Positions 1 through 64,000 of a DNA stretch of 64,000 nucleotides are shown piece after piece. The notes under the pieces were generated by a model, which saw only the letters and a list, made by a program, of their open reading frames with translations, had not been told where the DNA came from and made no database searches. The position numbers and the translations under genes were made by a program. Numbering within the stretch: the stretch's first letter is position 1; each line of letters starts with the position of its first letter. The DNA is from Haliea sp. E1-2-M8. Its GTDB lineage: Bacteria; Pseudomonadota; Gammaproteobacteria; Pseudomonadales; Halieaceae. The stretch is from assembly GCF_030649675.1 (NCBI RefSeq), contig NZ_JAUTDR010000009.1, positions 62,001 to 126,000 of the forward strand, read 5' to 3'.

Positions 1-1
1 C

Positions 2-670
2 GCCGAAACCATGGCGGTGCTGAAACAGCTGCCTTCGTTCTGGTACATCGCCGTGGGCTGTGCGCTCATGGCCTTTGTCGGTTATGGCGTCGGCAACTTC
101 TTTCCCTCCTTCCTGATCCGCAACCATGGCCTCAGCATCGCCCAGGTTGGGGTGGTGCTTGCTCTGGTGTCCGGCATCGGCGGTGCGGTGGGCACCTATC
201 TGGGCGGTTACCTGGGTGATCGCTTTGGCGCTCGCGACCCGCGCTGGTACCTTTGGGTCCCAATGTATGGCGCTCTCATCGCCTTTGGCCCGTACCTCTA
301 TGTGTTGCTCACAGACAACACCACGCACCTGCTGATCATTCTGGTTTTCACCAACATCCTCACCGCGCTGTACCTGGGCCCCTGCATCGCCATGTCCCAC
401 GCCCTGGTGCCGCCGTCAATGCGCGCCCTGACCTCCGCCATCCTGTTCTTCGTGTTGAACATGATCGGGCTTGGCCTCGGCCCCTTTCTCACCGGCCTGA
501 CCAGCGACCTGCTGGCCCCTCGCTTTGGCGACCAGAGCCTGCGCTATGCCATGGTCCTGGCCTCCATGACCGCGCTGGTTGCGATTGCGCTATTCTACCT
601 GGGAGCCCGCAAGTTGCCGGCTGACCTGGCCAAGCGCAAGAGTGACCGGGATGCCCTGGCGGTGGTCTGA
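2..670 (+). CDS. MFS transporter, C-terminal part (gene cut by window start)
   Basis: The reading frame is open from base 2, ahead of the first visible ATG at 11, so the true start lies outside the window. About 220 residues are visible, with roughly six hydrophobic membrane segments separated by short loops. A loop after the second segment (GGYLGDRFGARD) matches the G-x3-D-R-x-G-type cytoplasmic loop of the major facilitator superfamily. A full MFS protein has about 400-450 residues, so this is the second half. It is followed by a regulator, a sulfatase and a TonB receptor on the same strand, so it may import a product of that locus across the inner membrane. The substrate cannot be read from the sequence. 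Confidence 0.85.
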   Translation, partial: AETMAVLKQLPSFWYIAVGCALMAFVGYGVGNFFPSFLIRNHGLSIAQVGVVLALVSGIGGAVGTYLGGYLGDRFGARDPRWYLWVPMYGALIAFGPYLYVLLTDNTTHLLIILVFTNILTALYLGPCIAMSHALVPPSMRALTSAILFFVLNMIGLGLGPFLTGLTSDLLAPRFGDQSLRYAMVLASMTALVAIALFYLGARKLPADLAKRKSDRDALAVV

Positions 671-730
671 AGCTGCGCACCGGCGGCAGCGAACCGTGAT
701 TCTGTCGCCAAGCCGCGCGCGGATCCTGGC

Positions 731-1720
731 GTGACCGCGGCAGCTATTTCACAGGCAGCCCTGGACGCCGCGCGCCAGCGCAATCTGGGACACAGGCTGG
801 TGGCGCTCGCCGATGACTTTTCCGGCAGAGTACTGGCGGCCTATCACCTGCAAGGCTACACCGAGATCCGCCCCGTACACGGGGCTGTCCTGCGCAATCT
901 CGAACTCGGTGGCACCCGGCTCACCGTACTGGCCGCTCGCGCCGGCATCACCCACAGGGCCATGGCCAAACTGGTAGCACCTGTGATGGCCATGGGGCTG
1001 ATCCAGCAGCGACCGGACCCGGAGGATGCACGCGCACGGCTGATCAGCTACACGCCGCGAGGTATCCAGCTGCTGCAACAGTCAAGCGCGATCATTGAAA
1101 GTATCTACCGGGTGTATTCCAGGGCCATCGGCGCCGAGGCCCTGCAAGCCCTCGAGCTGAGACTGTATGAATTCCTGACCGCGCTTGATATTGAGATCAC
1201 GCTCAGTGGCCAGCAGGCCCTGCATTCGGTGCGGCCGGAAAAGCCCCGCAGCAACAGGAAAACCTATGTATCCCACAACATCGGCCGCTATCTGCAGCTG
1301 CTTGGGGATGATTATCACCGACGCTGCGCCCGCATCGTGGAGGCTGCGGGGCACACCGGTGTGCGCATCGACCATCTCGCCGTGGTCAGCCACCTGAGCC
1401 TGAGCGGCATGACCCTGTCGCAACTCTCCGAATCAGCGGGCATTACACTACAGGCTACGGGCAAGCAAGTTGCGTCACTGCAGCGTCTGGGGTATATCAC
1501 TGTGGCGGTAGACTCCCGGGACAAGCGGGTGCGTCGGGTCGCTTTCAGCGCTCAAGGTCACGCTTTCATTGCCGCCTTGCTGGCTGCTTTCGCCAGCATC
1601 GAGGCAGACTACAGCAGCGTTGTCGGTCGGCGGAAGCTCCAGTACCTGCAGACAAGCCTGGCGCACGCCGCCAGCGCTCTCGGCCTCAGCGTGCCACTGT
1701 CCAGTCCGGCGAGGCTTTAA
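731..1720 (+). CDS. Tandem MarR-like transcriptional regulator (two winged-helix domains)
   Basis: This 329-residue protein is about twice the usual MarR length. Residues ~5-150 and ~175-325 each look like one MarR unit: an N-terminal helix, a helix-turn-helix (LTVLAARAGITHRAMAKLV in the first, LSQLSESAGITLQATGKQV in the second) and a charged wing (DPEDARAR and DSRDKRVRR). The start is GTG at 731, with only a weak upstream purine stretch. A single chain with two domains could mimic a MarR dimer. It sits between the MFS gene and the sulfatase on the same strand, so it probably controls this locus. The ligand is unknown. The duplicated fold is read directly; the regulatory role is inferred from the family. 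Confidence 0.8.
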   Translation: MTAAAISQAALDAARQRNLGHRLVALADDFSGRVLAAYHLQGYTEIRPVHGAVLRNLELGGTRLTVLAARAGITHRAMAKLVAPVMAMGLIQQRPDPEDARARLISYTPRGIQLLQQSSAIIESIYRVYSRAIGAEALQALELRLYEFLTALDIEITLSGQQALHSVRPEKPRSNRKTYVSHNIGRYLQLLGDDYHRRCARIVEAAGHTGVRIDHLAVVSHLSLSGMTLSQLSESAGITLQATGKQVASLQRLGYITVAVDSRDKRVRRVAFSAQGHAFIAALLAAFASIEADYSSVVGRRKLQYLQTSLAHAASALGLSVPLSSPARL

Positions 1721-1735
1721 CACGGAGATCATGAA

Positions 1736-4066
1736 ATGAATATTGCCCCAATCGAGCGCAGGCACGGGAGCCACCCGGTTTTACGCCTGGTGCTCGCCTG
1801 CATGCTCCTGTGCGCTGCAGCCAACAACCTGGCAGCGGCGGCCGCAGATCCGGCACCGCAGGTCGAGGTCAGGCGAGCCCCGCCCGACGCACCCAACGTC
1901 GTGGTAATCCTGCTGGACGATGTGGGATTCGGTGCCGCAAGCACCTTTGGTGGCCCCGCCCAAACCCCTACGCTGGAACGACTCGCCCGCTCCGGCCTGC
2001 GCTACAACCGTTTTCACACGACGGCGCTGTGCTCGCCGACGCGAGCCTCCCTGCTCACCGGCCGCGACTCCCATGTCGCCAATGTCGGTGCAGTGATCAA
2101 CTCTTCCAATGCCTACCCGGGCTATCAGGGAGTACTGCAACCCGAGACCGCGACCATCGCCGAAATACTGCGCAGCAGCGGCTACAGCACGGCGTTGTTT
2201 GGCAAATGGCATCTGGTACCCGACTGGGAAGCTTCGCCAATCGGGCCTTTCGACCGCTGGCCCGTGGGCCAGGGCTTCGAGAAGTTCTATGGCTTCCTGG
2301 GCGGCGAGACCGATCAGTTTGAACCCACGCTGTACGAGGGGACCACCGCGGTGCGCCGCCCGCCGGGAGAAAACTATCACCTGACCGAAGATCTGGCGGA
2401 ACAGGCCGTACGCTGGATGAAGTTGCAAAACTCCCTGGCCCCCGAGCGGCCGTTTTTTCTCTACTTTGCGCCCGGCGCCACGCACGCACCGCTGCAGGTT
2501 CCGCAGTCGTGGATCAGCCGCTACCGCGGACAGTTCACCCAGGGTTGGGACACGCTGCGGGAGGACACATTCCAGCGCCAGAAGGCGCTCGGGGTCATTC
2601 CCGCCGATGCGCGCCTGACGCCGCGTCACGAGGGTATTCAGGCCTGGGATAGTCTTGGCTCAAAGGAGCAGATCGTGGCCGCCCGGATGATGGAAGCCTT
2701 CGCCGGTTTCCTGAGTCACACCGACGCCCAGGTCGGCCGGATAGTGGATACCCTGCAAGCGCTCGACCTGTTCGACAACACCCTGTTCATCTATGTGGTC
2801 GGCGACAACGGCGGCGAGGGCGCTGCCGGCAACAAGGGCAGTACCAATTATCTGGGCGCCCTGCAGGGCATGCAGGAACCGCTCTCGCGGCAGCTTGAGC
2901 AACTCGACGACATTGGCGGACCCAACAGCTTTGCCCTGTACCCGGCGGGGTGGGCCTGGGCGACCAACGCCCCCTTCCCCTGGGTCAAGCAGGTTGCCTC
3001 CCACCTCGGCGGAACCCGTACGCCAATGGTTGTAAGCTGGCCACAGCGTATCCGCGACCAGGGCGGGCTGCGCAGCCAGTTCTCCCATGTCAACGACATC
3101 ACGCCCACCATTCTCGACGCTGTTGGCCTGTCGCAGCCTGAGATGGTTGACGGCGCCCGGCAGTTGCCCATGGATGGCGCCAGCCTCTTGCCCAGCTTTG
3201 CCGACCCCGAAGCGCCAGAGCACAAGCTTACCCAGTATTTCGAAGTCCACGGCCATCGCTCGATCTATCACGAAGGATGGCTGGCCTCGGCGCGCCACAG
3301 CATGCTGCCCTGGGATGTCGGCTTGCCGGTGTCTCCCACGCCTTTCGAGGACGACACCTGGGAGCTCTACCATCTGGAACAGGACTTCAGTCAAAGCAGG
3401 GATCTGGCGCAGGAAATGCCTGACAAGTTGCGCACACTGCAGGCGTTGTTTCACAGTGAAGCAGAGCGCGTCGGAATCCTGCCCCTGCGCAACGCGCTGG
3501 CGGTTCGCAGCAGCGCGCCACTGCCCAGCCTGCGCAGCAATCGCGAGCGCTTCACCTTTTACGAAGGCGCGGTCGCGATTCCCGAAAGCGGCGCGCCGGG
3601 CATGGTCAATCGTTCCTGGCAACTGCAGGCTGAAGTGGTGGTTGCCGCGAAAGGCAACAGACCGCCGCAGGGCGTCATTGCAGCGTTGGGCGCGACCGGC
3701 AGCGGCTGGTCCCTGTATCTGGATGGGGACAGCCGACCCGTGTTCGAGTACCGGGTGTTCGAGGTCGCCAGGATCAGGATCGCAGGGCAAGAGCCATTGC
3801 AGCCGGGTGAACAGCGCCTAACACTCGTATTCGACTATGACGGCGGCGGTTACGGCCGGGGCGGACAGTTCACTCTGATGCTGGGTGACGACACCCTGGG
3901 GCAGCAGCGGACACCCGCCACGCCGCCGGGATTCTTTTCCATTGATGAGACCTTCGATATTGGCGTAGACACCGGCTCGCCGGCGGGAAACTACCCTCCG
4001 GGCGCCACTGTCGGTTACCCGCTCGCCGGTGCCCGAATAGGTCGCGTTGAGATCGAACTGCGGTAA
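1736..4066 (+). CDS. Secreted arylsulfatase (sulfatase family, type I)
   Basis: A 776-residue protein with a hydrophobic export signal at residues ~15-37 ending in an Ala-rich stretch. The sulfatase signature C-S-P-T-R is at residues 99-103; Cys99 would be converted to formylglycine by a maturase not present here. The N-terminal metal-binding Asp pair is near residues 61-62 (VVVILLDDVGFG). The GNKGSTN and HLGGTRTP regions match the arylsulfatase A/AtsA fold. The last ~170 residues form a beta-rich tail beyond the catalytic core. GGAG lies about 10 bases before the ATG. It would release sulfate from sulfate esters in the periplasm. The TonB receptor immediately downstream suggests a sulfated substrate is taken up and desulfated. 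The substrate cannot be read. Confidence 0.9.
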   Translation: MNIAPIERRHGSHPVLRLVLACMLLCAAANNLAAAAADPAPQVEVRRAPPDAPNVVVILLDDVGFGAASTFGGPAQTPTLERLARSGLRYNRFHTTALCSPTRASLLTGRDSHVANVGAVINSSNAYPGYQGVLQPETATIAEILRSSGYSTALFGKWHLVPDWEASPIGPFDRWPVGQGFEKFYGFLGGETDQFEPTLYEGTTAVRRPPGENYHLTEDLAEQAVRWMKLQNSLAPERPFFLYFAPGATHAPLQVPQSWISRYRGQFTQGWDTLREDTFQRQKALGVIPADARLTPRHEGIQAWDSLGSKEQIVAARMMEAFAGFLSHTDAQVGRIVDTLQALDLFDNTLFIYVVGDNGGEGAAGNKGSTNYLGALQGMQEPLSRQLEQLDDIGGPNSFALYPAGWAWATNAPFPWVKQVASHLGGTRTPMVVSWPQRIRDQGGLRSQFSHVNDITPTILDAVGLSQPEMVDGARQLPMDGASLLPSFADPEAPEHKLTQYFEVHGHRSIYHEGWLASARHSMLPWDVGLPVSPTPFEDDTWELYHLEQDFSQSRDLAQEMPDKLRTLQALFHSEAERVGILPLRNALAVRSSAPLPSLRSNRERFTFYEGAVAIPESGAPGMVNRSWQLQAEVVVAAKGNRPPQGVIAALGATGSGWSLYLDGDSRPVFEYRVFEVARIRIAGQEPLQPGEQRLTLVFDYDGGGYGRGGQFTLMLGDDTLGQQRTPATPPGFFSIDETFDIGVDTGSPAGNYPPGATVGYPLAGARIGRVEIELR

Positions 4067-4226
4067 CAGGCTGAACATCTGAACCGCCCTCAGCCGCCTG
4101 CCGACTCTACTTGCAATATACGATACCTGGTTTACTATCAGCGGGTGTGAGCGATGCCTGGTTTGGTGGTTGCCGGGGTATCTCACGACGATTCCCGTTT
4201 GACCCGAGCGACCGGAGACCGATGAG

Positions 4227-6620
4227 ATGAATAATAGATATAACAAGCTCAAGCATACCCTGACCCTGGCCAGCTGCTGCCTCGCCGCAGCCCCCAGCCT
4301 GGCCCAACAAGACGCGACGGTACGCACCCAGGTACTGGAAGAAGTCGTTGTCACCGCACAGAAACGCCAGGAAAGCCTGCAGGAGACGCCGATTGCAGTC
4401 TCCGCCTTCGACATTGGTGCGCTGCAGCAAATAGGCGTCGGGGAGCCTGGCGATGTTGCCCTCTATACGCCCAACCTGGAGATCCGCAAACCGCCGGGCA
4501 GCTCCGATAATTACGGCTACAGCATGCGCGGCATGTCCTCCACCGACCCCTCCCTGTTGACCGAACCGACTGTGGGCCTGTACGCCGACGGTGTCTATAT
4601 CGCGCGGATATCCGGAGCGTCGTTCGATACCGTCAACCTCGAGCGCATAGAGGTCCTGCGCGGTCCCCAGGGAACCCTGTACGGGCGCAACGCCATTGGT
4701 GGTGCCATCAATCTGGTAACACGCAAGCCCGGTGAAGAGTTTGGCTTCAGCCAGAAACTTTCTGTCGGCAACTATGACTACTTCCGCAGTGAAACCTCGG
4801 TCGATACGGGGATGTATGGGGACTTTGCCGCGACCCTGTCCTACACCCACTGGACCCGGGAAGGCTGGCTCGACAATTCCGAGGCAGACAACAAACTGGG
4901 GGAGACCAAAAAGTCCGAGGCGGCGCGGTTCGCTCTACGCTGGCAACCGAACGACGCCCTGACCGCGGACTATGTATTCGATTATTCGGATCGGGACAGC
5001 AACGGTGCCATTGTACAGCTGGTTCATATCCGGCCCTTCCAGGCAGGCCTGGGCGGCCCGATCTATGCCCAGGCCGCGGCGGTGGCTTCGCCGCGGCGCC
5101 AGAGCAGCCTGCCCATGCCGTTTTCGGATACGGCAGCCAACTGGTCAACCATCAGGGGCCATGCCCTCACCGTGGAATGGGCCAGCGACAGCTTCACCCT
5201 GAAGTCCATCACCGCCTATCGCGACTGGGATTCGGGAACAACAGAAAACGAATACGGCAGCTTCCCTTCAGACGGGGTAAACGTGCTCAACGGGATGGGC
5301 GGCGTTATTCCCGCAGGTGAGTATGTCCCGCTGTTTATCGCCAGCCGCGACAGCAAGCAGGACCAGTTCACCCAGGAGTTCCAGATGCTGGGCACGGCGC
5401 TGAATGAGCGCCTGCAATACACTCTGGGCCTGTATTACTTCGAGGAGGAAACCTACGAGGACAACCCACAGTCTTTCGTGCTACCCGCCATTTTTGCCTA
5501 TGGTGGACTGGATCAGGGGACGCAATCCTTCCTCTGCCAGGACCCGACCTTTGCCGACCCACTGGCCTGTTTCGGCAAGGATACCTTGCTCGGAACGCCC
5601 GTGTTTGTCTACGGCGCTGACAACGACTCAGTGGCGGCCTACAGCCAGTTGACCTACGCTGCGACTGAACAGGTGGATGTCACCGTGGGCCTGCGCTATA
5701 CCCGCGACAACAAGACCGCGTTCCTGCGCAATTCGAACATTCAGCGCAATGAAGGCATCGAAGAAGTCGTTGGCGATGACTCCTGGTCCAATGTGACCCC
5801 GGCTCTCACCGTCAGCTATGCACCGAGTGACACGCTTAACACCTATTTCACTCTCTCCCGGGGGTTCCGCTCAGGCGGCTTCAATGCCCGTGCCGCAAGC
5901 TCCAGCGCCTTCGCCACACCGTTCGACGAGGAGAACGTAACCTCCTACGAGTTGGGGGTGAAGTCCGACCTGTGGCAGCAAAAGCTGCGGCTCAACGCGG
6001 CCCTCTTCCACTATGTCTACGAAGACAAGCAGGTAACCCAGTTTGAGGCTGGCTCCGGTGGCGCCTCGTCCATTATCGCCAATGCCGGGAAAACGGAAGC
6101 CATGGGCGTGGAGCTCGAGGCCGCCCTGATTCCCGTCACCGGGCTGTTGCTGAAGGCCAGTTACGGCTTCATAGACAACGACATCAAGGAGTTCGACACC
6201 ACGCCCAGCAATCCGGTGACCGGCGTCGGGAGTGGCACGGAAAACGTCGATATCTCCGACATAGCCGAGACGATCCATACACCGCGGCACAATGCCAGCC
6301 TGATCGCCGAGTACACCTTCGAGCCATTCTCTTTCGGCCAGCTGGTGTTGCAGGCGGATGCCTCCTACAACAGTGAGCGCTATTTTCACCCCATCAACAA
6401 CCTGTACGACTCCGCGGGCAAGCAGACGCTGATCAACGCCCGCGCAAGCCTGACGAATATCGAGGTCGGCTCCGGTTCGCTGCGTGTCTCTGCCTGGGGC
6501 AAGAATCTGGCGGACAAGGGCTATCGGGAATGGGGCATTGATTTCGGAGCCCTCGGCTTCGCCACCGACTCGTTCATCTTGCCGCGCATGTACGGGCTGG
6601 ATGTCGTCTACGAGTTTTAA
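4227..6620 (+). CDS. TonB-dependent outer-membrane receptor
   Basis: A 797-residue protein with a signal peptide (about residues 1-27, ending in SLAQQ), a plug domain beginning EEVVVTAQKRQESLQETP, the plug motif LRGPQGTLYGRNAIGGAIN, and a long beta-barrel ending in an aromatic residue (VVYEF), as expected for outer-membrane insertion. This plug style is typical of the large receptor families of Halieaceae, sphingomonads and Caulobacter that take up non-siderophore substrates. A 160-base gap separates it from the sulfatase, so it may have its own promoter. Downstream genes follow closely. The ligand cannot be deduced; the neighbouring sulfatase hints at a sulfated organic compound. Confidence 0.93.
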   Translation: MNNRYNKLKHTLTLASCCLAAAPSLAQQDATVRTQVLEEVVVTAQKRQESLQETPIAVSAFDIGALQQIGVGEPGDVALYTPNLEIRKPPGSSDNYGYSMRGMSSTDPSLLTEPTVGLYADGVYIARISGASFDTVNLERIEVLRGPQGTLYGRNAIGGAINLVTRKPGEEFGFSQKLSVGNYDYFRSETSVDTGMYGDFAATLSYTHWTREGWLDNSEADNKLGETKKSEAARFALRWQPNDALTADYVFDYSDRDSNGAIVQLVHIRPFQAGLGGPIYAQAAAVASPRRQSSLPMPFSDTAANWSTIRGHALTVEWASDSFTLKSITAYRDWDSGTTENEYGSFPSDGVNVLNGMGGVIPAGEYVPLFIASRDSKQDQFTQEFQMLGTALNERLQYTLGLYYFEEETYEDNPQSFVLPAIFAYGGLDQGTQSFLCQDPTFADPLACFGKDTLLGTPVFVYGADNDSVAAYSQLTYAATEQVDVTVGLRYTRDNKTAFLRNSNIQRNEGIEEVVGDDSWSNVTPALTVSYAPSDTLNTYFTLSRGFRSGGFNARAASSSAFATPFDEENVTSYELGVKSDLWQQKLRLNAALFHYVYEDKQVTQFEAGSGGASSIIANAGKTEAMGVELEAALIPVTGLLLKASYGFIDNDIKEFDTTPSNPVTGVGSGTENVDISDIAETIHTPRHNASLIAEYTFEPFSFGQLVLQADASYNSERYFHPINNLYDSAGKQTLINARASLTNIEVGSGSLRVSAWGKNLADKGYREWGIDFGALGFATDSFILPRMYGLDVVYEF

Positions 6621-6643
6621 CCATACACCTACGGAGCGTAAAA

Positions 6644-7891
6644 ATGCAGGGAAGCAACAATCCCATCAATACCCCGGAGCAGCGCCAGCATGAACTACTG
6701 GCGCTGAGCTATTATCAGCACCCGGACATCGTCGCCGCCCGGGAGCAGGTGCGCGAGTTCTGGCTTGAGCACGCGGCTCCCAGCGCAACCATGCGCAGCT
6801 GCTTCGACTGGGCCTTCGAGGAAGTGATGTTCGGTGCCACGGTGTGGGCGCTGAACCAGGACCCGCTGTACCCGAAGGTCATTACCATCAGTCGGCTGCC
6901 CCACCGGCTCGCTGGCCAGGACATTCCCGGCAGCCGCTGGGGGATCGACAACCCCGACTCTATCTACCGGGTAATACCGGTGAGCCACGAATATCGCTAC
7001 CTGATCCGCGGCCGGGTCGCCGAGCAACGGCTGGTGGAAAACTACTTCACGCTGTGGGGGCCGGAGATGCAGACCCTCGGCCTGCTCGATGGCAAGGACC
7101 TGGTGGTCGACGCCGACGGGCGCTTCGAGGTGACCGTGGACGCCAGCGCCGCGGATGGACGCCGCAACCATGTGCAGACGCCCCCCGGTAGCCACGAGTT
7201 CTATATTCGCGATGTGATTGCCAACTGGGGCTCTGATCGGGCCAACGAACTGTCGATCGAATTGCTGGAGCCCGCGCCCCCGCGTCAGCCCTTCAGCGAG
7301 GCGGAGAACCTGGAGCGGGTCAAGACCTACATGCAGCGCTGGGCGGAATCCACCACCCGCTGGAACCGGCAGGCAATGGACGGCCCGGTCAACGCCTTCG
7401 AGTTCACCATCGACCGCGACAGCGACGGTGCCCTGCGCAACCAGATTTATATCATGGGTTATTTCCGGCTGCCCGACCCAGACACCGCCATGGTGCTGGA
7501 CGTCAACCTCGGTGGCGCCGACTACTTTATCGCGCCCATCACCAATATCTGGGGTACCAGCAACCAGATCACCGACCGCACCGGCTGCCTGAACCGGCAC
7601 CAGTCCCGCGCCAATCCGGACGGGACCTACACCTTCGTCCTCAGCCTGCGGGACCCGGGTGTGCATAACTGGCTGGATCCTTCGGATCTCGACGAGGGCA
7701 TCCTGACCCTGCGCTGGGCAGAGTTCGCCGACGGCACGCCCGGCGCCGACCTTGGCGTGCGCCAGCGTCTGGTAGCGCTGAACCAGCTGCAACAAGAGCT
7801 GAGCGGAAAACATCACTGGCTGACACCCGGGGAGCGGCAACAGCAGTTGGAAAAAAGGGCACAGAGTTACGCCTGGCGGCTGGAGGAATAA
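6644..7891 (+). CDS. Uncharacterised protein with a DUF1214-like C-terminal region
   Basis: A 415-residue protein without a signal peptide or membrane segment. I do not recognise the N-terminal two thirds. Residues ~270-355 (a segment ending in DPGVHNWLD, then EGILTLRW) resemble the DUF1214 pattern of a DG-x-Y-T-F strand followed by NWL and an L-x-L-R strand. It begins 23 bases after the receptor and ends 1 base before the SDR, so it is almost certainly in the same operon. Catalytic residues cannot be identified. DUF1214 proteins are common beside receptors and sulfatases in environmental proteobacteria, but their biochemical role is unknown. Confidence is high that it is a gene and low for the family. 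Confidence 0.6.
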   Translation: MQGSNNPINTPEQRQHELLALSYYQHPDIVAAREQVREFWLEHAAPSATMRSCFDWAFEEVMFGATVWALNQDPLYPKVITISRLPHRLAGQDIPGSRWGIDNPDSIYRVIPVSHEYRYLIRGRVAEQRLVENYFTLWGPEMQTLGLLDGKDLVVDADGRFEVTVDASAADGRRNHVQTPPGSHEFYIRDVIANWGSDRANELSIELLEPAPPRQPFSEAENLERVKTYMQRWAESTTRWNRQAMDGPVNAFEFTIDRDSDGALRNQIYIMGYFRLPDPDTAMVLDVNLGGADYFIAPITNIWGTSNQITDRTGCLNRHQSRANPDGTYTFVLSLRDPGVHNWLDPSDLDEGILTLRWAEFADGTPGADLGVRQRLVALNQLQQELSGKHHWLTPGERQQQLEKRAQSYAWRLEE

Positions 7892-7892
7892 C

Positions 7893-8738
7893 ATGCCGAC
7901 GCTAAAAGACTCTGTCTGGCTCATCTCGGGCTGCTCCACCGGTTTTGGCCGGGAGATCGCGCTCGCTGCGCTGGAGGGCGGCGCCCTGGTCGCGGTAACC
8001 GCGCGCAACCCGACCTCGGTCGCGGACATCTGTGAACGTTTTCCCGAGCAGGCGATTGCCCTGCAACTTGATGTCGGGTCTACAGAGGACATTGCAGTCT
8101 GTGTCGCCGCCACGCTCGCCCGTTTTGGCCGCATCGACGCGCTGGTCAACAACGCGGGCTACGGCTATGTGGCAGCCATCGAGGAGGGTGAGGAAGACGC
8201 GGTGCGCGCCTTGTTCGATATCAACTTTTTCGGCGCCCTGGCACTGACCCGCGCCGTGCTGCCGGTGATGCGTCGCCAGGGCAGCGGCCACATCATCAAC
8301 AATTCCTCCCAGGCCGGCATCATGGCCAACCCGGGTACCGGCTACTACAGTGCCTCCAAGTATGCCCTGGAAGGCTTGATGGAGGCACTGCAGAAAGAAG
8401 TGAGCCCCCTGGGCATCCGCGTCACCTCGGTGCAACCGGGCGCTTTCCGCACCGATTGGTCGGGCCGCTCCATGCAGCGCTCCGGGGTCAGCATCGATGA
8501 CTACAAACATGTGCATAAGCGACTGGACATGATTGCGGCCATCGACGGCAAGCAGCCGGGCGATCCAGTGCGGGCGGCGCAGATTTTCGTCGACCTGTAC
8601 ACTATGCCGGAAGCACCGGCACAACTGGTGCTGGGGGCAGGAGCCCTGGCGACTTACCGGGATAAACTGAGGGACGTCAGCGCCGGGCTGGATCGGCTGG
8701 AAACGCTCACCACGGCGGCCGACTATCCCGCCGCTTAA
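7893..8738 (+). CDS. Short-chain dehydrogenase/reductase (SDR)
   Basis: A 281-residue classical SDR. The nucleotide-binding motif SGCSTGFGREIA is at residues ~12-23, NNAGYGY near 85, a catalytic Ser in INNSSQAG, and Y-x3-K in YYSASKYALEG near residue 155. It begins one base after the stop of the preceding gene, implying translational coupling. The STGFG variant and the ~280-residue length match the oxidoreductase subgroup that includes retinol/steroid-type and broad alcohol dehydrogenases. It would oxidise or reduce a hydroxyl/carbonyl group on whatever this locus imports. The substrate is unknown. Confidence 0.88.
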   Translation: MPTLKDSVWLISGCSTGFGREIALAALEGGALVAVTARNPTSVADICERFPEQAIALQLDVGSTEDIAVCVAATLARFGRIDALVNNAGYGYVAAIEEGEEDAVRALFDINFFGALALTRAVLPVMRRQGSGHIINNSSQAGIMANPGTGYYSASKYALEGLMEALQKEVSPLGIRVTSVQPGAFRTDWSGRSMQRSGVSIDDYKHVHKRLDMIAAIDGKQPGDPVRAAQIFVDLYTMPEAPAQLVLGAGALATYRDKLRDVSAGLDRLETLTTAADYPAA

Positions 8739-8772
8739 GCCTGTAGCCTTACCGATAACAAGAGGAGTCACG

Positions 8773-10653
8773 ATGCGACCGACCACACTGCGTCTGGGTA
8801 CACTCGTTGCAGCAACCGCACTCGCTGCCGCAGGCGCGGCTGCTGAAGCCCCCGCCGACAATGCAAGCTATTCACCCTGGCAGGGCCAGGACTACCCCAA
8901 CCAGGTATTCTGGGGCGACACTCACCTGCACACCTCGGTCTCCCTGGATGCCAACCTGTTTGGCGCCCGGGACCTCGGGCCCGAGCACGCCTACCGCTTT
9001 GCCCGCGGCGAAACCGTAACGGCTACCAACGGCATGCAGGCCAGGATCAACCGGCCGCTGGATTTCCTGGTGGTATCGGACCACGCCGAGTACCTGGGTA
9101 TCATGCCCCTGATCCGCGCCGGCGAGCCCGCGATTCTCGAAAACGAAACCGCCCGGAATTGGCGCGAGGTGCTCACTGCCGGTGATGCTATCGGCTTCGG
9201 GCGCATGATGCTGGACATCGGTGCCTCGTATGCCGCGGGCAGCCCCCTGGTTACCCTTCCCGACTCGCTGCCCTCCCCCTGGGAGGAAAACAACCGCATT
9301 GCCGACGAGGCGAACACGCCCGGCATATTTACCGCCTTTGTCGGTTTCGAGTGGTCGTCGATGCCCGACGGCAATAACCTGCACCGGGTGGTCGTGCTGC
9401 GCGACGGCGCCGACCGGGCCAACCAGGTCACTCCGTTCTCCGCCTTCGACAGCGATGATCCGGAAGCGCTCTGGCGCTATCTGGCAGACTACGAAGACAG
9501 CACCGGCGGCCAGGCCCTGGCCATTCCCCACAACAGCAACCTGAGCGGCGGACTGATGTTCGCACCGAGCACCTCCAGCGGCGCAGCGATGAGTGCAGAC
9601 TACGCCCGCGAGCGCATGCGCTGGGAGCCGCTGATTGAAGTCACCCAGATCAAGGGTGACAGCGAGGCCCACCCGCTGCTGTCGCCCACCGATGAATTTG
9701 CCGACTACGGCACCTGGGACCAGTTCAATATCGACATGAGTGACCCCCAGCAGGACAGCATGCAGCGCTACCAGTACGCACGCCCTGCCCTGCAGCTGGG
9801 GCTGCAACTGGAACAGCGGATCGGGGTGAATCCCTTCCAGTTCGGGATGATCGGCAGCAGCGACTCGCACACCGCGCTGGCCGCGGTAGAGGAAGACAAC
9901 TACTGGGGCAAGATGGTGACCCATGAACCGTCACCGGATCGCGCCAGCAAACTCTGGGGTATCCCGGAAGCCGAAATGAACAGCGCCATGCAGCTCGCAT
10001 CCGGCTACGCCGCCGTCTGGGCAATGGAGAACACGCGGGAGGCCCTGTTCGATGCCATGCGCCGGCGCGAGGTGTATGCCACCACCGGGCCGCGTATGCG
10101 GGTCCGCTTCTTCGGCGGCTGGGAGTACACGGCGGATGATCTCGCCGGGCCCCACCCTGCCCTGCGCGGTTACCAGAAAGGTGTCCCCATGGGCGGGGAA
10201 CTGCCGTCGCCAGCCGCAGCCGGCAAGGCACCCGTGTTCATGCTCTCCGCGCTCAAGGAGCCGGACGGCGCCAACCTGGACCGGATCCAGGTGGTGAAGG
10301 GCTGGGTGGACCGCTGGGGTGAGCCCCGGGAAAAAATCTATGACGTCGTCTGGGCCGGTCAGCGCCGCAGGAATGAGGCGGGCAAGCTGGAAGCAGTTGG
10401 CGACACCGTCGACCTGGCCCGCGCCAGCTATGCCAACACGATTGGCGATGCCGAGCTGGCGACGGTGTGGACCGACCCCGATTTTGACCCCTCCCAGCCG
10501 GCCGTCTACTACGCGCGGGTACTGGAGATTCCAACCCCGCGCTGGACCCTGCACGATCAGGTGCGACTGGATGCCAACATCCCACCCGGCACCGAGCTGG
10601 TACACCAGGAGCGCGCCTACACCTCACCGATCTGGTACCGGCCTGCACCCTGA
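8773..10653 (+). CDS. Exported DUF3604 family protein (PHP-like metallohydrolase fold)
   Basis: A 626-residue protein with an Ala-rich signal peptide (residues ~1-26). After it comes the DUF3604 hallmark FWGDTHLHTSVS, then FLVVSDHAEYLG, FVGFEWSS and IGSSDSHTALAA. The paired DTHLH and SDHAE motifs resemble the metal-binding His/Asp clusters of the PHP superfamily. Length matches the family (~600-700). GAGG lies just ahead of the ATG (AGAGGAGTCACG). The protein is probably periplasmic. DUF3604 proteins recur beside sulfatases and TonB receptors in marine bacteria but have no settled reaction. It is the last gene of this plus-strand block. Confidence 0.85.
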   Translation: MRPTTLRLGTLVAATALAAAGAAAEAPADNASYSPWQGQDYPNQVFWGDTHLHTSVSLDANLFGARDLGPEHAYRFARGETVTATNGMQARINRPLDFLVVSDHAEYLGIMPLIRAGEPAILENETARNWREVLTAGDAIGFGRMMLDIGASYAAGSPLVTLPDSLPSPWEENNRIADEANTPGIFTAFVGFEWSSMPDGNNLHRVVVLRDGADRANQVTPFSAFDSDDPEALWRYLADYEDSTGGQALAIPHNSNLSGGLMFAPSTSSGAAMSADYARERMRWEPLIEVTQIKGDSEAHPLLSPTDEFADYGTWDQFNIDMSDPQQDSMQRYQYARPALQLGLQLEQRIGVNPFQFGMIGSSDSHTALAAVEEDNYWGKMVTHEPSPDRASKLWGIPEAEMNSAMQLASGYAAVWAMENTREALFDAMRRREVYATTGPRMRVRFFGGWEYTADDLAGPHPALRGYQKGVPMGGELPSPAAAGKAPVFMLSALKEPDGANLDRIQVVKGWVDRWGEPREKIYDVVWAGQRRRNEAGKLEAVGDTVDLARASYANTIGDAELATVWTDPDFDPSQPAVYYARVLEIPTPRWTLHDQVRLDANIPPGTELVHQERAYTSPIWYRPAP

Positions 10654-10661
10654 CCCTGCCT

Positions 10662-10684
10662 GGCCGGCGCGGCGGGTGCCGGCC
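10662..10684. terminator. GC-rich hairpin between convergent genes
   Basis: GGCCGGC (10662-10668) and GCCGGCC (10678-10684) form a perfect 7-bp stem with a 9-base loop, in the 37-base gap between the convergent DUF3604 and SRPBCC genes. There is no T-run on either side, so it is at best a weak bidirectional terminator or an RNA-stabilising hairpin. Confidence 0.35.
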
Positions 10685-10690
10685 CAGGGC

Positions 10691-11109
10691 CTAACTCCTG
10701 GCAGCGGTCTCCAACTTGGCCAGCATATCGGCGTAGATGCCCTCCAGCATGGCCTGCCCATCGGCCTCTTCTATCCCCTCCGGCTTTGCCTCACAGCGCC
10801 AGTGAGCCAGGGTCCGTTCGCCGTTGTCCAGCGACTCGAGCGCAACCGAGGCGCGGTATTCGCTGACCGGCATCGGCATCTTCGGAATGGTGTAGCTGAA
10901 TGAGCGGCTCGCGGCGTCCATGGATTGCAGAACCTCGTCGATCGGATCCATGCCGGTCATGTGAATGCGGCGGGTCATGCCGATGCCGCTGCCGATAACC
11001 TCGATCCTGTCCCAGCCAGGGTACCAGTCCAGATTGCCGAAATTCTCCAGCAGCTCCCAGACCTTGCTCACGGGGGCATCCAGCTCCTTTTCTATGTTGA
11101 CCTTGATCA

Positions 11110-11110
<1 letters not shown>
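10691..11110 (-). CDS. SRPBCC (START-like) family protein
   Basis: A 139-residue protein opening with the SRPBCC pattern (EKELDAPVSKVWELLENFGN, then LDWYPGWD). This is a helix-grip fold that binds hydrophobic ligands in a deep pocket. Its ATG shares an ATGA with the stop of the upstream amidohydrolase, so the two are co-translated. Polyketide-cyclase-like and lipid-binding members share this size; the sequence does not discriminate. It may bind or process a hydrophobic product of the amidohydrolase. Confidence 0.8.
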
Positions 11111-12885
<1,775 letters not shown>

Positions 12886-13043
12886 AGGGCCATCCTCCAG
12901 TATTTGCTTATCCTTTTTGTGCTCACCAGACTAGTGCAATCATTGCCCGCTGGAAAGTTTCCCGGCCCGGGAAGCGTCGCCAGCGGCTGCGGAATCAGCC
13001 ATTGGTCCAGCCAGTTAGCCTTGCCAAGGAGCACAATCCGACC

Positions 13044-15002
13044 ATGCATCTGCTGCCATCTTACAGCGCCCTTCTCGCGGTGCTGGCCTGCGCCACCCTG
13101 CTCCCCGCCTGTGGCAGAGACACGCCCGCCACGGCGACGGTGGCGCTACCCGCAGCCCTGCTGGAAACTCACGGCGGCTGGCCGCACTATGGCGGCGATC
13201 TGGGAGGCACCCGCTTCTCGGCGCGGGAACAGATTACGCCAGCCAATGTAGACCAGTTGCAGCTTGCCTGGACCTATAACAGCGGCGACCTGGCGCCCGA
13301 GTCCTTCCCCGACAGCTTCAACAGCCCGGCGATGCAGGTAACACCCATCCTCGCCCAGGACACACTGTACCTGTGCTCCCCGCGCAACCGGATCATCGCC
13401 CTGGACCCGGCCACCGGCAGGGAGCGCTGGCACTACGCTGCCGACCCCGAGTTAAGCGGCCTGTACAGCGTGACCTGTCGCGGCGTGGCCTACCATGCCG
13501 ATCAGGAGGCAGCGCCCGGGCAGGCCTGCGCTGCCCGCATCGTCGCCGGCACCCTGGACGGGCGCCTGCTGGCCCTGGATGCCAGCAGCGGCAAGCCCTG
13601 TGACGAATTCGGAATTGACGGGGAGGTCGACCTGAAGGCGGCGCTGGGCGATGTAGGCCCCGCGGAATACGCATTGACCTCCCCGCCGCTGGTGGTCAAT
13701 GGCAGCATTGTGACCGGCGCCCACGTGGCTGACCTGCGCCGCGGCGGGGTCCCCAGCGGTGTCATCCGCGCATTCGACGCGCGCAGCGGCGCCCTGCTCT
13801 GGGACTGGGAGGCGGTATTGCCGGAGCAGCAGCTGGCGGATAGCTATACCCCCGGCAGCCCCAACGCCTGGGCGCCGCTCTCTGCCGACGCAGAAAGAGG
13901 CCTGGTGTTTATCCCCACGGGCAATCCAGCAGGAGACTATTACGGCGGCGAGCGGGACGGTATCGACGCCTTCGGCAGTTCGGTGGTGGCGCTGGACAGC
14001 AATACCGGGGAGCGGGTCTGGCACTTCCAGGCTGTGCACAATGACGTCTGGGACTACGACATGCCCTCACAGCCGGTGCTGTTCGATTTCCCGGGGCCGG
14101 ATGGGCCCATCCCCGCACTGGTGCAGGCCACTAAAATGGGGTTGCTGTTCGTGCTGAATCGGGAAACTGGCGAGCCCCTGTTTCCAATCGAGGAGCGCGC
14201 GGTACCCCAGGGCGGGCCGGCGCCTGAGGCCCTGTCCCCGACCCAGCCCTGGCCGCTGCTGCCAGAGCCCCTGCACCCGACGGAGCTCACCGAGGAGGAC
14301 ATGTTCGGCTTTGCCTGGTTTGACAAGCGGGCCTGCATCAAACAGTTCCGCGAATTGAATTACGAGGGCCTTTACACCCCGATCAGCACCCGGCCGACCC
14401 TGGTGTACCCGGGCTTCATGGGCGGCAGCAACTGGGGCAGCGTGAGCTGGGACCCGGTGCGCAAGCTGCTGCTGGCCAACACGTCCCGGGTGCCCGCGAT
14501 CATTGAACTGATACCGCGGGAGGTTGCCGAGTCGCCGGAGTTTGCCGAACGTGTGGAACCGCAGCTGGACACACCCTATGCCGTAAAGCGCCGCCCCTTC
14601 CTGTCGCCGCTGGGCGCTCCCTGCAACCGGCCACCCTGGGGCGTACTGACGGCCATCGACATGACCAGTGGCAAGAAAGCCTGGGAGGTTCCTTTGGGTA
14701 GCACCCGCGACCTGGCACCCTTCCCCCTCTGGCTGGACCTGGGAGTGCCGAACAGCGGCGGCTCCCTGGTCACCGCCAGTGGCCTGACCTTTATCGGCGC
14801 AGCTACCGACAGTTACCTGCGGGCCTTTGCGACCGAGACTGGCGCAGAACTGTGGAAAGCCCGGCTGCCGGCCGGCGGCCACGCCACACCGATGACCTAC
14901 ACTCTCGCCGATGGCAGCCAGTATGTGGTAATCGCCGCCGGCGGCAACCGCATGCTGGGCTCGAAGATGGGTGACGCGCTGGTGGCGTTTCGCCTGCCGT
15001 AG
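13044..15002 (+). CDS. PQQ-dependent dehydrogenase (soluble quinoprotein) lipoprotein
   Basis: A 652-residue protein. The start chosen is ATG at 13044, preceded by AAGGAGC. Codons upstream in the same frame are open but would destroy the signal. The N-terminus is a lipoprotein signal with lipobox LLPAC (Cys at about residue 22), so it is anchored in the periplasm. The body is an eight-bladed quinoprotein propeller: GGDLGGTRFS, ALDPATGRERWHY, HNDVWDYDMPSQPVL and NSGGSLVTASGLTFIGAATD match the glucose/quinate-type dehydrogenase family, here without a membrane-spanning N-terminal domain. It would oxidise an alcohol or aldose using PQQ. No PQQ biosynthesis genes are in the window. It converges on paaE with a 7-base gap. 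Confidence 0.85.
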   Translation: MHLLPSYSALLAVLACATLLPACGRDTPATATVALPAALLETHGGWPHYGGDLGGTRFSAREQITPANVDQLQLAWTYNSGDLAPESFPDSFNSPAMQVTPILAQDTLYLCSPRNRIIALDPATGRERWHYAADPELSGLYSVTCRGVAYHADQEAAPGQACAARIVAGTLDGRLLALDASSGKPCDEFGIDGEVDLKAALGDVGPAEYALTSPPLVVNGSIVTGAHVADLRRGGVPSGVIRAFDARSGALLWDWEAVLPEQQLADSYTPGSPNAWAPLSADAERGLVFIPTGNPAGDYYGGERDGIDAFGSSVVALDSNTGERVWHFQAVHNDVWDYDMPSQPVLFDFPGPDGPIPALVQATKMGLLFVLNRETGEPLFPIEERAVPQGGPAPEALSPTQPWPLLPEPLHPTELTEEDMFGFAWFDKRACIKQFRELNYEGLYTPISTRPTLVYPGFMGGSNWGSVSWDPVRKLLLANTSRVPAIIELIPREVAESPEFAERVEPQLDTPYAVKRRPFLSPLGAPCNRPPWGVLTAIDMTSGKKAWEVPLGSTRDLAPFPLWLDLGVPNSGGSLVTASGLTFIGAATDSYLRAFATETGAELWKARLPAGGHATPMTYTLADGSQYVVIAAGGNRMLGSKMGDALVAFRLP

Positions 15003-15009
15003 CGGGCGG

Positions 15010-16101
15010 CTATTTCTGGTCGAAGTCCACCACGATGCGCTCAGTGATGGGGTGCGCCTGGCAGGTAAGGATGAAGCCCTGCTCGATCTCGCCGGGCTCC
15101 AGGCCATGGGTGATGTCCATGTCCACCTCGCCTTCCACCAGCTTTGCCTTGCAGGTCGAGCAGACGCCGCCCTTGCAGGAGAACGGCAGATCCAGACCGT
15201 GGTTGAGACCGGCGTCGAGGACGTTCTCGCCATCGGCGGCCAGGCTGAACTGGCTGCCGCGGCCGTCCATGACGATGGTCACTTCGCTGGCCTTGCCGGC
15301 GTAGTCACGCGCCCGGGCATGGTGCTTGGCGATGACCGCCTCGGCATCCTCCGCCGAGGAGGCAAACAGTTCGTAGTGGATGTTTTCCTCGCTGACCCCG
15401 ACGCTGCGCAAGCCGCGGGAAACCTCTGAAATCATCGACTCCGGGCCACAGATAAAGTACTCATCGTAACTTTTCAGGTTGATCAGGCGGCGGTTCAGCT
15501 CCCCGCCCTTGCGATTGTTCAGGCGGCCGTTGAGGATATCCGCGCCCTGGTCTTCCCGGCTGAGGATGTTCACCCAGTGCAAGCGGGTCAGGTAGCGATT
15601 CTTGAGAAAGCTCAGCGTCTCGCGGAACATGATGCTGTTGGCGCGCTGGTTGCCGTAGAGCAGCGTTACCCTGCTTTCCGGTTCCTCCGCCAGGATGGAG
15701 CGGATATTGGAAATCACCGGCGTAATGCCACTGCCAGAGGCAATGAACAAATAGTTGCGCGCCCGCCCGGCGTCCAGCGGCACAAAAAAGCTGCCCTGGG
15801 GCGGCATCACTTCCAGCGTGTCTCCGGGCTGCAGGGTATCGTTGGCATAGTTGGAGAACAGGCCGCCTTCGACGCGCTTGATCGCCACCTGGGGGGCAGG
15901 ATCGTGGACGCCGGCGCAGATCGAGTAGGAGCGCCGCACGGGGACACCGTCCAGGTTTTGCTGCAGGGTCAGGTACTGGCCGGGCTGGAACTCAAAGCGC
16001 TCGCGCAGTTCTGCCGGAACCGCAAAGCTCACCTTGATGGCGAGATCGGTCTCGGGTTCGACACTGGTAACCTTCAGGGGAAAGAATTGCATGTCTGCCA
16101 T
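15010..16101 (-). CDS. paaE: Phenylacetyl-CoA epoxidase reductase subunit PaaE
   Basis: A 363-residue reductase that passes electrons from NADPH to the PaaABC(D) monooxygenase. An N-terminal FAD-binding domain contains RRSYSICAG (residues ~55-63). A central NAD(P)-binding domain contains the GSGITPVISN motif. A C-terminal plant-type [2Fe-2S] ferredoxin domain has the CKGGVCSTCK cysteines plus a later Cys in FILTCQAHP. Length fits E. coli PaaE (~356). It is the last gene of the minus-strand paa run, 9 bases after paaD. Confidence 0.95.
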   Translation of the reverse strand: MADMQFFPLKVTSVEPETDLAIKVSFAVPAELRERFEFQPGQYLTLQQNLDGVPVRRSYSICAGVHDPAPQVAIKRVEGGLFSNYANDTLQPGDTLEVMPPQGSFFVPLDAGRARNYLFIASGSGITPVISNIRSILAEEPESRVTLLYGNQRANSIMFRETLSFLKNRYLTRLHWVNILSREDQGADILNGRLNNRKGGELNRRLINLKSYDEYFICGPESMISEVSRGLRSVGVSEENIHYELFASSAEDAEAVIAKHHARARDYAGKASEVTIVMDGRGSQFSLAADGENVLDAGLNHGLDLPFSCKGGVCSTCKAKLVEGEVDMDITHGLEPGEIEQGFILTCQAHPITERIVVDFDQK

Positions 16102-16110
16102 GGGCTGTTC

Positions 16111-16647
16111 CTAAATGGGCTTGAAGTAGTCAAAGGGCTCGGCACAGCTGTTGCACTGATACAGCGCCTTGCAGGCCGTGGAACCGAATTCACTGAGCTT
16201 GCGCAGGTCTTCCGAGCCGCAGCGCGGGCAGCGGATCACCGCCGCCACATCGGCGCTGCCGCAGCCCGGCGGTGCTATGCCCCACGCTCGCAACTTCTCC
16301 TGCGCGGCGTCAGTCATCCAGGTGGTGGACCAGGCCGGGGACAGCCGGGTCTCCACCCGCACCTGATCGTGGCCGGCGGCGTGCAACGCGGCGACCACGT
16401 CCTCTTCCATCACGCTCATTGCGGGGCAGCCGGAATAGGTCGGTGTAATGGTCACCACCACCGTCTCGTCGCGCTGCTCAATTTCCTGCAGCACGCCGAG
16501 TTCCCACAGGCTGATTACCGGGATTTCCGGGTCCTTGACCTCGTCCAGCAGGTCCCAGAGCTCCGGCACAGCCGACTCTACCCGGCGCTGCCGCCGTGCA
16601 TACTCCTCGGCGGGCAACGCCGGTATGCGGTTATCCACCGTCACCAC
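16111..16647 (-). CDS. paaD: Phenylacetyl-CoA epoxidase maturation subunit PaaD
   Basis: A 178-residue protein with an N-terminal MIP18/DUF59-type domain (ELWDLLDEVKDPEIPVISL, then GCPAM) and a C-terminal four-Cys cluster (CPRCGSEDL, then CKALYQCNSC). PaaD is required for activity of the epoxidase complex, probably through iron-sulfur or di-iron assembly. The start is GTG at 16647, directly after the paaC stop; no in-frame ATG is nearer. Confidence 0.93.
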   Translation of the reverse strand: MVTVDNRIPALPAEEYARRQRRVESAVPELWDLLDEVKDPEIPVISLWELGVLQEIEQRDETVVVTITPTYSGCPAMSVMEEDVVAALHAAGHDQVRVETRLSPAWSTTWMTDAAQEKLRAWGIAPPGCGSADVAAVIRCPRCGSEDLRKLSEFGSTACKALYQCNSCAEPFDYFKPI

Positions 16648-16651
16648 GCGC

Positions 16652-17419
16652 TCACCATTCCAGGCCGGGATAGGCGCGCTGCATGAACTGCAGGTCGCTT
16701 AGCATATGGCCCAGGGATTCCGTGTGAATCCCCTGCCGCCCGCCACGTACCGACCAGTCCGCCTGCGGCAGCTCAATGGTGGCTTCTTCCAGGGTGGCTC
16801 GCACCGCGGCTTCCCAGTCCGGTCTCAGTGCCGCGCTGTCGACGGCAACACCCGCTGCGACCAGAGAGGTTTCCAGCGCGTCCAGCTCGAACAGCTCCGG
16901 GGTATAGCCCCACAGATCATCCACCGCGGTTTGCAGGCGACAGTGGCTTTCCGCCGTGCCATCGCCGAGGCGCAGCATCCAGTCGCGGCTGCGGCGCAAA
17001 TGGTATTTCGACTCTTTCACGGCCTTGGCAGCGATACCTGCCAGCCGCTCATCTTCGGACTCGAGCAGCGCCTGCATGAACGCCAGGGCGTACTCGTCCA
17101 CCAGGTACTGGCGCGCCATGGTGAAGGCGAAGTCGCCCCGGGGCAGTTCGTGCAGCAGCAGGTTAGTGAACTCCCGGCAGTCGCGCAGGTAGGCAAAACT
17201 GTCCTCGCTGCGGCCGTCACCGCTCAGTTCCGCGGCGTAACTGTAGAACATCCGGGCGCGGCCAATATAGTCCAACGCGACATTGGTCAGCGCCAGATCT
17301 TCTTCCAGAAACGGGCCATTGCTGCACCACTCTGAAAGACGGTGGCCCAGCACCAGGGCATCGTCGCCGAGGCGAACAGCGTACTGCAGGACGGCTTCAT
17401 TCGAATCGGTAGCGGTCAT
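16652..17419 (-). CDS. paaC: Phenylacetyl-CoA epoxidase structural subunit PaaC
   Basis: A 255-residue ferritin-like subunit that pairs with PaaA. The pattern QYAVRLGDDALVLGHRLSEW followed by NVALDYIGRARMFYSYAA is characteristic of PaaC. It keeps the four-helix fold but serves a structural role in the PaaABC complex. Size matches the family (~250). ATG at 17419; the stop lies 5 bases before the paaD GTG, consistent with coupled translation. Confidence 0.95.
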   Translation of the reverse strand: MTATDSNEAVLQYAVRLGDDALVLGHRLSEWCSNGPFLEEDLALTNVALDYIGRARMFYSYAAELSGDGRSEDSFAYLRDCREFTNLLLHELPRGDFAFTMARQYLVDEYALAFMQALLESEDERLAGIAAKAVKESKYHLRRSRDWMLRLGDGTAESHCRLQTAVDDLWGYTPELFELDALETSLVAAGVAVDSAALRPDWEAAVRATLEEATIELPQADWSVRGGRQGIHTESLGHMLSDLQFMQRAYPGLEW

Positions 17420-17428
17420 GTCAGCACC

Positions 17429-17713
17429 TCACATGTTGTTGACTTCGTCAGGCAACTGGTAATGCGTTGCATGACGATAGGGTTTGTCGTCCAGGGGGTC
17501 GTAAAAGCTTTCGCAATCGCCTTCCTGGGAGGCGACGATGTCCGAGGAGTTGACCACCCAGATGCTGACGCCTTCGCTGCGCCGGGTATAGACGTCGCGC
17601 GCATATTCCAGTGCCTGGGCGGGATCTTCCGCATGCAGGCTGCCGACGTGCTTGTGGTCCAGGCCGCGACGGGAACGGATAAAAACTTCATACAGTTTCA
17701 TGTGTTCTGACAT
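17429..17713 (-). CDS. paaB: Phenylacetyl-CoA epoxidase subunit PaaB
   Basis: A 94-residue protein (MSEHMKLYEVFIRSRRG, then HVGSLHAEDPAQALEYARD), the full PaaB length. PaaB bridges PaaAC heterodimers in the epoxidase. The open frame continues far upstream because it lies antisense-offset to paaA; the ATG at 17713, between paaA and paaC, is the only start giving a PaaB-sized product. Confidence 0.93.
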   Translation of the reverse strand: MSEHMKLYEVFIRSRRGLDHKHVGSLHAEDPAQALEYARDVYTRRSEGVSIWVVNSSDIVASQEGDCESFYDPLDDKPYRHATHYQLPDEVNNM

Positions 17714-17724
17714 TGTCGTGCTCC

Positions 17725-18693
17725 CTATGCCGCCCGACGATCGGCGCGTTGACGTTTTTTGTCCTCGTAGGCCGTGATCGCGTCGCGGACCCACTGCCCC
17801 TCTTCGTGGGCCGTGACATGGTGCGCGAGACGCTGCCGGTTGCAGAGACCATCGCCCGCGATCACCCGATTGAACTCCTCCCAGTCGATTTCGCCGAAGT
17901 CGTAGTGACCCCGCTCCTCGTTCCATTTCAGGTCCGGGTCGGGCACGGTCAGGCCGATGACCTCGGCCTGCTTCACCGTCTGGTCGACAAATTTCTGCCG
18001 CAGCTCGTCGTTGCTCTGGCGCTTGATTTTCCATTTCATCGACTGCGCGGAGTGCGCAGACTCGGCATCGTGGGGGCCGAACATCATCAACGAAGGCCAC
18101 CAGAACCGGTTCAGTGAATCCTGGGCCATGGCCTTCTGTTCTTCCGTACCGCCGGCGAGGGTCATCATGATGTGATAGCCCTGGCGCTGGTGGAAACTCT
18201 CTTCCTTGCAGATCCGCACCATGCCGCGGGCGTAGGGCCCGTAGGAAGTGCGCTGCAAGGAGACCTGGTTGACGATTGCCGCGCCATCCACCAGCCAGCC
18301 GATGGCGCCGATGTCGGCCCAGGTCAGGGCGGGATAGTTGAAGATGGAGGCATACTTGGCGCGCCCGGCGTGCAGGGCCTCTACCATTTCCTCGCGACTG
18401 GCACCCAGGGTTTCCGCGGCGCTGTACAGGTAGAGGCCATGGCCGCCCTCGTCCTGGACCTTGGCCAGCAGGATGCACTTGCGATGCAGGCTCGGCGCCC
18501 GCGTGATCCAGTTGCCCTCTGGCTGCATGCCGATCACCTCGGAGTGCGCATGCTGGGAAATCTGGCGAATCAGGTTCTGCCGATATTTCTCCGGCATCCA
18601 GTCCTTGGGCTCGATCTTTTCCTCGGCGTCAATGCGCGTCTGGAAGCGCTGTTCCACTTCCGCCGGACTCTGCTCTGTATGCTCTTTCGTCAT
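17725..18693 (-). CDS. paaA: Phenylacetyl-CoA epoxidase catalytic subunit PaaA
   Basis: A 322-residue di-iron monooxygenase subunit that inserts oxygen into the ring of phenylacetyl-CoA to give the 1,2-epoxide. Carboxylate-bridged di-iron ligands can be picked out in the ferritin-like helices: [20 protein letters not shown] and [15 protein letters not shown] both carry the E-x2-H pattern. Length and the C-terminal [16 protein letters not shown] are typical. ATG at 18693. It heads paaABCDE and follows paaJ by 24 bases in a single transcription unit. Confidence 0.96.
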
Positions 18694-18717
18694 AACCGAT
18701 CTCCTCTCAACTTGCCG

Positions 18718-19920
18718 TCACACCCGTTCAATGACTATCGCGATACCCTGTCCGACGCCGATGCACATGGTGCACAGCGCATAGCGCCCCCCGCGACGCT
18801 GCAACTCGTACATCGCGGTGGTTACCAGACGCGCGCCACTCATACCCAGGGGGTGACCCAGGGCGATGGCGCCGCCGTTCGGATTGACCTGGGGAGCGTC
18901 GTCCGCCAGCCCCAGTCCTCGCAGCACGGCGAGCCCCTGGGCTGCAAAGGCCTCATTCAATTCGATGACATCCATCGCCGCGAGTTCCAGACCCGCCAGC
19001 CGCAGCACCTTGTGTGTCGCCTCCACCGGGCCGTAGCCCATGATACGGGGCTCCAGACCGCTGCTGGCCATGGCCAGCACCCGGGCACGCGGCGTCAGGC
19101 CCTGACTGCGCGCGGCCTCCGCCGAGGCAAGGATCAGCGCACAGGCGCCATCGTTCACCCCCGAGGCGTTGCCGGCCGTCACCGTGCCGTTGTCGCGGAA
19201 CGGCGTAGCGAGCTTCGCCAGCGCCTCCAGCGTGGTATCGCGGGGGTGCTCGTCCTGACTGACCTGCACCGGATCGCCCTTGCGTTGGGGAATAGTGACC
19301 GGAGTAATTTCCTCGTCAAAGTAACCCGCCGCCTGCGCCGCCGCCGTGCGTTGCTGGCTGCGCAGGGCAAAGGCATCCTGGGCAGCCCGCTCAATGCCGA
19401 ACTGCTCGGCGACGTTTTCGGCGGTCTCGGGCATGGAGTCGATACCGTATTGCTTCTGCATCAGGTGATTGACGAAGCGCCAGCCAATGGTCGTGTCGTA
19501 GATCTGCGCGTCGCGGCTGTAGGCTGCATTTGCCTTGCCCATGACAAACGGCGCCCGGGACATGGATTCGACGCCCCCGGCAATGGCCAACTGGGCTTCA
19601 CCGCACTTGATCGCCCGGGCGGCACTGCCGATGGCATCCATGCCGGAACCGCAGAGCCGGTTCACGGTCACCCCGGGCACCGTCGCCGGCAAACCGGCCA
19701 GCAGGCTGCTCATCCGCGCCACGTTGCGGTTGTCTTCACCGGCCTGGTTGGCGCAGCCGAACCAGACATCGTCAACCTGCGCCCAGTCCACGCCCGGATT
19801 GCGCGCCAGCAAAGCGCGCAGGGGAATCGCACCGAGGTCGTCGGGGCGCACTGCCGCCAGGGCACCGCCATAACGGCCAATGGGGGTGCGCAGGGCATCA
19901 CAGATAAAAGCATCTTGCAT
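18718..19920 (-). CDS. paaJ: 3-oxoadipyl-CoA/3-oxo-5,6-dehydrosuberyl-CoA thiolase
   Basis: A 400-residue thiolase with all catalytic motifs: nucleophile Cys90 in NRLCGSGMDAIG, ALGHPLGMSGAR with the catalytic His, and CTMCIGVGQG near the C-terminus with the second Cys. In the paa pathway it cleaves 3-oxo-5,6-dehydrosuberyl-CoA and then 3-oxoadipyl-CoA to acetyl-CoA and succinyl-CoA. PcaF of the beta-ketoadipate pathway is nearly the same enzyme; context decides for PaaJ. Its ATG overlaps the paaI stop by one base (TAATG). It is a useful internal control for the Cys-less thiolase at 43.1 kb. Confidence 0.94.
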   Translation of the reverse strand: MQDAFICDALRTPIGRYGGALAAVRPDDLGAIPLRALLARNPGVDWAQVDDVWFGCANQAGEDNRNVARMSSLLAGLPATVPGVTVNRLCGSGMDAIGSAARAIKCGEAQLAIAGGVESMSRAPFVMGKANAAYSRDAQIYDTTIGWRFVNHLMQKQYGIDSMPETAENVAEQFGIERAAQDAFALRSQQRTAAAQAAGYFDEEITPVTIPQRKGDPVQVSQDEHPRDTTLEALAKLATPFRDNGTVTAGNASGVNDGACALILASAEAARSQGLTPRARVLAMASSGLEPRIMGYGPVEATHKVLRLAGLELAAMDVIELNEAFAAQGLAVLRGLGLADDAPQVNPNGGAIALGHPLGMSGARLVTTAMYELQRRGGRYALCTMCIGVGQGIAIVIERV

Positions 19921-20366
19921 TATTCAATCTCTCCGGCTGAAGCTTCGACGAGGTGGCCACCAATGCGGTGGGAATTGCCTCGGAACAGGGCAATGGGCTG
20001 ATGTGTCTGGTTGACCACGGTAACATCGTAGATGCCACTGCGCCGACCCTGCTGAACCTGGTGCGCCGATGCAGTCAGTTGATCGCCCAAACGGGCCGGG
20101 GCCAAAAATTCAATGCGGGCACCCGCGGCCACGGTGTTGAAATTCTCGCTGTTGCAGGCGTAGGCAAAGCAGCTGTCCGCCAGAGTAAAGATAAGACCGC
20201 CGTGGCAGAGATCGTGACCATTGACCATGTCGGGCTCTACCCGCATGGTCATGGTGGCTGTGCCCGGCGCAATCGACACCAGAGTTACCCCCAGCGCCCT
20301 GCAGGCCTGGTCGCCAACCCACAGGGCCTCACCACAGTCACGGGCCAGCTGTTCCGGCGTGCTCAC
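19920..20366 (-). CDS. paaI: Hydroxyphenylacetyl-CoA thioesterase PaaI
   Basis: A 148-residue hotdog-fold thioesterase. DLCHGGLIFTLADSCFAYAC carries the HGG turn and the catalytic Asp of the PaaI family. It rescues CoA from dead-end hydroxyphenylacetyl-CoA intermediates. The start is GTG, overlapping the paaG TAG by one base (TAGTG), so its translation is coupled to paaG. Confidence 0.92.
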   Translation of the reverse strand: MSTPEQLARDCGEALWVGDQACRALGVTLVSIAPGTATMTMRVEPDMVNGHDLCHGGLIFTLADSCFAYACNSENFNTVAAGARIEFLAPARLGDQLTASAHQVQQGRRSGIYDVTVVNQTHQPIALFRGNSHRIGGHLVEASAGEIE

Positions 20367-21157
20367 TATTCGCCCTTATACTGCGGTGGGCGCTTTTCCA
20401 GAAACGCCGCGACGCCTTCACGGTAGTCCGCGGTCTTGCCCGCGGCCCGCATCAATTCCTTTTCCAGCTCGAGCTGTTGCTCAAGCGTGTTCGCCGCCGA
20501 GGCAGCAAACGCCTGTTTGGTAAAGGCGAAACCCCGGGTGGGCTGGGTGGCCATGGTTTCAGCCAGAGTCTGCGCAGTTGCCTGCAGCTCATCGTCCTCG
20601 ACCACCTGCCAGATCATGCCCCAGGCCAGGGCCTGCTCCGCGGGCACTTTTGGCCCCAGCATGGCCAGGCCTTTGGCCCGGGCCATACCGACCAGACGCG
20701 GCAAGGTCCAGGTACCGCCGGAATCCGGAATCAAACCCAGCTTGGCGAAGGACTCGATAAAACTGGCGGAGCGCGCCGCAATCACAATGTCGCAGGCCAG
20801 CGCGATGTTGGCGCCCGCACCGGCGGCAACGCCATTCACCGCGCAGATCACCGGTTTTTCCATGCCGGTCAGCAGCCGTATCAGTGGGTTATAGTACTTT
20901 TCCACCGAGTCGCCCAGGTCCGGGGGTGCATCCCCGGCGGATACCGAGCGATCGTTTAGATCCTGGCCGGCACAGAACCCGCGTCCGGCACCGGTGAGCA
21001 GCACCGCCCGCACCTGCGGATCGCCGGCGGCGCGGGTCAGCACTTCCCGCACCTCCGCATGCATCGCTGCGGTAAAGCTGTTGAGCGAGTCGGGGCGGTT
21101 CAGCACCAGCCTCGCCACACCCTTGTCGATGGTGAACTCGATATTTTCCCAGGCCAT
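20366..21157 (-). CDS. paaG: 1,2-epoxyphenylacetyl-CoA isomerase PaaG
   Basis: A 263-residue crotonase-fold enzyme that converts the ring epoxide to the seven-membered oxepin-CoA and later shifts a double bond. AGRGFCAGQDLNDRSV and AGAGANIALACD are the oxyanion-hole segments; GLIPDSGGTWTLPRLVG contains the acidic residue typical of PaaG. The start is ATG at 21157 because AGGAGGG lies 9 bases upstream; a TTG two codons earlier is less likely. The gene sits 15 bases after paaZ. Confidence 0.93.
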   Translation of the reverse strand: MAWENIEFTIDKGVARLVLNRPDSLNSFTAAMHAEVREVLTRAAGDPQVRAVLLTGAGRGFCAGQDLNDRSVSAGDAPPDLGDSVEKYYNPLIRLLTGMEKPVICAVNGVAAGAGANIALACDIVIAARSASFIESFAKLGLIPDSGGTWTLPRLVGMARAKGLAMLGPKVPAEQALAWGMIWQVVEDDELQATAQTLAETMATQPTRGFAFTKQAFAASAANTLEQQLELEKELMRAAGKTADYREGVAAFLEKRPPQYKGE

Positions 21158-21172
21158 GAGCAACTACCCTCC

Positions 21173-23215
21173 TCAGTCTTCCCGGCGTTCCACCAGAGTC
21201 AGAATATCGTAGATAGCCACCGGCTCGTCGGCCTGATTGGTCACCTCGATGGCCCACACCACAACGCCATTGGCTTTCTCCTCGCCGCGCCGGGCTTTCT
21301 TGATTTTCTTCTTCACCGTGAGCCGGGCGCGGATAGTATCTCCCGGTGCCACCGGCTCGATGAAGCGCAGGTTCTCCAGGCCGTAGTTCGCAATCACCGG
21401 GCCGGGGGCTGGGTGGACAAACATCCCCGCCGCTGCCGAAATTACAAAATAGCCGTGCGCGACGCGCTTGCCAAAGAATGAGTCCTTGGCGGCGATTTCA
21501 TCAAAGTGGGCGTAGAAATGGTCACCGCTGAGACAGCCGAAATTGACGATATCGGCTTCCGTCACCGTGCGCCGGTGCGTCAGCAGGGACTCGCCCACCT
21601 GCAGGTCCTCGAAGTACTTTTTAAAGGGGTGCATCTCGTCGGAGTAAGTCCGGGCACCGGCGTGATACTCGGAGGTGATCGCCATCAGCGTGGTCGGTGA
21701 CCCCTGCAGAGCGGTGCGCTGCATGTAGTGCTTGACCGCACGCAGGCCACCGAGCTCTTCGCCGCCACCGGCGCGACCCGGGCCGCCGTGTACCAGCGGT
21801 GCCAGCGGCGAGCCGTGGCCGGTTGACTCCGCCGCACAATCGCGGTTGATGATCAACATGCGACCGTGCCAAGGGGCCGTGCCCAGGATAATGTTTCTCG
21901 CCTCGGTGTCGTCGTAGGTGAACAGGGAACCGACCAGGCTGCCCTTGCCGAGGCGGGCAATGGCAATCGCATCGTCGATATCCCGATAGGGCATCAAGGT
22001 GCTTACCGGGCCGAAGGCTTCCACCTCATGCGCAAGAGTCTTGCCGTGGGGGTCATCACAGCGCAACAGGGTGGGCGGGAAGAAGGCGCCGCTGCTGTTG
22101 TCGGCGCCGGTGAGCGGAAAGGTTTCCTGCCCCCCGTAAATCACTTCGCATTCGCTCGCCAGACGCTCGACGCTGGCGCGGACATCCAGCGCCTGGTCGC
22201 GGCCCACCAGCGGCCCCATGCGCACACCCTCCGCGCCCGGGTCGCCGACGGTGGTTTTTTCCAGGCGCGCCTGCAGCGCATTGGCCACCGCCTCCAGAAG
22301 CGCGGCGGGCACGATAACACGACGGATGGCGGTGCACTTCTGCCCCGCCTTGGCCGTCATCTCCCGCGCGACTTCCTTGATAAACAGTTCGAATTCCGGG
22401 TCGTCCGCGGCGACACTTGCGCCGAGTATGGCGCAGTTCAGCGAGTCGGCCTCCATGGTGAACGGCACCGAGTTGGTCACCAGGTTGGGATGGGTACGCA
22501 GTTTGCGTCCGGTTGTCGCCGAACCGGTAAAGGTGACCACATCCTGCTCGAGGAGGTGCTCCAGCAGGTCGCCGGTCGAACCGCAGATGAGCTGGATCGC
22601 GCCCTCCGGAAAGAAACCGCCGGCGATCATTTCCCGCACCATGGCCTCGGTGAGAAAGGCGGTCGGCGTAGCCGGCTTCACGATCACCGGAACCCCGGCG
22701 GCGAGGCTGGGGGCGATCTTCTCCAGCATGCCCCAGCAGGGAAAGTTGAAGGCGTTGATGTGTACCGACACGCCGGGCTTGGAGGTGAGCACATGCCGGC
22801 CGAGAAAGCTGCCGCCCTTGGACAGCCGCTCCACATCACCTTCCACCATGATGACATCGTTGGGCATTTCCCGGCTGACCAGGCTGGCGTACGTAAACAC
22901 CGTGCCGATGCCGCCCTCGATGTCGACCCAGCCGTCTGCGCGGGTGGCTCCGGTGCGTGCCGACAGGGTGTAGAAGTCTTCCTTGCGCTCCATCAAGTGC
23001 TTGGCCATGGCCTTGAGGGCTGCGGCGCGCTCGTGGAAGGTCATGGCGCGCAGGGCAGGACCACCGACGTCGCGCCCGTGGCGCACCATCGCCGCAAAGT
23101 CCACGCCCTCGCTGCCGACCTCGCAAACAGGTTTACCGGTGACCGCGTCATTCACTGTGACACCGCTGCCCGTCCCTTCCTGCCACTGGCCGCTGACATA
23201 GCTCTGCAACTTCAT
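21173..23215 (-). CDS. paaZ: Bifunctional oxepin-CoA hydrolase / 3-oxo-5,6-dehydrosuberyl-CoA semialdehyde dehydrogenase PaaZ
   Basis: A 680-residue fusion, the normal PaaZ length. Residues ~1-520 are an aldehyde dehydrogenase: [31 protein letters not shown] and the active-site Cys in [11 protein letters not shown]. Residues ~535-680 are a MaoC-like (R)-hydratase domain that opens the oxepin ring ([19 protein letters not shown]). The start is ATG at 23215 ([11 protein letters not shown]). The frame is open 54 codons further upstream, but that stretch is intergenic-looking and non-homologous. It is the first gene of the minus-strand paa operon, transcribed from the 23.2-23.4 kb divergent region. 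Confidence 0.95.
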
Positions 23216-23282
23216 GAAGCGCTTCTCCTGTATTATGCGTGTTGGGTGCCGTGGCCCGGCTACCGCTCCGGGCCGCCATTTA

Positions 23283-23321
23283 TGATACACAATGATTACA
23301 TGCTGTAAAGCTTTATGTAAT
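23283..23321. promoter_or_regulatory. Candidate PaaX operator in the paaZ / fadJ-like divergent region
   Basis: The 160-base gap between paaZ and the divergent hydratase/dehydrogenase is much more AT-rich than its surroundings. It contains TGATACA (23283-23289) and an inverted repeat ATTACAT (23295-23301) / ATGTAAT (23315-23321). The element TGATACA recurs inverted (TGTATCA) upstream of paaK and paaX. PaaX regulators are known to bind TGATTC-like half sites. The assignment is inference from position and recurrence. Confidence 0.45.
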
Positions 23322-23375
23322 ACTTTGAGGCTGTGACCAACAGCCTTCAGGCCGCCACTACAGCAAGGAGAACAC

Positions 23376-25475
<2,100 letters not shown>

Positions 25476-25480
25476 GCCCG

Positions 25481-25500
25481 GCGCCGCGGATCAGCGGCGC
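25481..25500. terminator. Perfect hairpin between convergent fadJ-like gene and paaK
   Basis: GCGCCGC (25481-25487) and GCGGCGC (25494-25500) form a 7-bp stem with a 6-base loop, spanning the end of paaK. No T-run follows on either strand. The position between convergent genes 15 bases apart favours a bidirectional termination or mRNA-end role, but evidence is modest. Confidence 0.35.
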
Positions 25501-26789
25501 TTGTCGAACACGCGCTTGGCCTTGCCCTCGGAGCGGGGGATGACGCCAGGCGCGTGCGGCTTCACCGCCGTGGATATCCCGATCATGGACTTGATGCGGT
25601 GCTGCAGGGCCTGGGCCGCGCGCTGCATGTCGCCGGCGTTGACTTCACTGGCCATCTCCACGTGCACCTCCATCGCATCCAGGTGCCCCTCCTTGGTCAC
25701 TTCGATAAAGTAGTGCGGCGCCAGCCCCTCCACCGCGAGCAGCTGCTCTTCAATCTGGGACGGGAACACATTGACCCCACGGATAATCAGCATGTCATCG
25801 CTGCGGCCGGTGATCTTGGCCATACGCCGCATGGTGCGTGAGGTACCGGGCAGCAGGCGGGTGAGATCCCGGGTGCGATAGCGGATAACCGGCATGGCCT
25901 CCTTGGTCAGGCTGGTAAACACCAGTTCCCCCTCCTCCCCATCCGGCAGGACTTCCCCGGTGTCGGGATTGACGATCTCGGGGAAGAAATGGTCTTCCCA
26001 GATGGTCGGCCCGTCCTTGCTCTCCAGGCACTCCTGGGCGACACCGGGGCCCATCACCTCGGACAGGCCATAGATGTCGACGGCGTCGAGGTCGAGCCGC
26101 TGCTCCATCTCCCGACGCATGGCATCGGTCCAGGGCTCGGCGCCGAAGATGCCCACGCGCAGTGACAGTTTGCGGGTGTCGACATTCTGCCGATCCATCT
26201 CATCCGCGATGTTCATCATGTAGCTGGGCGTCACCATGATGATGTCCGGGTCGAAATCAACAATCAGCTGGACCTGTTTTTCGGTCTGGCCACCGGACAT
26301 CGGTATCACCGTACAACCGAGCCGCTCGGCGCCATAGTGGGCACCCAGCCCCCCGGTAAACAGGCCGTAGCCGTAGGAGACATGGACTTTGTCGGCGGCG
26401 CGGCCGCCGGCGGCGCGTATGGAACGGGCCACCACATCCGCCCATACGTCGATATCACCCTGGGTATAACCCACCACTGTCGGCTTGCCGGTGGTACCGC
26501 TGGAAGCGTGAACTCGCACCACCTTGTCCATGGGCACGGCAAACATGCCGAACGGGTAGTTGTCGCGCAGGTCGGTCTTGCTGGTGAAGGGAAATTTGGC
26601 CAGGTCTTCAAGGGTCTGCAGATCGTCGGGATGCACCCCGTGCTGGTCGAACTTCGCCCGATACACCGGCGAGTTGTCATAGGCGTGGTGAAGGGACTGG
26701 CGCAGACGCTGCAGCTGCAGATTGCGCAGTTCATCGACACTTGCGGTTTCTATGGGATGCAGTGGCTCAAGACAGGGGTTGTGGCTCAT
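25491..26789 (-). CDS. paaK: Phenylacetate-CoA ligase PaaK
   Basis: A 432-residue adenylate-forming enzyme that activates phenylacetate to phenylacetyl-CoA, the entry step of the paa pathway. Motifs: HASSGTTGKPTVVGYTQGD (phosphate loop), YGLSEVMGPGVAQEC, and the C-terminal hinge RSDDMLIIRGVNVFPSQIE typical of PaaK. The start is ATG at 26789, with GGAG about 6 bases upstream; an in-frame start 24 codons earlier would run into the promoter. Length equals E. coli PaaK (~437). Confidence 0.95.
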   Translation of the reverse strand: MSHNPCLEPLHPIETASVDELRNLQLQRLRQSLHHAYDNSPVYRAKFDQHGVHPDDLQTLEDLAKFPFTSKTDLRDNYPFGMFAVPMDKVVRVHASSGTTGKPTVVGYTQGDIDVWADVVARSIRAAGGRAADKVHVSYGYGLFTGGLGAHYGAERLGCTVIPMSGGQTEKQVQLIVDFDPDIIMVTPSYMMNIADEMDRQNVDTRKLSLRVGIFGAEPWTDAMRREMEQRLDLDAVDIYGLSEVMGPGVAQECLESKDGPTIWEDHFFPEIVNPDTGEVLPDGEEGELVFTSLTKEAMPVIRYRTRDLTRLLPGTSRTMRRMAKITGRSDDMLIIRGVNVFPSQIEEQLLAVEGLAPHYFIEVTKEGHLDAMEVHVEMASEVNAGDMQRAAQALQHRIKSMIGISTAVKPHAPGVIPRSEGKAKRVFDKRR

Positions 26790-26850
26790 GGAGGCTCCGT
26801 AGTGGCGGATCACGCGGATTATTGTGCTCGCAATATAATACGTTTTTAGT

Positions 26851-26874
26851 TGATTCAGCAATATTTATGTATCA
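26851..26874. promoter_or_regulatory. Candidate PaaX operator between paaK and paaX
   Basis: TGATTC (26851-26856) and TGTATCA (26868-26874) form an imperfect inverted pair in an AT-rich gap between the divergent paaK and paaX genes. TGATTC matches the half site reported for PaaX in other bacteria, and TGTATCA is the inverse of the element found before paaZ. One bound repressor could control both paaK and its own gene. Confidence 0.5.
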
Positions 26875-26985
26875 TTTTTGACGGTGCGTCACAGCTGGGT
26901 TATCCACTGCAGGCGCTGTATCATGCGACTCCGGGCTGCGGCATAGAGTCGACCCTGACCGTCAATGAACTAGAGAGGTAGACCC

Positions 26986-27915
26986 GTGGCACAGCCGCCG
27001 GCCGTCAAGCGCCTGCTGGACACCTTCAGGGCCCGCAAACCGATGCGCAGCACGTCGCTGATCATCACCCTGTTTGGCGATACTGTGTCCCAGCACGGGC
27101 ACACCCTCTGGCTGGGAAGCCTGGTGCATGCGCTGGCCCCCCTCGGAGTAAATGAACGGCTGGTCCGGACCTCCGTATTCCGTCTGGTCAAGGAGGGTTG
27201 GCTGGAGGCCGACAGGGTCGGGCGCCGCAGCTACTATCGCTTCACCGCCCATGGCAATGCCGAGTACGAACGTGCCGCCCGCCGTATCTACGCCACCGAG
27301 GATACCACCTGGGAGGGACACTGGCAGATCCTGATCCCCCTTGCGATTACCGAACGCGACCGCGACGACTTTCGTCGCAGTCTCAATTGGCAGGGCTTCC
27401 GCACGATTGCGCCCGGCACCTTTGCCAAGCCCGGCAGCCCGGGGCAAGCCCTGCGGGAAACCCTGGAGGAATTCGATGCCAGCGACAAGGTCATGCTGTT
27501 CGACGCCACCAGCTCCACGCTGGGCTCGGCCAAACGTCTGCGCAGACTGGTGCACGAGAGTTGGCAACTCGATGCCACCGCAGCGGCCTACCGCGCTTTC
27601 CTGGAGAACTTCCGGCCCCTGCAACGCTGGGCGTCACGGCAGCGGCAGCTGGACCCGGAAGCCGCCTTTATCGTGCGCATCCTGCTGATTCACGATTTCC
27701 GCCGGGCCCTGCTGCACGACACCCCGCTCCCGGAAGAGCTGCTGCCGCCGGGCTGGCCGGGCGCGGAAGCCCTCGTCCTTACCGGTAGCCTGTACCGGGC
27801 CCTGGCCGCGGCTTCCACCGAGTACATAACAGACAACCTGGAGGGCGGTAACGGCGGCTTGCCTGCGGCTGGTGCCAGCTTCGCCGCCCGCTTCCCCAAC
27901 ATCAGGCGCAGCTGA
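26986..27915 (+). CDS. paaX: Phenylacetyl-CoA-responsive repressor PaaX
   Basis: A 309-residue protein, the usual PaaX length. The N-terminal winged helix includes RSTSLIITLFGDTVSQHG and RLVRTSVFRLVKEGWLEAD; the rest carries PaaX-type central and C-terminal domains (YATEDTTWEGHWQILIPL). It starts with GTG at 26986, with GAGAGG upstream. In known systems PaaX represses paa promoters until phenylacetyl-CoA binds. It diverges from paaK and lies at the end of the paa block. Confidence 0.93.
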   Translation: MAQPPAVKRLLDTFRARKPMRSTSLIITLFGDTVSQHGHTLWLGSLVHALAPLGVNERLVRTSVFRLVKEGWLEADRVGRRSYYRFTAHGNAEYERAARRIYATEDTTWEGHWQILIPLAITERDRDDFRRSLNWQGFRTIAPGTFAKPGSPGQALRETLEEFDASDKVMLFDATSSTLGSAKRLRRLVHESWQLDATAAAYRAFLENFRPLQRWASRQRQLDPEAAFIVRILLIHDFRRALLHDTPLPEELLPPGWPGAEALVLTGSLYRALAAASTEYITDNLEGGNGGLPAAGASFAARFPNIRRS

Positions 27916-27926
27916 ACTGCCCCACT

Positions 27927-28141
27927 TGTAGGAGCCCGCTCCGCGGGCGATCGCTCACAGAGTGAGCTCCTACAGGTAGGAGCCCGCTGGCCCAGGCCAC
28001 CTTCTCTGTCCGCTACGCGGCCATTCACCTTGTCCGCGGGCGAAAGGCACACGAATCGCTCACAGAGTGAGCTCCCACAGATAGGAGCACGCTCCGCGGG
28101 CGAAAGGCACACGAATCGCTCACGGAGTGCGCTCCCACAGG
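27927..28141. repeat. REP-like palindromic repeat cluster (three units)
   Basis: Three related units lie between the convergent paaX and oxidoreductase genes. Unit 1 (27927-27974) folds as a long stem, TGTAGGAGC pairing with GCTCCTACA, enclosing two small hairpins, CCCGC-TCC-GCGGG and GCTCAC-AGA-GTGAGC. Unit 2 starts at 27975, is interrupted by about 45 unrelated bases and ends at 28080. Unit 3 is 28081-28141. A 48-base block at 28033-28080 recurs at 28093-28140 with two mismatches (period 60). The pattern resembles the TAGGAGC-type extragenic repeats of gammaproteobacteria. Unit 3 overlaps the last codons of the neighbouring gene. Confidence 0.8.
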
Positions 28142-29577
28142 GGTGCCAGCAGCCGGCGCTTGCCATCCTGACTCAGGGCAATACCGGGTTCGTCAAGATC
28201 CTTGCGGTCCCACAGCTCACAGGTGACCTGCTTGTGTTTCTGGTCCAGCCCCTCGCAGTAATTGCTGTAGCGACAGACGATGACCTCGGCACCGTGGCCG
28301 GTCCTGACCTTCTCGAACCAGTCCGGATCCGCCAGGGCCTGGCGTGCGAGACCAATAATATCGGCCTGGCCGCTCTGCAATATGTCCTCTGCGGCCTTGA
28401 AGCCGAAAATGCCCCCCGCCACTACCAACGGCGTCGTCAGGCCGGATGCCCGCAGGTGCTGGCGAATGCTCTCGACCGGGCCTATATTGCGCCCGAAGGG
28501 TCCCTGCTCATCCGAAATGTAACCCGGCATGCACTCGTAGCCGCTCTTGCCGGTGTAGGGGTAAGCGGCCCACCCCACTTTCGGTTGCTTGGCGTCATCG
28601 AACTTGCCGCCCCGTGACAGGGACAGGAAATCCATGCCCGCGTCCGCGAACCGATGGGCGAAATAGCGCGCATCCGCGAGACCGCTGCCGCCCTCAATAA
28701 TCTCGTCACTGAGAAAGCGGCACCCGACCGCAAACTCGGGGCCAGTTGCCTCACGCACGGCCTGATAGACCTCCAGCGGCACCCTGACACGCTGCTCCCG
28801 GCTGCCACCATAACCATCATCGCGAGTATTCGTGGCGGAGAGGAATGACGCCATGGTGTAGGCGTGAGCGTAGTGCAGTTCAACGCCATCGAACCCCGCC
28901 TGCTGTGCTCTGGACGCGGCCCGGGCAAACAGGCCGGGCAGTGTGGCCGGCAATTCCGCGATTGCCGGCACCTGGGTGTCGGTCACCCGCTCCCGGTAGC
29001 CGTACTGCATGTCTTCCCACTCCTTGACGCTGAGCACCGACTGCAGGGCCTCGGGGTCGAGGCTGCGCAGATGTTCGCGCACGCTGTCCTCCGGCGCATC
29101 CTCAAGCTCGAGGGCCCGGCGATGTGCCGGGGTAATCTGCAGAAAGCGGTCGAGAAATTTCTCCGGTTGCGGGCGCCGGCGGATGGTCAGGAAGTCGATG
29201 AGCTGGATCAGCAGCCGGGTCTTGCCGCCGCTGGCCCTGTGCACGGTTTCGGCCAGTTTGGCCAGTCCGGGGATATAGCGATCGTCGCCTATACGCAATA
29301 GCGGACCGCTGGGGACATCCCGGATGCCGGTGGCCTCCACCACGATAACGCCGGGCCTGCCCCGGGCAAAACGTTCATACCACTGCAGGACATCCTCGGT
29401 AACTTCCCCCGCCTCGTTCGAGCGCCAGGGCACCATCGCCGGCACCCAGGTACGCTGCACCAGGCTGAGCGGACCCACCCGCAGCGGAGAGAACAACAGG
29501 CTGGCTGCAGCCTCGCTGCGGTCCGGCCAATCATCTTCAACGGCGGTGTACTTGATTCTCTCGGGCGGCTTCCACAT
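28120..29577 (-). CDS. Old Yellow Enzyme-family NADH:flavin oxidoreductase
   Basis: A 485-residue FMN-dependent TIM-barrel oxidoreductase. Landmarks: GVELHYAHAYTMASFLS (substrate-binding and catalytic His/Tyr region), NTRDDGYGGSREQRVRVPLE, and a C-terminal FMN phosphate site (LVVAGGIFGFKAAED, then IGLARQALADPDW). The start is ATG at 29577, with GGAG about 10 bases upstream; a TTG seven codons earlier lies inside a regulatory palindrome. It resembles the reductase half of the fusion at 30.3 kb and has its own palindromic operator, so it is probably part of the same regulon, reducing an unsaturated ring or enoyl intermediate. The last codons (encoding LWERTP) lie in a repeat unit, so the original 3' end may have been replaced. 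Confidence 0.85.
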   Translation of the reverse strand: MWKPPERIKYTAVEDDWPDRSEAAASLLFSPLRVGPLSLVQRTWVPAMVPWRSNEAGEVTEDVLQWYERFARGRPGVIVVEATGIRDVPSGPLLRIGDDRYIPGLAKLAETVHRASGGKTRLLIQLIDFLTIRRRPQPEKFLDRFLQITPAHRRALELEDAPEDSVREHLRSLDPEALQSVLSVKEWEDMQYGYRERVTDTQVPAIAELPATLPGLFARAASRAQQAGFDGVELHYAHAYTMASFLSATNTRDDGYGGSREQRVRVPLEVYQAVREATGPEFAVGCRFLSDEIIEGGSGLADARYFAHRFADAGMDFLSLSRGGKFDDAKQPKVGWAAYPYTGKSGYECMPGYISDEQGPFGRNIGPVESIRQHLRASGLTTPLVVAGGIFGFKAAEDILQSGQADIIGLARQALADPDWFEKVRTGHGAEVIVCRYSNYCEGLDQKHKQVTCELWDRKDLDEPGIALSQDGKRRLLAPLWERTP

Positions 29578-29601
29578 GCGGCAGGCTCCAGTTTGCAACT
29601 G

Positions 29602-29629
29602 GAAAACATTTTAGGTCTAAAATGTTTTC
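29602..29629. promoter_or_regulatory. 28-bp palindrome, candidate MarR operator 1 (upstream of OYE gene)
   Basis: A 28-base palindrome with a single mismatched pair, at the centre. The core is TTTTAGGTCTAAAA. It lies in the 75-base gap between the marR stop and the start of the oxidoreductase, so it would govern that gene from a promoter separate from marR. The core is shared with three other sites in the window. Confidence 0.6.
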
Positions 29630-29652
29630 GGTGCAAGATCCCCGGTTCGGGC

Positions 29653-30150
29653 TTACTGCGGACCCTGCTTCACCCGGTCCAGCAGGGCCATGAGCTGGTC
29701 CACCTCGCGTGACTCGAGATGCCCCAACAGGCCGATGATCCATTGCTCGTGGCGCAGTGCCATGCGGGCGAAGGCCTTGCGCCCTTTCGGGGTCAGCTTC
29801 ACCATGAAAGTACGCCGGTTGTCCGGCAGCGGGCTGCGATCCACCAGCCCCTCACTTACCAGCTGCGCCGCTATTCCGGAGACATTACCGCCGGAAACCA
29901 TCAGGCGGCGGGACAGCTCCCCCATGGTGAGGCCCTCCGGCACCCGCTCCAGCTGCGCCAGGAAATCGAACCGTGGCAAGGTGGTATCGAATTCCTCGCG
30001 CAAAGCACCGCGCAGGCGTGTTTCAATGAAGCTGGAACAGGTCAGCAAACGCAGCCAGAGCTTGATCGAATGGTGATCATCTTCGTGCAGGCGGGTTTCA
30101 TGATTCAGCCGCGGGGCGCTGCCAGACTCATTGATCACGGTACTGTCCAT
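29653..30150 (-). CDS. MarR-family regulator of the aryl-CoA/indole catabolic region
   Basis: A 165-residue single-domain MarR protein: dimerisation helix KLWLRLLTCSSFIETRLR, helix-turn-helix LTMGELSRRLMVSGGNVSGI, wing PLPDNRRTFMVKLTPKG. Close relatives sit in CoA-dependent aromatic clusters, including those with salicylyl-CoA or aminobenzoyl-CoA monooxygenases, and MarR proteins regulate known auxin-degradation (iac and iad) loci. A palindrome of the shared type abuts its start codon (30150/30151), implying autoregulation, and it is divergent from the monooxygenase operon. The effector is not readable; an aromatic acid or its CoA ester is likely. Confidence 0.88.
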   Translation of the reverse strand: MDSTVINESGSAPRLNHETRLHEDDHHSIKLWLRLLTCSSFIETRLRGALREEFDTTLPRFDFLAQLERVPEGLTMGELSRRLMVSGGNVSGIAAQLVSEGLVDRSPLPDNRRTFMVKLTPKGRKAFARMALRHEQWIIGLLGHLESREVDQLMALLDRVKQGPQ

Positions 30151-30170
30151 ATATTTTAAGCATAAAATGT
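30151..30170. promoter_or_regulatory. Candidate MarR operator 2 (touching the marR start codon)
   Basis: An imperfect 20-base palindrome with core TTTTAAGCATAAAA, immediately upstream of the marR ATG and in the divergent region with the monooxygenase fusion gene. Two mismatched pairs. Same architecture as the sites at 29602 and 40986. Confidence 0.6.
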
Positions 30171-30190
30171 TTGCGCTATACCGGGGATTC

Positions 30191-30206
30191 GCTTTAAGCT
30201 TAAACT
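30191..30206. promoter_or_regulatory. Candidate MarR operator 3 (upstream of monooxygenase operon)
   Basis: A perfect 12-base palindrome TTTAAGCTTAAA (30193-30204) about 60 bases before the start at 30264. It is shorter than the other sites but has the same core spacing and lies on the opposite side of the divergent region from operator 2. Confidence 0.45.
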
Positions 30207-30263
30207 ATTGTCATCAACCTGGCGAGCAATCGCCCCGTTCTCACGAACGAGTTGGAGAGTATT

Positions 30264-32591
30264 ATGAAAATAGTCTGTCTGGGCGGCGGCCCCTCTGGCC
30301 TGTATCTGGCAATCTGCATGAAGCTGCAGGATCCCTCGCATGAGGTCGCGGTGTACGAGCGCAATCGCCCCGATGATACCTTTGGCTGGGGCGTTGTGTT
30401 CTCCGACCAGACTGTCGACAACCTGCTGCAGACCGACCCGGTCAGCGGCCAGCGCATTGTCGAAGAGTTTATCCGCTGGGACATGATCGACTGCCACTTC
30501 AAAGGTCAGGTCCAGCGCTCTGACGGCCACGGTTTTATCGGCCTGGGGCGCAAGCGCATGTTGCAAATGCTGCATGAACGCTGCCACGAACTGGGCGTGG
30601 ACCTGCACTTCGAAACCGAGTTTTCCCCCGAGGACGTCAACACCCGATTCGCCGATGCGGATGTGATCGTGGCCTCCGATGGTCTCAACTCAAAAATCCG
30701 CAACAGCGATCTCGAGACTTTCGAATGCAATATTGATGTGCGCAGCAACAAGTTCGTGTGGCTCGGCACCAAACAGACGTTCCGCGACGCGTTTACCTTT
30801 ATTTTCGAAGAAACTGAACATGGCTGGATCTGGGCTCACGCCTATCAGTTTGACCAGGAAACCTCGACCTTTATCGTCGAATGTAACCCGGATGTCTACG
30901 ACGCCATTGGTTTCGAGCACATGAGTCACGAGGAAAGCGCGGAAACCTGCCGCCGCATCTTTGCCAACTATCTCGATGGTCACAAGCTGCTCACCAACTC
31001 CGCCCACATCCGCGGCTCGGCCTGGATCAACTTCCCTGCGGTTCTCTGCCGCAACTGGGTCAAGGATGATCGCATCGTACTGATCGGGGACGCTGCCCAC
31101 ACGGCGCACTTTTCGATCGGTTCCGGTACCAAGCTGGGGCTGGAAGATGCCATCGCGCTGGCGCAGCATCTGAATTCGGGAGCCCCGGTGCCGGAAGCGT
31201 TGCGCTCCTATCAAGAGGAGCGGGAAGTGGATGCCCTGCGGCTGCAGAACAGCGCCCGCAACGCCATGGTCTGGTTTGAAAACGTACCGCGCTACGCCCG
31301 GGCGCTGGAGCCGAAACAGTTTTTCTACTCCATGCTCACCCGCAGCCAGCGCGTCAGCCACGAAAACCTGCGCCTGCGCGACAAGGCGTGGCTTGAGGAC
31401 ATGGAGAAACACCTCGCCCGCCAGGTCCTGGGCGAGCAATGCGACGAAGCTATCCCGCCGATGTTCCTGCCCTGGGAATTGCGGGACATGAAGCTGATCA
31501 ACCGGGTCGTGGTCTCGCCGATGTCCATGTACAGCGCTGTCGACGGCCTGCCCGATGATTGGCACCTGGTGCACTATGGCAGTCTTGCCAGGGGCGGTGC
31601 CGGACTCATCTACACCGAGATGACTGATGTGTCCGCCGAAGGTCGCATCACCCCCGGCTGCGCCGGTATCTGGAATGATGAGCAGGAGGCAGCCTGGACC
31701 CGGATCGTGAACTTTGTGCACGAGCACACCCAGGCCCGGTTCGCGATGCAGCTGGGCCACGCCGGCCCCAAGGGCGCCACCAAGGAACCCTGGAATTGGG
31801 ATCCGGCCATTCTTGACGAACCCCTGCCCAAAGAACAGCAGTGGCCGCTGCTGTCCGCCAGCGCCCTGCCCTATGACAGCTACAGCCCGGTTCCCGCGGC
31901 CATCAACCGGCAACAGATGGACATGGTCAGGGAACAGTTTGTCGACGCCACCCGGCGCGCCGCCCGCGCGGGCTTTGACATGCTGGAACTGCACGCTGCC
32001 CACGGCTACCTGATTTCCGCGTTCATCACGCCGATTCTGAACAAGCGCGACGATGAGTACGGTGGGAGCCTGGAGAATCGCCTGCGCTACCCGCTGGAAG
32101 TGTTCCGCGCCATGCGCGAGGCGTGGCCCGCCGACAAACCCCTGTCAGTGCGTATTTCTGCCCATGACTGGATGGGTGAAGACGGCAACACCGACGACGA
32201 CGCGGTCGCTATTGCCAGCGCCTTCCGCGACGCCGGGGCGGACATCATTGATGTGTCCAGCGGCCAGGTCTCCCACGCGGCGCAGCCCCTGCCCGGACGC
32301 ATGTTCCAGACCCCCCTTTCCGACCGCATCCGCAACGAAGGCGGGATGGCCACCATGGCGGTGGGCAACATCTACGAACTGGACCACGTCAACAGCATCA
32401 TTGCCGCGGGACGCGCGGACCTGGTGTGCCTGGCACGCCCGCACCTGGCGGACCCGAACTGGACCCTGCGCGCCGCGGCAGACATGGGCTACCGGGGCAC
32501 CGGGGTGGTTGAACCCCACCAGTACTTCCTCGGCTTCCGCCAGCTGCACACCAATCTGCAGCGGGCCCGGGAAGCGGCGCCCCCGCTGTGA
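30264..32591 (+). CDS. Bifunctional aryl-CoA monooxygenase/reductase (2-aminobenzoyl-CoA monooxygenase/reductase or salicylyl-CoA 5-hydroxylase type)
   Basis: A 775-residue fusion. Residues ~1-380 are a flavoprotein monooxygenase (FAD motif [33 protein letters not shown]). Residues ~395-770 are an Old Yellow Enzyme-type reductase ([51 protein letters not shown]). This architecture is that of the Azoarcus 2-aminobenzoyl-CoA monooxygenase/reductase, which hydroxylates and then reduces the ring of anthraniloyl-CoA, and of proteins annotated as salicylyl-CoA 5-hydroxylase. The start is ATG at 30264, with GGAG upstream inside a longer open frame that begins at a TTG. The following SDR overlaps by GTGA. 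The aminobenzoyl-CoA reading is favoured by the isatin-hydrolase and IorAB-type genes nearby; salicylyl-CoA remains an alternative. Confidence 0.88.
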
Positions 32592-33340
32592 AGCACGCCC
32601 TGGTAACCGGGGCAGGCAGCGGCATCGGTGCCGCGACTGCCCGCAGCCTGCTGGATCAGGGGTATCGCGTCAGCCTGCTGGGCCGCCGCCTGGAGGCCCT
32701 CGAGGAAACGGTAGCGGACTACGCGGATGGGCACCACTGCGCTGCCTGCGATGTTACCGACCCGGCGCAGGTCAGCGCCGCATTCAATGCCGCGACCGAC
32801 GCGCTCGGGGCCATCGACATTTTGGTCAACTGCGCCGGGGCGGCACCCACCAGCCCCTTCCACAAAATGCCCGCCGCGCAGTGGCAGCAGGTCATCGACG
32901 TCAACCTGAACGGGGTTTACCACTGTTGCGCCCAGGTGGTTGGCGACATGCGTGAGCGGGGCTGGGGGCGTATCATCAATATCGCCAGCACCGCCTCGCT
33001 GAAAGGCTACGCCTACGTCAGCGCCTACTGTGCGGCCAAGCACGGCGTGCTGGGGCTGACCCGTGCCCTGGCGCTGGAGCTGGCGCAGAAGGGCGTGACG
33101 GTCAATGCCGTTTGCCCCGGCTATACGAATACAGACATCATACGCACTGCCGTTGCCGGAATTGCCGACAAGACCGGACGCACGGAGGCCGAAGCGCTGC
33201 GGACCTTTACCGACACCAATCCCCAGGGTCGCCTGATCGAGCCACAGGAGATCGCTGATACGGTACTCTGGCTGTGCACCGACTCGGCGCGCTCGATCAC
33301 CGGCCAGGCGCTGTCGATCAGCGGCGGCGAAACCGGCTGA
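32588..33340 (+). CDS. SDR oxidoreductase, 3-hydroxyacyl-CoA dehydrogenase-like
   Basis: A 250-residue classical SDR with [11 protein letters not shown] (residues 7-17), NCAGAAP near 83, catalytic Ser in INIASTAS and Y-x3-K in YCAAKHG. GTG start overlapping the stop of the monooxygenase (GTGA). In aminobenzoyl-CoA and related aryl-CoA gene sets an SDR oxidises a 3-hydroxyacyl-CoA formed after ring reduction and hydration; that role is inferred from position between the monooxygenase and an enoyl-CoA hydratase. Confidence 0.88.
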
Positions 33341-33373
33341 GGCCGCAGACTACCCAACCAGACAGGAACCGAC

Positions 33374-34186
33374 ATGCAAACCACGCAACTCGCTGACTAC
33401 AAAGCCACCCACTTTCTGTGGGAAGCCGCCGACGGGGTCGCAACCATTACCCTCAACCGGCCGGAACGCAAGAACCCGCTGACCTTTGATTCCTACGCCG
33501 AACTGCGCGACCTGTTCCGGGCCCTGGTCTACGCCGAGGACATTCACGCGGTGGTAATTCGAGGCTCCGGTGGCAACTTCTGTTCCGGCGGCGATGTCCA
33601 CGAGATCATCGGCCCGCTGACCAAGATGAACATGCAACAGCTGCTGGCTTTCACCCGCATGACCGGGGACCTGGTCAAGGCGATGCGGGCCTGCCGCCAG
33701 CCGGTGATCAGCGCCGTGGAAGGCATTTGTGCCGGCGCCGGCGCGATTATCGCGATGAGCAGCGACCTGCGCTATGCAGCACCGGATGCCAAGGTGGCCT
33801 TTCTCTTCAACCGGGTCGGGCTGGCGGGCTGCGACATGGGCGCCTGCGCCATTTTGCCGCGCATCATCGGCCAGGGTCGCGCCAGCGAACTGCTCTACTC
33901 CGGGCGTTCACTGAAAGCCGACGAGGGGGAACGCTGGGGCTTTTTCAACACCGTCAGCGACGACCCCTTTGGCGCCGCCATGGCCATGGCCCAGGGGATT
34001 ACCCGCGGCCCGACTTTCGCCAACGGCATCACCAAGACCCAGCTGCAGCAGGAATGGAACATGTCCGTGGACCAGGCCATCGAGGCCGAGGCCCAGGCCC
34101 AGGCCCTGTGCATGCAGACCGGCGATTTCGTTCGCGCCTACAACGCCTTCGTGGAGAAAAAGAGCCCGGTGTTCGAGGGCAACTGA
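33374..34186 (+). CDS. Enoyl-CoA hydratase/isomerase family protein
   Basis: A 270-residue crotonase-fold protein. Oxyanion-hole segments are [14 protein letters not shown] and [18 protein letters not shown]. The usual E-x8-E hydratase acid pair is altered in [18 protein letters not shown], where Asp and Cys occupy the region, so it may be a ring hydrolase or isomerase rather than a simple hydratase. GGAA precedes the ATG by about 6 bases. Placed after the SDR, it fits ring-opening or hydration of a cyclic enoyl-CoA. Confidence 0.85.
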
Positions 34187-34197
34187 GGAGATTCACC

Positions 34198-35376
34198 ATG
34201 AGTGACAGCAGCTACCTGCAGTGGCCTTTCCTGGAACCCGCGCATCGGGAGCTGGCGGCGGAGATCGATGCCTGGGCCAGCGCCCGGATCCCGGCGCTGG
34301 TGGCGCGGGAACACGAGGACCTCGACGGCACCTGTATCGGCCTGGTCCGTGCCCTCGGCGAGGCCGGCTTTACCCGCTACGCGGTGCCCGCCAGTGGCGG
34401 CGGCAAACTGGACAAGCTCGATGTCCGCAGCCTCTGCCTGATCCGCGAGACCCTGGGCCGCCATCACGCGCTGGCGGATTTCGCCTTCGCCATGCAGGGC
34501 CTGGGCAGCGGCCCGGTGTCCCTGTTTGGCACCGCAGCCCAGCAACAGCGCTTCCTGCAACCGGTGGCGGCCGGCCAGGCCCTGGCGGCCTTTGCCCTGT
34601 CCGAGGCGGAGGCCGGCTCCGACGTCGCCGCCATGAGCTGCAGCGCCCGCCAGGACGGCGACAGCTACGTGCTCAACGGTGAGAAGACCTGGATTTCCAA
34701 TGGCGGCATCGCCGATTTCTACACGGTGTTCGCCCGCACCGGGGAGGCACCCGGCGCCAAGGGCATCAGCTGCTTCGTGGTACCGGCGGACACCCCCGGG
34801 TTCGAGGTGGTGGAACGGATTGACCTGGTCGCGCCCCATCCCCTCGCCAGCCTGCGCTTCAGTGACTGCCGGGTGCCCGCGGAGAACCGGGTCGGCGAGC
34901 CCGGCCGCGGCTTCGGTATCGCCATGGCGACCCTGGACGTATTCCGCTCCACGGTCGCTGCCGCGGCCCTGGGCATGGCGCGCCGGGCCCTGGATGAAAC
35001 CCTGGCTCATGTCACCACCCGCAAACTGTTTGGCGGCACTCTGAGTGAACTGCAACTGGTGCAGGGCAAGTTGTCGGACATGGCCCTGGCCATCGACAGC
35101 AGCGCCCTGCTGGTCTACCGCTCGGCCTGGACCAAGGACTGCATCGCCGACCGGGTCACCCGGGAAGCGGCCATGGCCAAGCTGCACGCCACCGAGTCGG
35201 CACAGCAGGTCATCGATGCCGCGGTGCAACTGCATGGCGGCAAAGGGGTGACCAAGGGCAATATTGTCGAGTCGCTGTATCGGGATATACGCGCCCTGCG
35301 CATCTACGAGGGCGCCTCCGAGGTACAGCAAACCATTATCGCGCGCCAGGCACTGGCTGCATTCGCCGCTGGCTGA
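34198..35376 (+). CDS. Acyl-CoA dehydrogenase
   Basis: A 392-residue FAD enzyme with full acyl-CoA dehydrogenase architecture: [15 protein letters not shown] (residues ~136-150), [35 protein letters not shown], and the C-terminal [17 protein letters not shown], which carries the catalytic-base position. The start is ATG at 34198 with GAGGAG upstream; the frame is open far upstream but overlaps the hydratase gene. It would introduce an alpha,beta double bond in an alicyclic or dicarboxylic acyl-CoA intermediate. Confidence 0.9.
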
Positions 35377-35491
35377 GGCACGAAGGGTGGCTGATGGACG
35401 GCACCTGAGGGGATAGTTTATGGTAGCGGCGCTGGGTCCTGCGCTGCCACTCGCGAGGCCCGTTCCCACAGCCGCACAGGAAGGCGCCACC

Positions 35492-35953
35492 ATGACCCGA
35501 TACTGGCAGGATATCCAGCCCGGCGAGCAGTTTGAAACCGGGGAGCTCAAGCTCAGCAAGCAGGACATCCTGGAGTTCGCCGCCGAATTCGACCCCCAGC
35601 CCTACCACCTCGACAGCGACGCCGCGGCGGATTCCATCTTCGGTGGCCTGTGCGCCAGTGGCTGGCAGGTAGCCGCGCTGATGATGCGGCTGTTGACCGA
35701 TGCCCTGCACCAGCAGGCCGTGCCGGTGGCCGGGCTTGCCGCGGTGCCGGCGATGCGCTGGAAAATGCCGGTATTCGTCGACGACACACTCTCGGCCCGG
35801 GTCATGGTCACCGGCAGCGAGGCGACATCCCGCCTCAGCGGCGCCGGCAGCCTGGACCTGGATGTCGTGGTGTTCAACCAGCACAGCAAACCCGTGATCG
35901 AACTCAGCACCCGCCTGCTGGTCGCCATGCAGGAGCCCGCCAATGCAGACTAG
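35492..35953 (+). CDS. MaoC-family dehydratase (first of a pair)
   Basis: A 153-residue hotdog protein. ILEFAAEFDPQPYHLDSDAA carries the MaoC Asp/His hydratase motif (D-P-x-x-x-H), followed by FGGLCASGW. The start is ATG at 35492 with AGGAAGG upstream. It overlaps the next gene by 11 bases. Paired small MaoC proteins often act as a heterodimeric (R)-enoyl-CoA hydratase. Confidence 0.85.
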   Translation: MTRYWQDIQPGEQFETGELKLSKQDILEFAAEFDPQPYHLDSDAAADSIFGGLCASGWQVAALMMRLLTDALHQQAVPVAGLAAVPAMRWKMPVFVDDTLSARVMVTGSEATSRLSGAGSLDLDVVVFNQHSKPVIELSTRLLVAMQEPANAD

Positions 35954-36440
35954 ACCCTATATTCGCAGCCGCTGGTTCGAGGATATTCCCCTCGGCGAAT
36001 TCCACGTATTTGGCTCCCACACTTTCAGCGAACTGGAAATCATCGAGTTCGGCCGCAAATACGATCCGGAGGTGTATCACACCGACCCGGAGGCGGCGCT
36101 GGACACGCCCTACCGCGGTCTGGTCGCTCCCGGCTGGCAGCTCACGGCCATGTGGATGAAGCTGATGGTCGGCTACATGGAGAACTTTGCCCGCGGTGTG
36201 CAGGACGGAAGACGCAACGGGGCCGGCATGGGCCTGCAGGACCTGGAGTGGTTCCTGCCGGTGCGGCCGGGGCATACCATCACCTATACCTACGAGGTCA
36301 TCGACAAGCCCGACCGGGTGATTCGCGACTGCTGGGGCATCATCAAGAGCCGCAACGAGGCCTTCAACCAGTACAACGAGCGGGTAATGGGCTTTACCAT
36401 CGACATCCTCGCGGAGCGCAACCCGGAAAGCCCGAAGTAA
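35943..36440 (+). CDS. MaoC-family dehydratase (second of a pair)
   Basis: A 165-residue hotdog protein with IIEFGRKYDPEVYHTDPEAA, the same D-P-x-x-x-H motif, and YRGLVAPGW. It overlaps the preceding MaoC gene and ends 6 bases before the convergent IorB-like gene, with no hairpin in between. The two MaoC proteins probably form one hydratase; both keep the catalytic motif, unlike pairs where one partner has lost it. Confidence 0.85.
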   Translation: MQTRPYIRSRWFEDIPLGEFHVFGSHTFSELEIIEFGRKYDPEVYHTDPEAALDTPYRGLVAPGWQLTAMWMKLMVGYMENFARGVQDGRRNGAGMGLQDLEWFLPVRPGHTITYTYEVIDKPDRVIRDCWGIIKSRNEAFNQYNERVMGFTIDILAERNPESPK

Positions 36441-36446
36441 ACGCGC

Positions 36447-37943
36447 CTAAGCAGCCAGGGCCAGGGAAAATGCCCGGCCCTCGTCATCCGCCAGCGCGGC
36501 ATCGCGCAGGGACGCAACGGCAGCCGCGGATACCCCGCCACCTGCCGCATAAGCCAGTATTTCCTGCATTTGCGCCGTGGTCCGCGCCCGGGTATCCCCG
36601 TAGCCCTTGACCAGCCGGCCGCACTCCACCAGTTCCAGGGCCAGGGCATGATCGCTGCCAGCGGCGCGACGCACCGCCTGCAGCCAGCCCTGTATCAGGG
36701 CGTGCTCATGGCTGTAGCCCAGGCTCGCCCGGCGCCAGCGACGCATTCCCGCCAGCCCCCGCAGCAAAACAAAAACCGTGATGGTGTTGGTACGCAGGCG
36801 CTTGCCACCAGTGAACCAGCCCAGAACGCGCCGGCTGCCCGCTGAAGCCAGCAACCGCCGCCCCAGCGGCTTTGGTAACAGCGCACACATTTCTTCCACC
36901 CGGGGACGGAAAAATTCGGTCACCGAGAACAGTTGTTCCGGCTCTGCCTGAACCTCCGTGCGGATCTTCGCCATACGGGTGGGCCGGGTCTTGAGCTGGG
37001 CTACCCGGGGAATGTCCTCGTAGCACATCCACAGCACCAGGTAGCGACCGCATTCCCGCACCAGGCTGTAGTCATCAGCGCCGGAATCGAGCGCCAGCAG
37101 TGATTCCAGCTCGTCCAGATACTGGTGAGCGTAGGCATAGTCCTGGTAGTCCACCAGCTTCTGCAGCCCCAGGTAGAGGATTTCGTGGCAGCCCGCGGGA
37201 AATGCCCGCAGCCGCTGCAGCAACTTCTCGCCCTGCGCCGTGGTTGCCGCGGGCAGCTGAAACCGGTCCGGTCCGGCCGCCCCTGCTGGCGGCTGGAACT
37301 GTTCCACGCCCCGCGACCTGGCGCGCTGGTAGCTGGCCTCGAAGGCTGCCAGATTGCTCGCCACCGCCTTGCCGGTGGCGCTGATGACGGCACGGTAACT
37401 GTCCGTGGCAAAGGGCAGCACGCCGGCGCCGGCCAGGGCCCCGAGCAGCACTGCCGAAATGACCGTACCGTGTTCATTGGCCAGAGTCAGCATGTCGTAG
37501 TGGATGTAGTCCCGGGCATACTGGCCGGCCACGGTTTGCAGCACGCTCGCATCGACTATGCCGTCGGCGAGGTGCTCTTTTTCGGTTATGCCGTAAACTC
37601 TGTGGTCCGAGGCAATCAGAGTGGTGCGTTCGGGAGTGACAAAACCGCGCTGGACCATGCGCCCGGCCTCGGCAATCTCCGAGGCGATGGCAATATCGAT
37701 GTCGCCCTGGGCGGGGAACAGCGACATTACCGGCAGGGCATTGCCCTCCAGGGCTTCCCGGGGAAACAGTTCCAGGTAGTAGATGGTGGCACCGGTACGC
37801 TGGGCAACGCCCGCCAGCGAGGTGGACTGACAGAGCCAGCCCTCGCGCTCGGCGACATCAATGACCCAGTTGGTGAGCACGCCGCCGCCCTCGCCCCCGA
37901 GCGCCGCGAGAATCAGGTTGATGGTTCCGGAGGCGGCGGTCAC
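36447..37943 (-). CDS. Indolepyruvate oxidoreductase subunit beta-like (IorB family, long form)
   Basis: A 498-residue protein. The first ~190 residues match the 2-oxoacid:acceptor oxidoreductase gamma/IorB domain (ILAALGGEGGGVLTNWVI; SLAGVAQRTGATIYYLEL). The remaining ~300 are a helical extension found in long IorB proteins of aerobes. The start is GTG at 37943, sharing GTGA with the IorA-like stop; the frame stays open 44 codons further upstream but that would overlap IorA deeply. With IorA it would oxidatively decarboxylate an aryl 2-oxo acid to an aryl-CoA. The neighbouring isatin-hydrolase-like gene suggests isatinate (2-aminophenylglyoxylate). Confidence 0.85.
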   Translation of the reverse strand: MTAASGTINLILAALGGEGGGVLTNWVIDVAEREGWLCQSTSLAGVAQRTGATIYYLELFPREALEGNALPVMSLFPAQGDIDIAIASEIAEAGRMVQRGFVTPERTTLIASDHRVYGITEKEHLADGIVDASVLQTVAGQYARDYIHYDMLTLANEHGTVISAVLLGALAGAGVLPFATDSYRAVISATGKAVASNLAAFEASYQRARSRGVEQFQPPAGAAGPDRFQLPAATTAQGEKLLQRLRAFPAGCHEILYLGLQKLVDYQDYAYAHQYLDELESLLALDSGADDYSLVRECGRYLVLWMCYEDIPRVAQLKTRPTRMAKIRTEVQAEPEQLFSVTEFFRPRVEEMCALLPKPLGRRLLASAGSRRVLGWFTGGKRLRTNTITVFVLLRGLAGMRRWRRASLGYSHEHALIQGWLQAVRRAAGSDHALALELVECGRLVKGYGDTRARTTAQMQEILAYAAGGGVSAAAVASLRDAALADDEGRAFSLALAA

Positions 37944-40126
37944 AGCGCGGTCTCCAGTTGCCGGCGCTCGGTGCGGGCCTGCAGCCAGCCAATGACCGAA
38001 CCGCGCAGCCGCGCCGAAACCCGGTCGAGCCAGCGGGGATTGTAGATCAGGTCGACGCGGGCAAAAGACGGACACAGGATCGCCGCATGGGCGTTACTGC
38101 CGCAGACGCCGCAGCCGACGCAACTATTGTCGACATAGGTAACCGGATCCCGGCGCAGCGGGTCGGGATTGGGCTTGATGGTCAGTGATGGACAGCCGGA
38201 AATCCGAATACAGGCGTGGTCGCCGGTGCAGGTGTCGCTGTCGACCACAAAGCGTGCCCGCAGCGTGCGCTTGCCATCATTGATGGACTGCTTCATCAGG
38301 GGCTTGATGCGCCGCTGCCGGTTCAGCATGCATTCACCTTCCGCGACGATCACCTTCAGGCCCGGCTCCCGGGTGGTCAGCGCCTCACGCAGGGTGTCCA
38401 TCATGGTATCGACGCTGTAGGTGCTCACCGTGCGCAGCCAGCGCACGCCGGCGCCGCGGCAGGCGTCTTCAATGGACTGGGCGTCGGTGCGGCTGGCGGA
38501 AGCGGCATCCATGGTGGTGGCGATGATCTGGTTCGGCTCGACCATCGAGGGAATATCCTGGCCGCCGGTGGCGGCGGCATAACCATTGTCGACAATCACC
38601 AGGATGCCGTCGTGCTTGTTGAAGACCGCGCTGGTCACTCCACTGGTCAGGCCGTTGTGCCAGAACCCGCCGTCTCCCATGATGCTGATGGATTTGTGCG
38701 GCAAGCTGTGGCGGATACCCGAGGAGCTCGCCAGCGACAGGCCGTAGCCCATGATGGTATTGCCCAGATTGAAGGGCGCCAGGGTGGCGAAGGAGTGGCA
38801 ACCGATGTCCGAACTGATATGAAACGGGCCGAGTTCCTTTTGCACCTGCTTGATCGCGGAAAACAACGGCCGCTCGGGGCAGCCGGTACAGAGGCCCGAC
38901 GGCCGCGGCGGCACATTCGTCAGCAGCGCCTGTTGGTCCTCTTCCGTGAGCGGGTTGCGCAGGGCCTCGACCTCTGTCGCCGTCAGCGCCAGGGTGAGGT
39001 CCGGCAGCGCCTGTTCGAGAAAGCGGGTTGTCCCCTCCAGGGTCACCTGGCCGGTATACTCGCCAGCCATGGGCATGATGTCCTTGCCGCGCACCCGGGT
39101 GTCGACTCCCGCCCGCCGCAACACGGTATGGATGCCCTGCTCCACGTATTCCGGCTGGCCCTCCTCGAGCACCAGCACCTGATCCTTGTCGCGACAGAAT
39201 TCGACCAGCTCATCCGGAACCAGCGGGTAGGCCACGTTCATCACATAGAGCGGAATATCAGTGTTTCCAAACGGGTCTGCAAGACCCTGGCGCTGGAGGG
39301 CGCGAATAACCGTGTTGTAGGTGCCACCCTGGAGAATAATCCCGACCTGCTGGTGCTTGCCGGGAAAGAATTCATTGAGCTTGTGTTCCCGAATATAGGC
39401 CAGCGCCGCGGGCAGGCGCAGATTGATTTTCTCCCGCTCCTGGGCGTAGACATGCGGCGGCAGGATAATTTTTTCCGGCTCACGCTTCGGCTCTACGGGA
39501 TTGCGGTCACTGAAGCCGGGCGCGACATTGTCGCGGGCCACAAACTCCCCGGTCACGTGGCAGCCGCGGATGCGCATCATGTAGAAAATGGGAGTATTGC
39601 TGGCCTCGGACAGGCCAAAACCGTGCTCCACCATATCGACGATGCTGGGCAGGTTGGGCCGCGGGTCCAGCAGCCACATCTGGGCCTTCATGGCGAAGGC
39701 GTAGGTGCGCTCCTGCATGATGCTGGAGCCTTCGCCGTAGTCCTCACCGACGATCACCATGGCGCCGCCGGTGACGCCGGACGAGGCGAGGTTGGACAGG
39801 GCGTCGGACGCGACATTGGTGCCCACCGTGGACTTCCAGGTCACGGCGCCGCGCAGCGGGTAGTTGACCGAGGCGCTGAGCATGGCCGCGGCAGTGGCCT
39901 CGCTGCCATTGGCCTCGAAGTGTACGCCAAGTTCCGCGAGTATCTCGCGGGCATCATTGAGCACATCCATCAGGTGGGAAATCGGCGAACCCTGATAGCC
40001 ACCGACATAGGACACGCCGGACTGCAGCAATGCCTTGGTAATGGCGAGAATCCCCTCACCGCGGAAAACCTCGCCGTCACCGGCGCGCAGCTTGAGAACT
40101 TCCTTGGCAAACGAACGTTCAGCCAT
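37940..40126 (-). CDS. Indolepyruvate oxidoreductase subunit alpha-like (IorA family, thiamine-diphosphate enzyme)
   Basis: A 728-residue 2-oxoacid oxidoreductase. An N-terminal pyrimidine-binding domain (SYVGGYQGSPISHLMDVLND) precedes a thiamine-diphosphate domain with CTGCPERP near residue 415 and the ThDP/Mg motif GDGGFWHNG followed by DNGYAAATGGQ. A C-terminal region carries two cysteine clusters (DTCTGDHACIRISGCP and CVGCGVCGSNAHAAILCP), expected to hold Fe-S clusters. It is co-translated with IorB and lies 7 bases after the cyclase. Aryl-2-oxoacids are family substrates; the physiological one here is inferred to be isatinate, giving anthraniloyl-CoA and CO2. Confidence 0.88.
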   Translation of the reverse strand: MAERSFAKEVLKLRAGDGEVFRGEGILAITKALLQSGVSYVGGYQGSPISHLMDVLNDAREILAELGVHFEANGSEATAAAMLSASVNYPLRGAVTWKSTVGTNVASDALSNLASSGVTGGAMVIVGEDYGEGSSIMQERTYAFAMKAQMWLLDPRPNLPSIVDMVEHGFGLSEASNTPIFYMMRIRGCHVTGEFVARDNVAPGFSDRNPVEPKREPEKIILPPHVYAQEREKINLRLPAALAYIREHKLNEFFPGKHQQVGIILQGGTYNTVIRALQRQGLADPFGNTDIPLYVMNVAYPLVPDELVEFCRDKDQVLVLEEGQPEYVEQGIHTVLRRAGVDTRVRGKDIMPMAGEYTGQVTLEGTTRFLEQALPDLTLALTATEVEALRNPLTEEDQQALLTNVPPRPSGLCTGCPERPLFSAIKQVQKELGPFHISSDIGCHSFATLAPFNLGNTIMGYGLSLASSSGIRHSLPHKSISIMGDGGFWHNGLTSGVTSAVFNKHDGILVIVDNGYAAATGGQDIPSMVEPNQIIATTMDAASASRTDAQSIEDACRGAGVRWLRTVSTYSVDTMMDTLREALTTREPGLKVIVAEGECMLNRQRRIKPLMKQSINDGKRTLRARFVVDSDTCTGDHACIRISGCPSLTIKPNPDPLRRDPVTYVDNSCVGCGVCGSNAHAAILCPSFARVDLIYNPRWLDRVSARLRGSVIGWLQARTERRQLETAL

Positions 40127-40133
40127 TGCGCGG

Positions 40134-40925
40134 TCAGCTCCCGGGGACCAGGGCCAGCACCCTGGCCGGGCTGCCTGAGCCCTCGCGAATCTTCAGCGGC
40201 GCCGCGATCAGGATGGCTCCGGTGGGCGGCAGCTGGTCGAGATTGCACAGGCTCGCCAGGCCGCACTTGTTGGCGCCGTGCATGAGATTGTGGCAGGGAA
40301 AGATGGGCTCCTGACTCGAGGCCTGGCCGCAGTCCGTGCCCACGGTCTCGACCCCGACGCCGATGATATCGCGCTCCTCGGCGAGGAATGCCACCGTCGC
40401 CGGCTCCCAGCCGGGGGTGTGGCAGCCATCCCCGTGCTGGTTGAGATATCCCTCAGTGCCGACTTTTTTCGACCAGTCAGTGCGATAAAGAACCCAGGCA
40501 CCAGCAGGAATTTCGCCGTGGCGCGATTCCCAGTCGCGGATGAAATCCACGCTCATGAGGAAATCGGGGTTCGCCTCTGACTCGGCGACCGCGTCGATAA
40601 CCACCGCGGGCGCGACAAAGCGCTCGGGTGGCAGTGTGTCGGTGGCATGGTTCTCGTGATCTTTCCCCGTCACCCAGTGAATGGGCGCGTCAAAGTGGGT
40701 GCCCGTGTGCTCGCCGCAGCGCAGGTTGTTCCAGTACCAGGCCGGGCCCTTTTCGTCGTAGCGGGAGATGGTCTCCATGCTGAAGGGCCAGGACTCGCCC
40801 CAACCGAACTCGGTGGGCAATGGCAGGGTGGGTGTCTCTGGCGAAAGAGTTGCGGTCAAGTCGACAATCCTGACCCCACCGGTCAACAGTGCCGAGGCAA
40901 AATCCTTGAGCAGGTCAGCGGTCAT
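40134..40925 (-). CDS. Cyclase-family metal hydrolase, probable isatin hydrolase
   Basis: A 263-residue protein of the cyclase/kynurenine formamidase family (PF04199 type). The metal motif HTGTHFDAPIHW is at residues 73-84, giving the H-x3-H-x-D-x3-H ligand set seen in isatin hydrolases and KynB-type formamidases. Isatin hydrolase opens the lactam of isatin to isatinate. The length (~260) and the FDAPIHW form fit isatin hydrolase better than KynB (~210 residues). First gene of the minus-strand operon cyclase-iorA-iorB, divergent from the RidA-like operon across a 38-base palindrome. Formamidase activity is the alternative. Confidence 0.75.
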   Translation of the reverse strand: MTADLLKDFASALLTGGVRIVDLTATLSPETPTLPLPTEFGWGESWPFSMETISRYDEKGPAWYWNNLRCGEHTGTHFDAPIHWVTGKDHENHATDTLPPERFVAPAVVIDAVAESEANPDFLMSVDFIRDWESRHGEIPAGAWVLYRTDWSKKVGTEGYLNQHGDGCHTPGWEPATVAFLAEERDIIGVGVETVGTDCGQASSQEPIFPCHNLMHGANKCGLASLCNLDQLPPTGAILIAAPLKIREGSGSPARVLALVPGS

Positions 40926-40985
40926 GAGTCTTCTCCCTGAGGTCTATGCCTGTCGTTTCCAGCCGGCAAAGATACTTGTGTATGT

Positions 40986-41023
40986 GGGTGGATTATATTT
41001 TAGGCTTAAAATATAATCCACCC
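40986..41023. promoter_or_regulatory. 38-bp palindrome, candidate MarR operator 4 (between cyclase and RidA operons)
   Basis: Two perfect 17-base arms (40986-41002 and 41007-41023) flank the centre GGCT. The core, TTTTAGGCTTAAAA, matches the sites at 29602, 30151 and 30191. It is central in the 128-base gap between the divergent cyclase-iorAB and ridA-ligase-Rieske operons, so a single bound dimer could repress both. Confidence 0.65.
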
Positions 41024-41053
41024 CAACGCAGGAAAAATTACGGAGCGCAGGAT

Positions 41054-41446
41054 ATGCACACTACCCTACTGCCCGAGGGCTGGCCAAGACCACGAGGCTA
41101 TGCCAATGGCATACTCGCAAGGGGCACCGACACCATTTATGTAGGCGGACAGATTGGCTGGAACTCGCAGTGCGTATTCGAGACCCACGACTTTATCGGC
41201 CAGGTGAAACAGACGCTGCTGAATGTGTGCGCGATACTGGAATCTGCGGGCGCTGGCCCCGAGCACATCACCCGCATGACCTGGTTCATTACCGACAAGC
41301 AGGCCTATGTCAGCCGCATCGCCGAACTCGGCCCGGTATACCGGGAAGTCATCGGCAAGCACTTCCCGGCGATGAGCGTGGTTGAGGTGTCGGCGCTGAT
41401 AGAAGATGAGGCGATGGTGGAGATCGAGGTAACGGCGGTCAAGTGA
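41054..41446 (+). CDS. RidA-family protein lacking the deaminase arginine
   Basis: A 130-residue Rid/YjgF protein (IYVGGQIGWNSQ, then FIGQVKQTLLNVCAILE). Canonical RidA has P-A-R-S with the arginine that binds the imine acid; here residues 105-108 read P-A-M-S, so Met107 replaces it, as in Rid subfamilies without imine deaminase activity. The start is ATG at 41054, with AGGA just upstream. The stop overlaps the ligase GTG. It is the first gene of the ligase-thiolase-DUF35-SDR-Rieske operon. Rid proteins are frequent in aminoaromatic degradation clusters; the reaction here is unknown. Confidence 0.88.
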   Translation: MHTTLLPEGWPRPRGYANGILARGTDTIYVGGQIGWNSQCVFETHDFIGQVKQTLLNVCAILESAGAGPEHITRMTWFITDKQAYVSRIAELGPVYREVIGKHFPAMSVVEVSALIEDEAMVEIEVTAVK

Positions 41447-43089
41447 GCCAGGGACAGGAACAGCTTGTGAACAGCGTCTACCAGGTTTTTGCGGCAACCG
41501 CCGCCAGCGCGGGTGAAAACCCTTTCCTGCACATACCGCTGCAGGCATCCCGGGCCTACGCCGACGGCCCGGTGGACCTGAGCTATGGAGAGGCACTGGC
41601 GAAGATAGACCGGCTCGCGGCGCATTACCGCGAGGCCGGTTACGGCTACCCGCTGCGGGTCGCGCTGATGCTGGACAACCGGGCCGAGTTCTTCCTCCAC
41701 TGGCTGGCGCTCAACAGCCTCGGCTGCAGCGTGATTCCGGTGAGCAGGGACATGCAGGACGATGAGATCGCCTACTTCCTGAGCCACGGCGAGGCCTGCC
41801 TGCTGGTGGCCCTGCCGGATCTGCTGCCGCGCCTGGAAAGGCTCGGTGCAGGGCTGGACAAACCCGTAGCCGTGGTTGCTTGCGACCGGCCCGATACCCT
41901 GGCCGCGGCCACAGGCGCCGAGGCCGGAGGCGAGCGTCCCGCTGACCTGGAGTGTGCCCTGCTGTATACCTCGGGCAGTACCGGCAAGCCCAAGGCCTGC
42001 ATTCTCAACAACAGCTATTTCCTCTATGCCGGCGAGTGGTACAACGCCCTCGATGGCCTGGTGTCCCTGCGCTACGGCCAGGAGCGGCTGCTGACCCCCC
42101 TGCCCCTCACCCACATGAACGCGATGGCGGTGTCGAGCATGGCGATGATCATGAGCGCCGGCTGCATCGTGCAGCTGGACCGCTTCCACCCCCGGGAATG
42201 GTGGCAGACCGTGCGCGACAGCCGCGCGACTGTCCTGCACTACCTCGGGGTATTGCCCGCCATATTGCTGGAGCTGCCCCCTGCGGCGGAAGATGACTGT
42301 GGCGGCCAGATCCGGTTCGGGTTTGGCGCCGGAGTCAATCCACGCCACCATGCAATCTTCGAGGAGCGTTTCGGCTTTCCCCTGCTGGAAGCCTGGGCAA
42401 TGACTGAATCCGGGGTCGGCGGCAGCATCATTGCCCATCGCGAACCGCGCCATGTCGGCAGCTGCTGTTTTGGCCGGGCCCCGGACGCCCTGGAATACCA
42501 GCTGGTGGACGAAAACAGGCGCCCGGTAGCAATGGGCGAGCCAGGGGAGTTACGGGTGCGCGCTGCGGGGCCGGATCCGCGCCGGGGTTTCTTCTCCGGC
42601 TACCTGAAAAACCCGGAAGCCACCGCTGAAATCTGGCAGGACGGCTGGCTCAATACCGGTGATGTGGTGCGCGAAGGCCCCGATGGCAGCCTCTATTTTG
42701 TCGACCGGCGGAAGAACGTGATCCGCCGCTCCGGGGAGAACATTTCGGCACTGGAAGTTGAAGCGGCCCTGGTGTCGCACCCGGCTATCAGCCAGGTTGT
42801 GGTGACAGCGGTGCCCGACGACCTGCGGGGTGACGAAGTTGCCGCGGCCGTGGTCGTCAATGCACAGGCGGCAGACGCGGACACGCTTGCCGCGGATGTC
42901 GTTCGCCACTGCCTGGAGCAACTGGCCTACTACAAGGCACCGGGCTATGTGCTGCTGTGCGACAGCCTGCCGGTGACTGCCTCCAACAAACCGCGCCGGG
43001 GCGAGATCAAGACCCTGGTCCGCGAACGGGTCGTCGCGGGCGACTGTATCGACACACGCCCTCTCAAGAAGCGCCAGGTGGGGCCATGA
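41443..43089 (+). CDS. AMP-dependent acid-CoA ligase
   Basis: A 548-residue adenylate-forming enzyme of the long ANL type. P-loop LLYTSGSTGKPKACIL (residues ~167-182), AWAMTESGVGG, the adenylate-binding GWLNTGDVV and the hinge DRRKNVIRRSGENIS. The C-terminal Lys in SNKPRRGEIK is at the expected catalytic position. GTG start shared with the RidA-like stop (GTGA). It lies directly before the Cys-less thiolase (ATGA overlap), so it should supply that enzyme with an aryl- or indolyl-acetyl-CoA substrate. The acid is not readable; an oxindole-3-acetic or dioxindole-3-acetic acid is inferred. Confidence 0.88.
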   Translation: MSQGQEQLVNSVYQVFAATAASAGENPFLHIPLQASRAYADGPVDLSYGEALAKIDRLAAHYREAGYGYPLRVALMLDNRAEFFLHWLALNSLGCSVIPVSRDMQDDEIAYFLSHGEACLLVALPDLLPRLERLGAGLDKPVAVVACDRPDTLAAATGAEAGGERPADLECALLYTSGSTGKPKACILNNSYFLYAGEWYNALDGLVSLRYGQERLLTPLPLTHMNAMAVSSMAMIMSAGCIVQLDRFHPREWWQTVRDSRATVLHYLGVLPAILLELPPAAEDDCGGQIRFGFGAGVNPRHHAIFEERFGFPLLEAWAMTESGVGGSIIAHREPRHVGSCCFGRAPDALEYQLVDENRRPVAMGEPGELRVRAAGPDPRRGFFSGYLKNPEATAEIWQDGWLNTGDVVREGPDGSLYFVDRRKNVIRRSGENISALEVEAALVSHPAISQVVVTAVPDDLRGDEVAAAVVVNAQAADADTLAADVVRHCLEQLAYYKAPGYVLLCDSLPVTASNKPRRGEIKTLVRERVVAGDCIDTRPLKKRQVGP

Positions 43090-44270
43090 AGGACTACGCC
43101 GGGGTTGCGCTGACCACACCGGTAAGCTTCGGCTACGCCAGACAGAGCCCACGGGGGGCCGCCTGGTTCATCGGCAGCACCCTGCGGCAGCTGCTGGCAG
43201 AGTCGGGCCTGGGCCCGGATGACATCGATGGACTGGCGGTCTCAAGTTTTTCCCTGGGCGCGGATTCGGCCATCACCCTGACCCAGCACTTGCAGCTGAG
43301 CCCGCGCTGGATCGAGCAAATGCCCTACGGCGGAGCTTCAGGCATCCTGGCCCTGCGCCGCGCCGCCCGCGCGATCCAGGCCGGGGACGCCGAGATCATT
43401 GCCTGCATCGGCGGGGACGGGGCCGCCCACCGCTCTTTCGAGGCTACCGCCGCCAATTTCAGCAATTTCACTATCGACGCGTCCTTTCCCTACGGCGGCG
43501 GCGGCCCCAACGCCGCATTCGCCATGATCACCCAGCGCTATATGGATGACTTCGGTGCCCGCCGCGAGGATTTCGGCGCCATCCCGGTCGCCCAGCGCTA
43601 CAACGCCAACCACTACCCCGCCGCCCTGCTGGGCCACAAGACCCTGACCATGGAGCAGTACCTGGCGGCGCGCCCCATCGCCGCGCCCCTGCATCTGCTG
43701 GACTGTGTCATGCCCTGTGCCGGCGGCGAAGGTTTCCTGATGATGTCGGAGGAGCGAGCCCGCTCCCTGGGCCTGGACTGGTGCAGGATCCTGGCTGCGG
43801 ATGAGCTCCACAACGCGCACCGGGATGATGACATCCAGCTGCGCGGGGGCTGGACGGAATACGCCGATCGGCTCTGGAACCGGGCCGCCCTGGGTCCTAC
43901 CGAAATCGACATGCTGCAGACCTACGACGACTACCCGGTCATCAGCATGTTGCAGATGGAAGATCTCGGCTTTTGCGGCAAGGGCGAAGCGCCCGGCTGG
44001 GTACGGGATACCGACCTGCGCTTCGATGGCAGTGGCCCGCAAACACGCAAGCTGCCGCACAATACCTCCGGGGGCCAGCTCTCCGTAGGCCAGGCGGGTG
44101 CCGCAGCCGGCTACCTCGGCGTGGTGGAGAGCCTGCGCCAGCTGACTGGCAGCGCAGGAGCCAACCAGGTCGCGCAGGCACGCCACGCCATGATCAGCGG
44201 CTTCGGCATGATCAACTATGACCGCGGGCTGTGTTCCGCAGCGGCCATCCTCGGAAGGAGTGAGCGATGA
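43086..44270 (+). CDS. Thiolase-like protein without catalytic Cys (SCP-x/Ltp2-type, probable retro-aldolase subunit)
   Basis: A 394-residue thiolase-fold protein. Against the true thiolase in this window (CGSGMDAIGSAARAI), the equivalent segment reads GASGILALRRAARAI, so Gly83 stands where the nucleophilic Cys should be. The usual GHP-x-G is replaced by VGQAGAAAG, losing the catalytic His, and the C-terminal region is GFGMINYDRG instead of C-x-G-x-G. These losses are the pattern of Ltp2-type proteins, which pair with a DUF35 protein and cleave a beta-hydroxyacyl-CoA by retro-aldol chemistry in steroid side-chain degradation. The DUF35 gene follows with ATGA overlap. Role inferred: cleavage of a 3-hydroxy-3-(acetyl-CoA) oxindole to isatin and acetyl-CoA. 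Confidence 0.8.
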   Translation: MKDYAGVALTTPVSFGYARQSPRGAAWFIGSTLRQLLAESGLGPDDIDGLAVSSFSLGADSAITLTQHLQLSPRWIEQMPYGGASGILALRRAARAIQAGDAEIIACIGGDGAAHRSFEATAANFSNFTIDASFPYGGGGPNAAFAMITQRYMDDFGARREDFGAIPVAQRYNANHYPAALLGHKTLTMEQYLAARPIAAPLHLLDCVMPCAGGEGFLMMSEERARSLGLDWCRILAADELHNAHRDDDIQLRGGWTEYADRLWNRAALGPTEIDMLQTYDDYPVISMLQMEDLGFCGKGEAPGWVRDTDLRFDGSGPQTRKLPHNTSGGQLSVGQAGAAAGYLGVVESLRQLTGSAGANQVAQARHAMISGFGMINYDRGLCSAAAILGRSER

Positions 44271-44836
44271 GTACCACGCCCACCATGCAGAGCCGGCTCA
44301 AGCTGAACCGGCCCTCGCTGCGCAGGCTGGCGCGCCCGCCCAAGCAGCGCACTCCGTTGGGTACCGCTTTCAATGCCGCCAACCTCCCCGTGGCTTTGGC
44401 TCTGCAGCACTGTCGCGACTGCGGCAGCGTGCAGTATCCGCCCCGGGAACTGTGCCGACAGTGCCTGGGAGATGCCCTGGTGTGGCGCCCAACTTCCGGC
44501 AGCGGCCTCTTGGTCAGCAGGATCGAGCTGCACCACAGCCTGTGGGAATACTTCAAGCGGCGCCTGACCGAGAAGCCCTGGCCGGTGGCCAGTGTGCGCC
44601 TGGATTGCGGCGTTATCGCCTTTGCCCACCTGGCGCTCGAAACCTTTGGCTCCAGTTCGCCGGCGATCCTGGCAGCGGATACTCCGGTGCAGGTATTCAC
44701 CCACACCGACTGTTCACTCAATGCGGTGATGATCGCCGTGGCGGCAGAGACCCCCATCGCCAGCCGCAGCCAGCGGCATGCGATCGCCGCCGGGCTCGGC
44801 CTGCTCGAACCCGCCATCAAACCCGAGGGCATCTGA
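44267..44836 (+). CDS. DUF35 (zinc ribbon/OB-fold) protein, partner of the thiolase-like protein
   Basis: A 189-residue protein with a four-Cys rubredoxin-like zinc ribbon at Cys49/Cys52 and Cys63/Cys66 (CRDCG, CRQCL), followed by an OB-fold. The N-terminal ~45 residues are a basic extension. DUF35 proteins bind the thiolase-fold partner and contribute the acyl-CoA site in Ltp2 and ChsH complexes. Its start overlaps the thiolase-like stop by four bases, strong evidence for a stoichiometric complex. Confidence 0.88.
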   Translation: MSTTPTMQSRLKLNRPSLRRLARPPKQRTPLGTAFNAANLPVALALQHCRDCGSVQYPPRELCRQCLGDALVWRPTSGSGLLVSRIELHHSLWEYFKRRLTEKPWPVASVRLDCGVIAFAHLALETFGSSSPAILAADTPVQVFTHTDCSLNAVMIAVAAETPIASRSQRHAIAAGLGLLEPAIKPEGI

Positions 44837-44837
44837 T

Positions 44838-45587
44838 ATGCAGCCTGAGCACAAAACCCCTGCACACAAAACCATAGTGGTCACCGGGGGCAGCACCGGC
44901 ATCGGCGCCGCTATCTGCCACGCCTTTCTCGACGCTGGCTACGAGGTGGTCAACCTGGCCCGCCGCCCGCTGGCACTGGACCACACGCGCCTGCACAACA
45001 TCGAACTGGATCTCAGCGATCGCGCCGCCACCGCCGCGGTGGCGCAGCAGGTGGCCCGGGAGCACGAGGTCACCAGCCTGGTGCACAATGCCGGGCTGAT
45101 CCGCCCCAACCTGCTGCCGGAGGTCAAACTGGAGGACTACGACTATTTGTCCCAGGTGCACATCGGCGCGGCCATCACCCTGAGCCAGGCGTTCCTGCCG
45201 GGCATGCAGGCCCGCCAGTTCGGCCGCATCATCCTCATTACCTCGCGCGCCGCCCTCGGCCTGCAGACCCGCACCAGCTATTCCGCGACCAAATCCGGAA
45301 TGATGGGCATGGCGCGCACCTGGGCCCTGGAGCTGGGGGAATTCGGTATCACCGTCAACACCGTGGCACCGGGGCCCATCAGTGCTACGGAGATGTTCCA
45401 CGAAGTCATCCCCGAAGACAGCCCGAAACTGGACAGCATGGCCCGCAGTATTCCGGTAAGGCGCCTGGGCGTGCCCGGGGATGTCGCCCGCGCCGTCAGC
45501 TTTTTCAACGATCCGGACAATGGTTTCGTGACCGGGCAGACCCTGATGGTCTGCGGCGGCGCCAGCCTGGGCTCATTGTCCCTGTAA
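44838..45587 (+). CDS. SDR oxidoreductase
   Basis: A 249-residue classical SDR: VTGGSTGIGAAI near residue 15, VHNAGLIRPN, catalytic Ser in ILITSRAALG and Y-x3-K in SYSATKSGMMG. The start is ATG at 44838, one base after the DUF35 stop. Between the aldolase pair and the Rieske pair, it could oxidise a hydroxy-oxindole intermediate (for example dioxindole to isatin) or a hydroxylated side chain. The choice is not readable from the sequence. Confidence 0.87.
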   Translation: MQPEHKTPAHKTIVVTGGSTGIGAAICHAFLDAGYEVVNLARRPLALDHTRLHNIELDLSDRAATAAVAQQVAREHEVTSLVHNAGLIRPNLLPEVKLEDYDYLSQVHIGAAITLSQAFLPGMQARQFGRIILITSRAALGLQTRTSYSATKSGMMGMARTWALELGEFGITVNTVAPGPISATEMFHEVIPEDSPKLDSMARSIPVRRLGVPGDVARAVSFFNDPDNGFVTGQTLMVCGGASLGSLSL

Positions 45588-45600
45588 ACGGAGGCACATC

Positions 45601-46923
45601 ATGACCACGCTTATCAGCAAGGAAGAAGTCGCCAGCCTGGTGCGCCCCACCCGGCTGCACAAGCGCCTGTACCTGGACCCGGACGTCTTCGAACTGGAGA
45701 TGGAGCGGATCTGGGGTCAAGCCTGGATCTTCATCGGCCACGAATCCCAGGTGCCCAACCCCGGCGACTTCTTCACCACCAATATCACCCACAAAATTCC
45801 CGTAGTCATGGTGCGCGACAAGGGCGACAGCGTGCACGTGCTGCACAACCGCTGCGGCCACAAGGGCGCCAAACTGGTAGAGAGCCGCCAGGGCAACGTC
45901 CGCGGGGCCTTCCGCTGCCCCTACCACGGCTGGACCTTTCGCCACGACGGCGGCCTGCTGAAGGTTCCCAACGAGAGTGGTTACGACAGTACCGGCTTCG
46001 ACAGCAGCGACCCCTGCTACAGCATGCAGTCCGTGGCCCAGGTCGAAAGCTACCGCGGCTTTGTGTTTGCCACCCTGTCCGCCGAAGCGCCGGACCTGAA
46101 GACCTGGCTCGGGGGCGCCATCGACTGCCTGGACAACCTCTGCGACCGCGCCCCGGAAGGTGAAGTGGAAGTAGCCGGCGGGGTCTTGCGCTACGAGCAC
46201 CAGTGTAACTGGAAGTTCATTCTGGAAAACCTGAACGACACCATGCACCCGATGGTGGTGCACCAGTCCGTGGTTCAGGCGGCGGAGGACTACATCGCCA
46301 CGCTGCCGGAGTCGGCGGTCGAGCAGCGCAGCGAGGCGGAAATCATTCCACCGTTTGGTTCCTCCTACGAAAAGTTCGAGGACTCGGGTATTACCGGGTT
46401 CCGCTACGGCCATCACTACGACGGCGGCAAGACCAGTATTCACGCGGATTACAAGGTGCTCCCCGCCTATCACGACGCCATGGTCAAGGCCTACGGCGAG
46501 GAACGGACCCGCGAGATCTATGCCTTCAATACCCACAACACGCTTTACTATCCCTCGCTGACCATCAAGAGCGCGGTGCAGAACATCCGCGTCGTCCGCC
46601 CCATCGCGGTGGATCGCTTCGTGGTCGAAACCTGGTCCTTCCGTCTCAAGGGCGCGCCGGACGAGATGCTGCAGCGCACCCTGCTCTATTCCCGGCTTAT
46701 CAATTCCTCCTTCGGGATGGTCGGCCCCGACGACCACGAGGTCTACCGGCGGGCGCAGGAGGGGCTGGAGTCCAACGCCAGCGAATGGGTCGAATTTCAT
46801 CGCCAGTACGGACGCGATCAGGTTCTGGAGGACCGCGTCATTGGCGGTGGCACCAGCGACCTGGATATGCGCACCCAGTACAAGGCCTGGCAGGAGTACA
46901 TGACCGGGGAGGTGTTCCAATGA
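45601..46923 (+). CDS. Rieske non-heme iron dioxygenase, alpha subunit
   Basis: A 440-residue ring-hydroxylating oxygenase alpha subunit. The Rieske [2Fe-2S] ligands are Cys85-x-His87 (NRCGHKGA) and Cys106-x2-His109 (RCPYHGW). The mononuclear iron site is Asp213-x2-His216-x4-His221 (NDTMHPMVVH), with a later acidic ligand in GPDDHEVYRRAQ. GGAGG precedes the ATG. The beta subunit overlaps by ATGA. No ferredoxin or reductase gene is adjacent. Two-subunit Rieske enzymes of this size start auxin degradation in iad-type clusters by oxidising the indole ring; the position at the end of the ligase-aldolase operon supports such a role, but other aromatic substrates are possible. Confidence 0.92.
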   Translation: MTTLISKEEVASLVRPTRLHKRLYLDPDVFELEMERIWGQAWIFIGHESQVPNPGDFFTTNITHKIPVVMVRDKGDSVHVLHNRCGHKGAKLVESRQGNVRGAFRCPYHGWTFRHDGGLLKVPNESGYDSTGFDSSDPCYSMQSVAQVESYRGFVFATLSAEAPDLKTWLGGAIDCLDNLCDRAPEGEVEVAGGVLRYEHQCNWKFILENLNDTMHPMVVHQSVVQAAEDYIATLPESAVEQRSEAEIIPPFGSSYEKFEDSGITGFRYGHHYDGGKTSIHADYKVLPAYHDAMVKAYGEERTREIYAFNTHNTLYYPSLTIKSAVQNIRVVRPIAVDRFVVETWSFRLKGAPDEMLQRTLLYSRLINSSFGMVGPDDHEVYRRAQEGLESNASEWVEFHRQYGRDQVLEDRVIGGGTSDLDMRTQYKAWQEYMTGEVFQ

Positions 46924-47399
46924 GCAATCCGGACCTGAAGCAGATCGAGCAATTTCTCTACCGGGAAGCGTCCCTGCTGGATCAACCGGACCTGGACCAA
47001 TGGATGCAGCTGTTCACCGAGGACGGCAGCTACTGGATGCCGGCCATGGAGGGACAGTCCGACCCCCTGAACCACATCTCGCATATCTACGAGGACCGGG
47101 TGATGATGGAGATCCGGCGTCGCAACTTCGTCCACCCCCGCTCCGCCTCGAAAGAGTGGCCAGTTCGCTGTTCACACCTGCTGGGGAATATTCAGCTGCA
47201 GAACCAGACCGACAGCGGAGACCTGGTAGTGACCTGCAATTTTCACGTCATCGTGTGGTATCGCGAGGAGCAGCGCGTTTATGCGGGAACCTGCGAGCAC
47301 CATCTGCTCGCCGAGGGCGATGACTACCGCATTCGCCACAAGCGAGTGGACTTGATCAACCCGGAGGCAGCCCAGCGGTCGATGGTTATCTACCTGTAG
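46920..47399 (+). CDS. Rieske dioxygenase beta subunit
   Basis: A 159-residue NTF2-like small subunit (EQFLYREASLLDQPDLDQWM; CSHLLGNIQL; ending RSMVIYL). It shapes the alpha3beta3 oxygenase. The start is ATG at 46920 (ATGA overlap with alpha). The C-terminal motif ending SMVIYL is repeated as a detached fragment at 50.0 kb, showing that a second beta-subunit gene once existed or was brought in. Confidence 0.92.
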   Translation: MSNPDLKQIEQFLYREASLLDQPDLDQWMQLFTEDGSYWMPAMEGQSDPLNHISHIYEDRVMMEIRRRNFVHPRSASKEWPVRCSHLLGNIQLQNQTDSGDLVVTCNFHVIVWYREEQRVYAGTCEHHLLAEGDDYRIRHKRVDLINPEAAQRSMVIYL

Positions 47400-47486
47400 G
47401 CGCAGAAAGCTTCAATCATCATGTCGAGATAATCACAAAAACATCCATGTATCGACGAAATTCGGGGCATGGGAGGGGATTGAAAA

Positions 47487-49610
47487 ATGCATAGAACAAA
47501 TGATTTGGCTTTGGGCAACGGCATCGTTTTCAGGCTTCTACGCTGGCTCGGGATACTCGCCCTGGCAGGACTGACGGCCTGCGACAACGAGTCAACACAG
47601 CGCGTTGCGGCCAACCCTTCCCCGGACAAAGTCGTCCAGGTGGACGGCGCACGGGTCATTAACGCAGACAGCGAACCCGGCAACTGGCTCGTCCATGGTC
47701 GCACCTACGAAGAGCAGCGCTATTCTCCACTGGTGCAAATCAACCGCAATAATGTGTCCCGTCTTGGGCTGGCCTGGGAAGCGCCGATGGATTCCCACCG
47801 CGGCCTGGAAGCGACACCCATCGTTGTCGACGGCGTAATCTATACCACCAGTACCTGGTCCCGGGTGCGTGCACTTGATGCGCGATCGGGTGAGCTATTG
47901 TGGGAGCACGATCCCGGAGTGGATCGAGCCTGGGGTAAAAAACTCTGCTGTGACGTGGTTAATCGCGGAGTCGCTGTATGGCAGGGCAAAGTGTTTGTCG
48001 GCACCCTGGACGGGTATCTGGTGTCACTCAATGCTGCGAATGGCGAACAGCTCTGGCGCGTGGACACGCTAGTTGACCGCGACAAGTTCTATTCCATCAC
48101 CGGTGCACCGCGTATCGTCAAGAACAGAGTCATTATCGGCAATGGCGGCGCTGAATTTGAAGTCCGCGGCTATATCAGTGCCTACGATGCCGACACCGGA
48201 AAACTGGACTGGCGCTTCTTTACCGTACCCGGCAGCGCTACCGGACCTTTTGAAAACCCCGAACTCGAGCTGGCTGCGGCCACCTGGTCACCCGACAGCA
48301 ACTGGCAGGGCGGCGGCGGGACAGCATGGGACTCGATGGCCTATGACCCGGAACTCGACCTGCTCTATGTCGGTACCGGCAACGGAGGACCCTGGTCGCA
48401 CTACACCCGCAGTCCGGGTGGCGGCGACAACCTGTACCTCGCCTCGATTCTCGCCCTGCGACCGGATAGTGGACACCTGGTCTGGCACTACCAGACCACC
48501 CCGGGCGATTCCTGGGACTATACGGCGACCCAGCACATGATTCTGGCCGACCTGATGATTGATGGCCGGCAACGCCAAGTGTTGATGCAGGCCCCCAAGA
48601 ACGGGTTTTTCTATGTGCTGGATCGCAGCAATGGTGAGCTGATCTCGGCCGAAAAATATGTCTATGTCAACTGGGCCAGTCATGTCGACCCCGAATCGGG
48701 TCGCCCCGTTCTCACCGGTCTTGCAGATTACAGTGAACAGGCCAGGTATGTTTTCCCCTCAGCCGCAGGGGGCCACAATTGGCAGCCAATGTCCTACAGC
48801 CCTGACACCGGACTCGTGTACATACCGGCCCGAGACGCAGGCTGGGTACACAACCAGGCAGGCGACAAGTGGTTCGAGCTCGGGGTGGATAACCTTGGCG
48901 AGTTGGCCGAAGGCCAGGACATCCCTCCCTCACGAGGCTACTTGAAGGCCTGGGACCCGGTGACCCAGGAACTCGCATGGCAGAAGGAAACCGCCAACAT
49001 CTGGAACGGAGGAGCACTCGCGACGGCGGGAGGCGTGGTTTTTCATGGTACCGCCACGGGCCACTTCTATGCGCTGAATGACCAAAGCGGCGAAGTTCTA
49101 CTTGAGCTGCCAATTGGCACGGGCATGATAGCCCCCCCGATTAGCTACGCCGTTGACGGTCGGCAATACATTGCGGTTATGGCCGGCTGGGGTGGCCCCG
49201 CCTTCAACACCCTGGGGGGCGACGAGGCACTGCTGGCATTCGAGAATGCCGGCCGCTTGCTGGTGTTTGCGTTGGACGGGGCTGCAGTGCCACTGCCTCC
49301 GCCGGCAACGCCGCGGGGCCCGGTTCCACCCCAGCCCGGACTGTCCACAGACCCCGATACGCTGGAAAGGGGGCGATTGCTCTACGTCTACAATTGTGGA
49401 GGTTGCCACGGCATGTATGGCAGCACGCCGATGCTGCCCGATCTGAGGCTCATGACCCTGGAAAAACACGCGGTTTTTCAGGACATCGTGCTGGGAGGCC
49501 TGCTTGAGAATGCTGGCATGTCAAGTTTTGCGGATGTACTGAGCGAAGACGACAGTGAAGCAATACAGGCCTATATCGTGTCCATGGCCAATGCAAGCCG
49601 GGATGATTAG
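47487..49610 (+). CDS. PQQ-dependent quinohemoprotein alcohol dehydrogenase (lipoprotein)
   Basis: A 707-residue protein. Lipobox LTAC at about residue 32 indicates periplasmic anchoring. The propeller includes the vicinal disulfide KKLCCDVVNRGVAV, PGDSWDYTATQHM with the active-site Asp region, and KNGFFYVLDRSNGE. A C-terminal cytochrome c domain has the heme motif C-G-G-C-H (NCGGCHGMYG), with an axial Met likely in a later segment. This is the type II quinohemoprotein ADH layout (~700 residues). GGGAGGGG precedes the ATG. It starts 88 bases after the Rieske beta gene. It would oxidise an alcohol and pass electrons to cytochromes; a role in the preceding pathway is only suggested by proximity. 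Confidence 0.9.
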   Translation: MHRTNDLALGNGIVFRLLRWLGILALAGLTACDNESTQRVAANPSPDKVVQVDGARVINADSEPGNWLVHGRTYEEQRYSPLVQINRNNVSRLGLAWEAPMDSHRGLEATPIVVDGVIYTTSTWSRVRALDARSGELLWEHDPGVDRAWGKKLCCDVVNRGVAVWQGKVFVGTLDGYLVSLNAANGEQLWRVDTLVDRDKFYSITGAPRIVKNRVIIGNGGAEFEVRGYISAYDADTGKLDWRFFTVPGSATGPFENPELELAAATWSPDSNWQGGGGTAWDSMAYDPELDLLYVGTGNGGPWSHYTRSPGGGDNLYLASILALRPDSGHLVWHYQTTPGDSWDYTATQHMILADLMIDGRQRQVLMQAPKNGFFYVLDRSNGELISAEKYVYVNWASHVDPESGRPVLTGLADYSEQARYVFPSAAGGHNWQPMSYSPDTGLVYIPARDAGWVHNQAGDKWFELGVDNLGELAEGQDIPPSRGYLKAWDPVTQELAWQKETANIWNGGALATAGGVVFHGTATGHFYALNDQSGEVLLELPIGTGMIAPPISYAVDGRQYIAVMAGWGGPAFNTLGGDEALLAFENAGRLLVFALDGAAVPLPPPATPRGPVPPQPGLSTDPDTLERGRLLYVYNCGGCHGMYGSTPMLPDLRLMTLEKHAVFQDIVLGGLLENAGMSSFADVLSEDDSEAIQAYIVSMANASRDD

Positions 49611-49685
49611 GCCTGCCTCAGTACAAGCGCGGTCCCGTCAGATGGCTGGCGCGCTGTTTAAAAGCAGCGAGATCAGGAACCGCCT

Positions 49686-49824
49686 TCAGTCCGGCAGCAA
49701 CATATAGGTAGAGGTACCACTGGCGACCACGCGCTGGTCGCCGGCACCCCGCAGCGTCACTCCACCAAAGATCAGCTGGCGGCCAGACTTCAGCACACGG
49801 CCGCTGGCAATAATATTTTGGTCA
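49686..49824 (-). pseudogene. 3' fragment of a hotdog thioesterase gene (copy 1)
   Basis: The minus strand encodes about 45 C-terminal residues (including GRVLKSGRQLIFGGVTLRG, ending TSTYMLLPD and a stop) that look like the end of a PaaI-type hotdog thioesterase. No start or N-terminus is present: the frame is fused directly to the P450 fragment at 49825. The final 55 bases (49686-49740) are duplicated at 50055-50109. The parent gene is not in the window. Confidence 0.7.
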
Positions 49825-49997
49825 GTAAACAGGGCCCGCATCTGGGCCACTGCCAGCTGGGCGCCGATGCAGAAGTGGGGGCCGTGGCCAAAGCTCAGGT
49901 GCGGGTTGGGGTCGCGGCGGATGTCAAAAACCGCGGGCTCACTGAATACCCGCTCATCGTGATTGGCCGACAGGAACGACAGCAATACCTTGTCGCC
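49825..49997 (-). pseudogene. Internal fragment of a P450 gene, 173-bp copy of 51783-51955
   Basis: This stretch is identical to bases 51783-51955 of the intact P450 gene except for one substitution at 49887 (172/173). It encodes the heme-binding loop region (SFGHGPHFCIGAQLAVAQ) but neither end of the protein. It is joined at one side to a thioesterase end and at the other to a Rieske beta-subunit end. Near-identity points to a very recent duplication. Confidence 0.9.
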
Positions 49998-50045
49998 AGC
50001 CCCAACCCCGACGCGCCGCAGCAGTCGATGGTCATCTACCTGTAG
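49998..50045 (+). pseudogene. 3' end of a Rieske dioxygenase beta-subunit gene
   Basis: On the plus strand these 48 bases read PNPDAPQQSMVIYL and a TAG stop, matching the end of the intact beta subunit (NPEAAQRSMVIYL) at 47.4 kb with several base differences. It therefore derives from a related but different beta gene. Only the last ~15 codons remain. Confidence 0.7.
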
Positions 50046-50054
50046 GTACCCGCG

Positions 50055-50109
50055 TCAGTCCGGCAGCAACATATAGGTAGAGGTGCCGCTGGCGACCACG
50101 CGCTGGTCG
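50055..50109 (-). repeat. Second copy of the thioesterase 3' end (55-bp direct repeat of 49686-49740)
   Basis: 53 of 55 bases match 49686-49740. The minus strand again ends in the codons for VVASGTSTYMLLPD and a stop. It abuts the 3' end of the cardiolipin synthase-like gene (25 bases away). With the P450 fragment it marks repeated recombination at this spot. Confidence 0.85.
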
Positions 50110-50133
50110 TAATCGGTTACTCGGCAGACAGGC

Positions 50134-51579
50134 TCAAAGCGCCGGCGCGAACAGATTCGCTCCTCGGGATGCGAGACGAAACCAAAGCGGCATGTCGGCA
50201 ACTGCGTTGTCGCCCATCTCGCGTGAGTTGGCGAAATCAACCTCGAACATCTGCTCGACTTCGCCGGCGAATGCGGTATCAGCGACCAGCGCCGTCAGTT
50301 CGAAATTCAGTCGGAACGAGCGGTTGTCGAGGTTCACCGTGCTGATGGCCGCACCGCGGTCGTCAATCAGAAACACCTTCGCGTGCATCATTCCCGGCTG
50401 GTAGCGGAAGATTCGGACGCCGGCAGCGCTCAGCGTGTCCATGTACTTGTACGCGGCCAGACCGGCCAGGCGGCTGTCGGTGTGTTCGGGGAGCAACAGA
50501 CGCACGTCCAGCCCTCCCAGGGCGGCGAGCTTCAGCGCCCCCATCACGCCTTCGTCGGGGACAAAATACGGACTGGACATCCAGATCCGCTTCTCCGCGA
50601 GATGGATGAACTGCTGCACCATCAGGCTCGCGGTTTCGAAATGGTCGGCGGGTCCGGAAGGAAGAACCAGAACCGGTATCCCAACGCCGCCAACCGGCTG
50701 CGGCTGCCATGAGACGACAGGCAATTCGTCCGTAACCCAGCGCCAGTCCTCGAGAAACGACAGCTGCATGTTCAATACCGCCGGACCTTCGACCCGCACT
50801 TGCGCGTCTCGCCAGCCGTCGGATTCGTACTCGTCTCCAATGTTCAGGCCGCCAATCCATCCGACCTTGCCGTCGGCGACCACGAGCTTGCGGTGGTTAC
50901 GAAAGTTCAGCCGGAAGCGGTCTATCCAGCTTTCATGTTGAAAAAACGAGCGAACTTCGACACCGGCTTCGGTGAGCTCGCTTATGTACGATCTGCTTAA
51001 ATCGAGGCTGCCGATGCTGTCGAACAAGACGTAGACCCGCACTCCTTCCCGTGCTCGCCGGATCAACCGACGTTGCAGATCACGGCCCCGTTTGTCGTCA
51101 CGAACGATGTAGAACTGTACCAGCAGGTAGTCCTCGGCGGCATCGATGCCGTCGAAGATGCTTTCGAAAATTGCGTTGCCGTCAATCAGCAGCTCGGCCC
51201 GGTTACCGTCGACAAACGGGATGCCAGCCAACTGCTCGACTGCGCGGAACGTCGGATCGCGGTCGCTCCACTCCGTCCGGAATGGCGGCAGCTCCGCCAA
51301 GTGGGACTCCAAAGAGCGGTTCAACGAAGTCACGCGCTGGCGCCGCAGCTGGATATAATCATCAATTTTGTCCCGCCCGAATATCCAGTAGGCGGGTACG
51401 GCCAGGTAGGGGGTCGCGTTTAGCGATACGATCCAGGCAACAGTGCCCGGCGCGGTGCGGGTGTCCATCAGTGCATGCAGCGATGTCGCGAAACCGATCA
51501 AGTGCGCGATCAGCACGATCGCGGAGACTGTTACCATTCGCCTGAGTTTTCCATGCATGCTCATGCGATATTGTCGCAT
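50134..51579 (-). CDS. cls: Cardiolipin synthase-like phospholipase D family protein
   Basis: A 481-residue membrane protein. Two hydrophobic segments (residues ~14-36 and ~43-65) precede two phospholipase D motifs, H-x-K-x4-D: NHRKLVVADGKVGWIGG and HAKVFLIDDRGAAISTVN. This is the bacterial Cls layout, which joins two phosphatidylglycerols to make cardiolipin. It has nothing to do with the aromatic genes around it and lies exactly between the 173-bp P450 fragment and the intact P450 gene, next to the broken gene ends, so it looks like a passenger on a rearranged segment. ATG at 51579. Confidence 0.88.
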   Translation of the reverse strand: MRQYRMSMHGKLRRMVTVSAIVLIAHLIGFATSLHALMDTRTAPGTVAWIVSLNATPYLAVPAYWIFGRDKIDDYIQLRRQRVTSLNRSLESHLAELPPFRTEWSDRDPTFRAVEQLAGIPFVDGNRAELLIDGNAIFESIFDGIDAAEDYLLVQFYIVRDDKRGRDLQRRLIRRAREGVRVYVLFDSIGSLDLSRSYISELTEAGVEVRSFFQHESWIDRFRLNFRNHRKLVVADGKVGWIGGLNIGDEYESDGWRDAQVRVEGPAVLNMQLSFLEDWRWVTDELPVVSWQPQPVGGVGIPVLVLPSGPADHFETASLMVQQFIHLAEKRIWMSSPYFVPDEGVMGALKLAALGGLDVRLLLPEHTDSRLAGLAAYKYMDTLSAAGVRIFRYQPGMMHAKVFLIDDRGAAISTVNLDNRSFRLNFELTALVADTAFAGEVEQMFEVDFANSREMGDNAVADMPLWFRLASRGANLFAPAL

Positions 51580-51670
51580 GGGTCGCTCTGGATCCTCTGT
51601 ACGATGTCGAACAGAGCGAGCCAGGTGCGGCTTTGCCTATATGGCTAGGGATCCTTGCGCTGCAAGTGGA

Positions 51671-53008
51671 CTAGCGGACGCACCAGCGCACAGGCAGCGT
51701 CTTCACGCCTCGCTGGAAATTGGAGCGCAGGAAAGTCGGGGTGCCCACCAGTTCGAACTGTTCGAACCTGCGCCCGAGCTCGGTAAACAGGGCCCGCATC
51801 TGGGCCACTGCCAGCTGGGCGCCGATGCAGAAGTGGGGGCCGTGACCAAAGCTCAGGTGCGGGTTGGGGTCGCGGCGGATGTCAAAAACCGCGGGCTCAC
51901 TGAATACCCGCTCATCGTGATTGGCCGACAGGAACGACAGCAATACCTTGTCGCCTTCCCGGATGTTCACACCACCCAGCGTTGTATCCTCGGCCGCGGT
52001 GCGACGGAAGTTCATCACCGGTGTCCACCAGCGCAGCATTTCTTCCACCGCTCCCGGCATCAGCTCGGGGGCTTCCTGCAAATCGCGCCAGGCCGACGGG
52101 TGTTGCAGCAATGCCAGCATGCCACCGGGGATGGCGTTGCGCAGGGTCTCGTTGCCGGCGACCGCAAACAGCCAGAACATGTTCTCGAATTCAGCAATGG
52201 TGAGCTTGCCGCCCTCCTCGTCGATCTGCGCCAGCAGGATCGACATCACATCGTCGCCCGGGTGCTCACGCTTGTATTCCGCCAACAGGTGCGCGTAGCG
52301 ATAGAGGTCGTCCATGCCGTGCCGTGAGCGCGGGTCGGGGAGCTTGCCTTCAGCGTCGGGAACCGGGCGCAGCTTGAGCGCCTCCCTCGCCATGGGGGTG
52401 CCGCGGGATACATCAAACCGCGAGGAGCCGGCGTATTCTGGATCCTGGTAACCGATTACCCGGTTCGCCCAGTCAAACATCAGGTAGCGATCCTCGCTGG
52501 GCAGGCCAAAGATGTCCGCCAGGCACAGCAGGGGCATGTCGGAAGCAATGTCCTTGACAAAATCGCACTCGCCGGACTGCTTGCCCGCCGTGACCCGGTC
52601 GACGATATCAGCGGCGTGCTGACGAATCCTGTCCTCAAGCTGCCTGATTGCGCGCGAGGTAAAGGCGTTGATCAGCATGCGGCGCAAGCGAGTGTGATCA
52701 GGCGGATCCATATTCAGCATCATTTGCTGGACATAGGCGAGATCGTCAGGCGACGCCGGATCGCGCAGCTGGGTGCCGCCAACCTGGGAGGAAAAGATTT
52801 TTGCGCTCTTCAGCGCCTGCTGACACTCCGCGTGGCGCGTCACCAACCAGAACCCCTTGCCACCCGGCCACTGAGACAGGCGATGCTCATCTACCCACAC
52901 CACCGGCCCCTGCGCACGCAGGGCTGCCAGCGCCGTAAAGGGTATCCCCTGTTCGTATACCAGAGGATCGTAGACGAACTCCAGCTGTGACTGATCCAAT
53001 GCCATCAT
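51671..53008 (-). CDS. Cytochrome P450
   Basis: A 445-residue soluble P450. I-helix segment WLFAVAGNETLRNAIPGG, K-helix E-x2-R in VEEMLRWWTP and heme loop FGHGPHFCIGAQLA with the proximal Cys. No membrane anchor. The start is the first of two ATG codons at 53008, forming ATGA with the marR stop. Redox partner genes are absent. Bases 51783-51955 are duplicated at 49825-49997. Similar P450s hydroxylate steroids, terpenes or aryl acids; no subfamily can be assigned safely. Confidence 0.92.
   Translation of the reverse strand: MMALDQSQLEFVYDPLVYEQGIPFTALAALRAQGPVVWVDEHRLSQWPGGKGFWLVTRHAECQQALKSAKIFSSQVGGTQLRDPASPDDLAYVQQMMLNMDPPDHTRLRRMLINAFTSRAIRQLEDRIRQHAADIVDRVTAGKQSGECDFVKDIASDMPLLCLADIFGLPSEDRYLMFDWANRVIGYQDPEYAGSSRFDVSRGTPMAREALKLRPVPDAEGKLPDPRSRHGMDDLYRYAHLLAEYKREHPGDDVMSILLAQIDEEGGKLTIAEFENMFWLFAVAGNETLRNAIPGGMLALLQHPSAWRDLQEAPELMPGAVEEMLRWWTPVMNFRRTAAEDTTLGGVNIREGDKVLLSFLSANHDERVFSEPAVFDIRRDPNPHLSFGHGPHFCIGAQLAVAQMRALFTELGRRFEQFELVGTPTFLRSNFQRGVKTLPVRWCVR
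51783..51955. repeat. Parent copy of the 173-bp direct repeat (inside the P450 gene)
   Basis: Same orientation as 49825-49997, 1.96 kb apart, one mismatch. The two copies bracket the cardiolipin synthase-like gene. Homologous recombination between them would delete that gene. Confidence 0.9.
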
Positions 53009-53490
53009 TCGGGTGGTTCCTGTTCCATTATCGTTGCCCGCTGGCGCAACTTGCCCAGCAGATACATGAAATCGCGGTATTCGCTCACTGACAGGCAGTC
53101 CAGCAACTCCCCTTCCCAGGCCAGCGCGTGGGGCACAAGATCTCCGTACAGCGCCAGGCCGGCCGCCGTCAGGGCGAGATCCCGTGCCCTGTTGTCCTCT
53201 TCCTTGCGGCGCTGGAGGATCAGGCCGCGCGCGGTCAGGTTCTTCACCGCCCGGGATACCTTGCTCTTTTCCATGCCGGTGGTACTGACAATCTGCTTGG
53301 CATTGAGCACGCCGTGTTCGGCCAGATTGGCAAGCACGCGCCATTCCGGAATGCTCAGGCCATACTCGCCGTCATAGATGCGTGACAGGCCGGTACTGAT
53401 CCGGTCTGCCAGATTATTGACCAGATAGGGCAGGAAGCCCTCTAGTTGCAGCTCCCGCCTCGCCGGTTCAGCTACCTGCCGCCTCGCCAT
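53005..53490 (-). CDS. MarR-family transcriptional regulator
   Basis: A 161-residue MarR protein: recognition region LNAKQIVSTTGMEKSKVSRAV, wing KEEDNRARDLALT. It lies between the metallohydrolase (9-base gap) and the P450 (ATGA overlap), so all three are co-transcribed. The divergent flavin hydroxylase operon at 54.7 kb shares the upstream control region. The inverted TAGTTGCA elements there are candidate targets. Confidence 0.9.
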   Translation of the reverse strand: MARRQVAEPARRELQLEGFLPYLVNNLADRISTGLSRIYDGEYGLSIPEWRVLANLAEHGVLNAKQIVSTTGMEKSKVSRAVKNLTARGLILQRRKEEDNRARDLALTAAGLALYGDLVPHALAWEGELLDCLSVSEYRDFMYLLGKLRQRATIMEQEPPE

Positions 53491-53499
53491 ATCGCGGCG

Positions 53500-54474
53500 T
53501 CAGTCCTGTAACTGGTCCCAGACCTCCTGGTCGCGCTCCGCGGTCCAGATACGCGGCCAGTCGACCCCATCGAACTCGTCCCACAGGCGCTGCACATCGA
53601 ACGGCAGGCAATGCTCGAAAATCGGCCAGCGGCCGAATTTCGGCTCGAGGTGGGCGTGGGTGGCCTCGAAGGCTTCTTTCAAAGTCCCACCACCGCGATG
53701 GACTTCGCCGACCTTGGCGATCATGCCCTCGAGGAAGCCGCGCGTCTGCTCGATGGCCGCTTCCACCGCGGCCCGTCCTTGCGCCGTGGCGCCGCGGCCA
53801 CCGATCAGGGTCTCGGCACCAAAGGCCTTGACCTGGTCCAGCGTCCCCTTGGACCAGTCAAAGTGGAACGCGTCACCCGTGTACAGCGCCGCTTCAGCTT
53901 CCACCAGATCACCGGCAAACAGGATCTTGTGTTTTGGTAGCCAGGCGCAGATATCGCCCGCCGTGTGGCCACGCCCACAGTACTGCAGCACCAGATCGCC
54001 GCGGTCACCGCCCAGGGGAATCTCCAGCCTGTCGTTGAACACGATGTCCGGATGCGTCAGGCCGGGAATACCCTCGGGCTCGCGAAACAGCCGCGGCATG
54101 CGCCCGAACTCACTGTCCCAGTCCTGCTGCCCGCGCTCGTTGATCAGGAACCGGGTTTGCTCGTGGGCGATGATCGATTCCGCTTCGAAAGCGGAGGCAC
54201 CGAGTACACGGACCGCGTGGTAGTGGGACAGGACCAGGTACTTGACCGGCTTGTCGGTGTACTCACGCAGCTTGGCCAGCCAGTCCCGGGCCGCCTTGGG
54301 AGTGGCTCGCGCTTCGAACGCGACCACAAAATCCTCGCCTTCAATTGCGCCGATATTGGGGTCACCCTCCGCGGTCAGCGCGTACACGCCCTCCGCGAGG
54401 ACTTCCAGGGTTTCCACTTTTTCGCCGAGGTCGGCAGAAGATGCAAACGGTTTCTTGGCCATGGATCTGTTCAT
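53500..54474 (-). CDS. MBL-fold metallohydrolase with degenerate metal motif
   Basis: About 325 residues. The metallo-beta-lactamase fold is recognised from VLSHYHAVRVLGASAF, QYCGRGHTAGDICAWLP and ILFAGDLVE. The hallmark H-x-H-x-D-H reads H-Y-H-A-V-R, so the Asp-His ligands of the second metal site are missing, which suggests one metal or an altered reaction. Start uncertain: ATG at 54474 or, four codons later, ATG at 54462 (AGGA about 11 bases upstream). First gene of the MBL-MarR-P450 operon. The substrate is unknown; an ester or lactone of an aryl compound fits the setting. Confidence 0.82.
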   Translation of the reverse strand: MNRSMAKKPFASSADLGEKVETLEVLAEGVYALTAEGDPNIGAIEGEDFVVAFEARATPKAARDWLAKLREYTDKPVKYLVLSHYHAVRVLGASAFEAESIIAHEQTRFLINERGQQDWDSEFGRMPRLFREPEGIPGLTHPDIVFNDRLEIPLGGDRGDLVLQYCGRGHTAGDICAWLPKHKILFAGDLVEAEAALYTGDAFHFDWSKGTLDQVKAFGAETLIGGRGATAQGRAAVEAAIEQTRGFLEGMIAKVGEVHRGGGTLKEAFEATHAHLEPKFGRWPIFEHCLPFDVQRLWDEFDGVDWPRIWTAERDQEVWDQLQD

Positions 54475-54511
54475 CCTGTGAGTCAAATAATACATCAAAC
54501 ATACCACAGAC

Positions 54512-54639
54512 TAGTTGCATCGCCAACTTTAATCACAGAGAAATCACGACCTTTGGGCCGCATATATGTTATGTATTACGCGACAAAGCCTGTTGTAAGC
54601 GGGAACGCGATACGCTATATTTATTCTCGTTTGCAACTA
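54512..54639. promoter_or_regulatory. Divergent control region with inverted TAGTTGCA elements
   Basis: The 198-base AT-rich gap between the MBL-marR-P450 operon and the flavin hydroxylase-hmgA operon contains TAGTTGCA at 54512-54519 and its exact inverse TGCAACTA at 54632-54639, one near each end. They are candidate operators for the MarR at 53.0 kb. The spacing (about 11 helical turns) would allow looping. The assignment rests only on symmetry and position. Confidence 0.35.
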
Positions 54640-54672
54640 TAAACAGGGCCCAGCTCCCGGAGGAAGCGCGAT

Positions 54673-56364
54673 ATGGCAAGCACCTATACCAACCCGGAGT
54701 ACCCCTACCGCAGAAGCCCCGACCAGGATGCCACCCAGCCGGTACACCACCAGGTCATTATTGTCGGCGGCGGCCCCGCAGGCCTGGCGGCAGCGATGGA
54801 TCTCGCCCTCCATGGCATCGACTCAGTGGTGCTGGATGACAACAACACGGTTAGCGTCGGCTCCCGTGCCATCTGTATCGCCAAGCGTACGCTGGAAATC
54901 TGCGATCGCTATGGCTGCGCCCAACCAATGATCGACAAGGGCGTGATCTGGAAGCACGGCCGGGTGTACTTCGGTGAAGAACAGATTTACGAGTTCGACC
55001 TGCTCCCCGAGCAACACCACAAGATCCCTGCATTCATCAACCTGCAGCAGTACTACTTCGAGGAGTACATGGTGGACCGCTGCATGGAAATGCCGCAGAT
55101 TGACCTGCGCTGGCTGCACAAGGTGGCCGAGGTTGCCAGCACTGCCAATCGGGCCGAGATTGTGGTGGACACCCAGGATGGCCCCTACCGGCTGAGTTGC
55201 GACTACCTGCTGGTGGCCGACGGCGCCAACAGTCCAATCCGCGACTCCCTGGGCCTGGAGAGCAAGGGGCAGATCTTCGAGGACCGCTTCCTCATCGCCG
55301 ACATCGTCATGCAAGCGGATTTTCCGGCGGAACGCCGGTTCTGGTTTGATGCACCCTTTCACCCCAACCAGTCCACCCTGCTGCACAAGCAGGCGGACAA
55401 CGTCTGGCGCATTGACTTCCAGCTGGGCTGGGATGCGGATCCGGAAGAGGAAAAGAAAATCGACAACATCCGGCCACGGGTCGAAGCCATGTTGGGCGAG
55501 GACCAGCAATGGGAGCTGGAATGGGCCAGTGTCTACACCTTCCGCTGTCGCAAGATGGACTCCTATATTCACCAGCGGGTGATCTTCATGGGCGACGCCG
55601 CCCATCAGGTCTCCCCCTTTGGCGCCCGCGGTGCCAACGGCGCCCTCCAGGGCGTGGAGAACCTGTGCTGGAAACTGGCGGCGGTTCTCGACGGACGCGC
55701 GCCGGCATCGCTGCTGGACACCTACGATACAGAACGCCAGCACGGGGCGCGGGAAAATATCCTGCACTCCACGCGGGCGACCGATTTCATGACCCCGAAG
55801 AATGCGGTGACCCGCCTGTTCCGGGATACCGCACTGGACCTTGCCCGGGACTACCCCTTTGCCCGCAGCCTGGTGAACAGTGGCCGGTTGTCGACACCCT
55901 GCACCTATGATGACACTCCGCTCAGCACACCTGATAGGGCCGAGTTCAGTGAGCGCATGCGCCCGGGCTCGACCTGTCTGGATGCACCGATTGCCGGTCC
56001 TGAAGGCCGGCAGGAGTGGCTGCTGGAACGACTGGGCAACCGCTTCACGCTGCTGCTCTTCGGTGAAGTCGCCGCCGATGCGCGCCAGCAACTGGAAGCG
56101 GCCCTGGCCAGTCTTGATCGGGAGGGCCACCACACTCGTGCGCTGTGGGTTCTTCCCCAGGGTCAGCACGCGGGCAGGGACAATGAGGTGGTGGATACCG
56201 AGGGGGTTTTGGCGCAGCGCTACGACCTGCGACAGGGCGGCGTCTACCTGATACGCCCCGACCAGCATGTCTGCGCACGCTGGCGCACACTGGACCCGGA
56301 TGCCGTGGCACAGGCCGTGCACCGGGCCCTGGGAAAAACCCTGGCAGAGGAGCAGGCGGCATGA
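54673..56364 (+). CDS. FAD-dependent aromatic hydroxylase, probable 3-hydroxyphenylacetate 6-hydroxylase (MhaA-like)
   Basis: A 563-residue class A flavin hydroxylase: IIVGGGPAGLAAAMDLAL (FAD), GSRAICIAKRTLEI, the second FAD motif GDAAHQVSPFGARGANGALQ, and a C-terminal thioredoxin-like domain, as in MhpA/PheA-type enzymes. It overlaps the next small gene by ATGA, and homogentisate dioxygenase follows. In Pseudomonas putida, homogentisate is made from 3-hydroxyphenylacetate by a flavoprotein (MhaA) needing a small coupling protein (MhaB). The gene order here matches that arrangement. The reaction is inferred from context; another meta-hydroxylated aryl acid is possible. Confidence 0.82.
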   Translation: MASTYTNPEYPYRRSPDQDATQPVHHQVIIVGGGPAGLAAAMDLALHGIDSVVLDDNNTVSVGSRAICIAKRTLEICDRYGCAQPMIDKGVIWKHGRVYFGEEQIYEFDLLPEQHHKIPAFINLQQYYFEEYMVDRCMEMPQIDLRWLHKVAEVASTANRAEIVVDTQDGPYRLSCDYLLVADGANSPIRDSLGLESKGQIFEDRFLIADIVMQADFPAERRFWFDAPFHPNQSTLLHKQADNVWRIDFQLGWDADPEEEKKIDNIRPRVEAMLGEDQQWELEWASVYTFRCRKMDSYIHQRVIFMGDAAHQVSPFGARGANGALQGVENLCWKLAAVLDGRAPASLLDTYDTERQHGARENILHSTRATDFMTPKNAVTRLFRDTALDLARDYPFARSLVNSGRLSTPCTYDDTPLSTPDRAEFSERMRPGSTCLDAPIAGPEGRQEWLLERLGNRFTLLLFGEVAADARQQLEAALASLDREGHHTRALWVLPQGQHAGRDNEVVDTEGVLAQRYDLRQGGVYLIRPDQHVCARWRTLDPDAVAQAVHRALGKTLAEEQAA

Positions 56365-56564
56365 GCACACTGATCACCGACAGCAACTTTACCGATGCCG
56401 ACGCGTTCTACGCCGCACTAGCCGATGTCCATCGCGACCGCAGCGATGCCGAGAGCGCGGCGATCAATGCCCGGCTGATTCTGTTACTGGCGAATCAGGT
56501 TGGCAACCAACAGATCCTGGAACAGGCGCTGGCGATCGCCGGCCAGGTCCATATTAAAGAGTGA
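56361..56564 (+). CDS. Small DUF2783-like protein, likely coupling partner of the hydroxylase (MhaB-like)
   Basis: A 67-residue, mostly helical acidic protein (DADAFYAALADVHRDRSDAE, then ARLILLLANQVGN). The pattern fits the DUF2783 family, which I associate with genes next to flavin hydroxylases. ATG shared with the hydroxylase stop (ATGA), 6 bases before hmgA. MhaB of P. putida is a small coupling protein in the same position. A second, distant relative accompanies the second hydroxylase at 57.9 kb. Confidence 0.75.
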   Translation: MSTLITDSNFTDADAFYAALADVHRDRSDAESAAINARLILLLANQVGNQQILEQALAIAGQVHIKE

Positions 56565-56570
56565 TGCCCC

Positions 56571-57881
56571 ATGACAGCGAAAGCACAAACTACCGAACTT
56601 AGCTATCTCACCGGTTTTGGCAACGAGCACGAAACCGAGGCTCTCGAAGGCGCCCTGCCCATCGGGCGGTTCAGTCCACAGCGAGTCAACCACGGATTGT
56701 ATGCGGAGCAGTTCAGCAGCACCGCGTTCACTGCACCCCGCGCGGCCAATCGCCGCACCTGGCTCTACCGCATACGCCCCTCCGTGCTACAGGGTGACTA
56801 CGAACCCTGCACCAACAGCGGCCGGGGAATCCACACGGGGCCGCTGGCGGGACCGACACCGCCGAACATGCTGCGCTGGGACCCGCTCCCCCTGCCCGGT
56901 GCCGGCGTCGATCTGCTGGACGGACTGACCACCATTGCCACCTGCGGCGATGCGCTGGCCCAGACCGGCCTTGGCATTCACCTGTACGCGGCCAGCGAGT
57001 CCATGCAGCAGCGCTATTTCTACTCGGCGGATGGCGAGTGGTTGTTCATCCCGGAGCAGGGAGAACTGCTGCTGCGAACCGAGTGCGGGCGCCTGCACCT
57101 CAAGCCCGGTGACATCGCCGTGGTGCCACGGGGGATGAAGTTCGCGGTCGATCTTCCGGCCGGCCCGGTCAGGGGCTATGTCTGTGAAAATTACGGCGCT
57201 CCCCTCACCCTGCCCGAGCGCGGCCCGGTCGGTGCCAACGGTTTCGCCAACGACCGCGATTTCCAGTATCCGGTAGCGGCCTACGAGGACATTGAGGGCG
57301 AGTTCGAACTGCTGTGCAAGTTCGGCGGCCACTTGTACCGCGCCGCCCTCGGCCACTCGCCACTGGACGTGGTGGCCTGGACCGGCAACTCGGCACCCTA
57401 CAAATACCAGCTGTCGCGGTTCAACGTCATGGGCTCGGTGAGCTACGATCATCCCGACCCCAGTATTTACACGGTCCTGACTTCGCCCTCGGACACGGCC
57501 GGCGTGGCCAATCTCGACTTCGTGATTTTTCCCCCGCGCTGGATGGTGGCGGAAAACACCTTCCGTCCGCCCTGGTTCCACCGCAACATCATGAGCGAGT
57601 ACATGGGGCTTATTGAAGGTGTTTACGATGCCAAGGAGGAAGGTTTCGTGCCGGGTGGCAGCAGCCTGCACAACTGCATGTCGCCGCATGGTCCGGAAGC
57701 CGCGGTGTTCGAAAAGGCGAGCTCGGCGGAGCTGGTACCGGACCGTTACCAGAATACCCTCGCCTTCATGCTGGAGTCCCGCTACCTGTTCCAGCCCACG
57801 CCCTGGGCGCTGGAGACGGAACTGCGGCAGCGGGACTACGCCCGTTGCTGGGACGGACTGCGCAAAGAGTTCAAGGCCTGA
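56571..57881 (+). CDS. hmgA: Homogentisate 1,2-dioxygenase
   Basis: A 436-residue cupin dioxygenase that opens homogentisate to maleylacetoacetate. It starts with the typical [19 protein letters not shown]. The iron site region [17 protein letters not shown] (His and Glu ligands) and the later SPHGPEA (His) are intact. Length matches the family (~430-440). Maleylacetoacetate isomerase and fumarylacetoacetase are not in the window and must lie elsewhere. Its last 11 bases overlap the end of the convergent small gene. Confidence 0.96.
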
Positions 57882-58053
57882 GCGCGGTGGCAACTGCCTC
57901 CCGGATGCGGTCGACATCCGGGATCTGCTGCGCCAGCAGCATTGCCAGTTTCGCCAGGAACAGGGCCTCCTGTTCCGGTCCGGCCTCATCGATGGCCTCC
58001 GCCAGCAGATCGTAGACCTGTTCCAGTTCGGCGAATTCAAGCGTCTCTTTCAT
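57871..58053 (-). CDS. Small helical protein, DUF2783-like partner of the second hydroxylase
   Basis: A 60-residue acidic, helical protein ([18 protein letters not shown], then [13 protein letters not shown]). Its start lies 17 bases inside the 3' end of the second hydroxylase, and its stop overlaps hmgA tail to tail. It shares size, position and the LL-A-x-Q-type motif with the small protein at 56.4 kb. Chosen start is ATG at 58053; longer frames merely shadow the hydroxylase. Confidence 0.7.
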
Positions 58054-59749
58054 GCGGGTCTCCCAGCGCGCGGTGCAGGGCAGCGGTAACGGTGCTCTCC
58101 TCCAGGTGCCGCCAGCGCCCGGCAATATGGCGGTCGGGTCGCACCAGGTAAAGGGTACCCGGCCCGGCGCCATAGCAGTCGGCGAGGTGGCGGCCGGGGT
58201 CCGCAATGGATTCGTCGCCCGCAATGGGATCAGAGCCCGCCTCTCCCACCACCAGCACTCGCAGGCGGGGATCAACCTTGCGCAGAGTGGGCAGCAGGTT
58301 AGCGGCCGCGGCGTCGAGGTCGGCGTTGCCGGCGAAGTAAAGCAGCGTGAAGCCCGGCCCGATGTAGTCCAGCAGGAAATCACGTTCGCCCAGGCGGGTG
58401 TTCTGCAGGGGCGCTCCGGGTGGCGGGCCGGCCGGGAACACCTCCCCCTGACTTGCGGTGCTGGTCAGCGGACTGTCGTCGTAAATCCAGGGTTGTACCT
58501 GCCGCGGATCGGCAAATGGCCGCACGAACTTCTCGCTCAACGCCAACTCCAACACCGCCTTGCGCATGAGGCTGTAGCCCCGCGTGGGAGGCGTCATGAA
58601 CCGTGAGCTTTTGCCGGCATTACGGAATACATCCAGGGTGGCGCCCCGCCGTTCGGGAGTAAAACTGTCCAACAGACCCTCGGCAGCCCCGTGTTGCAGG
58701 GTGTAGGCGAGTTTCCAGGCGGCATTGGCGGCATCGGCAATGCCATTGTTGAGCCCGCGAACACCGAAAATTGGCACGATATGGCCCGAATCTCCGATGA
58801 ACAGGACCCGGCCATGGCGGTAGTCGTCCAGGCACAGGGTGTTGGCAGTGTAGATACTCCACCACTCCAGCTCCCAGTCGCCCCGGTGACCAATCATGGC
58901 GAGAATCGCCGCCACCCTGTCACGCACGGTATTTTCGGCTACCGCCTCTTCCGGATCCGCGCCCGCAGGCAGCTGCCAGTCCACCCGCCAGATATTGTCC
59001 GGCTGGCGGTGAATGAGAATGGTGGCCTCGGGGTTGGCGGACGACTCGAAAAAGGAGCGGCGCTCGGTGGGAAAATCGTGCTCCATGCGAATATCGGCGA
59101 TCACGTAGTTGCCCGGCAGGTTGCGGCCATTGAGGCGCAGGCCCAGCAGATTGCGCACCTCACTGCGGGCACCGTCCGCAGCGAGCAGGTATTGCCCGCG
59201 CAACGGGTAGTTACCCTGCGGCGTGGCTATACCGAGCTCGACACCCGCTTCATCCTGCGTGACGGCCGTCACCTCTGACAGCCAGCGGATATCAATCAGC
59301 CCGGGACAGTCCGCGGCGGCATCGATGAGGTACTGTTCGATGTACTGTTGCTGGAGGTTGTACATCGGCAAGAAGCGCTCGTCCGCCGAATGCGGCATGG
59401 AAAACTGATAGATAAGCTGGTCGCGGAAATAGCAGCGGCCGCTGGTCCAGCCCAGGCCCTTGGCCTCGAAACGCGCGACCACACCGAGCTGCTGCAGGGT
59501 CTCGAAACTGTAGCGGGAAATGCAGATTGCCCTGCTGCCGTCATTGACGGTGTTTTTCCTGTCCACCACGACCGAAGCCACCCCCAGTTGTGCCAGCGCC
59601 AGGGCGGCGGTCAAACCAACGGGGCCGGCCCCGGCAATGATCACCGGGTGCCGGGGGCTGGCACCGCCGAGTTCCGCAGGCGCGCGGAAGGGATACTCGG
59701 GATAATCAAAATACAGCGATTCCAGCTCGCCCCGGCCGGCAGGTCTCAT
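58037..59749 (-). CDS. FAD-dependent aromatic hydroxylase, second copy
   Basis: A 570-residue flavin hydroxylase related to the one at 54.7 kb: VIIAGAGPVGLTAALALAQ, GSRAICISRYSFE, FIGDSGHIVPIFGVRGLNN, and a C-terminal thioredoxin-like domain. In the second FAD motif GDAAH is GDSGH, and FGARG is FGVRG, so it has diverged. It is the fifth gene of the minus-strand operon that starts with a TonB receptor. It probably hydroxylates a different aryl acid feeding the same homogentisate pool; the substrate is unknown. Confidence 0.85.
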   Translation of the reverse strand: MRPAGRGELESLYFDYPEYPFRAPAELGGASPRHPVIIAGAGPVGLTAALALAQLGVASVVVDRKNTVNDGSRAICISRYSFETLQQLGVVARFEAKGLGWTSGRCYFRDQLIYQFSMPHSADERFLPMYNLQQQYIEQYLIDAAADCPGLIDIRWLSEVTAVTQDEAGVELGIATPQGNYPLRGQYLLAADGARSEVRNLLGLRLNGRNLPGNYVIADIRMEHDFPTERRSFFESSANPEATILIHRQPDNIWRVDWQLPAGADPEEAVAENTVRDRVAAILAMIGHRGDWELEWWSIYTANTLCLDDYRHGRVLFIGDSGHIVPIFGVRGLNNGIADAANAAWKLAYTLQHGAAEGLLDSFTPERRGATLDVFRNAGKSSRFMTPPTRGYSLMRKAVLELALSEKFVRPFADPRQVQPWIYDDSPLTSTASQGEVFPAGPPPGAPLQNTRLGERDFLLDYIGPGFTLLYFAGNADLDAAAANLLPTLRKVDPRLRVLVVGEAGSDPIAGDESIADPGRHLADCYGAGPGTLYLVRPDRHIAGRWRHLEESTVTAALHRALGDPHERDA

Positions 59750-59767
59750 GACAACGGTTACACCCGG

Positions 59768-60139
59768 TTACAGTGATTCAAACAACTTGGCCACAATATG
59801 CCACTGGCCATCGATCTCGAGCAACTGGAAGTGGTTCACGAAATCCATCCCCAGATACCCTGTCTCCCGCAATACTGCGGTGGCAATGCGGCCATCCATG
59901 TGGACAGTATCAATGCGTGCATCGTAGCGCAAACCCGAGGCAACCGGTGCCGGATTAGCGCCTACCGCAGTGAAAAAAGGCTCCGGGCTGCCGGTAACGA
60001 GTTCACCCGCCAGGTAGCCGCTCATTATGGCCGAGGGATGGAACAGCGCACGCAGTGCCAATACGTCGCCCCGGCCGCAGGCATCCACGTAGGACTGGAT
60101 CACCACCTGCACCGCCGCCAGATGCTCTGAACGCGCCAT
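59768..60139 (-). CDS. NTF2-like (putative lumazine-binding type) small protein
   Basis: A 123-residue protein (VIQSYVDACGRGDVLALRALF, then HPSAIMSGYLAGELV) with the cone-like NTF2/SnoaL fold; the FHP-x-A and trailing GQWHIVAKLF fit the PF12893 group. ATG at 60139, in the gap after the HDAC-like gene. Family members bind small hydrophobic compounds or act as isomerases; function here unknown. Confidence 0.75.
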   Translation of the reverse strand: MARSEHLAAVQVVIQSYVDACGRGDVLALRALFHPSAIMSGYLAGELVTGSPEPFFTAVGANPAPVASGLRYDARIDTVHMDGRIATAVLRETGYLGMDFVNHFQLLEIDGQWHIVAKLFESL

Positions 60140-60164
60140 CAGCGTGGCCCTCCCGATATAGCCC

Positions 60165-61289
60165 TCACGAGCGGCACGGCAGCGTGTGCAGCAGGGCCTC
60201 CGCCAGGGCGATGGCCTCGGCCTGATGCGGCTGCAGGTCCTGCCCACCGAGCGCCCCATGCATCTCCAGGAAAGGATCGACGGTACCGGTTACGGCGCCA
60301 CTCAGCTCCTCCATGACCGCAAGCCCGAAGAAGGGCACGGTCCAGGTGTTGTAGCCGCCCTCGTGACACATCAGCAGGCGGCCGCCGCAGTGACGCTCGG
60401 CAGCCTGACGCAATTTGCGGGCAAGACTGCGGTAGCCATCGCTGTGCATCTGCATGCGTCCGAGCGGATCGTAGGCACCGGCATCGAACCCCGAGGGCAC
60501 GATGATCAGCTGCGGCTGGAAGCGGTCGAGCGCGGGGATCACCACCCGATCCCAGGCCTCCTCATAGGCACCCACGCCGGATCCGGGAGGCAGCGGCACA
60601 TTGATGTTAAAACCGGCGCCTGCACCTTCACCATTCTCGTGCCGGTAGCCGGAATCGGGCGGAAAGCAGTTGTCCTGATGCACGGAAATGGTCAGCGCCC
60701 GCGGGTCATCGTAGAACGCGCTCTGGGTACCATTGCCGTGATGCACATCCCAGTCGACAAAGGCGATACGCTCGAGCCCGAAATGCTCAAAGGCATGCAA
60801 GCCGGCGATCGCCGCATTACCGAACAGGCAGAAGCCCATACCCATATCCGCCAGGGCATGGTGACCCGGAGGCCGCACCAGGGCATAGGCATTATCGACC
60901 TCCCCCGCCATCAGCGCCTCCAGCGCCGCGAGTACCCCGCCCGCCGACAGCATGGCAATCTCATAGCTGCCCCGCCCCAGAGGAGTGAAGGGGCCTGCGT
61001 CGCCACCTACACCCGCGCTCAACGTCCTGACTTTTTCCAGGTGCTCACGGGTATGAAAGCGAAGGATTTCCTCCTCCGTGGCCTCCCTTGGCACAATGAC
61101 GTGGAGCTGTGGGGTCAGGCCCGCCACTTCCAGCAGGTTGCGGAAGCGGCGTTTGGTTTCCGGATTTTCCGCATGCGTGTCTGGCTGCACCGGATTGCCA
61201 TAGGGCATCGGCCCGGCGTAATTGCCGGTGTTGTGCCACATGTAAAGCTCGTGGGCGACAAAGCCCGTCTTGCGCGTAGCGGCCTGCAT
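60165..61289 (-). CDS. Class II HDAC-like / acetylpolyamine amidohydrolase-type zinc hydrolase
   Basis: A 374-residue arginase/deacetylase-fold protein. RPPGHHALADMGMGFC has the tandem His charge relay, DWDVHHGNGTQSAFYDDP the Zn Asp/His, PSGFDAGAYDPLGRM the second Zn Asp, and CHEGGYN the C-terminal motif. Bacterial members deacylate polyamines and other N-acyl amines. It lies 4 bases after the amidase, so two different amide-cleaving enzymes are made together. Confidence 0.9.
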   Translation of the reverse strand: MQAATRKTGFVAHELYMWHNTGNYAGPMPYGNPVQPDTHAENPETKRRFRNLLEVAGLTPQLHVIVPREATEEEILRFHTREHLEKVRTLSAGVGGDAGPFTPLGRGSYEIAMLSAGGVLAALEALMAGEVDNAYALVRPPGHHALADMGMGFCLFGNAAIAGLHAFEHFGLERIAFVDWDVHHGNGTQSAFYDDPRALTISVHQDNCFPPDSGYRHENGEGAGAGFNINVPLPPGSGVGAYEEAWDRVVIPALDRFQPQLIIVPSGFDAGAYDPLGRMQMHSDGYRSLARKLRQAAERHCGGRLLMCHEGGYNTWTVPFFGLAVMEELSGAVTGTVDPFLEMHGALGGQDLQPHQAEAIALAEALLHTLPCRS

Positions 61290-61293
61290 GCCG

Positions 61294-62736
61294 TTACCTC
61301 CGTGTTTGGGATTTGAATTGGTCCGCGATCAGCGGCCAGGGCTGCGCCTGTTCCAGGCTTGCGGCCAGGGCCAGCAGCAGGTCTTCACGACCCTGGCTGG
61401 CGGCAAACTGAATACCGAACGGCAGCCCACTTTCGCTGCGTCCCAGGGGCAGGGAAATGGCCGGTTGCCCGGTGACGTTGAACACGGCGGTAAACGGGGC
61501 GTCGCGAAAGACCTGATCGGTCCAGCTGCGGGCTGTGTAATTGCCGCCGGCAGATGCATGCTCACCCACAGGCCAGGGCAACTGGGCCACCGTTGGTGTC
61601 ACCAGAATATCGTGGCGGGTAAAAAAGTGACCGAAGTCGCGACTGACCAGATTGAAATAGTCCTCCACGTGCAGCAGATCCACTGCCGACAGGTGCATGC
61701 CGTGTTCGTAAATTGCCAGCGTTGCCTGCTCCAGACTGTTGCTATTGACCTCGCGCCCGGTGGCGGCGCAGATGTCCATCACCCAGTGGGCGATATGGGC
61801 AGACCAGAGATCCGTGTTGGCCTGGGCAAAACGGCCTCCATCAAGTGCCGGCGCGCCTTCCTGCACCTGGTGCCCCATGCCTGCCAGCAGACTTGCGGTA
61901 GCCTCGAGCGCAGCGCGAATGGTGGGATCCACCGGCACACCCGACCAGGGCTCGGTGCTAAAAGCAATGCGCAGGCCGCCAGGCAGCTTTAGGGGCTCTG
62001 TATAGGGTCGATCCGGTGGCGCGATAACATAGGGGTCACCGATGCCCGGGCCCTGCACCGCGTCCAGCATGGCCGCGCAGTCGCGCACTGTGCGCGTTAA
62101 CACGAATTCGATACCCAGACCGCCGAGCCCGTCAGCGGCGCCCGGACCGATGGGAACCCGTCCGCGACCCGGCTTGAGCCCCACCAGTCCGCAACAGGAG
62201 GCGGGAATGCGGATCGAGCCGCCACCATCATTGGCATGGGCCACCGGCACGATGCCCGCGGCCACCGCCGCGGCGCTGCCACCGCTGGAACCACCGGGAC
62301 TGCGCGACACATCCCAGGGGTTGCGGGTCGCGCCAAAGGCAACAGTCTCGGTTGCACAGTTGTACCCCATCTCCGGAACCGCGGTCCGCCCCAGGGTCAC
62401 AAGCCCTGCCTGCCGAAAGCGGGCCATCAGATCGGAGTCAGCAGGCGCAACCAGGCCCCGAGCAAGCCGGGAGCCCATCTCCGAGCACCGGCCCTGGGCC
62501 TGCAATACCAGATCCTTGATCAGAAATGGTACCCCGGCAAAGGTCGCTCCCGGCGGTATCGCCGCCAGATCGGCATCGATGTCGTCGAAAACCTCTACCA
62601 GGGCATTGATCCGGGGATTCCAATCTTCCGCCAGGGCGAGCGCACAGTCCGCGAGCTCCGTCGCAGTGACTTCGCGGCTACGGACCAGCTCCGCGAGCCC
62701 CAAAGCGTCGTACTGCAGGTACTCCGTTACATCCAT
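61294..62736 (-). CDS. Amidase (amidase signature family)
   Basis: A 480-residue amidase with the Ser-cisSer-Lys triad: the Lys in [12 protein letters not shown] and the Gly/Ser-rich signature [18 protein letters not shown]. It hydrolyses amides to acid and ammonia or amine. ATG at 62736, 11 bases after the TonB receptor stop. With the receptor and HDAC-like gene, it suggests uptake and deamidation of an aryl amide or N-acyl compound before ring hydroxylation. Confidence 0.9.
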
Positions 62737-62747
62737 GCGCCTGCGTC

Positions 62748-64000
62748 CTATTGCCCGAAGTTGTAGTTCAGCGTTATCCCGACGGTTCGGGGCATGCCAT
62801 AGCTACGCACAAAGGGACCATTGCCACCCGTGTAGGCGGCGGGATAATAGTCCTCGTCGGTGAGATTTCGCGTCCACACCAGGGCCCGCCACTGGCCATC
62901 GGCAGAGCCAACGCCGAGCCGGGCGTTGAACAGGGTGTAGTCTTCGGTCGCATCCTCCGGGGATACGCCACCGGTGGTGTCATCGGTAAAGCTGACATCG
63001 CCGGCCACTTCCAGCACCAGGCCGTTGGCCAGGGGCCATTCGTAGCTGACCAGGCCAGCGTAGGACCACTCCGGCGCCTGTGCCAGCTCAATACCCGAGA
63101 CATCGCGCCGCACCGTCACCGGCCAGCTGCTCTGTACCGGGTCTACCGCGTTCCATTTGGTGACCTCGGTATCCAGCCAGGCAACGCCCAGGTTGACGTT
63201 GAGGCCGGTCACCGGTTGCCACTTGAGATCAACTTCGGCGCCGGTGATTTCAGACTCGGGCACATTGGTCAGGCCGGAGATGTTGCCGACAAAAGTTACG
63301 GCCGTGTCCTGCTCCTGCTTGTCTTCGTAGTCGTAGAAGAAGGTGGCGGCATTGAGCTGCATCCGGCCCTCCAACAATGTGGCCTTCATCCCCACTTCAT
63401 AGGAGGTGAGCTTCTCCTCGTCGTAGGGGGTCAGCTGCTGGGTGGTATTGGAGTTGGCACCGTTGAAGCCGCCGGACTTGAAGCCCACCGAGACCATGCC
63501 GTACATCAGGAGGTCATCGTTGAGCGAGTAATCGAGGCCCACCTTGCCCATCCAGCGATCGGTACTGATGGAGTCTTCATAGACCTGAAACGCATCGTTT
63601 ACCCGGGGCGTGCCGATAACTGCAAAAATGTAATCGGGCGAGGTCGGGTCATCATTGATGGTGCCGCAGTCTCCCGGGCCGAGGTTGGCACCGAAGTTTG
63701 CGTTGAGGAAATTGCCCAGGCTGCCGTCCTCGGCGACGAAAGTACAGCCAGCCCAATCCCTGTCTTCCTCGGTGTAGCGCGCCCCCAACGTCAACCGCCA
63801 GGCGTCGGTAAACTGCCACTCCACATGACCAAATACAGCGGCGGATTCAGTTTCCTGACTGTACTTGGTATCCAGCTCCAAAATCGGGGTCGCCGCAAAC
63901 AGGTCTACACCCCAGGGAATGGAGCCAAATCCGAATACCGAGTCGGACATGAAGTAATGGTAGTACTCGTCCATCTCATCCTTGGCATAGTAAAGCCCCC
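62748..64000 (-). CDS. TonB-dependent receptor, C-terminal part (gene cut by window end)
   Basis: About 417 barrel residues are visible; the frame is open to the last base, so the plug and signal peptide are outside the window. TonB-receptor barrel signatures: [45 protein letters not shown], and a terminal TLNYNFGQ. It heads the amidase/HDAC/hydroxylase operon, so it probably imports that operon's substrate. Confidence 0.92.

Follow-up and report, generated by a model that had tools for sequence, protein, structure and literature searches.

The window analysed here is a stretch of 64,000 nucleotides from Haliea sp. E1-2-M8. Within it, positions 28120-47399 hold an iad-type indole-3-acetate (IAA) locus joined to an operon of the abm (2-aminobenzoyl-CoA) type; the genome resembles those of Halieaceae. 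Every gene named in the original prediction was recovered as an open frame in its place with family support, and the predicted layout was also confirmed, with divergent promoters at 30151-30263 and 40926-41053 and a convergent junction at 36440/36447. In addition, we found two genes that were absent from that prediction. The first gene of the Rieske operon encodes a RidA-family enamine/imine hydrolase (41054-41446, plus strand; PF01042) with 53-57% identity to RidA of the Aromatoleum evansii abm clusters. The other encodes an OYE-family FMN oxidoreductase (28120-29577, minus strand; PF00724), for which the ATG at 29577 was chosen in a frame that opens at 29598. This OYE gene is common to many mapped stretches of the family, and an operator-like palindrome, CATTTTAGGTCTAAAATG (29607-29624, 3 mismatches), precedes it here.

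The Rieske oxygenase consists of an IadD-type alpha subunit (45601-46923, plus strand) and an IadE-type beta subunit (46920-47399, plus strand; 7yls_A, E 9.6e-28). The alpha subunit matched Variovorax IadD with an E-value of about 1e-137 (9o71, 9.5e-138; 7yls, 2.2e-137), and the solved Variovorax IadDE with its IAA pocket was used as the reference for the substrate. All nine published IAA-pocket residues were identical in the alpha subunit, and 10 of 10 checked residues of the pocket and the iron site were retained. Five further Rieske proteins of the same genome have Asn210, His216 and His221 and lack the full residue set. The predicted IAA assignment is thus supported by the Variovorax structures and the pocket match. 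By homology, the Rieske enzyme would oxidise the indole ring of IAA, and an IadJ-type SDR dehydrogenase (44838-45587, plus strand; 56% identity to the final SDR of a Roseibium iad-type locus) would complete dioxindole-3-acetate; this conversion by a Rieske enzyme and an SDR has been reported in Variovorax. No IadC-type reductase matched inside the cluster at E 1e-5, and the best IadC match in the genome (36%) lies on contig C50, which carries another Rieske gene. Within the flanks covered, IadC was present in none of the first 16 loci compared, all gammaproteobacterial by name, versus 42 of the 64 others, and it is not needed for IAA degradation in Variovorax.

The pathway could instead start from a closely related indole acid, namely halogenated IAA, indole-propionate or an oxindole acid; the later steps would not change. 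We consider this quite unlikely: the identical pocket and the iad-locus type of the genes for the ligase, thiolase, DUF35 and SDR argue against it, although the alpha subunit has diverged considerably from its Variovorax IadD counterpart, control is not by IadR, and some family genomes have a Rieske protein of another clade (44-46% identity) or, at the limit used, none.

With IAA as the preferred substrate, dioxindole-3-acetyl-CoA would be formed, again by homology, by an IadF-type AMP-forming acyl-CoA ligase (41443-43089, plus strand; PF00501/PF13193), whose synteny is shared with Roseibium and Ruegeria. The next gene encodes an IadG-type thiolase-fold protein (43086-44270, plus strand; 9myr and 6ok1 top in sequence and fold), followed by a DUF35 (zf-ChsH2) partner (44267-44836, plus strand; PF12172) that has a CxxC-x10-CxxC ribbon and stays under the cut-off of the OB-fold model PF01796. 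The thiolase-fold protein has no nucleophilic Cys, with Gly-Gly at that position in 17/17 aligned proteins, and a YDDY motif was found in 101/101 homologues. The DUF35-partnered retro-aldolases Sal and Ltp2 are closest to it in sequence and fold, and many genuine thiolases nearly equal them by fold score (TM 0.77-0.81). Thus, the marks of a retro-aldolase (the missing Cys, the Tyr of YDxx, the DUF35 partner and the fold) were all found. However, the catalytic acid of these enzymes was not matched: an Asp replaces the Sal Cys304 position, and no Tyr aligned with Ltp2 Tyr344 in a stretch that is gapped. Therefore, we describe the protein as Sal/Ltp2-like in action and not as either of them. Together with DUF35, it may split the beta-hydroxyacyl-CoA dioxindole-3-acetyl-CoA by a retro-aldol reaction into isatin and acetyl-CoA. 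A Variovorax preprint interprets IadG as a ketothiolase and reports that C8H7NO2 (dioxindole's formula) rather than isatin was detected after the IadFGH steps.

Isatin would then be converted to isatinate by the isatin hydrolase at 40134-40925 (minus strand), for which the homology is strong (5nmp, E 2e-102; also 5nna and 4j0n). Isatin hydrolases are defined in the literature by HxG[T/A]HxDxPxH together with GLQC or GLAS; this protein has HxGTHxDxPxH and GLAS, and the two signatures were found in 90/90 and 88/90 homologues. The genes for the isatin hydrolase, IorA and IorB adjoin each other on one strand. The IorA/IadA-type subunit (37940-40126, minus strand) has a TPP domain and Fe-S motifs, and the IorB/IadB-type subunit (36447-37943, minus strand; NF006179, 585 bits, cut-off 348) has a POR gamma domain and DUF6537; these are features of a 2-oxoacid:ferredoxin oxidoreductase of the IOR type. 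Among IorA homologues, GDGGF was kept in 65/65 and CVGCGxCG in 63/65. IorA scored 279 bits (E 7e-83) with the IOR_alpha model TIGR03336, under the curated cut-off of 651, and was therefore not classed as an indolepyruvate enzyme. No PDB relative of IorA was found by phmmer, and its predicted model (pLDDT 46) was too poor for use. In our reading, isatinate is the sole 2-oxo acid along the proposed route. Our key claim, drawn from sequence and gene context, is that IorA and IorB may be the alpha and beta subunits of an isatinate:ferredoxin oxidoreductase, which would convert isatinate and CoA to anthraniloyl-CoA, CO2 and reduced ferredoxin and so bridge both halves of the cluster without free anthranilate.

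In the open-licence literature searched, we found no reaction assigned to IadAB/IorAB, and IadA and IadB are named there as exclusive markers of iad-like operons. In Bradyrhizobium, iorB and iorA were induced 7.6- and 30.7-fold by IAA. The Variovorax preprint reports that strains overexpressing iadC-K2 in a deletion background without iadA and, by position, iadB accumulated C8H7NO3 (the formula of isatinate) and C7H7NO.

The lower operon lies on the plus strand and begins with a 2-aminobenzoyl-CoA monooxygenase/reductase-type fusion (ABMR) of FAD-monooxygenase and OYE parts (30264-32591; 57-58% identity to both A. evansii copies). It is followed by an SDR (32588-33340; PF00106; 55-56% identity with the abm SDRs of A. 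evansii), a PRK08258-type crotonase (33374-34186; NF006107, 475 bits, cut-off 330; 62-63%), an acyl-CoA dehydrogenase (ACAD) (34198-35376; PF00441/02770/02771; 61-62%) and two MaoC-family proteins (35492-35953, PF01575; 35943-36440, PF13452 above cut-off and PF01575 slightly under). An ABMR fusion together with SDR, crotonase and ACAD is what characterises an abm pathway, and with RidA and MarR these proteins are 53-63% identical to those of the A. evansii abm clusters. By this orthology, ABMR would monooxygenate and reduce the ring, RidA would remove the enamine nitrogen, and the SDR, crotonase, ACAD and MaoC proteins would proceed to central metabolism, probably in this order. The cluster had been predicted to end in anthraniloyl-CoA; the route to that ester is supported, but the gene set extends beyond it, with reduction of the ring and then steps resembling beta-oxidation.

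The fusion also scored above the cut-off of NF006101 (1217 bits, cut-off 1078), a model named salicylyl-CoA 5-hydroxylase, and the lower operon could in that case serve salicylate degradation via gentisate. However, the same product name is given to a gene on the Rue61a plasmid that adjoins a proven anthranilate-CoA ligase, and the SDR, crotonase and ACAD are orthologous to abm proteins. Furthermore, no gentisate 1,2-dioxygenase above cut-off was found in the genome (best 28 bits, cut-off 442). Salicylate, which the original prediction had named beforehand as a substrate that would speak against it, is therefore disfavoured, and we regard it as very improbable.

The lower half is thus best read as abm-type, and according to the published description the substrate of ABMR is a CoA thioester. 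We did not find an orthologue of 2-aminobenzoate-CoA ligase in the genome (all 32 candidates scored once, 20 of 30 in a second comparison), and thus we call this an abm-type lower pathway with a different feed. Among the 140 genomes of the family, 29 had both IorA and ABMR, 2 only IorA, 3 only ABMR and 106 neither (Fisher's test, P = 2.5e-24, a value that overstates independence because the family genomes are related). In the 78 best genomes, the IorA and ABMR sets were identical (15 each). Furthermore, IorA was present in all 24 ligase-less ABMR genomes found, two of which have only distant ABMR matches (G144, 47%; G154, 45%). A stop or frame break interrupts some copies of ABMR or IorA. All 39 ligase-bearing genomes also showed an IorA match, so IorA is no simple replacement of the ligase. 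The proposal that free anthranilate is never released would fit the missing ligase and the co-occurrence of IorA and ABMR.

Another explanation is that the locus follows the published iad route to free anthranilate, which a non-orthologous ligase would then re-activate, and that IorAB acts on another 2-oxo acid, for example indolepyruvate, or phenylglyoxylate beside the paa genes. In Variovorax, the route is reported to end in anthranilic acid, which iadC-K2 still restored without iadAB, so that free anthranilate is possible there. In addition, an anthranilate-CoA ligase homologue (31-35%) on contig C6 could have this activity, the IOR family name suggests another substrate, and paa genes adjoin the cluster. 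On the other hand, IorA co-varies with ABMR across the family and adjoins the isatin hydrolase on one strand. Some genomes have the isatin-hydrolase/IorAB/ABMR part without an IadDE match, and thus IorAB appears to be tied to isatin and not to IAA synthesis. We consider the release of free anthranilate unlikely here, and prefer direct formation of the CoA ester by IorAB.

The regulator gene (29653-30150, minus strand; PF12802/PF01047) encodes a MarR protein with 53-55% identity to the MarRs of the A. evansii abm clusters, and it matched Variovorax IadR (7kfo) only at E 8e-4. The MarR is thus of the abm type and not an IadR. A putative operator, ATATTTTAAGCATAAAATGT, lies in the MarR/ABMR divergent promoter (30151-30170, with a weaker copy at 30190-30207), and a 36-nt palindrome (40987-41022) with the putative core operator ATATTTTAGGCTTAAAATAT (40995-41014) lies in the isatin hydrolase/RidA divergent promoter. 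With up to 2 mismatches, the palindrome has only two sites in the 4.84 Mb genome, which are these two promoters. Thus, both halves of the cluster look like one regulon under the abm-type MarR. A similar operator (12/14 bases) is found upstream of both ABMR copies in A. evansii; no operator-like site was seen in the abm stretches of Comamonas and Paroceanicella, in Arhodomonas or in G154. Since an abm-type MarR seems to control both halves, the inducing signal is likely a late CoA ester, anthraniloyl-CoA or another, and not IAA.

By hand count among 18 family genomes that have both genes and were picked by the Rieske gene, ABMR and IorA were at most 20 kb apart in 12 and on separate contigs in the remaining 6. 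The cluster is mostly syntenic in four genomes (G023, G054, G135 and G051), and also in G053, where MaoC and OYE matches are missing from the stretch examined. This proximity and synteny indicate that the gene order is non-random. Two unrelated pathways could be mere neighbours here, as separate MarR regulators serve the iad and abm parts in other taxa and the parts are more than 20 kb apart or unlinked in 27 of 45 other genomes. However, they lie within 20 kb in the other 18 (hand count), and the operator shared by both divergent promoters occurs nowhere else in the genome when up to 2 mismatches are allowed; we give mere neighbourhood hardly any weight.

Taken together, we think it likely that the cluster is one regulon for aerobic IAA degradation through the steps above, in which carbon would stay CoA-bound from side-chain removal to ring opening. 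With somewhat less confidence, we favour the wider proposal that IadA/IadB of iad loci generally are an isatinate:ferredoxin oxidoreductase giving anthraniloyl-CoA and coupled upstream to the YDDY retro-aldolase, that in Halieaceae the auxin pathway was captured by the regulator of the lower half and is induced by a late CoA intermediate and not by auxin, and that isatin-hydrolase/IorAB/ABMR is a portable unit for other indole pathways. This would give iadAB, the marker gene pair of iad loci, a testable job, and suggests a junction of aerobic auxin breakdown with the CoA-based anthranilate pathway. If true, anthranilate release would be unnecessary for some iad bacteria. A. evansii KB740 has two abm clusters, one of them beside an iad locus, and the proposal would also offer a possible reason for that one. 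Furthermore, auxin catabolism and its control would have been rewired in Halieaceae, a family better known from the sea.

Compared with known systems, the isatin hydrolase shares the metal-binding motif and GLAS/GLQC with those of Labrenzia and Ralstonia (5nna, 5nmp, 4j0n), and no difference was seen. The thiolase-fold protein shares the Cys-less fold, the DUF35 partner and the catalytic Tyr of YDxx with Ltp2-ChsH2 and Sal-Shy, whereas it has YDDY in place of YDHF or YDCY and a proposed indole instead of a steroid substrate. The anaerobic iaa pathway of Aromatoleum, for whose genes a passage of PMC9613470 mentions high divergence, has the common endpoint 2-aminobenzoyl-CoA, whereas the present route would be oxygenase-dependent with iad-type genes. 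The abm clusters of Azoarcus/Aromatoleum evansii KB740 share ABMR, SDR, crotonase, ACAD, RidA, MarR and a similar operator; unlike them, this cluster has no 2-aminobenzoate-CoA ligase, has two extra MaoC genes and the OYE gene, and would obtain the CoA ester from IorAB. With the iad loci of Variovorax paradoxus CL14 and Bradyrhizobium it shares IorAB (IadAB), IadDE with the IAA-pocket residues, IadF, IadG, the isatin hydrolase/formamidase IadI and IadJ, whereas it has neither an IadC reductase nor control by an IAA-binding IadR MarR, and it is joined to abm genes. It also has a separate DUF35 gene in place of the IadH-like DUF35-SDR protein, which was found (bit score >150) in 55 of the 64 other loci and in none of the first 16. 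Because IadR control is replaced by an abm-type MarR, we class this cluster by its sequence as an iad variant and not as a plain iad locus. The iad kind is already known; for the combination, the control and the IorAB assignment, no precedent was found in the open-licence literature searched.

The genome (4.84 Mb in 94 contigs, 98.8% complete) carries the window on a contig of 182 kb. At window 28120-47399, we found the genes named there by the original prediction, namely the Rieske pair, the acid-CoA ligase, the Cys-less thiolase, DUF35, IorAB, the 2-aminobenzoyl-CoA monooxygenase/reductase-type fusion (ABMR) and the lower genes, in four blocks. The first block (OYE and MarR) runs leftwards, the second (ABMR, SDR, crotonase, acyl-CoA dehydrogenase and two MaoC proteins) runs rightwards, and the third (isatin hydrolase, IorA and IorB) runs leftwards, tail to tail with the block ending in MaoC. 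The fourth block (RidA, ligase, thiolase, DUF35, SDR, Rieske alpha and Rieske beta) runs rightwards. As far as sequence comparison goes, the predicted degradation of indole-3-acetate (IAA) is borne out by an IadD-type Rieske oxygenase with the IAA pocket and by an iad-type gene set. In addition, a paa set adjoins the cluster at window 15010-27915 (PaaE, PaaC, 3-oxoadipyl-CoA thiolase, PaaG, PaaZ, a FadB/FadJ-like protein, PaaK and PaaX), and its thiolase and FadB-like enzymes could perform the final steps of the lower auxin pathway. Directly after the Rieske operon comes a PQQ-dependent alcohol dehydrogenase (47487-49610) that carries a cytochrome domain; we excluded it from the cluster because it has no operator-like site and only 2 of 80 loci show a match to it close to the thiolase. 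An open frame at window 51671-53344 looks cytochrome P450-like by eye and matched no NCBIfam family at E 1e-60.

The Rieske alpha protein had two PDB matches at E < 1e-100, both of them Variovorax IadD (9o71 and 7yls; E about 1e-137), and the top match of the beta protein lies within the same entries. The IAA pocket published for IadD consists of Asn210, Leu211, His216, His221, Phe251, His311, Lys322, Arg329 and Tyr362, with Asp377 as iron ligand. The window protein is identical to IadD at all nine pocket residues and at Asp377. Among 83 homologues, 9 of these 10 residues are invariant; the exception is Leu211, which 32 homologues keep and 51 replace with Gln. Furthermore, 13 Rieske matches were found in the genome, and 5 of the 8 other loci could be aligned; these five proteins keep Asn210, His216 and His221 and lack the rest, except that one adds Phe251 and Asp377. 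An anthranilate or benzoate dioxygenase was rejected, with those NCBIfam models far under cut-off and the IadD match at about 1e-137. Roseibium, Ruegeria, Achromobacter and Aromatoleum show a comparable order of the genes for the ligase, thiolase, DUF35, SDR and isatin hydrolase. Seven family genomes (G075, G077, G079, G081, G095, G096 and G104) carry another Rieske clade, with 44-46% identity to the window protein, and IorA and ABMR are present in some of them. In addition, two fetched stretches, from Parahaliea (L174, genome G035, about 5193-11200) and from genome G010 (L214, 10804-17160), hold the upper operon, and isatin hydrolase, IorAB and ABMR are absent from them; the Parahaliea stretch keeps an operator-like site before the ligase gene.

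The thiolase-like protein has Gly-Gly at the position of the nucleophilic Cys of thiolases (17 of 17 aligned), and YDDY is present in 101 of 101 homologues; the eight commonest variants of its GGASG stretch account for 93 of the 101. For the YDDY and GGASG counts, and for the cyclase motif counts below, only matches with coverage of at least 85% in one piece were used, and some genomes are present twice. The best sequence match was 9myr, a Sal-Shy(DUF35) retro-aldolase, followed by Ltp2 (6ok1), and the YDxx Tyr has been described as the catalytic base of both Sal and Ltp2. The structure model (pLDDT 78.5, pTM 0.86) gave the same two entries at the top of the fold search, with ordinary thiolases close behind. 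Since dioxindole-3-acetyl-CoA is a beta-hydroxyacyl-CoA, a retro-aldol cut by the thiolase-fold protein and DUF35 would yield isatin and acetyl-CoA. A 2025 Variovorax preprint interpreted IadG as a ketothiolase and detected C8H7NO2. By formula this compound is dioxindole, and reduction of isatin could be its origin.

All 90 cyclase homologues have the metal motif, and 88 of the 90 have GLQC or GLAS, which has been described as a signature of isatin hydrolase. IorA and IorB directly follow the cyclase gene on its strand. They form a TPP-dependent 2-oxoacid:ferredoxin oxidoreductase that stands as a subclass by itself (279 bits to IOR_alpha, whose cut-off is 651); the quality of the IorA structure model was too low to search by fold. 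The product of isatin hydrolysis, isatinate, is an aryl 2-oxo acid. We propose that IorAB would convert isatinate to anthraniloyl-CoA and so link the iad upper part to the abm (2-aminobenzoyl-CoA) lower part. This assignment is a new and testable reading of the gene context, and none of the open-licence papers found assigns isatinate oxidation to IorAB. In Bradyrhizobium, IAA is reported to induce iorAB. In a Variovorax strain deleted for genes 77-53, including iadA (gene 72) and, judging from its position, iadB, addition of iadC-K2 gave strong C8H7NO3 and C7H7NO, which match the formulas of isatinate and aminobenzaldehyde (our names, from the formulas). However, the same strain, without iadAB, still makes anthranilic acid, which speaks against the IorAB assignment.

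The published substrate of ABMR is anthraniloyl-CoA, and anthranilate-CoA ligase activity has been shown for an Arthrobacter Rue61a plasmid ligase. No orthologue was found in the Haliea genome with a query 53% identical to the Rue61a ligase (E 1e-90; 20 of 30 candidates scored), and no genome member of the benzoate-CoA-ligase family passed the cut-off (32 of 32 candidates scored). The closest one present has 31-35% identity to known ligases. Of the 80 named loci, 50 had their genomes included in the survey, and the 20-kb linkage counts were made by hand. G142 and G145, whose places coincide with those of G101 and G051, were left out of the 45-genome count; G140 is apparently G035. The 71 handles with iad-type genes include G145 beside G051 and thus represent 70 distinct genomes; 39 have an abm-type ligase at 52% identity or more, and one more has a 37% match only. 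All 39 also have IorA, so IorA is not a universal ligase substitute. ABMR was present and the ligase (at least 52%) absent in 24 distinct genomes, with G051/G145 counted once, and IorA was found in 24 of 24. These are 18 of the own family (Halieaceae-type) plus G141, G143, G144, G146, G152 and G154, with distant ABMR matches in G144 (47%) and G154 (45%). Outside the family, the arrangement of ligase-less abm with iad genes was found in G146 (Zoogloeaceae) and G154 (an alphaproteobacterial MAG).

Among 140 family genomes searched irrespective of iad genes, 29 had IorA and ABMR, 2 IorA only (79-80% complete), 3 ABMR only (68-74% complete) and 106 neither. In the 78 best genomes, the IorA and ABMR sets, 15 each, were identical. 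The lower unit also exists without a close auxin oxygenase, because an IadD relative with at least 74% identity is missing from 11 of the 29 (some have one at 44-45%). Among mapped genomes of this kind, isatin hydrolase adjoins IorAB in G061, G093, G094, G079 and G081, and a homologue (48-49%) lies inside the abm operon in G065 and G086; the G096 stretch ends too early to place it. The family genomes G061, G093, G065, G094 and G086 (stretches L195-L202) have IorAB/ABMR and an isatin hydrolase homologue, and gave no IadD match at E 1e-60.

ABMR, SDR, crotonase, acyl-CoA dehydrogenase, RidA and MarR share 53-63% identity with two clusters of A. evansii KB740, one of which (L162-L163, contig C264 of G158) is separated by about 4 kb from an iad locus that includes IorAB. 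Such a neighbour may be the reason for two abm clusters in this species. Their biochemistry was reportedly established by Schuhle in 2001. It is also described, as cited work, in PMC3534580 and PMC6221969. A salicylyl-CoA 5-hydroxylase of a gentisate route is disfavoured by a genome search in which no gentisate 1,2-dioxygenase reached its cut-off and by the gene contexts. The NCBI product name 'salicylyl-CoA 5-hydroxylase' is also on the Rue61a plasmid gene adjoining the proven anthranilate-CoA ligase and is a poor guide for ABMR. The Streptomyces-type plasmid matches carried no annotation and gave no salicylate reference.

The palindrome TATTTTA-N4-TAAAATA was found at both divergent promoters of the cluster, at 30151 (MarR/ABMR) and 40995 (isatin hydrolase/RidA); the latter is the core of a 36-nt palindrome with two perfect 16-nt arms. 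When at most 2 mismatches are allowed, a genome-wide search with the window form gives these two sites and no others (reversed control 0). With at most 3, the window has 7 matches at 4 places (expected 0.02), and the extra sites lie before the OYE gene and, as a second one, between MarR and ABMR. Each of 20 family-type cluster stretches had at least one operator-like site (a raw match at 12 or more of 14 fixed bases). In both A. evansii copies, Alcaligenes, two Rhizobium and Zoogloeaceae, ABMR or the abm MarR is preceded by raw matches at 12-13 of 14, and some sites of other genomes are positioned away from named promoters. The iad stretches of Roseibium and Ruegeria, the abm stretches of Comamonas and Paroceanicella, Arhodomonas, G154 and the separate Rieske stretch of G081 gave no site in the same search. 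The window MarR (29653-30150, minus strand) was rejected as IadR and is of abm type. We read the predicted operator at both promoters, together with the abm type of the MarR, as a probable takeover of the auxin genes by the lower-pathway regulator, and we infer that the inducing signal is a late CoA ester. In G061, a family genome without close IadD, predicted operator-like sites lie right before genes for a luciferase-like monooxygenase (L196:3818) and an acyl-CoA dehydrogenase (L196:9773), with TonB-receptor and GMC oxidoreductase frames between them; these genes perhaps represent another route into isatin.

We compared the locus with the literature on known systems (PMC12633357, PMC9613470, PMC10374108, PMC12329534, PMC6117287, PMC3788728, PMC3534580, PMC6221969, PMC9007349 and PMC8383072). 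Unlike known iad loci, the window has neither IadC nor IadR in the cluster, and its DUF35 is free, whereas known loci have an IadH-like DUF35-SDR protein. The flanks covered reach at most 10 kb and in some cases stop at a contig end; within them, IadC was found in 0 of the first 16 loci (labelled gammaproteobacterial) and in 42 of the 64 remaining loci, which are mostly alpha- and betaproteobacterial. The corresponding counts for the DUF35-SDR protein are 0 of 16 and 55 of 64. IadC is described as dispensable in Variovorax; thus another reductase presumably serves the Rieske enzyme here. IAA catabolism by an iad variant with rewired control is well supported by the gene content, and the enzymatic claims for this genome are predictions. 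Relative to the known systems, the new elements would be the IorAB assignment and the rewired control.
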